Below are positions 1 through 38,372 of a stretch of 38,372 nt of DNA, piece after piece. The stretch is from Planctomyces sp. SH-PL62 (GTDB lineage: Bacteria > Planctomycetota > Planctomycetia > Planctomycetales > Planctomycetaceae): the NCBI GenBank assembly GCA_945905295.1, contig CAMDPX010000049.1, positions 1 to 38,372 of the forward strand, written 5' to 3'. Within the stretch, counting starts at the first letter, position 1; each line of letters begins with the position of its first letter. The translations under genes were made by a program, and so were the position numbers. The notes below the pieces were generated by a model. That model did not search any database. It was not told the origin of the DNA and saw only the letters and a list, made by a program, of their open reading frames with translations.

Positions 1-125
1 GCCCAACAAAAAAAACTCCCGATCCGTCCTCACCGCAGCTATCCCAGACAAGCTCTCCCAAAACGTTCAAAATCCACCAGTGGAACTCGAAAGACCAAAC
101 CCAATGCGACAAAGTAAGTGCCATT

Positions 126-148
126 GGGCTGACGCCGCCCCGCTCGCC
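126..148. repeat. R1 single arm (REP-like)
   Basis: This 23-bp stretch matches the right arm of the R1 doublets at 18511-18539 and 36461-36488, ending in the same CGCTCGCC. The ACCGGG start of the arm and the whole partner arm are missing. It lies just beyond the 3' end of the minus-strand dehydrogenase gene. The rest of 1-162 holds nothing I recognise. Confidence 0.75.
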
Positions 149-162
149 AGAATGGTTTTCGT

Positions 163-1446
163 CTACCAAACACTCAGCGACTCCTCGAACAGCTTCGCGA
201 GTTCTTCGGCTCCGGTCGCGCGCGGTGAGAGTTTCAGCAGTCGTTGCTGAGGCAACGTTCCCTCGACTAGCGCGGGGATGTCGGACGAAAGGAAGCCGAC
301 TTCGGTCAATCCGCGCGGCATCTTCAACTTCTCCATGAAGTGAATGACGCGATCGGCCAGGATGTGGCCGGCATCCGTCAGCGAGGCTTTCGAGATGTCC
401 GCACCCAGTGCCTTCGCCGCCAACAAATGCCGTTGCGGAGACGTCGGGGCCGTGAAACGCGCGACGGCCGGAGTGTGCAGGATCACCGACATGCCATGTG
501 GCACCATCGCGTGCTGCGTCGGATATCCAGCCGGATGGAAGTCGCGCACCATGCCGGCGACCGGATACGCCATCGCGTGCGGCAAGTGGACTCCCGCGTT
601 GCCGAAGCCAATGCCGGCCATCGACGATGCCAGGATCATCTGCATCCGCGCTTCGTCGTCGCTGATGTCGGCGACGGCGCGCGGTAAAAACTCGGCGACG
701 ATCTCTAATGCTCGCAATGCCCACACGTCGCTCATGGGGTTCGAGCCTTGATAAGCCGACCGCTCGGATGGCCGCGCTGGACGGAGTCGCTGGTCGTAAG
801 GCAGAGCGGTGAAACTTTCGAGCGCATGACTCAAGACGTCCAAGCCAGCACTCGCGGCGACGGCCGCTGGCTGCGTGCGCGTGTTGTCCCAATCGACGAT
901 CCCCAAGGTCGGCCGCACGTACTTCGACGCGATGCCGGTTTTTACTCGCCGCGAAACCAGATCGAAGATCGCGACGCCGGTCGTTTCGCTGCCGGTGCCG
1001 GCGGTGGTGGGAATCGCGATCAACGGCTTGAGCGGTCCTGGCACCGGTTTCCCTTTGCCGATGGGTGCGTTGACGTAATCGAGGAAGTCGGCCGGATGCG
1101 TGGCGAAGACGTTCGCCGCCTTGGCCGTGTCGGTGGTGCTGCCGCCACCGACCGCGACAATCGCGTCGAAGTGACCATCGGTTGCGAACTTCGCCGCCGC
1201 CAGGAAGCTGCCGTCGGTCGGTTCGATTTCAATCTGATCGAAGATCGCGAAGTCGAGCTGGGCATCCTCCAGCGATTGCTGCACGGTCGAGCCTGTCGCT
1301 AGCGGCCGGATCGCCGGGTCGATGACCAACAGCACGCGCTTCGCGCCAAGATCGACCAAGTCCAGGCCAACCTCATGCGTAATGCCCTGCCCGAATCGGC
1401 AGTTCGACGACAGAATTTGAAACGCGGTGTCCGTGGCTTGAGCCAT
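163..1446 (-). CDS. Iron-containing alcohol dehydrogenase, hydroxyacid-oxoacid transhydrogenase-like
   Basis: Group III (Fe-type) alcohol dehydrogenase of 427 residues. The sequence tracks closely with human ADHFE1, the hydroxyacid-oxoacid transhydrogenase: shared segments include EPTDGSF, VGGGSTTDTAKAAN, DFLDYV-APIGKGKP, SGTGSETTGVAIFD, AYQGSNP, GIGFGNAGVHL and DIPALVEGTLPQ. The GGGS motif binds NAD(P). The metal ligands should be the Asp and His of GLDVLSHALES, the His of HLPHAMAYP and the His of VPHGMSV. The family member oxidises 4-hydroxybutyrate while reducing 2-oxoglutarate; that activity is inferred from similarity. I chose the ATG at 1446 (MAQATDTAFQ) because the longer frame to 1500 runs into repeat R4. 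The gene stands alone on this strand, diverging from the membrane protein at 1669. A plain NAD-dependent Fe-alcohol dehydrogenase is the alternative. Confidence 0.88.
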   Translation of the reverse strand: MAQATDTAFQILSSNCRFGQGITHEVGLDLVDLGAKRVLLVIDPAIRPLATGSTVQQSLEDAQLDFAIFDQIEIEPTDGSFLAAAKFATDGHFDAIVAVGGGSTTDTAKAANVFATHPADFLDYVNAPIGKGKPVPGPLKPLIAIPTTAGTGSETTGVAIFDLVSRRVKTGIASKYVRPTLGIVDWDNTRTQPAAVAASAGLDVLSHALESFTALPYDQRLRPARPSERSAYQGSNPMSDVWALRALEIVAEFLPRAVADISDDEARMQMILASSMAGIGFGNAGVHLPHAMAYPVAGMVRDFHPAGYPTQHAMVPHGMSVILHTPAVARFTAPTSPQRHLLAAKALGADISKASLTDAGHILADRVIHFMEKLKMPRGLTEVGFLSSDIPALVEGTLPQQRLLKLSPRATGAEELAKLFEESLSVW

Positions 1447-1491
1447 GTCTGAGTCCTGTGCTTTGCGGTTTGTCGACGACTGTTTTGGGAC

Positions 1492-1544
1492 GTGGAGCAC
1501 GTTTTCAACGTGCTCGTAACGGGCACGTTGAAAACGTGCCCCAC
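1492..1544. repeat. R4 inverted-repeat doublet
   Basis: Left arm 1492-1515 and right arm 1521-1544 are complementary at 22 of 24 positions across a 5-bp gap. Each arm is also a hairpin by itself (GCACGTT-TTC-AACGTGC in the left one). It sits between the divergent dehydrogenase and membrane-protein genes and creates false 5' extensions of both reading frames. A second R4 doublet is at 15744-15807. Confidence 0.9.
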
Positions 1545-1668
1545 TTCACGGCGGCTTCGCCCCTTTACGATTCTGCTGCGTCAGTCTCCAGATATCGCGG
1601 CGGAAGGTCTACCATCCGCCCGCTCCGAGCGAACCGCGTCTTTCAAGAAATTCCCTGTGCCGAAAACT

Positions 1669-2445
1669 ATGACCGATCACGTGCGACCTGGTGAGGTTTT
1701 TGAAATCGAACCGACCTCGAGCGGTCGGCATTGGCATATTCCGTGGTGGTTGCTGTTGGCGGTGGCGATTGCCGTGACGGAGTTGACGGCACACCCGGCG
1801 ATTGGGGTGGCAGTGTTTTGTCTGAAGTTCGGGCTGAACGACTGGCGCACGGCCGCGTGGCTCTGCCGTACTGATCCGTATCCGAAACGGTCACACACGA
1901 TCTGGTGGTTTCTGGTCGGTAGCGGTTTCTTGAAGATTTTCCTGATGTCGTCGATCGCGTTTCCGATACTCGCCGGCTGGTGGCACGTGATGACCAAACA
2001 GCCCGTGCGGCATGAAGTCCGCATGGCGATGACCATCGGCCTGGGGGGCATGTTCTTTTCGTTTGTGGTCAATCACATCGGCTTGGTCTTGGCTTCGCGG
2101 CGGCACGTGCGCGTCTGGCTGAATGGGAAACTGCACCGCTTTCGAGAGGGCAATGTTTGGCCCGTGCTGCTCTCTCGGCCGAATCGCTTGCGAGACATCC
2201 TCAATGGCAGCGCACTGCCCGCCATTCTCGCATTCACGATGGGGACGATTTTTCTGCTCGTCTTCGCCATGCAGAAAATGATTCGCCCGGCGATGATCAG
2301 TGCCGTGGTGGTCGTGGTGGCCAGCTTGATTCTGCTGGGGCACGCGATCTCCGTGAAACGGATCATGGCCCGCACATCGGAAGAATGCTGGGGCGATTTG
2401 CCGGAACTGGAACGGGAAGCGGAAGTGGAAGACTCGTTCGCATAG
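1669..2445 (+). CDS. Polytopic membrane protein, unknown function
   Basis: A 258-residue protein I do not recognise as a named family. It has about five hydrophobic segments: WWLLLAVAIAVTEL and the following AIGVAVFCL region, TIWWFLVGSGFLKIF, a GLGGMFFSFVVNHIGLVLA segment, ILAFTMGTIFLLVFAM, and MISAVVVVVASLILLGHAI. The C-terminus is acidic (ELEREAEVEDS) and probably cytoplasmic. I chose the ATG at 1669 (MTDHVRPGEVF) because upstream codons of the open frame come from repeat R4 and an intergenic stretch, and because the residues after 1669 read like a normal cytosolic N-terminus. It is followed after about 75 bp by the PRPP synthetase gene, which appears to have its own promoter. Function is unknown. 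Confidence 0.7.
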   Translation: MTDHVRPGEVFEIEPTSSGRHWHIPWWLLLAVAIAVTELTAHPAIGVAVFCLKFGLNDWRTAAWLCRTDPYPKRSHTIWWFLVGSGFLKIFLMSSIAFPILAGWWHVMTKQPVRHEVRMAMTIGLGGMFFSFVVNHIGLVLASRRHVRVWLNGKLHRFREGNVWPVLLSRPNRLRDILNGSALPAILAFTMGTIFLLVFAMQKMIRPAMISAVVVVVASLILLGHAISVKRIMARTSEECWGDLPELEREAEVEDSFA

Positions 2446-2461
2446 GTTCGCTTCTGGCTGC

Positions 2462-2489
2462 TTGAGTTCAATCCTCCGACCGATATCAT
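2462..2489 (+). promoter_or_regulatory. Putative sigma-70-type promoter of prs
   Basis: TTGAGT (2462-2467), a 16-bp spacer and TATCAT (2484-2489). The same layout, TTGAGA-17-TATCAT, precedes the small gene at 14353. If it is active, transcription starts near 2496. That makes the in-frame ATG at 2488 unusable and supports the start at 2521. The call rests on sequence match only. Confidence 0.4.
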
Positions 2490-2520
2490 GCGGCCCGACT
2501 TCTTCCGCTCTGAGGCCCAC

Positions 2521-3528
2521 ATGCCACCCGCTTCCTCGCGTCCTGACCTTTCCGGCCCACGAGCCATTCCGTTTCAGCCGCCGCAAGGGGATTTGGCGTT
2601 GCTCGCGGGATCGGCCAATCCCGTGCTGGCGCAGTCGATCGCGAATCACTTGGGCGTGCCGCTGGTGCCCAGCCGAGCACACGTCTTCAGCGAGGGGAAT
2701 GTCTTTGTCCGCGTTCGCGAGAACGTGCGCGGCCGCGATGTGTTCGTCATTCAAGGAGTCCATCAGCCGGTCAACGATAACTTCATGGAGTTGCTGTTCT
2801 GGATCGACGCGCTCAAACGAGCCAGCGTCGCGCAAGTCACCGCCGTGATCCCCTTCTTCAGTTACTCCAAGGCGGACAAGAAGGACGAACCGCGAGTCAG
2901 CATTCGCGCTCGCGTCTGTGCCGACTGCCTGGAAGCGGCGGGTTGCGACCGCGTGCTGACGATGGACCTGCACAGCCCGCAGATTCAAGGATTTTTCAGC
3001 ATCCCGGTCGATCACCTTTACGGCCGGCATGTGCTGTGCGATGCGATCAGCAAACTCAAGATCCCCGATTTGGTCGTTTGCAGCCCGGACGTCGGCTTCG
3101 CCAAGAGTGCGTCGCAATACGCGAAGATCCTCAACGTGCCTGTGGTCATCGGCAACAAACACCGCGCGGATCACGACGAGAATGCCGAGATTCTGGAAGT
3201 CATCGGCGATGTCGCCGGTAAGAATGTCGTCCTGGTCGACGACTTCACGATCACCGGCCGCACGCTGATTGGTATGGCGGACGCTCTGAAGCAGCGCGGC
3301 GCGAAAGACATCTATGCGGCGGTGACTCACGCCGTGCTCTCGAAGGGAGCCGCTCCGCGAATCGGCGAGAGTTCCATCAAACAGATGCTGATCACCAACA
3401 CCGTCGAAACTGCAACCGATCCGCTGCCGCCGAACATCACGGTCGTTTCGGTCGCTCCGTTTTTCGCCGAAGCGATCCGCTCGATTCATGACCGCACGAG
3501 CGTCAGCATGTTGTTCCCCGAACCGTAG
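2521..3528 (+). CDS. prs: Ribose-phosphate pyrophosphokinase (PRPP synthetase)
   Basis: Makes 5-phosphoribosyl-1-pyrophosphate from ribose 5-phosphate and ATP, feeding purine, pyrimidine, NAD, histidine and tryptophan synthesis in the cytoplasm. The frame shows the family blocks in order: LLAGSANPVLAQSIANHLGVPL near the N-terminus, the flexible-loop/ATP region SKADKKDEPRVSIRARV, the DRVLTMDLHSPQIQGFF block, and the PRPP-binding loop VVLVDDFTITGRTL. From the ATG at 2521 it is 335 residues, slightly longer than the usual ~315. An in-frame ATG at 2488 exists but overlaps a likely -10 element. SKADKKDEP replaces the more usual YARQDKKDRP, which suggests a divergent class. The stop is 18 bp before the ATG of the PSD1 gene, so co-transcription is possible but no functional link is evident. 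Confidence 0.93.
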   Translation: MPPASSRPDLSGPRAIPFQPPQGDLALLAGSANPVLAQSIANHLGVPLVPSRAHVFSEGNVFVRVRENVRGRDVFVIQGVHQPVNDNFMELLFWIDALKRASVAQVTAVIPFFSYSKADKKDEPRVSIRARVCADCLEAAGCDRVLTMDLHSPQIQGFFSIPVDHLYGRHVLCDAISKLKIPDLVVCSPDVGFAKSASQYAKILNVPVVIGNKHRADHDENAEILEVIGDVAGKNVVLVDDFTITGRTLIGMADALKQRGAKDIYAAVTHAVLSKGAAPRIGESSIKQMLITNTVETATDPLPPNITVVSVAPFFAEAIRSIHDRTSVSMLFPEP

Positions 3529-3546
3529 AACTTGAGGAGACCTGCG

Positions 3547-6500
3547 ATGCGAGACTTACCCAAATGGATGTTTCTCGCCGTGGTTTTGTGGTCGACAGGC
3601 GGCATGCTTTCGGCTGCCGAACGCGACCCGTTGTCCGACGTCGTGGAGTTCAATCGCGACATCCGCCCGATCCTGTCGGACAACTGCTATTTCTGTCACG
3701 GGCCGGACAAAAACAAACGCAAGGCCGACCTGCGGCTCGATACGGCCGAAGGGCTAGTCGGTAAGCCGGGCGAACCCGGCACCGCTGTTCCAGGTAAACC
3801 AGCCGACAGCGAACTGTTTCGCCGCATCACCTCATCCGACCCCGAACAGAAGATGCCGCCCGCCGAGAGCACCAAGTCGCTTACGCCCCGCGACATCGCG
3901 CTCATCAAGAAATGGATCGAACAAGGCGCGAAATACGAAGGTCACTGGTCGTTCCTTCCCATCAAACGCCCGGCCGTGGTCGATCCCAAATCTCAAAACT
4001 CAAATCTCAAATCAGAATCCGTCATCGACGGACACATCCGCGAATCGCTCGCGAAACAGAATCTCAAGCCGTCGCTCGAAGCGGATCGCATCACGCTGAT
4101 CCGGCGATTGAGCTTTGACTTGATCGGCCTCCCCCCAACACCGGAAGAAGTCACGGCGTTTGTGAACGACTCGTCGCCGGACGCTTACGAAAAGATCGTC
4201 GATCGGCTGCTCAAGTCGCCGCATTTCGGCGAGCGGCAGGCGATGTGGTGGCTGGATCTCGTGAGATACGCCGACACGGTGGGCTATCACGGCGATCAGG
4301 ACATGAGCGTCTCGCCGTTCCGGCAGTACGTGATCGACTCGTTCAATGCCAACAAACGCTTCGATCAATTCACGATCGAACAACTTGCCGGCGACTTGCT
4401 CCCGAATCCGACTCGCGAGCAACTGATCGCCTCCGGCTACAACCGACTGGGCATGATGTCCGCCGAAGGGGGCGTGCAAGACAAGGAATACCTCGCCAAG
4501 TACATCGCCGAACGAGTTCGCAATGCGAGCGGAACATGGCTGGGCATCACGCTCGGCTGTGCCGAATGCCACGACCACAAATTCGATCCGCTGACCACCA
4601 AAGACTTCTACCGCTTCGAAGCATTCTTCGCGGACATCAAAGAACGCGGCCTGTATTCCGGCGCGCACGCCGACGGCAATTGGGGGCCATTCGTCAAAGT
4701 CCCGAACGCCGAGCAAGAGGCCGTGCTGACGAAACTCGATCAAGAGATTGCCGGCGTGAAGAAGGTCTTAGAGGAATCCACGCCAGACCTCATCGCCGCT
4801 CAGACCGCATGGGAGAAAACTCAAGTTGCCTGGACGGTGCTCAAGCCGAGCAGCATGACGTCGGTCGAAGGGGTCACACTCGCTGCGAAAGAAGATGGTT
4901 CAATCCTGGCGAGCGGCAAGAACCCGGCCACAGACACTTACACGCTCGTCGTGAAAAATCCTCCGAAAGGGATCACGGCATTCCGGCTAGAAGTCCTGCC
5001 CGACGATTCTCTGCCACAGAAAGGTCCGGGCCGCGCAGGGAACGGCAACTTCGTCCTCAGCGAACTCACCGTGAAGCACGTCGTCGGCGAGACGATCGAA
5101 GAAGCCGTCGCGTTGCAGAACGCGACCGCCACTTACGAACAAACTGGCGCACCCGGCACCAATCCCTACGGCAAATGGGCAGTCGCGGCCGCGATTGACG
5201 GCGACGCGAAAGGCAAAACGTGGGGCTGGGCAATCATGGAAAAAGTCGGGCAACCACAGATCGCGGTCTTTGAAACCGTCAACGACATCAGCGGCGGCGA
5301 AAGTTCGACGCTGACAATTTCACTGCTGCAGAATCTCGACAACCCACAACACACCATCGGCCGCTTCCGTCTCTCCGTCGCAACCTCGCCGCGGCCGATC
5401 CGAGCCAATCAAGCTCCGCCACCAAACATCGGAGCCCTGTTGGTCATCGCCGCCGATCAACGCACCGATGCGCAGAAGAACGAACTCGCCGCCTACTACC
5501 GATCCATCGCGCCGGCTCTTGACGCGGCTCGCAAGCAGCTCGCCGAACGAGAGAAAGCTCGCAAAGAATTGGAGTCTCGAATTCCCAGTACGCTCATCAC
5601 AGCCTCCGTTCAGCCGCGCATGGTCCGCGTTCTGAAACGGGGCAACTGGATGGACGACAGCGGCGAAGAAGTCACCCCCGCGTTCCCGGCAGTTTTGTCA
5701 TCCCAGGCTCTCGAAAGCCCGACACGGCTCACGCGGCACGAACTAGCGAAGTGGATCGTCTCGAAAGAGAACCCGCTCACAGCCCGAGTGTTCGTCAACG
5801 GCATTTGGAAACAACTCTTCGGAGCCGGCTTGTCACGCAAACTCGACGACCTCGGAGCACAAGGCGAATGGCCAAGTCATCCGATGCTGCTCGATCACCT
5901 CGCCGCTTCGTTCGCCGACAACGGCTGGGATGTGAAGCAACTCATCAAGTCGATCGTGATGTCGGGCACATACCGGCAATCTTCGGTTGTCAGTCGCGAG
6001 CTGCGCGAAGTTGATTCCTACAACCGTTGGCTGGCGCGGCAAGGCCGTTTCCGCATCGACGCTGAACTGGTTCGTGACAACGCATTGGCGATCAGCGGTC
6101 TGCTCGTGACAAAGCTCGGCGGAGCGAGCGTCAAGCCGTACCAACCCCCCGGTTATTTCGCGTACCTCAACTTCCCGGCTCGCGAGTGGCAGAACGATGC
6201 CGGCGAGAACTTGTATCGCCGCGGTCTCTACACGCACTGGCAACGGCAATACTTGCATCCAAGTTTGCTCGCTTTCGATGCTCCCAACCGCGAAGAATGC
6301 ACCGCCGACCGAGCACGTTCAAACACGCCACTTCAATCGCTCGTGCTGCTCAACGATCCATCGTATGTCGAAGCCGCGCGAGCCTTCGCCGAAAACATTC
6401 TCCGCTCCGGTGGCTCAACGGCGCGAGACAAACTCGACTGGGCCTTCCGTCGCGCCGCCTCGCGGCCGATCAAACCCGCCGAAGCCGATATCCTCGAACG

Positions 6501-6672
6501 TCTGCTGCAATCGCATCTCGACGAATACAAGTCCGAAGCAGCCGCAGCCAATGAATTGCTGACGGTCGGAGCTAAACCGTCCCCAACGGATCTCGACAAA
6601 GCGGAGCTTGCCGCTTGGACCAGCATCGCTCGCACAATTCTGAATCTGCACGAGACCATCACGAGGAATTGA
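3547..6672 (+). CDS. Secreted PSD1/planctomycete cytochrome C protein (DUF1549-DUF1553), copy 1
   Basis: About 1041 residues. Order of parts: signal peptide (MRDLPKWMFLAVVLW..LSAAERD); planctomycete cytochrome C domain (PSC1) with the haem motif CYFCH at residues 47-51; DUF1549 from about 155 to 365, with the HDHKFDP stretch near 350; a beta-rich lectin-like insert from about 430 to 590 (GVTLAAKEDGSILASG, TYTLVVKNPP); and DUF1553 from about 710 to 1000 (LTRHELAKWIVSKENPLTARVFVN). The family is expanded in planctomycetes and thought to act in the periplasm, possibly in polysaccharide breakdown, but its biochemistry is unproven. The ATG at 3547 is preceded by GAGGAGA, a strong ribosome site; the open frame reaches back to a TTG at 3532 inside that site. 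A heptanucleotide repeat (3988-4014) lies at the domain boundary. The usual DUF1501 partner gene is not adjacent. Confidence 0.93.
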   Translation: MRDLPKWMFLAVVLWSTGGMLSAAERDPLSDVVEFNRDIRPILSDNCYFCHGPDKNKRKADLRLDTAEGLVGKPGEPGTAVPGKPADSELFRRITSSDPEQKMPPAESTKSLTPRDIALIKKWIEQGAKYEGHWSFLPIKRPAVVDPKSQNSNLKSESVIDGHIRESLAKQNLKPSLEADRITLIRRLSFDLIGLPPTPEEVTAFVNDSSPDAYEKIVDRLLKSPHFGERQAMWWLDLVRYADTVGYHGDQDMSVSPFRQYVIDSFNANKRFDQFTIEQLAGDLLPNPTREQLIASGYNRLGMMSAEGGVQDKEYLAKYIAERVRNASGTWLGITLGCAECHDHKFDPLTTKDFYRFEAFFADIKERGLYSGAHADGNWGPFVKVPNAEQEAVLTKLDQEIAGVKKVLEESTPDLIAAQTAWEKTQVAWTVLKPSSMTSVEGVTLAAKEDGSILASGKNPATDTYTLVVKNPPKGITAFRLEVLPDDSLPQKGPGRAGNGNFVLSELTVKHVVGETIEEAVALQNATATYEQTGAPGTNPYGKWAVAAAIDGDAKGKTWGWAIMEKVGQPQIAVFETVNDISGGESSTLTISLLQNLDNPQHTIGRFRLSVATSPRPIRANQAPPPNIGALLVIAADQRTDAQKNELAAYYRSIAPALDAARKQLAEREKARKELESRIPSTLITASVQPRMVRVLKRGNWMDDSGEEVTPAFPAVLSSQALESPTRLTRHELAKWIVSKENPLTARVFVNGIWKQLFGAGLSRKLDDLGAQGEWPSHPMLLDHLAASFADNGWDVKQLIKSIVMSGTYRQSSVVSRELREVDSYNRWLARQGRFRIDAELVRDNALAISGLLVTKLGGASVKPYQPPGYFAYLNFPAREWQNDAGENLYRRGLYTHWQRQYLHPSLLAFDAPNREECTADRARSNTPLQSLVLLNDPSYVEAARAFAENILRSGGSTARDKLDWAFRRAASRPIKPAEADILERLLQSHLDEYKSEAAAANELLTVGAKPSPTDLDKAELAAWTSIARTILNLHETITRN
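3988..4014. repeat. AAATCTC heptanucleotide repeat inside PSD1 gene 1
   Basis: About four units of AAATCTC, the second degenerate (AAAACTC) and the last cut short. It encodes KSQNSNLKSE between the cytochrome domain (..WSFLPIKRPAV) and DUF1549 (..IDGHIRESLA). The other PSD1 gene has the same repeat at the same place (16366-16394). Three 7-bp units make seven codons, so the frame survives a change of three units. Confidence 0.75.
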
Positions 6673-6727
6673 GTTTCCAAGGCACAGCGACCATCAAGTT
6701 GTTTCCTCTCTGTGGAGGTTTGAGACC

Positions 6728-6994
6728 ATGATGCCAACTCAGACATTGATTGACTCGATCTACTCCGAACGAGTGAAGCGCGCGAGAGTCACCGCGCCCG
6801 ACAAGAAGCTGATGGATGGTTTCTTCCTCTTTGAAGAATCGAGACGCTGGGCACTGGCTGGAATCCAAGCGGAGTTTCCTGAAGTCGATCCCTCTCAAGC
6901 AGAGCAGATTTTTTGCGAACGATTGAACCGGTTACGTCGCCGCGATGAACAGGATCTTTATCGACCGTTGGAGGTCACGCATGTTGAGCTATGA
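6728..6994 (+). CDS. Small conserved protein upstream of a nucleotidyltransferase
   Basis: An 88-residue soluble protein (MMPTQTLIDSIYSERVKRAR..). GGAGG at 6714-6718 lies 9 bp before the ATG at 6728; the second ATG at 6731 is an alternative start. It resembles, from memory, short proteins (about 80-90 residues, TQxLIDxIYxERVxRAR start, LxRLxxRLxxLRR-like end) that sit directly before nucleotidyltransferase genes in planctomycetes and cyanobacteria. The 3' end overlaps the next gene by 14 bp, so the two are translationally coupled. By position and size it could be the antitoxin-like or regulatory partner; no DNA-binding fold is obvious. The function is an inference from context. Confidence 0.8.
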   Translation: MMPTQTLIDSIYSERVKRARVTAPDKKLMDGFFLFEESRRWALAGIQAEFPEVDPSQAEQIFCERLNRLRRRDEQDLYRPLEVTHVEL

Positions 6995-7547
6995 AGCCGC
7001 AGCGCAAATCATCGTCGCCTTGGAGAAGGCTGAATTGCCCTACATGCTGGTGGGATCGCTCTCGAGCATGTTGTATGGCGTTTCGCGAAACACTAAGGAC
7101 GCGGACTTTGTCGTCGAATTCGGCGATCAGCGAATTTCCGCGGTGGCTCGGTTGCTGCCCAGCGAATTCAAACTCGATCCGCAGGTGAGTTTTGAATCAG
7201 TCACTGGAACGACGCGATTCATCTTCGATGTCGCAACCACCGGCTTTCGCATCGAGCTCTTCAAGCTCAGCAGTGATCCACACGATCAAGAACGATTCCG
7301 GAGACGTGCTCAAATCCCAATCCCGCACCTCGGATGCACGGCCTGCGTCCCGACTCCAGAAGATGTCGTGATCACCAAGCTACGGTGGTCACTGCACGCC
7401 AATCGAAACAAAGATCGCGATGATGTCCGTGATGTAATCACCGTGCGAGGCGAGTTGCTGGATTGGGACTACATCCATCGCTGGTGCGATCAGCACGGAA
7501 CCAGAGATGCCTTGGACGAAATTCGGAAATCAATTCCCCAACCGTGA
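6981..7547 (+). CDS. Nucleotidyltransferase-fold protein (AbiEii/DUF6036-like)
   Basis: 188 residues. It carries the nucleotidyltransferase signature: G25-S26 in YMLVGSLSSMLYG followed by D40-x-D42 (TKDADFVVEF), the metal-binding acidic pair. The later TPEDVVITKLRW and NKDRDDVRDVI segments are typical of the AbiEii/DUF6036-type branch. Relatives transfer nucleotides to tRNA or protein in type IV toxin-antitoxin or phage-defence units, but many remain unstudied. I chose the ATG at 6981 (MLSYEAAAQI) because it overlaps the upstream small gene by 14 bp and begins the conserved helix; the frame can be read from 6945 but that part lies inside the upstream gene. The substrate cannot be read from the sequence. 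Confidence 0.82.
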   Translation: MLSYEAAAQIIVALEKAELPYMLVGSLSSMLYGVSRNTKDADFVVEFGDQRISAVARLLPSEFKLDPQVSFESVTGTTRFIFDVATTGFRIELFKLSSDPHDQERFRRRAQIPIPHLGCTACVPTPEDVVITKLRWSLHANRNKDRDDVRDVITVRGELLDWDYIHRWCDQHGTRDALDEIRKSIPQP

Positions 7548-8475
7548 GAGAAGATCGACGACTTCACGTCACACTCCATTCCCCTTTCCGCCGTTCGATC
7601 GAGAAATAACTTTCGTTCATGACGGCTTCGAAGTTTGTCAGTCGCTCGCGGCGGCCTGACCTCCGCCGGCCGATCCCGAAAGAGCGGCACGCCGTATCGG
7701 CCCGTGCGCGAACAACGGATGGCTCAGTCGGCAGTTCACCCACATCCAATCCGAACCTTGGAATGTCGCGTGGACGTAATCTCGTGAAAGTCTGAGAGAA
7801 CAATTGACACATTGATGCCCCGGACTATATTACCCGCGTCGCTTGAGCATGAGACGCCCGCTTCTTCCTGGGGTCTCGAACAGCTAGCTCTCCGAAAGTG
7901 CTCGTGGTTTCCGCTGCGTTTGGCCTCGCGAATTGGGGCTGACGATCATGCCACTCCGGTGGCTGCGAGCCAAAGACTTGCTGGCTGCTCCGCGAAAAAA
8001 AGTCGCGGAACAAAACAGACACGGGAAGAGATGACTCGGTGCCGTGGCTCCCTAAACCATCGGGAGTCTGTGAAGTCTGAGTCCTGGGTGAAATCGTTTG
8101 GTGAGTTTGTTCTCCCCGCAAACTCAGGTGATTTCCTGGTTCTCGGCCACAGTGCTATTTAGCACGTCGCCGACCCAAGATCGGTTCCGCGAGGTCATGT
8201 GGCCTCCTACCGCGGTTCCTCAAACCGTCAATGAGGGTTTCTGTGCGTTTTCAGCGTCTCGGATGCTTTGCCGCATTCGCAGTTCAACGCGAAAGGCTCG
8301 CCGAACGTGTTCGGCTGGGCAATAAGTCGCGTCGGAAGTTTGGCCCGGTTCGGGCAACCCCCCTTCGTCTGAAGTGGTCGTTGCACGATGCGAGTGGTGA
8401 GCTTGTCCGATGCGAAGCCGGTGCGAGGAAACTCTCGGCCGGTGAAGTTTGTTTCTCTTGATAGGTCTCTGTTGT
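7548..8475. other. 928-bp non-coding stretch before rho
   Basis: I found no convincing gene here on either strand. Its right two thirds follow a good promoter (7804-7831) and could be a long rho leader or a separate RNA. A perfect 7-bp hairpin, TCCGCGA/TCGCGGA with an A-rich 7-base loop, lies at 7989-8009, and CCGCG..CGCGG pairing is possible at about 8188-8216. Searching by eye for tRNA, tmRNA, RNase P and SRP RNA signatures gave nothing. Confidence 0.5.
7804..7831 (+). promoter_or_regulatory. Putative sigma-70-type promoter upstream of rho
   Basis: TTGACA (7804-7809), a 16-bp spacer and TATATT (7826-7831). This is the closest match to the housekeeping consensus that I found in the window. 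A transcript from here would carry about 635 bases before the rho ATG at 8476. Rho genes are often autoregulated by premature termination in a leader, which would fit, but that is an inference. Confidence 0.5.
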
Positions 8476-10371
8476 ATGCCGGCACCGAAGAAAAGATCGA
8501 CTCGTACCGCGAGTCGCTCAACCGCGAAGCCAACTGTTCGGCGACGCGCCCCTCGCAAAGCCAAAGATGCGGACGCCGCTGAAGGCACCGCTTTGGAAAA
8601 TCGCTCCGACGACTCGAACGTCGATTCCGTCGTGGTGGTTTCACCTCCCGCCTTTCTCGATCCGCCGCCGGAACGACGTGGACGCTCACGCCCGGCCGAC
8701 GGTCGCTCTGGAGCCAACGTGGACGACGACATCGTTTTTCCCGAAGACAACTCCACTCCCGCCCCACGGCCACCGCAGGCGCAACCGATCGACGCCGCTC
8801 CGGTTCGCTACGACGACCGCCAACAGGGCTACTATCCCCAAGAGGGGGGCTACCCCAACCAACAAAACCAAGAAGGTGGCGGGGCACCTTCCGACCGCGA
8901 AGGTGGTCCGGCTGGCCAGCAAGATGACGGCCAACTTCGTCGCCGTCGCCGTCGACGACGCGGACGTGGCACTGGTGAAGTGAACAACAACATGCCTCAA
9001 GGCGGTCAGCGCGACTACGGCAATCCCCCGCCGCGGGCCAATCTTCCGCCGCGTGGCACCGGACAACAGCGCGGTGGATACGGACAACGCGGCAATGGGC
9101 CACAACGTGGATACGGCGGCGGTCAGCAACAGCGCGGTGGTTACAGTCAACAGCCCCAGCGCGGCTACGGCCAGCAGCGTGGCTATGAGCCTCGCGGCGA
9201 ATTTGGCCAGCGCGGAGAAGGGGGCTTTCGCTCCCGCAGCGACGAGATTTCTCCCGACGAGCCGACCGTCGATTACGACGGCGTCCTCGAATTGCATCCC
9301 AAGGGATACGGGTTCCTCCGCGATGCGAAGAAAAGTTACTGCTCGCAAGAGTCCGATCCGTTCGTTTCCAGTTCGCTGATCGAGAAGTGCGCACTGCGTG
9401 AAGGCGTGCGAATCCTCGGCAAGGTCGGAACTGGAGCTCGTGGGCAAGGTCCGCGGCTGAAGGCGGTCGAGAACATCGACGGCATGACGGTCGAGGAATA
9501 TGCCAATGTCAAGAAGTTCGACGACCTCACGGCGATCACTCCCAATTCGCGCATCAAGATGGAAATCGGCCCCAAGCCGATCACGATGCGCGTCATGGAC
9601 CTGCTCACGCCCGTTGGCCGAGGACAGCGTGCGCTCATCGTCGCTCCGCCGCGAACCGGTAAGACGATGCTGCTGCAAGAGATCGCCGAGTCGGTCAGCC
9701 GCAATCATCCCGACATGCACTTGATCGTGCTGTTGATCGACGAGCGACCCGAAGAAGTCACCGAGATGCGCCGGCATGTGCGCGGCGAAGTCGTCGCCTC
9801 GTCGCTCGACAGCGAGACCGAAAGCCACGTCCGCATCAGCCAGCTCGTCATGGAACGAGCGAAGCGGCTGGCCGAAGAGGGGAAGAACGTGTTCATCCTG
9901 TTGGACTCGATCACCCGCACGGCCCGCGCGTTCAACAAATGGACGAACACCGGCCGTACTGCAACCGGCGGGCTCGACGTGCGTGCTCTCGACATTCCCA
10001 AAAAGATGTTCGGCTCCGCGCGGCAGTTCGAGGAAGGTGGCTCGCTGACGATCGTCGCGACTGCCTTGATCGAAACCGGCAGCCGCGCCGACGACGCGAT
10101 CTTTCAGGAGTTCAAAGGGACCGGCAACATGGAACTGGTCCTCAGCCGCGACCTGGCCGACCGTCGCATCTGGCCGTCCATCGACATTACCAAATCTGGA
10201 ACGCGGCACGAGGAAAAGCTGTACGACCCGCATCAATTCGAAAGCATCGTGATGCTCCGCCGCAGCCTGATCTCGCTCAGCCCGGTCGAAGCGATGGAAA
10301 TGCTGAGCAAGACGCTCGACCGCTTCGCGTCCAACACCGAGTTCCTGGAGAAGGTCAAGTCGGTGCTATGA
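8476..10371 (+). CDS. rho: Transcription termination factor Rho with long low-complexity N-terminal extension
   Basis: A 631-residue Rho, about 210 residues longer than the E. coli protein. Residues 1-255 are disordered: a basic start ([15 protein letters not shown]), a run of Arg near 155-165, then RGG/RGY-type Gln-Gly-Arg repeats. The cold-shock-like RNA-binding domain follows ([18 protein letters not shown]), then the connector and the RecA-type ATPase with Walker A PPRTGKTM near residue 390, Walker [13 protein letters not shown], and the Q/R-loop blocks [23 protein letters not shown] read in part. Rho is a hexameric RNA helicase that ends transcription. The ATG at 8476 starts MPAPKKRS; a TTG further up (8449) is less likely. 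Arg/Gly-rich inserts of this kind in other bacterial Rho proteins bind RNA or promote phase separation; that role here is inferred. Confidence 0.96.
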
Positions 10372-10381
10372 GGTCAAATTC

Positions 10382-10987
10382 GTGGATTCTCACCAAGACA
10401 AATACGCGGCCTTTGTAGAACACCCGCGGTTCGGTCGCGGGCCTCACTTTACTGGACTAAAGCCTGATCTGCTCCAAGTGACATTTCATTGGCACTCGCC
10501 GAAGTCATGTCGGATACCGGGCACGGCCATAACCGCTGATCTCACACGACAAACTGCCGCGACGCTCGCCGTCACACACTACTTTGACGCAGAGCGAACC
10601 TGCGAAGATTGTGGTAGGCCATTCATATTCTTCGCGCAGGAACAAAAACACTGGTACGAAGAATTGGGCTTCGGCCTGGATTCCAATTGCGTTCGTTGTG
10701 TGCCATGCAGAAAGAGGCAGCAAGGAATCAGCCGGCTTCGTGAGCGTTACGAAGAACTCTTCCATGTTCCCGCTCGCACAGTTGCAGAGAATTTTGAATT
10801 TGCAGATTGCTGTCTAACGCTTGTTGAGCAAGGCGTGTTTCACAAACGCCAGACCGAGCGAGTTCGGATGTTGCTCAATCGCGTTCGCGATGATCGTCAC
10901 GACGATGTGAAATACAAAGAATTGGCCACGCGGCTGCAAGTAATCGAGAATCAAACAGGGCAATACGGCGATGCCCAAATCGTCTGA
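10382..10987 (+). CDS. Zinc-ribbon (zf-trcl-like) protein
   Basis: 201 residues starting at GTG 10382, with AGGT about 7 bp upstream, only 10 bp after the rho stop, so probably in the rho transcript. The centre holds CEDCGRPFIFFAQEQKHWYEE..CVRCVPCRKR, two CxxC pairs about 30 residues apart, matching the 'probable zinc-ribbon' (zf-trcl) family in which the second pair follows a KxWYE-GF motif. The first 50 residues (FVEHPRFGRGPHFTGL) are also typical of planctomycete members. The C-terminal half is helical and charged. No enzymatic motif is seen; nucleic-acid binding is possible but not shown. Confidence 0.75.
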   Translation: MDSHQDKYAAFVEHPRFGRGPHFTGLKPDLLQVTFHWHSPKSCRIPGTAITADLTRQTAATLAVTHYFDAERTCEDCGRPFIFFAQEQKHWYEELGFGLDSNCVRCVPCRKRQQGISRLRERYEELFHVPARTVAENFEFADCCLTLVEQGVFHKRQTERVRMLLNRVRDDRHDDVKYKELATRLQVIENQTGQYGDAQIV

Positions 10988-11740
10988 TCATTTCCGCTGC
11001 ACGCGGACAATCAACTGCCCCGGCACGTCGGTCGTGATGCCGTGAATGCCTTCGGCATGATGCCAAGCAGCTCGCTCGGCCGAGTTGACCGTCCAGACAT
11101 ACGCCTGCAATCCCGCTCGCGTAATCTGGCCGATGTCTCCCGGCGGACGTTCCGGCAGATTGTTGATGTCGAGTCCGTCGAGCTTCGCGGACGTCGCTCG
11201 CTGAATCAGTTCGGTGGTGGAAGGCAGGCACGCGAGCCGCGTGCTCCACGATTGGTCCGTGACCCAACACGCGATTCGGTCCGGTAACGCGGACTTCACG
11301 GCGACGATCGTGTCGAACTCAAGGCCGATGAGCACGGTTTGCTCGCGAGATGTCTTCGCTGCCGACAACACGCGGACGAGTTCGGGAATCGCATCGACTC
11401 CGCACTTCACTTCGATGAAAAGTCGCTTGCCGAGCGGCACGATGTCGAGGACTTCGCTCAACGTTGGAAGTCGTTCGTTCACGAATTGCGGCGACTTCCA
11501 CGAGCCGACGTCCAGCGTCTTGAGTTCCGCGAGCGTGCGATCCTTCACTGCCCAATCGGCACCGCTGGTTCGCAGCATCGTGTCGTCGTGGATCGCGACG
11601 AGTTGCCCGTCGGCGGTGAGTTGCACGTCGATCTCCGCCGCATCCGCGCCTTGCTGCCATGCGAGTTGAATCGCGGCCAATGTGTTTTCCGGAGCATCGG
11701 CCGATGCTCCCCGGTGCGCGATGATTTCCATGTGTGACAT
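10988..11740 (-). CDS. ugpQ: Glycerophosphodiester phosphodiesterase
   Basis: 250 residues of the GDPD TIM-barrel family. It hydrolyses glycerophosphodiesters to glycerol 3-phosphate and an alcohol. The catalytic blocks are clear: IIAHRGASADAPENTLAAI (HRG with the general-acid His, and EN), AAEIDVQLTADGQLVAIHDD (the metal ligands E and D and the second His), and LFIEVKCG (E-x-K). There is no signal peptide, so the enzyme should be cytoplasmic. Starts at 11740 and 11731 are both possible (MSHMEII). Upstream lies doublet R5 and then the DJ-1-like gene on the same strand, so the two may form an operon split by the repeat. The substrate preference cannot be told. Confidence 0.92.
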   Translation of the reverse strand: MSHMEIIAHRGASADAPENTLAAIQLAWQQGADAAEIDVQLTADGQLVAIHDDTMLRTSGADWAVKDRTLAELKTLDVGSWKSPQFVNERLPTLSEVLDIVPLGKRLFIEVKCGVDAIPELVRVLSAAKTSREQTVLIGLEFDTIVAVKSALPDRIACWVTDQSWSTRLACLPSTTELIQRATSAKLDGLDINNLPERPPGDIGQITRAGLQAYVWTVNSAERAAWHHAEGIHGITTDVPGQLIVRVQRK

Positions 11741-11748
11741 GATTCTTC

Positions 11749-11830
11749 CGCTCGTAGTGACCCGATTCCTCGGGTCGAAACCAGAAACGAGCCTCCTCCT
11801 CAGACCCGATGAATCGGGTCACTACGAGCG
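11749..11830. repeat. R5 inverted-repeat doublet
   Basis: Arms 11749-11776 and 11803-11830 (28 bp each, one mismatch) face each other across 26 bp. Each arm contains an inner palindrome, GACCCGA..TCGGGTC. The right arm overlaps the 3' end of the DJ-1-like gene: its stop codon (TAG on the minus strand, 11822-11824) and last codons lie inside the repeat. Confidence 0.92.
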
Positions 11831-12352
11831 AGCCAACACATCCAGCATCGCTCGGCAAAAGTCGGGTAAATCGTCGGGCTTGCGGCTGGAGACGAAATGT
11901 CGATCGACGACGACCGAAGCGTCCGACCAAATGGCTCCGGCGTTGATCAGGTCATCCTTGATGCCCGGTGAGCCAGTCACCTTCACACCGCGATACACGT
12001 CTGCCGAGATCGGCATCCAGCCGCCATGACAAATCGCGGCGACCAATTTGCCGGCCGATGCGAACTCGCGGATCAACTGTAATACCTTCGGGTCGCGACG
12101 CAGTTTGTCCGGCATCCAACCGCCGGCGCAGATGACGCCGTGAAAGTCGGCCGACTTCATTTCCGAGATCAACGCATCTGACACGCACGGATAGCCGTTC
12201 TTGCCGACATATTTTTGTTTGGCCTGCGGACCCGCGATCGTGACGTGCGCTCCGGCTTCGATCAGTCGCAATTTGGGATACCAGAGTTCGAGATCTTCGT
12301 AGGCATCCTCGACGAAGATGAGGATTTGCTGGTTGACGAGCGGTCGGGACAT
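11822..12352 (-). CDS. DJ-1/PfpI family protein (class I glutamine amidotransferase-like)
   Basis: 176 residues from the ATG at 12352 (MSRPLVNQQI). The DJ-1/PfpI core is complete: ILIFVEDAYEDLELWYP at the start with the conserved acidic residue, GVICAGGWMPDKLR, and the nucleophile elbow LVAAICHGGWM with the reactive Cys, followed by VKVTGSPGIKDDLINAGA. Relatives are proteases, chaperones, glyoxalases or deglycases, so the activity is uncertain. The frame extends to 12388, but those residues are not conserved. The stop codon lies in repeat R5, so the C-terminus may have been altered by repeat insertion. It lies between glnA and the GDPD gene, all on the minus strand. Confidence 0.9.
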   Translation of the reverse strand: MSRPLVNQQILIFVEDAYEDLELWYPKLRLIEAGAHVTIAGPQAKQKYVGKNGYPCVSDALISEMKSADFHGVICAGGWMPDKLRRDPKVLQLIREFASAGKLVAAICHGGWMPISADVYRGVKVTGSPGIKDDLINAGAIWSDASVVVDRHFVSSRKPDDLPDFCRAMLDVLARS

Positions 12353-12449
12353 GAATCGGACTCCAAAACAAAAGCGGGACAAAATCATGGGAACAGAATC
12401 ATGAAGGCAGGAGGCCCTGATGATTTTGCCTCACCTGACTCCGAATAGT

Positions 12450-13889
12450 TCACGCGTCGTAGTACATCGTGAATTCAAACGGATGCGGGCGTTGGCGGAG
12501 GGCATCGACTTCGTTCGTCGTCTTGTACCAAATCCAGGTGTCGATCACGTCTTCGGTGAAGACGTCTCCCTTGAGCAGGAATTCGTGGTCGCGATGCAGT
12601 GCGGCGAGGGACTCATCCAAGGAGCTCGGCACTTTGGGGACGGACTTCAGCTCTTCCGGTTCGAGGTCATAGAGATCTTTGTCGAATGGCGGGCCGGGAT
12701 GTGTGCGGTTTTGGATGCCGTCGAGCGCGGCCATCAGCACGGCGCTCATTGCGAGATAGCCGTTGCACGAGGCGTCCGGAATGCGGAACTCGATGCGTTT
12801 GCTTTCCGAGTTCGGACTGTGGACCGGGATGCGAATTGCGGCCGAGCGATTGCGGTAGCTGTAAGCCAAATTGATTGGTGCCTCGAAGCCGGGGACGAGT
12901 CGCTTGTAGCTGTTGGTCGTCGGGCAGCAGAACGCCATCAAGGCCGGAGCATGTTTCAGAATTCCGCCCATCGCAAACATCGCCAGATCGCTCAGGCCGC
13001 CATAGCCGGAGCCGGCGAACAGCGGCGTGCCGTTCTTGAACAGCGAGAAGTGCAGATGCTGGCCGGAGCCGTTGTCGTTCCAGAGCGGCTTGGGCATGAA
13101 CGTCGCCGTCTTGCCATGTCGTGCGGCGACGTTCTTCACGAGGTATTTGTAGAGCAACAGGTTGTCGGCGGTGCGGAGCAGCGGAGCGTACTTCATATCG
13201 ACTTCGCACTGGCCGCCGGTCGCGACTTCGTGGTGCTGGCCTTCGACTTCGATGCCGCACTCCATCAGCTTGAGCATGATCTCGGTGCGCAAGTCTTGCA
13301 GAGTGTCGGCGGGAGGTGTTGGGAAGTAGCCCTCTTTGAAGCGAATCTGGTGGCCGGCATTCGGCCCTTGAGAGCCTTTGCCGCGGTTCCATTGACCCTC
13401 GATGCTATCGACGTGGTAGTACGCCTCGTGCTCGTTCTGGTCGAAGCGGACGTCGTCGAAGACGAAGAATTCGGCGGCCGCTCCGAAGTTGGCAACGTCG
13501 GCGACGCCCGTTTGCAGCATGTAGTTTGTGGCCTTGCGAGCCACATTGCGCGGGTCGCGCGGGTAATCCTGCCGCGTGGTCGGGTCTTGGATGTTGCAGG
13601 TCATCGCCAAAGTGTGGCTCAGGAACGGATCGACGATGGCGGTCTCGGCGACGGGGACCAGCAGCATGTCGCTCTCGTTGATCGACTGCCAGCCGCGCAG
13701 CGAACTGCCGTTGAAGCCAAAGCCGTCCTCGAAGCTGCGTTCCTTCAGGATCTTGGCCGGGATCGTGAAATGTTTCTGTGTCCCGGGGAAATCCATGAAT
13801 CGCAGGTCGATCGCTTGGATTTCCCGTTCACGGCAGAGAGCCAGCACTTCGCGCGGTGTCATCGGTCGAGTCCCAATCTCAGGTGTCAT
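12450..13889 (-). CDS. glnA: Glutamine synthetase, type I
   Basis: 479 residues (470 if the ATG at 13862 is used). It forms glutamine from glutamate, ammonia and ATP in a dodecamer. Family blocks are present: the beta-Grasp N-domain with DGFGFNGSSLRGW, the metal and ATP region AAEFFVFDD, EVEGQHHEVATGGQCEVDMKY read in part, NGSGQHLHFSLFKNG, the RLVPGFEAPINLAYSYRNRSAAIRIP ammonia/ATP block read in part, and RIEFRIPDASCNGYLAMSA. KDLYDLEPEE near residue 405 is the adenylylation-type site, so it is a GSI-beta enzyme probably controlled by GlnE. A sigma-54-like promoter lies about 215 bp upstream (14105-14120). Doublet R6 sits between that promoter and the gene. Which of the two in-frame starts is used is uncertain. 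Confidence 0.97.
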   Translation of the reverse strand: MTPEIGTRPMTPREVLALCREREIQAIDLRFMDFPGTQKHFTIPAKILKERSFEDGFGFNGSSLRGWQSINESDMLLVPVAETAIVDPFLSHTLAMTCNIQDPTTRQDYPRDPRNVARKATNYMLQTGVADVANFGAAAEFFVFDDVRFDQNEHEAYYHVDSIEGQWNRGKGSQGPNAGHQIRFKEGYFPTPPADTLQDLRTEIMLKLMECGIEVEGQHHEVATGGQCEVDMKYAPLLRTADNLLLYKYLVKNVAARHGKTATFMPKPLWNDNGSGQHLHFSLFKNGTPLFAGSGYGGLSDLAMFAMGGILKHAPALMAFCCPTTNSYKRLVPGFEAPINLAYSYRNRSAAIRIPVHSPNSESKRIEFRIPDASCNGYLAMSAVLMAALDGIQNRTHPGPPFDKDLYDLEPEELKSVPKVPSSLDESLAALHRDHEFLLKGDVFTEDVIDTWIWYKTTNEVDALRQRPHPFEFTMYYDA

Positions 13890-13972
13890 ACGAGGCGGCG
13901 TATCGTAGCGCAGCGGAGGGAGGGCTTCCAGCAGGGGCCGGAGATGAACTGGTTATGCGGAACTGCGAAGGA

Positions 13973-14046
13973 GCCCGACGAATCGAAGGAGACGACGATT
14001 GATTCGCGCGTGAGTCGAATTCGTCGTCTCCTTCGATTCGTCGGGC
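13973..14046. repeat. R6 inverted-repeat doublet (glnA leader)
   Basis: Arms 13973-13998 and 14021-14046 (26 bp, perfect) are separated by 22 bp. The arm begins GCCCGACGAATC and ends GAGACGACGA. The doublet lies between the likely sigma-54 promoter and the glnA start, so the transcript would carry a strong hairpin. A second R6 copy is at 26383-26450. Confidence 0.93.
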
Positions 14047-14104
14047 ACTTCCACACAATCCGAATCCCATTCGCGCCAGCGTTCCGGCCAGGCAAGACAT
14101 TCCG

Positions 14105-14120
14105 GGCAATCGCAGAGCCA
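14105..14120 (-). promoter_or_regulatory. Putative sigma-54 (-24/-12) promoter of glnA
   Basis: On the minus strand the site reads TGGCTC-N5-TTGC. GG and GC have exactly the 10-bp spacing required by sigma-54 RNA polymerase, and there is one mismatch to TGGCAC. Transcription would start near 14094 and give a leader of about 200 bases. Control of glnA by sigma-54 and NtrC is common in bacteria. No NtrC-type activator site was identified. Confidence 0.42.
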
Positions 14121-14246
14121 CGGCCGCGCCCGGTACAGCGGCTATGCGAATCCTCCGGTCAGCGGCGAGACTTGCCGGTCGAAATCGTTTCCGGAACCGA
14201 GACGTTGGCAAGCGGACATTCTGGTCTGGACGATGAATCCACCCGG

Positions 14247-14275
14247 TTGAGAACCCGGAATTGCACCGATATCAT
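14247..14275 (+). promoter_or_regulatory. Putative sigma-70-type promoter of the 66-residue gene and thiolase
   Basis: TTGAGA (14247-14252), a 17-bp spacer and TATCAT (14270-14275), nearly identical to the candidate in front of prs. It would start transcription near 14282, about 70 bp before the small gene at 14353, with the thiolase gene downstream. Confidence 0.42.
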
Positions 14276-14352
14276 GCCGCCCCGTCGGAGGCGACCGCAG
14301 CCACCGAATGTGCCGGATGTGCGGCGGGCAACTCATCGTTAAGGTTTGCCGA

Positions 14353-14553
14353 ATGAACGAAACAATTACTCTTGAGCTGACCAAAGACCAAAAGGAAATC
14401 CTCCTGAGGGGTCTCCGCTTCGTGCGCAGCTCGATCATGCTGGATATCAACGATCTGCCGACCAACGAGTCGGAAGATGAACGCCGCTCGAATCTCCGCC
14501 AAGTCACGGAGTTGGCCGAGCATGTCAACCGCGCTGCGGTGATGGCGCACTGA
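14353..14553 (+). CDS. Small conserved protein, unknown function
   Basis: A 66-residue protein starting [13 protein letters not shown], with AAGG (14341-14344) about 8 bp before the ATG. It looks like an all-helical or beta-helix small protein ([19 protein letters not shown] then a long amphipathic helix), with no Cys-based metal site. The frame also opens at 14308, but those codons (MCRMCGGQ..) overlap the presumed transcript leader and look non-coding. Five bp after its stop begins the OleA-like gene, so the two are probably co-transcribed. I do not recognise a named family. Confidence 0.65.
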
Positions 14554-14558
14554 GCACC

Positions 14559-15602
14559 ATGCGTTACGAGCACGTCTGCGTTGAGAGCCTCGCCTACGAA
14601 CTGCCTCCGCACGTCGTGTCTTCGGACGAGATCGAGCAGCAGCTTGCTCCGGTTTACGAACGGCTCGGTTTGCCCTTCGGCCGTTTAGAGTTGATGACCG
14701 GCATCCGCGAGCGGCGATTCTTCGATCGCGGCGTGAAGCCGAGCCAGATCAGTTCGATCACTGCGAAGAAAGCGCTCGACTCATCTGCCCTCAAGGCCGA
14801 GGACATCGGCTTGCTCGTTCACGGTTCTGTCTGCCGCGATCAACTCGAACCGGCGACGGCCAGCAGCGTGCATCACGACGTCGGGCTGCCGAAGACCGCT
14901 GCGATTTTGGATGTCAGCAATGCGTGTCTCGGCTTGCTCAACGGAATGCTCGTGCTGGCGAACATGATTGAGCTCGGCCAAGTCCGCGCCGGCATCGTGG
15001 TTGGCACCGAGGACGGTCGCGATCTCGTCGAAGGGACGATCGACTCGCTGCTGAAGAATCCGAGCGTGACTCGGCAGAGCATCAAGTTGGATTTCGCATC
15101 GCTGACGATCGGATCGGGTTCCGCAGCGATCGTGCTGTGTCATCGCGACCTCAGCCGCACCGGTCACCGTCTGCTCGGCGGAGTTTGTCTGACCGACACG
15201 AGCCATCACGAATTGTGCGCTGGCGGCGTCGAAGTCGTTACTGCTGACGGTCGCCCACGCATGCAAACGGATTCTGAATCGCTGCTGCACGCCGGCATCG
15301 CTCTCGCCGGAGCCACTTGGGGTTGCCTGCAAACGGAACTCGATTGGAAGACGGCCGACGTCCACAAAGTCTTCACGCATCAAGTTGGCAAGGCACATCG
15401 CAAGCTGCTGCTGGACCGGCTGGGCCTGTTGCCAGTGATCGACTTTCCGACCGTCGAGTTCCTCGGCAACACCGGAGCGGTCGCGCTGCCGACCGCGTTC
15501 GCTCTCGGCGTTGAACGCGGGCACGTCTCCCCCGGTGACCGAGTCGCGCTGCTGGGCATTGGCAGTGGCCTCAGTTCGATCATGCTGGGCGTGAATTGGT
15601 AA
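14559..15602 (+). CDS. OleA-like thiolase (3-oxoacyl-ACP synthase III superfamily)
   Basis: 347 residues. The FabH-type triad is in place: Cys123 in [11 protein letters not shown], His274 in FTHQVGKAH and Asn304 in [12 protein letters not shown]. Several stretches match OleA of Xanthomonas as I recall it: [33 protein letters not shown], and the C-terminal [11 protein letters not shown]. Glu97 in RDQLEPAT corresponds to the Glu that OleA uses as the base in head-to-head Claisen condensation of two fatty acyl-CoAs. This points to long-chain beta-keto acid or ketone formation rather than normal fatty acid start-up. The oleB, oleC and oleD genes needed for olefins are not beside it. A FabH of unusual type is the alternative. 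Confidence 0.85.
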
Positions 15603-15725
15603 TTGACCGGCCGACTGCCGAAAGCCGATTGCCGTGTTACCGTTTTTAGCTTCGGGAAAAGGGCCACGGCTGTCAGCCAACGGTCTCCGACCAGACGATG
15701 ATTCCGCGATCGCCACGCTCTTGGC

Positions 15726-15823
15726 CAGCCTGTTGAAAAAGTCGTGGAGCACGATTTCATCGTGCTCCTTCTCCGAAGAGATTGGGCACGTTGGAAACGT
15801 GCCCCACGTTTTTCAACAGGCTG
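15726..15823. mobile_element. 98-bp MITE-like element containing an R4 doublet
   Basis: Perfect 15-bp terminal inverted repeats, CAGCCTGTTGAAAAA (15726-15740) and TTTTTCAACAGGCTG (15809-15823), enclose an R4 doublet (15744-15767 and 15784-15807). TTGGC flanks both sides directly (15721-15725 and 15824-15828), consistent with a 5-bp target-site duplication. Ends of this type occur on IS elements, so a transposase elsewhere in the genome could move it. It lies between the OleA-like and second PSD1 genes, an otherwise featureless gap (15603-15888). Confidence 0.72.
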
Positions 15824-15888
15824 TTGGCCAGCGTGGCTACGGCCCGGTTCGCGGAATATCATCGCCGCCCAACGAGGAATGATGTGTC

Positions 15889-18429
15889 ATGAGCCGAGCC
15901 ATTCAGATTCTGCTGATCGCGCTGTTGCCCTGTGGGATGATCCGCGCGGCGGAACCGACACTCGATCCAGAGTCGATCAAGTTCTTCGAGTCGAAAGTCC
16001 GGCCGGTATTGATCGCACGCTGCTTGAAGTGTCATGGCCCCGCGCAGCAAAAGGGGCAACTACGTCTCGACTCGCGCGAGGCCGTGCTCAAAGGTGGCGA
16101 GAGCGGCGAGGTTGTCGTCAGTGGCAAACCGGGCGAGAGTCTGCTCATCGAAGCGATCAATCGGACTGGCCTCGAAATGCCACCGGACACGCCGCTGAAA
16201 GAAAATGAGATCGCCGCGCTGACCGAATGGGTGCGGCGCGGTCTGCCGTGGCCGACAGTCGATGGCAAGTCGCGAACGCTCGAACCGGGCGGCAAAGGGA
16301 TCACCGATGCCGACAAGCAATACTGGGCTTTCCAACCGATCAAAAATCCAGCCGTCCCCGATTTGAAATCTCAAATCTCAAATCTCAAATCTCAGATTCG
16401 CAATCCGATCGACCAGTTCATCGTCGCGCGACTTCAAGCCGACGGCTTCACTCCTGCCTCCGAAGCCGACCGCCGCACGCTAATCCGACGGCTGACGTTC
16501 GACCTTACTGGCCTGCCGCCAACGCCGGTCGAGATCGCTGAGTTTGAAAACGACTCGCGCGACGATGCCTATGAACGCCTCGTTGATCGCCTGCTTGACA
16601 GCCCGGCCTACGGCGAGCGTTGGGCGCGGCATTGGCTCGACCTCGTGCGGTACGCCGAGTCCGACGGATATCGCAAAGACGATTATCGGCCGCATGCTTG
16701 GCGGTATCGTGATTACGTCGTTCGCTCTTTCCAAACCGACAAGCCGTTCGATCGGTTTGTCCAAGAGCAAATTGCCGGTGACGAGATCGACCCCGACAAC
16801 CCCGATGCGCTCGCGGCGACCGGTTACTTGCGGCTGTCGCTCTACGAATACAACCAACGCGATGCTCGCACTCAGCGAAACGAAATTCTCAACGACATCA
16901 CTGACGTGACTGGCGATGTGTTTTTGGGTTTCGGGATGGGCTGTGCTCGGTGTCACGACCACAAGTTCGATCCGATCTTGCAGAAGGATTATTTCCGTCT
17001 GCGAGCCTTCTTCGCCGGCATCCTGCCGCAAGACGCGAAGCCGCTGGCCACGAAGGCCGAGATCGAAGCTCATCAAGCAAAGCATGCCGAGTGGGAAGCG
17101 AAGACGGCCGACATCCGCGCACAACTCGCTGAGTTAGAGAAGCCGCACTTCGCCAAACTGAAAGCCAGTGCGATCTTCAAATTCCCGGCCGAAATTCAAA
17201 CGATCTTGAAGACCGACGATGTTCGCCAACTGACGCCGCTCGACCGACAGCTCTACGACTTGGCGTATCGCCAAGTGCAGTACGAGCACGATCAAATTGG
17301 CACGAAGCTCAAGGACGAGTCCAAGAAGAAGTGGGACGAACTGCGAGCGGAGTTGAAGAAGTTCGACGACCTCAAGCCCGCCGCGCTGCCGATCGGTTAT
17401 GCGGTGACGGACGTCGGCCCCATCGCTCCGCCGACCGTGATTCCCGGTGACAAATCTGAAACCGATATCGTTCCCGGCCCGCTCTCGGTCCTCGACGATT
17501 CGCAGACGAAGATTGTGCCGCTCGTCACTTCTCCGAATTCCTCTGGCCGGCGAGCCGAGTTGGCTCGTTGGCTGACTTCGCCCGAAAATCCGCTGACGCC
17601 GCGCGTGATGGTCAATCGCATTTGGCAGTATCACTTCGGCAAAGGTTTAGTGGCGACATCGAGCGACTTCGGCCGCCTTGGCGAATCGCCCAGCCATCCA
17701 GAGTTGCTCGATTGGCTGGCGAGCCGCTTCGTAGGTCAGGCTTTCCAGCCTGACCCAAATACGCAATCGACGTCGAACGGGGTCAGGCTGGAAAGCCTGA
17801 CCTACAAGCCGTGGTCGTTCAAATCGCTGCATCGTTTGATCGTGACGTCTGCGACATACCGGCAATCGGCAGCGCATCCCGATGCTGACAAGCAAGCTCT
17901 CAAAGACCCCTCCAATCGGTTGCTGTGGCGAGCCAACATCCGACGGCTCGATGCCGAACAGATACGCGACTCGATGCTGCTGGTCTCCGGCAAGCTCGAC
18001 ATGACTTCCGGAGGGCCGAGCGTCCCTGCCTCGAAACCGCGCCGGTCGATCTTCACTGAGCAGCGCCGCAACTCACCCGATCCACTGTTGGACGTCTTCG
18101 ATTCGGCCGACGGATTTTCGAGTACTCCCGAACGCAACGTGACTACGACGCCAACTCAGGCTTTGCTGATGATCAACAGCAAAGACTCGCTGGCCCGCGC
18201 TGCGGAGTTTGCTCGCCGAGTGAAATCGGAATCCGGCGACGATCGGGAGTCGCAGATCGCGCTGGCGTACCGACTCGCCTTCGGTCGCGACGTGACCGAA
18301 GCGGAAATCAAAACGGCTCTCGACTTCTTCAACCGCCAAGCCGCCCGCAACGCCGCAGCCGCTTCGTCCGTGTTGTCTGATTTCTGTCATGTGCTGCTGA
18401 ACTCGAACGAGTTCTTGTATGTGGATTGA
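15889..18429 (+). CDS. Secreted PSD1/planctomycete cytochrome C protein (DUF1549-DUF1553), copy 2, with an in-frame repeat insertion
   Basis: 846 residues. Signal peptide MSRAIQILLIALLPCGMIRA; cytochrome domain with CLKCH at 45-49 and the LRLDSREAVLKGG block; DUF1549 from about 160 to 360, including WARHWLDLVRYAESDGY and ARCHDHKFDP; a charged helical stretch from about 385 to 480; DUF1553 from about 555 to 815. It lacks the large lectin-like insert of copy 1. Two repeats are read through: the AAATCTC tract (KSQISNLKSQI) before DUF1549, and doublet R2 (17731-17805), which adds exactly 25 residues (VGQAFQPDP..VRLESLTYK) inside DUF1553 between LLDWLASRF and PWSFKSLHRLI. The reading frame remains intact. 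The EF-hand/propeller gene begins 3 bp after its stop. Confidence 0.94.
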   Translation: MSRAIQILLIALLPCGMIRAAEPTLDPESIKFFESKVRPVLIARCLKCHGPAQQKGQLRLDSREAVLKGGESGEVVVSGKPGESLLIEAINRTGLEMPPDTPLKENEIAALTEWVRRGLPWPTVDGKSRTLEPGGKGITDADKQYWAFQPIKNPAVPDLKSQISNLKSQIRNPIDQFIVARLQADGFTPASEADRRTLIRRLTFDLTGLPPTPVEIAEFENDSRDDAYERLVDRLLDSPAYGERWARHWLDLVRYAESDGYRKDDYRPHAWRYRDYVVRSFQTDKPFDRFVQEQIAGDEIDPDNPDALAATGYLRLSLYEYNQRDARTQRNEILNDITDVTGDVFLGFGMGCARCHDHKFDPILQKDYFRLRAFFAGILPQDAKPLATKAEIEAHQAKHAEWEAKTADIRAQLAELEKPHFAKLKASAIFKFPAEIQTILKTDDVRQLTPLDRQLYDLAYRQVQYEHDQIGTKLKDESKKKWDELRAELKKFDDLKPAALPIGYAVTDVGPIAPPTVIPGDKSETDIVPGPLSVLDDSQTKIVPLVTSPNSSGRRAELARWLTSPENPLTPRVMVNRIWQYHFGKGLVATSSDFGRLGESPSHPELLDWLASRFVGQAFQPDPNTQSTSNGVRLESLTYKPWSFKSLHRLIVTSATYRQSAAHPDADKQALKDPSNRLLWRANIRRLDAEQIRDSMLLVSGKLDMTSGGPSVPASKPRRSIFTEQRRNSPDPLLDVFDSADGFSSTPERNVTTTPTQALLMINSKDSLARAAEFARRVKSESGDDRESQIALAYRLAFGRDVTEAEIKTALDFFNRQAARNAAAASSVLSDFCHVLLNSNEFLYVD
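16366..16394. repeat. AAATCTC heptanucleotide repeat inside PSD1 gene 2
   Basis: Four near-perfect AAATCTC units encoding KSQISNLKSQI at the boundary between the cytochrome and DUF1549 domains. This is the same location as the tract at 3988-4014 in the other PSD1 gene. Confidence 0.8.
17731..17805. repeat. R2 inverted-repeat doublet inside a coding region
   Basis: Arms 17731-17756 and 17780-17805 (26 bp, perfect) around a 23-bp loop, 75 bp in all. It is read in frame as 25 codons inside the DUF1553 part of PSD1 copy 2. The arm begins GTAGGTCAGGCTTTCCAGCC. Confidence 0.95.
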
Positions 18430-18432
18430 GCC

Positions 18433-20475
18433 ATGTTTCACCGCGCTGCCCTTGTTGAAACATTCTGGCGAGCGGGGCGGCGTCAGCCCCCCGGTTCCTG
18501 GATCGAATACACCGGGGGGCTGACGCCGCCCCGCTCGCCGGTTTCCTGTCTGGCCGTGCTGTGTTCGATGTGCCTGCTTGCCACACCGTTCTTGCGTGCC
18601 GACGAACCGGAGACCGCGCCGACGGACGCTCAGATCAAAGCGTTTGAGAAAGCGGATCAAAACAACGATGCCAAGTTGTCCGTCGAGGAATTCATCGTCA
18701 ACCGCGGCGCGGCCGAGTTCGCCAGGCGGGACTTCAAGTTGTTCGACTTCAACGATGACGGTGTGCTCAAGCTGGAGGAGTTCGCGTGTGTGCGGACGGA
18801 ATCCTCCTTCGATCAACCGGGTGTGATGCCCAGCTATCTGGCGAGCTGTGCCGATCAAGCGGTTGCCGCGCTCGATAAGGCATTCGGAAGCTGGGATCAG
18901 AACCCGGAACTCGAAGTGAATCGGGGAACGTTCATCGCGGCAATCGTCCGAGATCTCGGAAACAACGTGCTACCCGTCAATCTGCAAGAGGTGGACCCCG
19001 ACAACAATCGCAAAGTGAGCCGCAAGGAAGCTCGGCGGTTCGTCGAGAACCAGTTGGGAATTCGTCGCGGCGACGGCAAGCTGTTGCAGTTTCCGAATGG
19101 AAACGTCGCCAACTACGCCGTGTTCCTGCACGCCGATGCCGATCGGAATGATGTCCTCGATCGAACCGAGTTTCTCAAGCGGACCTACGGTGATCCCAAG
19201 CTGGTCGCCGAGGAATTTGCCAAGCTGAACACCGACGGCGACGAGGTAATCTCGTTCGACGAATTCTGCCGCCTGCCGGTGCGCGGCTTCGCCGATCCGG
19301 TGGCGGAGTTTCGGCATCTGGATGCCAACCTGGATGCTCGTGTGGACCCGCTCGAACTGCTGACGAGGGCTCCCGAATGGCAACGAAAACTCGCCGAGCA
19401 CACGTTTCCCGGATTTGATCTCGATCAAGATGGCGTACTGTCGCTGTCGGAATACCGGCTGACTCCGATCGCCAACAAGGTGCAGCCTTGGGCGGTGGTG
19501 CTCAGTGATCTCGATGACGACGAAGCGCTCTCGTTTGCCGAGTTCAAGTTTGAGCCGAAGCGTTTCCCGTTGCTGTGGCTGCTCTACTTTCACCGGCTGG
19601 ACGTGAATCGCGACGAGTCTCTCTCGTTGAACGAGTATTACTTCAAAACGAAATCGCCGATCGAGTTCTTCGTCATGAACGGCGACGGCACCGGCTGGCA
19701 GCACTACTTCAAGTTTGAAGGACGATCGAGCGTCGGCTCACCCGCGGTGTCGCCGAACGGAAAGATGCTGGCGTTCGATTCGCACCTGAGAAATGACCTC
19801 AGCACAAACACGGTCTATGTGATGGATCTGGTGGCCAAGAATCCGCACGCCATTTGTGTCGGGATGATGCCAACCTGGTCCCCCGACGGAAGACGCTTGG
19901 CCTGCTCGCGGAGCGGCACGAACAGCACTCCCTACGGAATCTGGACGATCGGTACAGACGCCGATGACGCACAACACATTGCACCGGGTTGGGGAGCTCA
20001 ATGGTCCCCCGACGGCAAGCGGATCGCGTTTTACTCCGGCCTCGAAATCCGAGCGTTCAATGTCGAAACGAAAGAAACCGAAATCCTGTTGCCGGCCGAC
20101 GAGAATCCCTATCGGCAGATCTTCTGGAACATGTCCTGGTCTCCCGACAGCAAGCAACTCGGCCTGAGAGGTCTGAAGCCCGACAACGTGACGCAAGAGT
20201 TTGCGACTCTCGCCCCGACCGCGACACCGAAGCTGAAAACGCGAGCGACCAACAAGGTTCAAGTTGCCGAGGACTCCGCATGGCATCCCAACGGCGAACG
20301 AGTCATCTTCGCGATGCACTGTCCCGAACGCGTTCACCTGCAGTTGTACGAATTCAATCCGCAGACCGACGATCCTCCGAAGTTGCTCAAGGGCCAAGAC
20401 GCCACTCGCAACAACAGCAGTCCTTGTTGGACCCCAGACGGCAAACGCCTGATTGTGGTCAGCGTGGCGGACTGA
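18433..20475 (+). CDS. Secreted EF-hand and PD40 beta-propeller protein
   Basis: 680 residues. After a hydrophobic export segment (CLAVLCSMCLLATPFLRADEP, residues about 39-58) come about nine EF-hand-like loops, for example ADQNNDAKLSVEEF, FDFNDDGVLKLEEF, ADADRNDVLDRTEF, LNTDGDEVISFDEF, FDLDQDGVLSLSEY and LDVNRDESLSLNEY. These should bind calcium. From about residue 430 there are six PD40/TolB-type blades (SPNGKMLAFDS, WSPDGRRLACS, WSPDGKRIAFYS, WSPDSKQLGL, WHPNGERVIFA, WTPDGKRLIVV), enough for a six-blade propeller. Doublet R1 (18467-18539) is read through between the start and the export segment. It supplies the Arg just before the hydrophobic core. The gene lies 3 bp after PSD1 copy 2, so the products may act together outside the cytoplasm. 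The true start is uncertain. Confidence 0.85.
   Translation: MFHRAALVETFWRAGRRQPPGSWIEYTGGLTPPRSPVSCLAVLCSMCLLATPFLRADEPETAPTDAQIKAFEKADQNNDAKLSVEEFIVNRGAAEFARRDFKLFDFNDDGVLKLEEFACVRTESSFDQPGVMPSYLASCADQAVAALDKAFGSWDQNPELEVNRGTFIAAIVRDLGNNVLPVNLQEVDPDNNRKVSRKEARRFVENQLGIRRGDGKLLQFPNGNVANYAVFLHADADRNDVLDRTEFLKRTYGDPKLVAEEFAKLNTDGDEVISFDEFCRLPVRGFADPVAEFRHLDANLDARVDPLELLTRAPEWQRKLAEHTFPGFDLDQDGVLSLSEYRLTPIANKVQPWAVVLSDLDDDEALSFAEFKFEPKRFPLLWLLYFHRLDVNRDESLSLNEYYFKTKSPIEFFVMNGDGTGWQHYFKFEGRSSVGSPAVSPNGKMLAFDSHLRNDLSTNTVYVMDLVAKNPHAICVGMMPTWSPDGRRLACSRSGTNSTPYGIWTIGTDADDAQHIAPGWGAQWSPDGKRIAFYSGLEIRAFNVETKETEILLPADENPYRQIFWNMSWSPDSKQLGLRGLKPDNVTQEFATLAPTATPKLKTRATNKVQVAEDSAWHPNGERVIFAMHCPERVHLQLYEFNPQTDDPPKLLKGQDATRNNSSPCWTPDGKRLIVVSVAD
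18467..18539. repeat. R1 inverted-repeat doublet inside the signal-peptide region
   Basis: Perfect 29-bp arms 18467-18495 and 18511-18539 around a 15-bp loop. It is read as RAGRRQPPG..TGGLTPPRS near the N-terminus of the EF-hand protein. Other R1 copies: 36405-36488 (doublet), 126-148 and 38177-38205 (single arms). Confidence 0.95.
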
Positions 20476-20476
20476 C

Positions 20477-20497
20477 AAAAAGACTCCCGACCCCTTC
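20477..20497. repeat. R8 single arm
   Basis: The 21 bp starting AAAAAGACTCCCGACC match the outer part of the right arm of the R8 doublets at 30087-30113 and 31188-31213. No partner arm is found nearby. It begins 1 bp after the stop of the EF-hand/propeller gene. Confidence 0.75.
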
Positions 20498-20543
20498 GCG
20501 AACCAACGCCATTGGCCGACATCCAGAAAGCATTTCCCAAGCG

Positions 20544-21065
20544 ATGAGCGTCCCCGTCGAACCGAAGCCATCGTCGAGCCTCATCGCGACGGCCTATCAC
20601 GAAGCGGGGCATGCCGTGATCGCGCTGGCTCTGGGCCGCGCGGTGCAGCGAGTCAGCATCTTGCCGGGCCACGCCTGGCTCGGCCGCTGCGAGTTCCAGA
20701 AGGGTCGCGTTCGTCCCTCGGAAGATTGGTTGGAACGTGAGATTCTCATTTCCCTCGCCGGCGCAGCGGCCGAAGCTCGACACACCGGAGCGTATGCCTG
20801 GGACGGAGCCACCGCCGACCTGCGAACCGTCCGCCGACTCGCCGTGCAGCGAGCCAGCGAGCGACAAGCCGAACGGCTCGAACGCCGGCTCTTGGCCAAG
20901 GTGGAACATCTGCTCGATCAAGCCGGTCACTGGCGAGCGGTCGAACTCATCGCGGTGGAACTGCTGCGTTGCGAAACCATCAGTGGCCGAGCGGTTCGTC
21001 ATTTGTTCGACCAGGGAAGCAGACAGGCTGATGCCTCCGTCTTGGCTGGACGAGACGGGGAATGA
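20544..21065 (+). CDS. Stand-alone M41-like (FtsH peptidase-type) zinc metalloprotease domain
   Basis: 173 residues from the ATG at 20544 (MSVPVEPKPSS). The zinc site H19-E20-x-x-H23 lies in TAYHEAGHAVIALALGRAVQRVSI, which matches the start of the FtsH protease domain. LAGAAAEARHTGAYAWDGATADLRTVRRLA gives the FtsH-like third ligand, D92. There is no AAA+ ATPase domain and no membrane segment, so it is only the protease half of the FtsH plan. Such single-domain M41-like proteins are known in planctomycetes and phages; substrates are unknown. The frame is open far upstream, inside the preceding gene, but that part is out of frame with it and not real. It probably shares the transcript of the EF-hand gene, 68 bp upstream. 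Confidence 0.8.
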   Translation: MSVPVEPKPSSSLIATAYHEAGHAVIALALGRAVQRVSILPGHAWLGRCEFQKGRVRPSEDWLEREILISLAGAAAEARHTGAYAWDGATADLRTVRRLAVQRASERQAERLERRLLAKVEHLLDQAGHWRAVELIAVELLRCETISGRAVRHLFDQGSRQADASVLAGRDGE

Positions 21066-21171
21066 CGGAGCAAACGCCGAGCGTACGACCGGCACGACCT
21101 GGTCTCGGCGATCAACGGGCATCGTGCGATCGTCCGGCATCAGGTTTTCGGTTCTTGATTCACGGAGGCGA

Positions 21172-21246
21172 ATGCTGGCCGAACTCGTCATCAAGGATGT
21201 TGGCGATTCGATCGTCGCTCAATTGGTCATGCAGGCGCGCGGCTAA
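21172..21246 (+). pseudogene. Possible remnant of a FitA-like antitoxin
   Basis: A 24-codon frame (MLAELVIKDVGDSIVAQLVM..) with a near-perfect ribosome site, GGAGG, about 5-9 bp before the ATG. The start resembles FitA/VapB-type ribbon-helix-helix antitoxins, which begin M-A-x-L-x-I-[KR]-[ND]-[LV]-x-D and continue with a helix. It ends at a stop before the helix is complete. No toxin (PIN) gene follows; the next gene is rhaB on the other strand. It is either a decayed antitoxin or a chance match. The rest of 21066-21261 shows nothing clear. Confidence 0.3.
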
Positions 21247-21261
21247 TTGTCGGGATGCGTA

Positions 21262-22758
21262 TTATGACTTCGGTCGCTTCAGCAATTCCGTGAACCGAGC
21301 ATTCGCCGCTTGCCAATCGGACGCGTTCGTCGGTTCGTAGTGTTTGAGTTCACTCGATCGCCGCACGACCTCGCGGATGTCGGACAGTGAGCCAATCTCC
21401 CCCGACGTGCGCGCTTGCACCAGCACGTTGCCCAGTGCGGTCGCCTCGACGGGGCCGGTCACGACCGGACGGCCGCAGGCGTTCGCGGTGAATTGATTGA
21501 GCAACTCGTTCTTCGTGCCGCCGCCGACGATGTGAATGACTTCGATCGGCACGCCAGTCAGCTCTTCCATCCAGCCGAGCACCACGCGGTACTTGAGCGC
21601 GAGGCTTTCCAAACAGCAGCGAATGAGTTGCCCTTCGGACTCCGGTACCGGCTGATTGGTCTGGCGGCAGAAGTTTTGAATCGCGGTCGGCATGTCATCC
21701 GGGCTGAGGAATTGCGGATCGTCCGGGTCGATGAGCGAGGCGAACGGCGTCGCGGCGGTCGCGAGCTGCACCATCGGCCCGTAATCGAGCGGCCGGCCAT
21801 GCCGCTCGAACGAACGGCGGCATTCTTGGACCAGCCACAAGCCCATGATGTTTTTCAACAGCCGATACGTGCCGTCGATGCCTCCTTCGTTTGTGACGTT
21901 GAGTTCCAGTGCTCGCGGTGTGAGCACCGCGTGTTGCACTTCGACCCCCATCAGCGACCACGTTCCCGAACTGATGTAGGCCCAGCTCGGCGAGCCGGTT
22001 TTATCCGTCGGCACCGCCGCGACCGCGCTCCCCGTGTCGTGAGTTGCCGGCGCGACGACGTTGATTCGGCCGAGATTCGTGCGGCGTGCCACGTCCTCTC
22101 GCAATGCTCCCAGTTTTGTCCCCGGTGCGATGACTTCGGGGAAGGAGTGCGACGGAATCTCCAGCCGCTTAAGCATGTCGAACGCCCACGTCCGCTTCGT
22201 GGCATCGAAACATTGTGTCGTCGTCGCGTTCGTGAACTCGACCACGCGGCTGCCGCACAGCAGCCAATTCACGAAGTCGGGCATCATCAGGAACACATCG
22301 GCCATCCGCATCAGCTCGGCATTCGTCTGACTCATCGCCAGCAGTTGGTAGAGCGTGTTGATCTCCATGAACTGCAAACCGGTCGCGGCGAAGATGTCGC
22401 CGCGAGAGACTTTCGTCAGCGCGTGATTGAGCATCCCACGCGAACGGGCGTCGCGGTAATGGTACGGCGCGCCGAGCATCTCGTTGGTCTTGGTCAGCAA
22501 GACGTAATCGACGCCCCAGGTATCGACGCCGACGCTGGTGATCGCCGATCCAAATTTGGTGGCCGCCGCGCTCAGCCCGTTCTGGATGTCGGCCCACAGA
22601 CGGAGCACATCCCAGCGCAGCGTCCCGCCGATGTTGACGGCGCCATTGGGAAAACGGTGCAACTCGTCCAACTGCACGCGCTGTCCATCGAACAATCCTG
22701 CAACCACTCGGCCGCTCTCGGCCCCTAAATCGACCGCCAGATAACACCGGTTCGTCAT
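21262..22758 (-). CDS. rhaB: L-rhamnulokinase
   Basis: 498 residues of the FGGY carbohydrate kinase family, phosphorylating L-rhamnulose at O1. The N-terminal phosphate loop [17 protein letters not shown] and [13 protein letters not shown], then [11 protein letters not shown] and the [10 protein letters not shown] block, are typical of RhaB. The C-terminal part shows the ATP-site segments [33 protein letters not shown] and [25 protein letters not shown] read in part. No rhaA, rhaD or transporter gene is next to it, so the pathway is dispersed or lies outside the window. Rhamnose from algal polysaccharides is a common planctomycete substrate. Doublet R7 lies just upstream of the start. Confidence 0.94.
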
Positions 22759-22777
22759 GATGCCGCCTAAAGATTCG

Positions 22778-22840
22778 TAGCCGCGTTCGCCAGAACGCGG
22801 GCTGATCCGTGTGTTTCCCGCACTCTGGCGAGTGCGGCTA
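22778..22840. repeat. R7 inverted-repeat doublet
   Basis: Arms 22778-22801 and 22817-22840. Each arm is a hairpin around GCCA/TGGC. The stem is GCGTTC/GAACGC in the left arm and GCACTC/GAGTGC in the right arm, so the sequence differs while pairing within each arm is kept. It lies between rhaB and the phosphatase gene. A second R7 copy is at 32380-32455. Confidence 0.9.
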
Positions 22841-22922
22841 TGGGCCGATCATCTCTGAGGGTCCGCTTCGCACAAAACGCTGCGTCAGCATGACGAACAT
22901 TCCGTCGATCGACCAGCGAATC

Positions 22923-24551
22923 TCAGGCGACTTCACGGGCAATGCCCAGCAGGCACGTATCGTCTGATGGGCGGCGAGTCGCGCGAAAGTCCGCGACGTC
23001 GGCAATGATCGCCGCGACGCGAGCGGACAAGCTGGGTTGCGCCGCGGCAATTTGGGTCGACAGTCGCGAGGAGCCGTACAAGCTGTTGTCCGGTGCCATC
23101 GCTTCGATCAGGCCGTCGGTCATCAGATAAATTTCGTCGCCTGGCCGTAACAGCGTGTGCATTGGATGAAACTTTTCGTTCGACGAAATCCCAAGCGGGA
23201 AGCTCGACTTGCTGTTGGACAACGATTCCACCAAGCCTGTGTCGTGATGGCGCAACACCGGGGCGGGATGGCCGGCGTTCATGACCGTCAGCAAATTCGT
23301 ATTCGCGTCGATCAGACACAGACAGAACGTGATGAAGCCCTCGTCGATTCCGCACACGAACTGATTCAGCGAGTGCATCGCCAGCTTGAGTGTTTCCGCA
23401 GAGGCCAGGCAATGCCGGACTTCGGAGGCGAATTGCGCCATCAGCAACGCGGCTGGCAGCGATTTCCCGCAAGCGTCCGCGATCCCCAGCATCACGCGAC
23501 CGTCCGGCAGAGAGTCCCAAAAATAGAAGTCTCCGCCGACGCTTTCGGCCGCTTCGTAATGGCTCTCGAAGACATATCCCGGCAGATTCGGACGCTGACG
23601 CGGCAGCATGCGCATCTGGATTTGCCGCGCGGTTTCGAGTTGCCGGTGTGTTTGATCCAGTCGCAAGACGGCCGTGTGAGACTTCGCATATTCGATGGCC
23701 TGCCCGGTCAGGATGCCGATCGTCCCAATCAATTCGACGTCGTCTTCCGTGAAGACGCGATGATCGTCATCGGTCTCCAACAGAATCGTCCCCAGCTTGG
23801 CGCGCGACGGCGCGACAATCGGCACGCACAACGTGTTCGAGCCGGCGACATCCAATACCGATTCCTCGTCACCCGACTCGACAGACTTCACCAACGGTTG
23901 CCCGGAGATCACGACTTGCTTGGCCAGTTCACTCCCGATGGGCACGCGCGTGATGATCGAGCTGTCGTCATCGCGGCCGTGCTTCATCGCCACCGGCGTT
24001 AAGGTTCCCCCCGCATCGACCAACTGAATCTCGCCGACATCTGCCTGGGGAAAGATGTCAAACAGCAAGTCCAACACGCGCGGAAAGAGTTCCTCGACAT
24101 TCAAGCTGCTGCCGAGCCGTCGCGTGATCTCCAACAAACTGTGCAAGCGATTGCTGTAGCCCAGCGCAGCAATCTGCGTGCGCGTGGGTGGCAGCGACGT
24201 CATCGCCCCGTTTTGGGTCGGGCTGAGCGTGAATTGGGACGTGTCTGCCAGCGGAGCATCGGTCGTACAGAACGCAATCGGAACGTCAAAGATGTTGATG
24301 CGGTCGCCATCCTTCAGAGTCGTGGCCTTCGACACGCGGCGGCCGTTCAAGAACGTGCCGTGAGCGCTCCCCAAGTCTTCCACTTGATACTGCTGTCCGT
24401 CAAAAAAGACTCGGGCATGCTTGCGAGAAACCGTGCGCTTCATCAGCACGATGTCGCAATACCCTTCGCGACCGATCACAGCGTCGCGTTGCTGATCCAG
24501 CGCATATCGAGCCCCCTGCGCGGGCGGGGCCAGCACAACCAGTCCAGGCAT
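22923..24551 (-). CDS. FHA-GAF-PP2C (RsbU/SpoIIE-type) serine phosphatase
   Basis: 542 residues. Residues about 20-95 form an FHA domain (VIGREGYCDIVL, RTVSRKHARVFF, LGSAHGTFLNGRRV), which binds phosphothreonine. A GAF-like sensor domain follows at about 140-300 (RLHSLLEITRRLGSSLNVEELFPRVLDLLFD read in part), then a coiled linker (QLETARQIQMRMLP). The C-terminal PP2C-type phosphatase has the metal Asp residues in VGGDFYFWD, MLGIADACGKSLPAAL, and DEIYLMTDGLIEA. The protein probably reverses serine phosphorylation, for example of an anti-sigma-factor antagonist, in answer to a phosphoprotein and a GAF signal. No partner-switching kinase or anti-anti-sigma gene is nearby, so the target is unknown. 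Confidence 0.92.
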   Translation of the reverse strand: MPGLVVLAPPAQGARYALDQQRDAVIGREGYCDIVLMKRTVSRKHARVFFDGQQYQVEDLGSAHGTFLNGRRVSKATTLKDGDRINIFDVPIAFCTTDAPLADTSQFTLSPTQNGAMTSLPPTRTQIAALGYSNRLHSLLEITRRLGSSLNVEELFPRVLDLLFDIFPQADVGEIQLVDAGGTLTPVAMKHGRDDDSSIITRVPIGSELAKQVVISGQPLVKSVESGDEESVLDVAGSNTLCVPIVAPSRAKLGTILLETDDDHRVFTEDDVELIGTIGILTGQAIEYAKSHTAVLRLDQTHRQLETARQIQMRMLPRQRPNLPGYVFESHYEAAESVGGDFYFWDSLPDGRVMLGIADACGKSLPAALLMAQFASEVRHCLASAETLKLAMHSLNQFVCGIDEGFITFCLCLIDANTNLLTVMNAGHPAPVLRHHDTGLVESLSNSKSSFPLGISSNEKFHPMHTLLRPGDEIYLMTDGLIEAMAPDNSLYGSSRLSTQIAAAQPSLSARVAAIIADVADFRATRRPSDDTCLLGIAREVA

Positions 24552-24849
24552 AATGTCACCGCGTCCTACAGGATGTCATTCATCGGGAGTTGCTTCCGAA
24601 GCCGACTGAGCGCGGCCCATTCGTACCATCCAGCGCGGAATTCCGCCACCAATCACAACTCCCGGCAACGCAAAACCGAAGAGATCGGGCGTTGTCACGC
24701 AATCAGAAATGCCGGACGCCTGTTGTCGATCATCACTCGCCTCGGTACGTTGTGGCTCGATGCGGCAATCATCCTGGAAATTCCATCGGCCGCAGGACGC
24801 GAGCGCGTTCCGGTTGATGATGAAGACAAAGTCGGTCACGAGAGCGATC

Positions 24850-26355
24850 ATGCGGGAAACAATTCTTCGCCAACTTCAGCCAGTTCGGCGGCGACAATGG
24901 ACGGTCTGTGTCCTCCGCGCGGCGGCGTGGGGACTGAGCGGCGGGTCATGCGCCGCCGTCATTCTGGCCGTGTTGCGTCTGGCCGGCTGGCTGACAACCG
25001 CGTGGACGGGTTGGGGCGTGCTGCTGGGATTGCCGATCGTCGCGGCCGGCGTAGCGGCCTGGTGGAGTTGGCGGCACGCCGATTGGCTTCCGGCCGCTCG
25101 TGCCGTGGATGGCCACTACGAATTGAAAGACCGCACCGAAACCGCTCTGGCGTTGCTGCGCCGGCAGCCAACGAAGCCCCCCACCGAGATCGAATCGCTG
25201 CAACTGGCAGACGCCCTGCATCACTTGCAGCGAGTTGAAGCCCAGCAAGTCGTGCCATTCGCATTGCCGAACTCGTTCCGCTGGTCGATGGCCACAGCGA
25301 TGCTGGCCGTCGCGCTGCTTTGCTGGCCGACGGGGCACGCGCAGGTCAACGCCGGCCCCGCTCAGCCGCTCGACGCGATCGTCACCGAGGCGGAGATCGT
25401 CATGGAAGACCTCGAAGAATTGCTCGATCAATTGCCCGAGGATCACGACCCAGAAATCGACGCGATCATTAAAGAACTGCTCGCGAAGGCCGAGGAGATG
25501 AAAGAGCCGGGCGTCGATGTCCGCGAGGCTCTGGCCAAGCTATCCGAGATGCAGTCGGCTCTTCAAGAAGTCGCCGCACAGTTCAATGTCGGCGCGACCG
25601 ACGAACAAATGAAAGCCATCGGCGAGGCCCTGCAATCGGCCGAGTCGCTTCAGGACGTGGGAAAGGCTTTGCAAGAGGGCCAGTACGACAAGGCGTCCAG
25701 CGAACTGTCGAAGCTCGACAACCCCAAGCTCGACCGCAAGGAATCGCGAGCCGTCGCTGACAAACTGAATAAAGCTGCGGAAGAGGCCGACAAGAAGGGA
25801 CTGAAAAAACTCAGCGACGCTGCGAAGAAGACTGCCGAGGGACTCGATAAAGACAACGCCTCGCAAACCAAAAACGGACTCAGCAAACTGGCCGAGTCCG
25901 CCAAGCAACAAGGCAACTCCAAGAAGATCAGCGAGCTGCTCAAGAAGCAGGGGGACAAGCTGGCCGAGTGCAAAGGGAACTGCCAGGCGAACGCGCAAGG
26001 AGACAAGCTCGCCGCCAAGCCCAGCCTGAAAGCCGGACGCGGCACCAACGAAACCATTCAGGGCGGACGCACGGAACTCGCCGCGAAGCGCGACGAACAA
26101 AAGATTCAGGGCCTCAAAGGCGAGCAAGGGGACAGTGACAAGGAAACGCTCACCACGAAAGAAGCCGAGGAGGAATCCGCGAAGCGCGAGTTCAAAGAGG
26201 TCTATCACAAATACCGCAAGCTCAGCGACGCGGTCCTGGAATCCGAAGACATCCCACTCGGCCACCGCCAAACCATCCGCCGCTACTTTGAAGCCATCCG
26301 CCCCACCCGCGATGATGCCGATACTTCCGCTCCCAATGATCCATCGCGAAAGTGA
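24850..26355 (+). CDS. Membrane-anchored coiled-coil protein, unknown function
   Basis: 501 residues from the ATG at 24850 (MRETILRQLQPVRRRQ), with GAGAG about 6-8 bp upstream; the frame opens earlier but the N-terminus there looks non-coding. Three hydrophobic segments near the N-terminus are about 27-50, 55-75 and 140-160. From about residue 175 onward it is a soluble, highly charged helical region rich in Ala, Lys, Glu and Leu (DLEELLDQLPEDHDP, KAAEEADKKGLKKLSDAAKK), ending in a more ordered block (YHKYRKLSDAVLESEDIPLGHRQTIRRYFEAIRP, read in part). The basic start and the HYELKDRTETALALLRR block resemble planctomycete proteins encoded next to MoxR/Bat-type gene clusters, but no MoxR gene is seen here. 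A structural or scaffold role is possible. Confidence 0.75.
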   Translation: MRETILRQLQPVRRRQWTVCVLRAAAWGLSGGSCAAVILAVLRLAGWLTTAWTGWGVLLGLPIVAAGVAAWWSWRHADWLPAARAVDGHYELKDRTETALALLRRQPTKPPTEIESLQLADALHHLQRVEAQQVVPFALPNSFRWSMATAMLAVALLCWPTGHAQVNAGPAQPLDAIVTEAEIVMEDLEELLDQLPEDHDPEIDAIIKELLAKAEEMKEPGVDVREALAKLSEMQSALQEVAAQFNVGATDEQMKAIGEALQSAESLQDVGKALQEGQYDKASSELSKLDNPKLDRKESRAVADKLNKAAEEADKKGLKKLSDAAKKTAEGLDKDNASQTKNGLSKLAESAKQQGNSKKISELLKKQGDKLAECKGNCQANAQGDKLAAKPSLKAGRGTNETIQGGRTELAAKRDEQKIQGLKGEQGDSDKETLTTKEAEEESAKREFKEVYHKYRKLSDAVLESEDIPLGHRQTIRRYFEAIRPTRDDADTSAPNDPSRK

Positions 26356-26382
26356 CCTCCAAACGACGTCCTAGATTTCCCC

Positions 26383-26450
26383 ATTCGTCGTCTCCTTTCA
26401 TTCGTCGGGCACTTTCAAATTCGCCCGACGAATGAATGGAGACGACGAAT
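26383..26450. repeat. R6 inverted-repeat doublet
   Basis: Arms 26383-26410 and 26423-26450 (28 bp, one mismatch) around a 12-bp loop. The family is that of 13973-14046, in inverted order: here the GGAGACGACGA ends lie outside. It lies between the coiled-coil gene and the ABC transporter gene, where it could act as a terminator-like hairpin. Confidence 0.92.
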
Positions 26451-26494
26451 TCAGACAGCAACATCAGCGTTCCAGAAAATCCAGGTGATCCATT

Positions 26495-28669
26495 TTGAGT
26501 TCGGACCTTCGCCGCTTGGTGACTGAGCAATTTGAACCGGGCGAAGCCGCGCGATTTTGGGTCGAGTTGGATCTCGATGAGAGTTTGCGTTTCGCAGCCG
26601 GCCTGCTGGTCGCGACGGATCGCCGATTGCTCGGCATCGCGAATCACTCCGCGACTCCGGTTTCACTGTTGTGGTCGGACATCAGTTCGGTCGCCGCCAA
26701 AGAACACGGCGCGCTCGGTGCGCTGGAGGTCCGCGAGAACCACGGTCAGACGCACGTCTGGCGTTACACCGTTGGCAAAGCAGCCGCGATTCACAAGCTG
26801 ATTCAGCAGATCGAAAAGCTCAGACAGGGCATCGACGACGCCGAGGACGGAGATGACAGCGAACTCGAACCCGATGCGCCGCTGTCGGCGGTGACGAAAT
26901 CGTTCGCGCGGCTGCTGCGGTTTACGAAGCCGCACACGCGGATGCTGACGCTGGGGTTTGTGCTCACGTTGCTCGGCTCGTTCTTCGCGACGGTGCCGAT
27001 GCCGCTGCTCGGCCGCGTGATGGACGACGTCTTGGTCCCCTTCGCCACGCAGACCATCGAGCGTGGGGATGCGATCTCCAAATCTGCCTTGTTTCTGGAA
27101 CTGTTTGCCGGAGCGGTCGTGATCTCGTGGCTGATCGGCTGGTGGCGAATCTACGTGCTGGCGTGGGTCAGCGAGCGGGTCGCGGCCGACCTCCGCAATC
27201 AAACGTATGCGCATCTGCAACGGCTGTCGCTGGAATTCTTCGGAGGCAAGCGGACGGGCGATTTGATCTCGCGGATCGACACTGACACCGATCGCATCTG
27301 CTATTTCATCGCCGTGCATCTGACCGACTTCGCCTCCGACGTGGTGATGCTGTTGCTGATCGGCGCGTATGTCATTTGGCAGGATACGTGGTTGGGCATC
27401 GTCACGCTGTTGCCGTTGCCGCTGATCGGTTGGCTGGTGCATGGCGTGCGGAGCAAGCTGCGGTCGGGCTTCATCGCCGGCAGCCGCGCCTGGTCCGAGA
27501 TGACCAACGTCCTGGCCGACACAATCCCCGGCATTCGTGTCGTGAAAGCGTTCGCTCAAGAGCAGCGCGAGATCGAGCGTTTTCAAGCCCGCAACGATCA
27601 GGTCTTCAAGACGAACAACCACGTCAACAAATTGTGGTCGGCGTTCAGTCCGCTGTTGGCGCTGTTGTCGGACTTTGGCCTGCTGCTGATTTGGGTGGTC
27701 GGCGTCTGGCGAGTGCTCGGCAATAACTTGACGGTCGGCGTGCTCTCGGCGAGCGTGTTGCTCATCACCAAATTCTACGGCCGGCTGGAAGCCATCAGCC
27801 GCATCGTCGAGCCGACGCAGCGAGCGGCCAACAGCACGCATCGCATCTTCGAGATCCTCGACCGAGTTCCGAGTATCGCCAATCCGCCGAACCCGATTCA
27901 TCTCGGCCGGGCCACCGGCGCAGTCGAGTTTCGCGACGTGCAGTTTCGCTACGGCACGCGTCCAATCCTGCGCGGTGTGAGCTTGAAGATTCGCTCCGGC
28001 GAAATGATCGGCCTCGTCGGTCCCAGCGGTGCCGGAAAGACGACGCTCATCAACTTGGTCTGCCGCTTCCACGACGTCGCGGAAGGGGCAGTCCTGATCG
28101 ACGGTCACGACGTGCGGCAACTGGCTCTCGAAGATTACCGCCGCAACATCGGCATCGTGCTGCAAGAGCCATTTCTGTTTTACGGCACGATCGCCGAGAA
28201 CATCGCCTACGGCCGCCCGAACGCGACTCGCGAACAAATCATCGGTGCCGCGAAAGCCGCCCGCGCGCACGAGTTCATCCTGCGACAGCCCGACGGCTAT
28301 GACAGCTTCGTCGGCGAGCGTGGCATGTCCCTCTCCGGCGGCGAGCGACAGCGCATCAGCATCGCTCGCGCGCTGCTCATCGACCCGGCGATCCTGATCC
28401 TCGACGAAGCGACTTCCTCCGTGGACACCGAAACCGAACGCGAAATTCAACTCGCGCTGGAGAACCTGACTCGCGGTCGCACAACCATCGCCATCGCGCA
28501 CCGCCTCAGCACACTCCGCCGAGCGGACCGACTCGTGGTTCTGGAACAAGGCCGAGTCACCGAGATCGGCCGCCACGATGACCTGCTCGCTCGCGACGGC
28601 ACGTATGCCCGATTGCACAAGGCCCAACTCGACATGGCTCACGGCGAAGTGAGCGAGGAACCCAAGTAG
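26495..28669 (+). CDS. ABC exporter with N-terminal PH-like domain
   Basis: 724 residues. Residues 1-120 form a soluble domain that looks like a bacterial PH/YokE-type fold (FAAGLLVATDRRLLGIANHS, VSLLWSDISSVAAKE). A transmembrane exporter domain with six helices covers about 140-440, and an ATPase about 475-715: Walker A GPSGAGKTTL, signature LSGGERQRISIARAL, Walker B ILILDEATSSVD, and the H-loop IAIAHRLST. It probably works as a homodimer. The start is TTG at 26495, supported by CAGGTGA about 8-12 bp before it. The DUF1854 gene follows 7 bp after the stop. ABC transporters next to DUF1854 genes are annotated as cyanophycin-metabolism-associated in other bacteria (recalled, not checked); no cyanophycin synthetase gene is in this window. 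The substrate is unknown. Confidence 0.92.
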   Translation: MSSDLRRLVTEQFEPGEAARFWVELDLDESLRFAAGLLVATDRRLLGIANHSATPVSLLWSDISSVAAKEHGALGALEVRENHGQTHVWRYTVGKAAAIHKLIQQIEKLRQGIDDAEDGDDSELEPDAPLSAVTKSFARLLRFTKPHTRMLTLGFVLTLLGSFFATVPMPLLGRVMDDVLVPFATQTIERGDAISKSALFLELFAGAVVISWLIGWWRIYVLAWVSERVAADLRNQTYAHLQRLSLEFFGGKRTGDLISRIDTDTDRICYFIAVHLTDFASDVVMLLLIGAYVIWQDTWLGIVTLLPLPLIGWLVHGVRSKLRSGFIAGSRAWSEMTNVLADTIPGIRVVKAFAQEQREIERFQARNDQVFKTNNHVNKLWSAFSPLLALLSDFGLLLIWVVGVWRVLGNNLTVGVLSASVLLITKFYGRLEAISRIVEPTQRAANSTHRIFEILDRVPSIANPPNPIHLGRATGAVEFRDVQFRYGTRPILRGVSLKIRSGEMIGLVGPSGAGKTTLINLVCRFHDVAEGAVLIDGHDVRQLALEDYRRNIGIVLQEPFLFYGTIAENIAYGRPNATREQIIGAAKAARAHEFILRQPDGYDSFVGERGMSLSGGERQRISIARALLIDPAILILDEATSSVDTETEREIQLALENLTRGRTTIAIAHRLSTLRRADRLVVLEQGRVTEIGRHDDLLARDGTYARLHKAQLDMAHGEVSEEPK

Positions 28670-28676
28670 AACAACG

Positions 28677-29147
28677 ATGTCTGCAACCTTCCGTCTCGAA
28701 CATGATACACAAGGCCGGCTCAGCGTGACCGATGCGCAGGGGCGGCGTCACGAAAACGTCGAACCGATTCGAGCGTTCCCGATCTCCGAGCCAGAGCAAT
28801 GGATTTCGCTGTGCGATCCGAATGGCCGCGAGGTCGCACAGGTGCGCGACTTGAATGAACTGCCGACCGAGCAGCGCGAGTTATTACGCTCAGAACTGAC
28901 TCGGCGCGAGTTCGTGCCGGTGATTCAGCGAATCGAGAGCATCTCATCGCTGGCCGAGCCGTGTGAGTGGATCGTCGAAACCGATCGCGGGCAGACCAGC
29001 TTTGTGCTCAACAGCGACGAGCACGTCCGCAAGCTTAGCCCGGACAAGGCGCTGATCTTGGATTCGCACGGGTTGCGGTACCTCGTGCAGGATGCGAGAC
29101 AGCTTGACTCGCACAGCCGCAAGTTGATGGCCAGGTATCTGTCGTAA
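28677..29147 (+). CDS. DUF1854 family protein
   Basis: 156 residues. It shows the DUF1854 pattern: FPISEPEQWISLCDPNGREV, the LPTEQRELLRSELTRREFVPVI block, WIVETDRGQTSFVLNSDEHVRKL read in part, and the end SHGLRYLVQDARQLDSHSRKLMARYL. The family has no known activity. It usually lies next to an ABC exporter like the one 7 bp upstream, and has been linked by annotation to cyanophycin metabolism. Here the stop is 1 bp before the ATG of the hydrolase gene, so all three genes should be translated from one mRNA. A regulatory or adaptor role for the exporter is a reasonable guess. Confidence 0.85.
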   Translation: MSATFRLEHDTQGRLSVTDAQGRRHENVEPIRAFPISEPEQWISLCDPNGREVAQVRDLNELPTEQRELLRSELTRREFVPVIQRIESISSLAEPCEWIVETDRGQTSFVLNSDEHVRKLSPDKALILDSHGLRYLVQDARQLDSHSRKLMARYLS

Positions 29148-29148
29148 C

Positions 29149-30009
29149 ATGTCGTCACAGATCGAACACTTTGTCGTCTCCGACGGCTACCCGCTGAGCA
29201 CACGGCACTGGAGGCCGGAGCAATCGCCGCGCGGGTTTGTCGTTGCGCTGCACGGCATTCAGAGTCACGGTGGCTGGTACGAATACTCGTGCCGACAAAT
29301 GTGCGACGCGGGTTACGACGTGCTGTTTGTGGATCGGCGCGGATCGGGAATGAATGCTTCGCGGCGCGGCGATGCCCCGCATGGCGACCGGTTGATTAAC
29401 GACGTCGTTAGCGTCTTGGCGGAGGTGCGGCGGCGACGCGATCAAGTCGATCCACAAATTCCGGTCGTGCTGCTCGCGGTCAGTTGGGGTGGGAAGTTGG
29501 CCGCGATCACAGCGGCTCGGCGGCCGGAGTTGGTCGATGCGCTGGCGTTGCTGTATCCGGGGCTTTGCTCGCGAGTGCAGCCGACTGCGATGCAGCGAGC
29601 GCGGTTGTGGCTGGCGAGGAAGCTCGATATCCGCAATAAGCGCATCGAGATTCCGCTCAATGATCCTGCGCTCTTCACTGCGGAACCACGCTGGCAGGAA
29701 TTCATTCGTCTCGATCCGCTGACGCTGCGCGATGTGACTTCGGGGTTCTTACTGGCCCATCAAGATTTGACGCGTGAATCATTGGCGGCGGCCTCTGCAA
29801 TTCACTGCCCGACGCTGCTGATGCTCGCGGGGCGGGACCGGATCATCGACAACGCCGCGACGAAGGATTGGGCACGCCGGCTTGGCACACGCGAATTCAT
29901 GCTGCACGAGTACCCGGACGCGCAGCACACGTTGGAGTTCGAACCGCATCCGGAGCGGTTTGTCGCGGACTTGTTGGCGTGGTTGGAGTCGGTTTCGAGG
30001 CGCACGTGA
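29149..30009 (+). CDS. Alpha/beta hydrolase (lysophospholipase/monoglyceride lipase-like)
   Basis: 286 residues. The hydrolase core is clear: VVALHGIQSHGGWYEY (oxyanion loop HG), DVLFVDRRGSGMNASRRGD, and the nucleophile elbow LLAVSWGGKLAA with Ser112. The acid is likely the Asp of LAGRDRIID and the base the His of YPDAQHTLEFE near residue 264. The elbow reads A-x-S-x-G instead of the usual G-x-S-x-G, which is a minor but real deviation. No signal peptide. It is the third gene of the exporter-DUF1854-hydrolase unit, so it may prepare or degrade the exported compound; that is an inference. Its stop codon is directly followed by doublet R8. Confidence 0.86.
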   Translation: MSSQIEHFVVSDGYPLSTRHWRPEQSPRGFVVALHGIQSHGGWYEYSCRQMCDAGYDVLFVDRRGSGMNASRRGDAPHGDRLINDVVSVLAEVRRRRDQVDPQIPVVLLAVSWGGKLAAITAARRPELVDALALLYPGLCSRVQPTAMQRARLWLARKLDIRNKRIEIPLNDPALFTAEPRWQEFIRLDPLTLRDVTSGFLLAHQDLTRESLAAASAIHCPTLLMLAGRDRIIDNAATKDWARRLGTREFMLHEYPDAQHTLEFEPHPERFVADLLAWLESVSRRT

Positions 30010-30010
30010 C

Positions 30011-30113
30011 GGGGTCGGGAGTCTTTTTCAGGTCGGGGTATTGGCGTGCGACATCGGATCGGGATTCGAGATTGATTGGCCATTTGCCCGACCTGAAAAA
30101 GACTCCCGACCCC
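30011..30113. repeat. R8 inverted-repeat doublet (left of bracketed gene)
   Basis: Perfect 27-bp arms 30011-30037 and 30087-30113 around a 49-bp loop. The arm starts GGGGTCGGGAGTCTTTTTC. It begins one base after the stop codon of the hydrolase gene. Together with the copy at 31110-31213 it brackets the gene at 30264-31079. Confidence 0.95.
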
Positions 30114-30263
30114 TTCTGCGCTGCACGAAAAATGGCCGGTGGCGTTCTCGGAAGCTCGCCGATAACATCCCCGCCCCGCTGACGGATAGCGGCATTTGTT
30201 GGGAGTAAACAGAGGGCACGGAGGTCACCATTTCGGATCACAAACCCGGTGGGACCAGGTGCG

Positions 30264-31079
30264 ATGAGCCAGACAACTACGGCGGCACACGAGACAGAAA
30301 AAGACCTCATTCAGCGAGCTCAAACGGCGGTCAGCCAGTGCAATTGGACCGTCGGAGAATGTGCGGTCCAATGGACCAAAAAATTCGCTCGCGGCCGAAC
30401 TGATGCCGACTTCGGCGAATTGGTCGGCATGTCCGGCGATCAGGTTTATCAACGGCGTCGCGTCTGCGAGACCTTCGGCGACGTCAAAGAGCAATACTCC
30501 GCGTTGAAGTGGTCGCACTTCTATATCGCGCTCAACTGGGACAACTCGGCCGAATGCTTGAGTTGGGCTCACGAGAACTCGGCGACCATCGCCGAGATGA
30601 AAGCGTGGCGGCGACTGCAACTCGGTGAAGATGTCACCTCGTCGGCCTCGGACGACGTCCCATTTGGCAGTGATGGGGCGGCCGCTTTGGACGCCTATGA
30701 CTCGGATCGCCCCGGCGTTGTGCGGGCCGAGGGGGATCTTGATCTCCCGGCGTCGCGTGCCACGATGTCTGGTGGAGCAGGCAACCGCAGTCGCGAGAAT
30801 GCCGATGCCGCGACCTTGTCCGCTTCCGAAAGTGAATACAGTCCATTTCGCACCGGAGCGGTGACGCCGCCGCGTGAGATTCTCGAAGATGTTCCTGGCG
30901 GCGGCCCTCCGCTGAGCGCCGAGCAAACGGTCAAACGACTGGCCACGATGCTCGAACGCTGCGCGAAGGCGATCACACCGGAAGTTCAGCGTCAATTCGC
31001 GAAGTTGCCGGAAAAGGTTCGCGTGCGATTCGTCGCGGCGATGCAGGAACTGCGGCAACGAACGGTTGATTTGAAATAG
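30264..31079 (+). CDS. Planctomycete-type helical protein, unknown function
   Basis: 271 residues from the ATG at 30264 (MSQTTTAAHETEK); an in-frame GTG at 30249 is possible but less likely. The N-terminal ~120 residues are a conserved-looking helical domain: GRTDADFGELVGMSGDQVYQRRRV has the form of a helix-turn-helix, followed by KWSHFYIALNW and a WAHENSATIAEMKAWRRLQ block. I believe this domain recurs in planctomycete genomes but cannot name a family. The middle (about 125-215) is disordered (Ser/Ala/Asp-rich), and the C-terminal ~55 residues are again helical (QTVKRLATMLERCAKAITPEV). It could be a DNA-binding protein. It is bracketed by two R8 doublets and has no obvious operon partner. 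Confidence 0.7.
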   Translation: MSQTTTAAHETEKDLIQRAQTAVSQCNWTVGECAVQWTKKFARGRTDADFGELVGMSGDQVYQRRRVCETFGDVKEQYSALKWSHFYIALNWDNSAECLSWAHENSATIAEMKAWRRLQLGEDVTSSASDDVPFGSDGAAALDAYDSDRPGVVRAEGDLDLPASRATMSGGAGNRSRENADAATLSASESEYSPFRTGAVTPPREILEDVPGGGPPLSAEQTVKRLATMLERCAKAITPEVQRQFAKLPEKVRVRFVAAMQELRQRTVDLK

Positions 31080-31109
31080 TTTGGATGCGGCTTCGCGGGA
31101 CCGCGTGAC

Positions 31110-31213
31110 GGGGTCGGGAGTCTTTTTCAGGTCGGACAAATGGTCGTTGGATGTCTGTTCGCGAGGGGTTGCCATTTGGACGCGACGCCGACCTGAAAAA
31201 GACTCCCGACCCC
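31110..31213. repeat. R8 inverted-repeat doublet (right of bracketed gene)
   Basis: Perfect 26-bp arms 31110-31135 and 31188-31213 around a 52-bp loop whose sequence differs from that of the left copy. The arms and the flanking CGTGAC (left) and TTC (right) are shared with 30011-30113. It lies between the helical-protein gene and the protease gene. Confidence 0.95.
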
Positions 31214-31235
31214 TTCGGTACGAGTGAGGGCTCTC

Positions 31236-32363
31236 ATGGAACCTCGCGATGAATTCTCTGCCTCGCGTTCGCGAGTTCCGGTCGGCGCGAGGGTCAACAG
31301 TTCGTTGGTGATGATCCTGCTGGCTCTGGTGGCCGCGTTGATCTATCGCGACTTCGCGCGGCACGACCGTGCTGTAGTCGCGCGCGGAGATCTGGCTCAG
31401 GATGAAGCGGCGACGGTGGAGCTTTTCAAACGGATCTCGCCGTCGGTCGTGCATGTGGACAACGTCGTGCGGCGGGTGGATTTGAGCACCGACAATGTGC
31501 TCGAAGTCCGGCAGGGCTCCGGCAGCGGATTTGTGTGGGACAGCGACGGCCATGTCGTCACGAACTTTCATGTCATCCAGAACGCGAACGGTGCCTGGGT
31601 CACGCTGGCCGATAACACTCGGCTGGAAGCGAAGCTCGTCGGCTTTGATGAGTCGAAAGACATCGCGGTGCTCAAAGTGGACTGTCCGGCGAGTAAGCTC
31701 AAACCGATTCCGTTGGGGACGTCTTACGATCTGGAAGTTGGCCAAAAGGTGTTCGCCATCGGCAGCCCCTTCGAATTGGATTTGACCTTTACCAGCGGCA
31801 TCATCAGCAGTCTGGGGCGCGAGATCGAATCGGTGACCGGTCGCCCCATTCAGGGAGTGATTCAAACCGATGCGGCGATCAATCCCGGCAACTCCGGCGG
31901 GCCACTGCTGGACAGTGCCGGCCGTCTGATCGGTGTGACGACGGCGATCAAAAGTTTGACCGGAGGCTCCGTGGGGATTGGTTTCGCCGTCGCGGTGGAT
32001 ACGGTCAAACGCTCGGTGACCCAGTTGATCCAGACCGGAATGGTGGAACGCGCAGGGCTGGGCGTCAGTCTGCTCGATGATCATATCGCGGCTCGAATCG
32101 GCCTCAGGGGCGTACTGATTCGGCAAGTGTCTCCCAACAGCGCTGCGGCAAAAGCGGGGTTACGCGGCACCGACGAGGCTCAGCAGACTCTCGGAGATAT
32201 CATCGTGGCCATCGACGGCCAGGAGGTTCTGAATCAGAACGCCCTGTATCGCGTGCTCGATCTGCATGAAGTGGGAGACACGCTGCGTCTGAAGGTGTTG
32301 CGCGACCAAAAGACTCTGGAAGTCTCGGTCACGCTGCAAGCGCTCCCCTCGACCGCGCCCTAG
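31236..32363 (+). CDS. HtrA/Do-like serine protease with one PDZ domain
   Basis: 375 residues from the ATG at 31236, with GAGGG about 6 bp upstream. An N-terminal membrane anchor (VNSSLVMILLALVAALIY) precedes a trypsin-like domain with the triad His in TNFHVIQN, Asp in SKDIAVLKV and Ser in INPGNSGGPLLD, and then one PDZ domain (GVLIRQVSPNSAAAKAGLRGTDE..LGDIIVAIDGQEV). The protein should face the periplasm and take part in quality control of exported proteins. One PDZ domain rather than two makes it DegS-like in layout, though no RseA-type partner is visible. It is flanked by R8 upstream and R7 downstream, so it is probably a single-gene transcript. Confidence 0.92.
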   Translation: MEPRDEFSASRSRVPVGARVNSSLVMILLALVAALIYRDFARHDRAVVARGDLAQDEAATVELFKRISPSVVHVDNVVRRVDLSTDNVLEVRQGSGSGFVWDSDGHVVTNFHVIQNANGAWVTLADNTRLEAKLVGFDESKDIAVLKVDCPASKLKPIPLGTSYDLEVGQKVFAIGSPFELDLTFTSGIISSLGREIESVTGRPIQGVIQTDAAINPGNSGGPLLDSAGRLIGVTTAIKSLTGGSVGIGFAVAVDTVKRSVTQLIQTGMVERAGLGVSLLDDHIAARIGLRGVLIRQVSPNSAAAKAGLRGTDEAQQTLGDIIVAIDGQEVLNQNALYRVLDLHEVGDTLRLKVLRDQKTLEVSVTLQALPSTAP

Positions 32364-32379
32364 CTGGGATGCTTCAGGG

Positions 32380-32455
32380 TTTCGTAGCCGAGCTCGCCAG
32401 AGCTTGGGATGTTCTCACGGGCGGCACCCAATCTCTGGCGAGATTGGCTACGAAA
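32380..32455. repeat. R7 inverted-repeat doublet
   Basis: Arms 32380-32408 and 32427-32455 (29 bp). Each arm is a hairpin around GCCA/TGGC, with stem GAGCTC/GAGCTT (one G-T) in the left and AATCTC/GAGATT in the right arm. The outer ends TTTCGTAGCC/GGCTACGAAA pair perfectly. It lies 17 bp after the protease stop codon. Confidence 0.9.
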
Positions 32456-32548
32456 TGCGGCCACGACAGCTTTCCGAGTGCAGATGGTATCTCGGCGGCG
32501 CGGCGGATATCATCTGGCCTACTTGTCGATTCCCACCAGCAGGTTCCC

Positions 32549-32863
32549 ATGAATCAGAAAAAGCCAGCGCCGATGCATTCCGCCATTCCTCGCAAGGTCT
32601 GTCCGGTGTGCGGCCAAGCGTCCTATTCGCTGGCCGGGATTCATCCGCAGTGTGCCGAGGCTCAGGCCGACGAAAAGCGGATGAAGAAGGTCAAAGCCAA
32701 GAAGGCTGACACTCCGATCGTGCTCGACGCGACCCCTTCCGCTTGGCGAAAGCCTTGTCCGAAGTGTGGCACTCATGTGCATGTCCGTAAGGCGCAGTGC
32801 GAGTGCGGGCATAAGTTCGTGGTCCAGAAGACGAAATCGGGCTTTGGCGACGACGACGAATAG
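32549..32863 (+). CDS. Zinc-ribbon protein, unknown function
   Basis: 104 residues from the ATG at 32549 (MNQKKPAPMHS), with AGG 6-8 bp upstream. Two metal-binding parts: CPVCGQASYSLAGIHPQC near residues 18-35 and CPKCGTHVHVRKAQCECGHKF near 72-92, with a Lys-rich linker between them (KRMKKVKAKKAD). The acidic end GFGDDDE is typical of small cytosolic zinc-ribbon proteins. The frame is open to 32369, but that part runs through repeat R7 and lacks conservation features. It may bind RNA or DNA. I do not recognise a named family. Confidence 0.75.
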   Translation: MNQKKPAPMHSAIPRKVCPVCGQASYSLAGIHPQCAEAQADEKRMKKVKAKKADTPIVLDATPSAWRKPCPKCGTHVHVRKAQCECGHKFVVQKTKSGFGDDDE

Positions 32864-33203
32864 TCTGCCTACGACCTTGTCCCCGGCTGCCCCCTCTTTA
32901 GGCGGACTGAATTCGCCGACGCAATTCTTGGACGACGAACTCCAGAATCTGTCGAGCCGCTGAACCGTGCAAAAGTCCTAGAGAATTGGGCATTGCGGCA
33001 CGAACGCTCATCGCAACTCGTCCTAGAGTCCACACGTTGCTCACCACGTGTGTGTGACTCGGCACTGAGTTTGCTTCTCCGCAGACTTCGCCTCCGTGGC
33101 TGGCGCTCGGCAAGTCGGAGAACCAATCTGCTCGACCGACGACCGTCTCGTGCGAGGCAAAACTTATTGTGCCGCCGACGGTGATCGAGTCAGGTAGGAC
33201 GTT
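32864..33203. other. Intergenic region upstream of nirB
   Basis: 340 bp with no gene that I can support. It holds a sigma-54-like promoter at 33059-33075 and a GC-rich leader of about 120 bp before the nirB start. CACACGTTG..CACGTGTGTG forms an imperfect inverted repeat around 33031-33056, just upstream of the -24 element, and might be an activator site. Confidence 0.5.
33059..33075 (+). promoter_or_regulatory. Putative sigma-54 (-24/-12) promoter of nirB
   Basis: The site reads CGGCACTGAGTTTGCT: GGCAC-N5-TTGCT with the invariant GG (33061-33062) and GC (33073-33074) 10 bp apart. It matches the consensus TGGCACG-N4-TTGCW at all but two positions. Transcription would begin near 33086. Nitrogen-limitation control of nitrite assimilation by sigma-54 and NtrC is well known in other bacteria. 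Confidence 0.5.
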
Positions 33204-36200
33204 ATGGATTTAGTAGCAACTCCCGTCGGCATCCTTGGTGCCGCAATGAGCACCGAAGTGAAACCTGTCACAAATACTCTGCCGTCTGACTTACCGAAAA
33301 AGACGGTCGTCGTGATCGGCAACGGCATGGTCGGCCAACGCTTCTGCGAGAAGCTGGTCGAGTTCGACAAGACGAATCAATTTCGCATCGTGACCTTCTG
33401 CGAGGAACCTCGCGCCGCTTACGACCGCGTCGGGTTGACGAGCTTCTTTGCTCACCGCGATGCCGAAAAGCTGATGATCGCGCGAATGGGTTGGTATCAC
33501 GATCACGGCGTCGAGATTCATCTCGGCGACCGCGCGTGTGCAGTCGATCGCGAACAGAAAATCGTCCGCTCACAGAAGGGCGTCGAGATCAAGTACGACT
33601 TCGTCGTTCTGGCCACTGGCTCGTATCCATTCGTGCCGCCGGTGCCGGGCTTCAACAAGCAAGGCGTGTTCGTTTACCGCACGATCGAAGACCTGAATCA
33701 CATCATCGAGTATTCCAAGAAGTCGAAACGCTGTGCGGTGATCGGTGGCGGATTGCTCGGCCTGGAAGCGGCGAAGGCGGCGTTTGACCTGGGATTAGAA
33801 ACGCACGTCATCGAGTTCGCTCCGCGCCTGATGCCCCGGCAGATCGACGACGCCGGCTCACGCACGTTGGTCAAGAAGATCGAGTCGCTGGGCGTGAAGG
33901 TGCATCTCAACAAGTCCACGAAAGAGGTTCACGGCAACGGCGTCGTTGAGCGAATGGAATTCAACGACGGCATGACGCTCGACGTGCAGATGATCATTGT
34001 TTCCGCCGGCATTCGTCCGCGCGATGACCTCGCGAAAGAGAGCGATATCCACGTCGGCCCGCGGGGCGGAATTACGGTCAACGATCAACTGCGAACCTCT
34101 GATCCGGACGTTTATGCCATCGGCGAGTGCGCCTTGCATCGGGGCATGATTTACGGGTTGGTCGCTCCTGGCTACGAGATGGCCGAAATCGTTGCCGCCA
34201 ATTTGACCGGCGACGAGCGTCATTTCACGGGGACTGATCTCTCGACGAAGCTCAAGCTGATGGGCTGCGATGTCGCGTCGTTCGGCGATTACGAAGCGCC
34301 TGCCGAGCGTGCGGTGCCGCTGACTTTTGAAGACCCGTTTGGCGGCGTCTACAAGAAGCTGATCTTCAGCCTCGACGGCACAAAGTTGCTCGGCGGCGTG
34401 CTGGTGGGTGATGCGTCCGAGTACGGTACGTTTTCGATCCTGGCGAAAGGGACGCAGCCTTTGCCGTGCAAGCCGCATGAGTTGCTGGTTGGCAAGACGG
34501 GCGGAGCATCGCTCGGCGGTGTCGAGGCGATGCCGGATGAAGCGCAGATTTGCTCATGCAACAACGTCAGCAAGGGGGCGATCTGCCATGCGATTCGCGA
34601 AGGGAGTCTCGACTCGGTCGGCGCTGTGAAAAGCTGCACGCGAGCCGGTACCGGCTGCGGCGGCTGCATGCCGCTGGTGACGGACCTGTTCAACGCCGAA
34701 CTCAAGAAGGCGGGCAAGGTCGTCGTCAATCATCTCTGCGAACATTTTTCGTTGTCGCGCACCGAGCTGTTTGCAGTCGTGAAAATCAAAGAACTCAAGT
34801 CGTTCGATGCGGTAGTTCGGCAATGCGGGAAAGGAAATGGCTGTGAGATCTGCAAGCCAGCAGTGGCGTCGATCCTCGCGAGCCTCTGGAACGAAGTCAT
34901 CGTCAAAGATGAGCACGCGACGTTGCAGGACACGAACGATCGGTTCCTCGCGAACATGCAGCGCGGCGGGTTGTACTCGGTCGTTCCGCGCGTCCCCGGT
35001 GGCGAGATCACTCCGGACAAATTGATCGCGATCGCCGAAGTGGCCAAGGACTATAGCCTCTACACGAAAATCACCGGCGGACAACGGATCGACTTGTTCG
35101 GTGCTCAGGTCCAAGACCTGCCGGACATCTGGGAACGCTTGGGGGCGGCGGGACTCGAAAGCGGACACGCTTACGGCAAGGCGCTGCGAACGGTGAAGAG
35201 CTGCGTTGGCACAACATGGTGCCGGTACGGCGTGCAGGACTCGGTCGGTTTCGCCGTGCGAGTTGAGAACCGATACAAGGGAGTGCGTGCTCCTCACAAA
35301 GTAAAAATGGCGGTCAGCGGCTGCGTGCGCGAGTGCGCCGAGGCTCAAGGCAAAGACGTCGGTCTCGTCGCGACCGAGAAGGGATACAACCTCTACGTCT
35401 GCGGCAACGGTGGAGCAAAGCCTCGCCACGCGGACTTGCTGGTGGGGGACATCGACGAAGAGACGGCGATCAAATTCATCGACCGCTTCTTCATGTACTA
35501 CATCATGACCGCCGACCGCCTGACGCGCACGTCGGTCTGGTGCGACAAGCTCGAAGGGGGCATCGAACACATCCGCGACGTTGTGGTGCATGACAAGCTG
35601 GGGCTTGGCGCGGAACTCGAAGCGATGATGCAGCGGCTGGTCGATACCTACGAATGCGAATGGGCCGCCGTCGTCAAAGATCCGGAGAAACGCAAACGCT
35701 TCAGTCAGTTCGTCAACACGGACGAAACGGAGTCTTGCATCGAGATCGTTCCCGAACGGGGCCAAGCGCGACCGGAGTTCTGGCCAAATGAATTTGTGTC
35801 GCTGGAACAGTTCCGTGAGATGAGTGTTGAACCTGTCGAAAGTAGGTTGGGACTCCGTCCCGACCAGGCAGATATGGCCGACAACCTTGAGACGGTCGGG
35901 ACGGAGTCCCAACCTACGAACGATTGGATCTCGGTCGGCAAAGTCTGGGACTTTCCGAAAGACGGCGGTGCGACGATCAAGTACGGAGCCGTGCAGATCG
36001 CGGTCTTCAACTTCTCGGTACGTGGCGAGTGGTACGCGACTCAGAACATGTGCCCGCACAAGAAGGCGTTCGTGCTCGGACGCGGCATTCTTGGAGACGC
36101 GGCCGGAGTGCCGAAGGTCGCCTGTCCGCTGCACAAGAAAACGTTCTCGCTGCAAACGGGCGAGTCCCTGCAAGGCGAGGAATATCACATCCGCACGTTC

Positions 36201-36359
36201 CCGGTGCGAATCGACGGGGATGATGTGCTGCTCGAACTTCCGCCAACCGAATTGCTCGATCTCGAGTTGGCAACGGAAATCGGCTGCCGCTTGGCAACCT
36301 CGTGTCAGACGAGTTGCCAGTCCGAGTCATCGCAGCCGCGCGAATTGTTGGAAGTGTAG
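33204..36359 (+). CDS. nirB: Assimilatory nitrite reductase, NirB-NirD fusion
   Basis: 1051 residues. It reduces nitrite to ammonium with six electrons in the cytoplasm. Order: FAD/NAD(P)H oxidoreductase domain (VVVIGNGMVGQRFCEKL; CAVIGGGLLGLEAAKAA) to about 410; BFD-type [2Fe-2S] domain with CSCNNVSKGAIC..CTRAGTGCGGC near 440-495; a second BFD-like stretch (CGKGNGCEICKPAV); sirohaem/4Fe-4S domain with SCVGTTWCRYG and SGCVRECAEAQ giving the four Cys ligands; and, from about 910, a NirD-type Rieske domain (MCPHKK..CPLHKKTF). NirB and NirD are usually separate genes; here the joint is translated doublet R3 (35842-35917). Start 33204 has AGG 5 bp upstream; ATG 33246 (MSTEVKPV) is possible. A sigma-54-like promoter precedes it. 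Confidence 0.95.
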   Translation: MDLVATPVGILGAAMSTEVKPVTNTLPSDLPKKTVVVIGNGMVGQRFCEKLVEFDKTNQFRIVTFCEEPRAAYDRVGLTSFFAHRDAEKLMIARMGWYHDHGVEIHLGDRACAVDREQKIVRSQKGVEIKYDFVVLATGSYPFVPPVPGFNKQGVFVYRTIEDLNHIIEYSKKSKRCAVIGGGLLGLEAAKAAFDLGLETHVIEFAPRLMPRQIDDAGSRTLVKKIESLGVKVHLNKSTKEVHGNGVVERMEFNDGMTLDVQMIIVSAGIRPRDDLAKESDIHVGPRGGITVNDQLRTSDPDVYAIGECALHRGMIYGLVAPGYEMAEIVAANLTGDERHFTGTDLSTKLKLMGCDVASFGDYEAPAERAVPLTFEDPFGGVYKKLIFSLDGTKLLGGVLVGDASEYGTFSILAKGTQPLPCKPHELLVGKTGGASLGGVEAMPDEAQICSCNNVSKGAICHAIREGSLDSVGAVKSCTRAGTGCGGCMPLVTDLFNAELKKAGKVVVNHLCEHFSLSRTELFAVVKIKELKSFDAVVRQCGKGNGCEICKPAVASILASLWNEVIVKDEHATLQDTNDRFLANMQRGGLYSVVPRVPGGEITPDKLIAIAEVAKDYSLYTKITGGQRIDLFGAQVQDLPDIWERLGAAGLESGHAYGKALRTVKSCVGTTWCRYGVQDSVGFAVRVENRYKGVRAPHKVKMAVSGCVRECAEAQGKDVGLVATEKGYNLYVCGNGGAKPRHADLLVGDIDEETAIKFIDRFFMYYIMTADRLTRTSVWCDKLEGGIEHIRDVVVHDKLGLGAELEAMMQRLVDTYECEWAAVVKDPEKRKRFSQFVNTDETESCIEIVPERGQARPEFWPNEFVSLEQFREMSVEPVESRLGLRPDQADMADNLETVGTESQPTNDWISVGKVWDFPKDGGATIKYGAVQIAVFNFSVRGEWYATQNMCPHKKAFVLGRGILGDAAGVPKVACPLHKKTFSLQTGESLQGEEYHIRTFPVRIDGDDVLLELPPTELLDLELATEIGCRLATSCQTSCQSESSQPRELLEV
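35842..35917. repeat. R3 inverted-repeat doublet at the NirB-NirD junction
   Basis: Perfect 24-bp arms 35842-35865 and 35894-35917 around a 28-bp loop. It is translated as a linker (SRLGLRPDQ..VGTESQPT) directly between the end of the NirB part and the Rieske domain, which begins at DWISVGKVWDF. The arm starts GTAGGTTGGGACTCCGTCCC. Confidence 0.95.
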
Positions 36360-36364
36360 GTCGC

Positions 36365-38155
36365 ATGATGTCTACTGCATTTCCAGAAACCGCCGCATCC
36401 GACAGGCGAGCGGGGGGTGTCAGCCCCCCGGTGGATCGTATGTCTTTTGACTCAGAACCAACCGGGGGGCTGACGCCCCCCGCTCGCCAGGAAACTGATG
36501 GGCAGACGCTGCTCGCTCGTTTGCTTTCCGATCAGCAACAACTCACTGCCGTCGAAGCATTCTCCCGACAGCACGACGGTGGTGAGTTGCCCGCGCAATC
36601 GCGGTACTACAAGTCGCTCATCCCCGCGAGTCCTCCTGGTCCCGGCCAGCAGTTCGCGTTTGAGGTTGATCTGGATCGCTGTTCCGGCTGCAAGGCATGC
36701 GTGACGGCGTGTCACTCACTCAATGGGCTCGACCAGAGCGAAACGTGGCGCGACGTCGGCATGCTCATTGGCGGCACGACCGAGCTACCCGTGTTGCAGC
36801 ACGTCACGACCGCGTGCCATCACTGCATCGAGCCGGGCTGCATGAGTGCGTGCCCGGTGGACGCTTACGAAAAAGATCCGGTGACCGGCATCGTGAAGCA
36901 TCTCGACGATCAATGCTTCGGCTGTCAGTACTGCATTCTGGCCTGCCCGTATGAAGTGCCGAAGTATCACAGCGGACTCGGCATCGTCCGCAAGTGCGAC
37001 ATGTGCTCGGATCGGCTGACCCACGGCGAAGCTCCAGCTTGCGTTCAGGCTTGCCCTCATGAGGCGATTGCGATTCGGATTGTGAATATCTCGCAAGTCG
37101 TCGAAGACTCTGAAGCGAACGTGTTTCTGCCGGCCGCTCCCGATCCGCAAATCACGTTGCCGACGACAACGTACAAATCGAAAAGGGTCTTTCCTCGAAA
37201 TCTGCTGCCGGTCGATTTCCATTCGGTGTCGGCTCAGCATCCGCACTGGCCGCTGATCGTGATGCTGGTGCTGACGCAGTTCTCCGTCGGAGCGTTCTTG
37301 GTCGGCCTCGGTTTGGAAGGTCTGTTGTCGGCGGAATTGGTCTCGGCGATCCGGCCGCTGCATTCGTTGAACGCGCTGGTGTTCGGACTGCTCGCGCTGG
37401 CGGCGAGCACGCTGCACCTCGGCCGTCCGCAGTACGCCTGGCGAGCGGTCATCGGACTGCGGCACTCGTGGCTGTCGCGCGAGATCGTCGTATTCGGAGC
37501 CTTCGCCGGAGCCGCGATTCTGTACGCGATCGGAAGCTGGTTCGGCTTGGAGTCAGTCGGCTTGGGACCATACTTGCACGACGCGGTTGGCTGGTCCGTT
37601 GGAGCCTTCGGTCTGCTCGGCGTGTTTTGTTCGGTGATGATCTACGCCTTCACGCAACGCGCGTTCTGGAGTTTCCCACTGACAGCCACTCGTTTCGTTT
37701 TGACATCGGCGCTGCTGGGCATCGCCGCGACGTGGGTGACGTTGCTGGCCCTGGCCGTCATCAACAACGGCCCGGTGACGCGATTGCTAGTTCGCCGAGG
37801 CGATCTCGTCTGCGAAGCGCTGATGATCGTGGCCGTGACCAAACTGGGGTTCGAGGCGTCGATCTTCCGGCATCTGCTGCGGAAGCAAACGACGCCGCTG
37901 AAGCGCTCGGCCTTGCTGATGACCGGCCCGTTGGTCCGTTGGACTCAAGCACGTTTCGCCCTTGGATTGATCGGTGGCCTGCTGATGCCGGCCATCCTGC
38001 GATCACTGATCGGCGACGTGGCACCGTCGTCGCCGTCGATGCTGGCAACATCGACCGCATTGTTCGTGGCCTGCTTGGCCGGAGAATTGTTGGAACGGTA
38101 TCTGTTCTTCGCGGCGGTCGCGGCACCACGTATGCCCGGAACGTTGAGAGGTTGA
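36365..38155 (+). CDS. Fused DmsB/DmsC-type ferredoxin and quinol-oxidising membrane anchor
   Basis: 596 residues, starting 5 bp after the nirB stop with AGGT just upstream; the second ATG at 36368 is equally possible. The first half is a DmsB/NrfC-type protein with four 4Fe-4S cysteine clusters: CSGCKACVTACH, CHHCIEPGCMSACP, CFGCQYCILACP, and KCDMC..CVQACPHEA. The second half has about eight membrane helices and matches DmsC/NrfD-type anchors (LIVMLVLTQFSVGAFLVGLGL, SLNALVFGLLALAASTLHLG). Such fused proteins feed electrons from quinol to a molybdopterin oxidoreductase; next to nirB the likely partner is an assimilatory nitrate reductase, which is not in the window. Doublet R1 (36405-36488) is read through as RAGGVSPPV..TGGLTPPA near the N-terminus, before the conserved part. 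Confidence 0.9.
   Translation: MMSTAFPETAASDRRAGGVSPPVDRMSFDSEPTGGLTPPARQETDGQTLLARLLSDQQQLTAVEAFSRQHDGGELPAQSRYYKSLIPASPPGPGQQFAFEVDLDRCSGCKACVTACHSLNGLDQSETWRDVGMLIGGTTELPVLQHVTTACHHCIEPGCMSACPVDAYEKDPVTGIVKHLDDQCFGCQYCILACPYEVPKYHSGLGIVRKCDMCSDRLTHGEAPACVQACPHEAIAIRIVNISQVVEDSEANVFLPAAPDPQITLPTTTYKSKRVFPRNLLPVDFHSVSAQHPHWPLIVMLVLTQFSVGAFLVGLGLEGLLSAELVSAIRPLHSLNALVFGLLALAASTLHLGRPQYAWRAVIGLRHSWLSREIVVFGAFAGAAILYAIGSWFGLESVGLGPYLHDAVGWSVGAFGLLGVFCSVMIYAFTQRAFWSFPLTATRFVLTSALLGIAATWVTLLALAVINNGPVTRLLVRRGDLVCEALMIVAVTKLGFEASIFRHLLRKQTTPLKRSALLMTGPLVRWTQARFALGLIGGLLMPAILRSLIGDVAPSSPSMLATSTALFVACLAGELLERYLFFAAVAAPRMPGTLRG
36405..36488. repeat. R1 inverted-repeat doublet inside a coding region
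   Basis: 28-bp arms 36405-36432 and 36461-36488 with one mismatch around a 28-bp loop, 84 bp in total (28 codons). It is read in frame near the N-terminus of the DmsB/DmsC-type fusion, ahead of the first conserved block. Confidence 0.93.
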
Positions 38156-38176
38156 AAGCCGTAACCAAGACAATCA

Positions 38177-38205
38177 GGCGAGCGGGGCGGCGTCAGCCCC
38201 CCGGT
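38177..38205. repeat. R1 single arm next to a transposase fragment
   Basis: A complete left arm of R1, identical to 18467-18495, without its partner. The sequence after it runs into IS3-family transposase DNA at 38243. An IS may have landed in the loop of an R1 doublet, with the other arm beyond the window. Confidence 0.85.
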
Positions 38206-38242
38206 TGATGAATTGTAAGAACGCTCTGAGGTGCTCGGTGTT

Positions 38243-38371
38243 TCACGGACAGTGTGAGTCACTATTTTCGGCGAGCATTTGAGATTCGAATTCGGTGGGG
38301 GTGAGGTAATCGAGGGATGAGTGTCGGCGGGAGTTGTTGTAGTAGGCGATGTAGGTCGCGATCTCTCGCCG
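38243..38371 (-). mobile_element. 3' end of an IS3-family transposase gene (partial)
   Basis: On the minus strand the last 42 codons read RREIATYIAYYNNSRRHSSL and then DYLTPTEFESQMLAENSDSH-CP, with a stop at 38243-38245. YYNNSRRHSSLDYLTPTEF is the characteristic C-terminal end of the IS3/IS150 OrfB integrase. The DDE core lies beyond the right edge. It is probably the right part of an IS inserted downstream of the nir genes; the exact IS end is somewhere in 38206-38242. Confidence 0.9.
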
Positions 38372-38372
38372 T

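Follow-up and report, generated by a model that had tools for sequence, protein, structure and literature searches.

The window, by which we mean the whole stretch of DNA that was analysed, comprises 38,372 bp of contig C49 of G000, a draft genome of 8.6 Mb in 476 contigs. A repeat search and a fuzzy scan of this stretch revealed 13 inverted-repeat doublets belonging to eight families, named R_A to R_H in this analysis (Table 1). R_A, R_B, R_C, R_F and R_E (counting a related outer palindrome) are present in two copies each, and R_D, R_G and R_H in one. Single arms were also detected, two of R_C and one partial arm of R_A. An earlier note on this DNA had described 13 doublets of eight families, five of them occurring twice, with additional single arms, and this description was confirmed.

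Table 1. Inverted-repeat doublets and single arms in the window (positions in nucleotides).
Feature	Position	Remarks
Lone partial R_C arm	~126-148	
R_F doublet, GTGG-tagged REP pair, 1-nt loop	1489-1547	at edge common to two ORFs
R_D doublet, GTAG-tagged REP pair	11749-11830	~27 arms/Mb
R_B doublet	13964-14055, core 13973-14046	no transposase linked to family
Outer palindrome, R_E-related by our grouping, 79% complementary	15712-15837	interrupted by R_F doublet
R_F doublet	15744-15807	nested in loop of 15712-15837 palindrome
R_G REPIN	17731-17805	in frame within PSCyt/DUF1549-DUF1553 gene 15889-18429
R_C REPIN	18467-18539	near 5' end of ORF 18433-20475, start codon uncertain
Lone partial R_A arm	~20477-20497	
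R_B doublet	26383-26450	intergenic
R_A TIR doublet	30008-30116	
R_A TIR doublet	31107-31216	intergenic
R_E doublet	32380-32455	
R_H REPIN	35829-35930, core 35842-35917	in frame, gene 33204-36359, nitrite-reductase/Rieske linker
R_C REPIN, probably coding	36405-36488	N-terminal part of ORF 36302-38155
Lone R_C arm	~38177-38205	

A fixed-threshold scan detected 108 inverted repeats in 438 kb of G000, whereas a single third-order Markov copy of that sequence gave none; the threshold is strict, retaining 10 of the 13 window doublets. Together with the absence of matches to reversed patterns (see below), this control rules out chance and low complexity as the source of the doublets. Single-stranded DNA folding was applied to 10 of the 13, and every one outperformed all 200 of its shuffled versions (z -7.6 to -12.4). 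A search of Rfam at gathering scores found no family in the window.

Copy numbers were estimated from a sample consisting of the window and 60 stretches of 20 kb, 1.238 Mb in total. A strict scan of this sample gave 295 doublets (238 per Mb), which fell into 67 single-linkage clusters, 37 of them with at least two members; because single linkage merged some unlike families (e.g. cluster 0), the family count is approximate. At up to one mismatch, the sample contained 52 arms of R_A, 26 of R_B, 68 of R_C, 33 of R_D, 18 of R_E, 41 of R_F, 15 of R_G and 29 of R_H, corresponding to densities of approximately 12-55 arms per Mb, while the reversed-pattern control gave 0 for each of the eight families. 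The exact cores of R_A and R_H occur 346 and 167 times in G000 and that of R_C 589 times, 293 forward and 296 reverse; the reversed-pattern control gave 0 for all three. Unique doublets, which the earlier note had named as evidence against its own reading, were therefore not what we found, all eight families being repeated in the sample. Among 119 genomes, the R_A core was present in 12 and the R_H core in 15, with nearly all copies lying within the same genus; R_A copy number among congeners ranged from 0 to 346.

The arms are of several forms. R_D, R_E, R_F, R_G and R_H, all multi-copy (15-41 arms in 1.24 Mb), consist of two REPs in inverted orientation that form a hairpin, and the outer foot of the REP hairpin carries GTAG in R_D, R_E, R_G and R_H and GTGG in R_F. 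R_C and the related family fam3 form hairpins without the GT[AG]G tag. The R_A arm is a TIR, with no hairpin and no REP. It reads GGGGTCGG and, being one base off, falls outside the motif GGGGWSAS, which the related GGGGTCAG families fit and which the accessible text of PMC3733652 gives for some TIRYT TIRs, not all. Neighbouring arms on opposite strands followed a single order in all 104 pairs from the seven families other than R_B; R_B was mixed, with 10 pairs of one order and 3 of the opposite. R_B arms have no recognised form and no tag, and no Y1 partner was seen for them at the loci read, features in which R_B departs from the REPINs. The earlier interpretation of the doublets as REPINs thus holds for most families, as multi-copy head-to-head REP pairs, but not for R_A, a TIR of TIRYT type, nor for the atypical R_B.

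Transposase genes were sought by profile search, which gave 13 Y1_Tnp (PF01797) matches in G000. One of these genes (C115:20611-21309; 233 aa, HUH motif HWH) lies between R_A doublets, and two 271-aa copies (C225 and C147) are enclosed by R_H arms. Other Y1 genes of G000 carry further families of the genome, e.g. fam8, fam24 and fam6, and an R_C-related enzyme (C374), split over two frames, lies amid R_C2-type doublets. The partner search for orphan families covered ten congeners with 74 Y1 matches, and the flanks of 70 of the 74 were read. A Y1 gene in G010 and G007 was enclosed by R_G doublets, together with the close variant fam30; one Y1 gene of G007, at a contig end, had single R_C-type arms on both sides; and fam3 arms enclosed a Y1 gene in G010 (G010:C2). 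A Y1 transposase flanked by the family's own arms is therefore present for four of the eight families, R_A and R_H in G000 and R_G and R_C in sister species. No Y1 gene enclosed by R_B, R_D, R_E or R_F arms was found among the 13 own and the 70 of 74 sister loci, and one R_F doublet lies within a Y1 locus (L145) without an enclosing arrangement; the flanked transposases that the earlier note had proposed to look for were thus recovered for half of the families. Pfam's Y1_Tnp cut-off was passed by four of five of these proteins, and the NCBIfam REP-associated and IS200 models matched all five below cut-off. No exact copy of the R_A transposase turned up in the G010 and G002 drafts, despite 148 and 123 exact R_A arms, respectively.

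In GTDB contigs, 104 relatives of the R_A enzyme were identified, from Planctomycetota and several other phyla. Eighty of the 104 loci were kept and 65 examined, the 15 close to a contig end being left out. A flanking TIR (score at least 14) was present at 52 of the 65, compared with 0 of 111 shifted controls; 45 of the 52 TIRs contain GGKGHC, and 32 contain GGKGWCNG. The narrow R_A tag was found upstream at 8 loci, downstream at 7 and on both sides at 5, compared with none of 204 control stretches. R_A qualifies as a TIRYT, with a Y1 gene between TIRs that recur elsewhere as dimers. It resembles the TIRYT/TIRtron system, as set out in the accessible text of PMC3733652, in combining a transposase with TIRs starting GGGGTC and many gene-free TIR dimers, and differs from it in having 346 exact arms in one genome and copies inside genes as well. 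R_C and fam3 share a WT or WA motif, high copy number and a planctomycete host with class 3 TnpA_Y1 (PMC6006769, accessible part). Compared by motif, the Y----Q of two R_C/fam3 transposases (L320 and L330) and the CTGA foot of fam3 match that class, whereas L302 and a G001 relative (both Y---Q) and R_C, which is without a CnGA foot, differ from it.

Genes were called with a home-made hexamer score, and ORF overlap near a 5' end was not taken as proof of a coding doublet. By this measure, 168 of the 295 doublets lie between genes, 47 over a gene edge and 80 in an ORF, 46 of the latter in frame with coding signal on both sides. The in-ORF share of 27% (80/295), against 80% for random placement, amounts to a threefold depletion, or a fivefold one if only the 46 are counted. 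Intragenic copies are therefore depleted yet numerous. R_H doublets encode a recurrent peptide, e.g. RLGLRPD...VGTESQPT, as do those of R_G (GQAFQPD...VRLESLTY).

We compared doublet sites with orthologous DNA from genomes of the same genus, leaving out a second G009 copy and G017, which belongs to another genus. The comparison covered 15 sites and 69 pairs with both flanks, 36 of the 105 site-by-species pairs having no usable flank; sites outside the window were a non-random choice, picked for a two-sided coding score or several doublets per gene. The sister site held the same family in 16 comparisons, another palindrome in 15 (11 of them at coding sites), a short sequence in 28 and a long sequence without palindrome in 10. 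Control positions 300-900 bp away held a palindrome in 3 of 447 cases, compared with the 15 of 69 at doublet sites. Empty sites in relatives, whose absence the earlier note had likewise named as evidence against mobility, do exist in sister species: the R_A site L060:16503 was short in all eight sisters compared, and the R_H site L054:6527 in all three with both DNA flanks. The filled L054 allele is without some bases present in the empty alleles, and visual inspection of two junctions showed no target duplication. The idea that a loop is host DNA caught between two separate arm insertions was unsupported at the two sites with clean empty alleles, from which the loop too is missing. What was seen here is presence or absence between species.

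Sites in the window ranged from conserved to exchanged. The 126-bp nest at 15712-15837 was absent from the 10 sister loci (from 9 species) for which both flanks were available; at some of these loci a single hairpin remains. At 17731, R_G was the same in G010; two other palindromes were found in G001 and G007, a long sequence without palindrome in four sisters and a short one in three. In G010 and G007, a fam3 REPIN with partly diverged arms is nested in the loop of the R_C doublet at 18467. At 26383 (R_B), G007 was short, G010 had other sequence and six sisters were not comparable. Both R_A doublets have orthologous copies in G010; in G007, a 355-nt stretch with another palindrome lies at 30008, and the intergenic site of 31107 is taken by an R_D-type doublet. 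At the latter site, G002 has another palindrome and G003, G006 and G011 are short. The R_E doublet at 32380 is orthologous in G010, with a GTAGGGTGGGAC (fam24-type) palindrome in G007 and short sites in G002, G006, G009 and G011. For R_H at 35842, the site is short in five sisters and long but palindrome-free in two; G002 carries another palindrome there, in frame. R_C at 36405 was orthologous in six sisters and long without palindrome in G004; in G006, its hairpins show paired changes, read by eye, that keep the pairing. Outside the window, L060:17606 was filled in all nine species: with R_G in G000 and G010, R_C in G005, the GTAGGATGGGCAC family in G002, G006, G007 and G009, and, in G003 and G011, inserts that resemble word repeats by eye and were scored as long without palindrome.

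Arms and loops behaved differently. Among paralogues with arms at least 95% alike, loop likeness was 0.508 for R_C (shuffles, 0.472; 65 pairs), 0.593 for R_A (0.571; 32 pairs) and 0.374 for R_H (0.375; 15 pairs), while the loop was kept in the TTGGTAGC family (0.947) and in an R_F sub-group. Near-unrelated loops between copies with near-identical arms speak against simple copying of whole REPINs. Simple ageing of a copied REPIN is doubtful as the sole cause of the unlike loops, since the arms are nearly identical and paralogue loops are close to shuffles, even if loops can be aligned between orthologues. Orthologues of the same family differed at 67 of 884 arm sites, 93 of 414 loop sites and 533 of 3129 flank sites, a count based on 16 pairs, of which site 36405 contributed six and the nested site 18467 two, with three window doublets giving no comparison. 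Because orthologous arms differ less than loops or flanks, arms stay nearer to type and loops drift.

The families are multi-copy, seven of the eight have a fixed arm order, and sister species have empty sites. On the strength of copy number, arm order, transposases flanked by their own arms, empty sites and same-site turnover, the doublets are, very probably, non-autonomous mobile palindromes of several unrelated families in one host, each with its own Y1-HUH enzyme, and with selection sieving the insertions. Most doublets would be REPINs, two facing REP hairpins with the tag outward, and R_A a mini-element with the TIRs of a TIRYT at its two ends. Each family would be copied, now or formerly, by its own single-domain Y1-HUH transposase which, by analogy with TnpA_REP/IS200 enzymes, may recognise the hairpin or TIR in single-stranded DNA and insert copies elsewhere. 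Gene-breaking insertions would be lost, so that the copies that persist are intergenic or stand, in frame, at positions where a protein tolerates them; these positions, struck repeatedly, may see one family replace another. Loops would drift while arms are held to type by selection for mobility, homogenisation or both. Counting against this reading are the four families for which no enclosing transposase was found at the loci read, the R_A arms of G010 and G002 whose exact transposase those drafts did not yield, the frame-broken R_C-like gene of G000 and the unlike loops of copies with near-identical arms.

Repeated occupation of a site need not involve attraction. Few protein or intergenic places may tolerate inserts, with selection purging the rest, and we regard this as a fairly likely account of the turnover. 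The position of 35842 in an inter-domain linker and of 17731 between two matched stretches of DUF1553 is consistent with it, as is the three- to fivefold depletion of doublets in ORFs. It accounts less readily for nested palindromes, which make up 16 of 295 doublets compared with 19 of 4138 in an intergenic control, although roughly nine of these 16 belong to a single composite type, or for the fam3 REPIN within the R_C loop of 18467 in two sisters.

A second question concerns R_B and the word-repeat palindromes (CCTTTGG and GGAATGACGAA types), which may have come from another process, template switching or another transposase, and be REPIN-like in look only; we give this somewhat less than an even chance. 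The mixed arm orders of R_B, its lack of a hairpin tag and the absence of any Y1 gene enclosed by R_B arms or word repeats among the loci read (13 own, 70 of 74 sister) point in that direction. On the other hand, R_B resembles the other families in size, copy number (approximately 21 arms per Mb) and context, and 26383 is short in G007, its sole comparable sister.

It is also conceivable, though we consider it unlikely, that palindrome sites act as docks, where an existing hairpin, also in a protein, attracts the next hairpin into its loop or is replaced by it; site and frame would then persist while family, loop and peptide turn over and the arms are refreshed each round. Were this so, proteins would exchange stretches of approximately 20-35 residues via selfish DNA. 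As a general rule, loop-targeted insertion has weak support, given the small number of nests and their shared composite type. Least probable of all, and in our judgement improbable, is that the hairpins serve the host, under host selection, as terminators, gyrase sites or RNA stability elements rather than being mobile DNA, for although the low variation of orthologous arms relative to flanks, the paired changes at 36405 in G006 and the location of most doublets between genes or at gene edges would suit such elements, 46 of 295 doublets lie within coding genes, 28 of 69 sister sites are short and 15 hold an unrelated palindrome, R_A copy number varies from 0 to 346 across congeners, and four families flank their own transposase.

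Mobile palindromes of this kind have precedents. The REPIN/RAYT system of Pseudomonas fluorescens SBW25, in the accessible part of PMC3116915, likewise has head-to-head REP hairpins with conserved ends, groups adjoining specific RAYTs, and hundreds of doublets; here, in contrast, at least eight families, several dozen by clustering, share one genome, and many copies are intragenic and in frame. SBW25 REPINs have less conserved spacers with compensatory changes, so the trend is known, but the loss of likeness is stronger here, spacers being hardly above shuffles in most families tested. The earlier note had considered such a mixture of families undescribed, which was too strong: the accessible text of PMC3733652 already describes the coexistence of several REP families in R. 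baltica and in O. terrae, intragenic REPs, planctomycete REPs, TIR-flanked RAYTs, and two Xanthomonas that carry different REPs at nearly the same point of recB. The GTAG REPs described there share with ours the GTAG/GTGG tag, head-head dimers, multiple families per genome and protein inserts of 20-30 residues. Relative to that account, our data add same-site switching at several sites, in up to ten congeners, and a single codon site with five kinds of insert, of which our test classed three as palindrome families. The open-access listings searched gave no account of families replacing one another repeatedly at the same sites within a genus. Rickettsia palindromic elements (RPEs) are also palindromes in frame within protein genes; CGTC-tagged repeats, RPEs included, have no known dedicated transposase according to the same part of PMC3733652, whereas a Y1 partner is present for four of the eight families in the window. 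Overall, the REPIN/RAYT reading holds for most of the families and is incomplete for four of them, and its novelty is smaller than first supposed.

These palindromes merit further attention for their density, their coding copies and their same-site turnover. If the sample is typical, scaling to the 8.6 Mb genome gives approximately 2,000 doublets, about 320 of them deep inside genes, which calls for caution by gene callers and assemblers. With a dozen drafted congeners, it becomes testable how REPINs insert and how their arms stay alike, and to what extent selfish DNA supplies stretches of protein.

A single 5.9 kb gene carries four doublets, each of another family: the GTAG-tagged REPIN R_H, the palindrome types R_C2 and CCTTTGG, and fam3, a hairpin family related to the untagged R_C hairpins. 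At two of these sites, different palindromes are present in one or other sister species (G010 or G002). Palindromes made of reiterated short words (GGAATGACGAATGACGAA, CCTTTGGTCCTTTGAG) were also found within gene open frames; no Y1-HUH transposase (Y1) partner for them was noticed among the loci read. In a separate composite type, outer arms of CTGACTCTCCGAG or GACGAGTCACTCCG enclose an inner palindrome, TTGGTAGC or CGTGGAGCACG, and the loops are conserved, in contrast to those of other families.

Locations of palindromes and host or transposase genes
Feature	Location
Gene with four doublets	L095:9440-15334
Word-repeat palindromes in open frames	L073:3947, 5033, 5606, 7272; L095:14654
Composite palindromes (other sites exist)	L044:532; L049:12972; L060:19767
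R_C2-type transposase gene	G000:C374:1717-2204 (L341)

The R_C2-type transposase gene is divided over two frames and is surrounded by doublets of its own type. Three R_C/fam3-type transposases (L302, L320 and L330) have the motif WLPGDxRG in common, close to their N-termini, and appear similar to the class 3 TnpA_Y1 described in PMC6006769. Because the R_H peptide VGTESQPT lies near the start of the R_H transposase open frame (L041, contig C225; L042, contig C147), the transposase's own REPIN may be situated inside, or immediately before, the 5' end of its gene.

R_C arms lie no more than 45 bases from the contig start in five contigs of the source genome (C25, C30, C13, C18 and C7); these repeats may therefore have fragmented its assembly.
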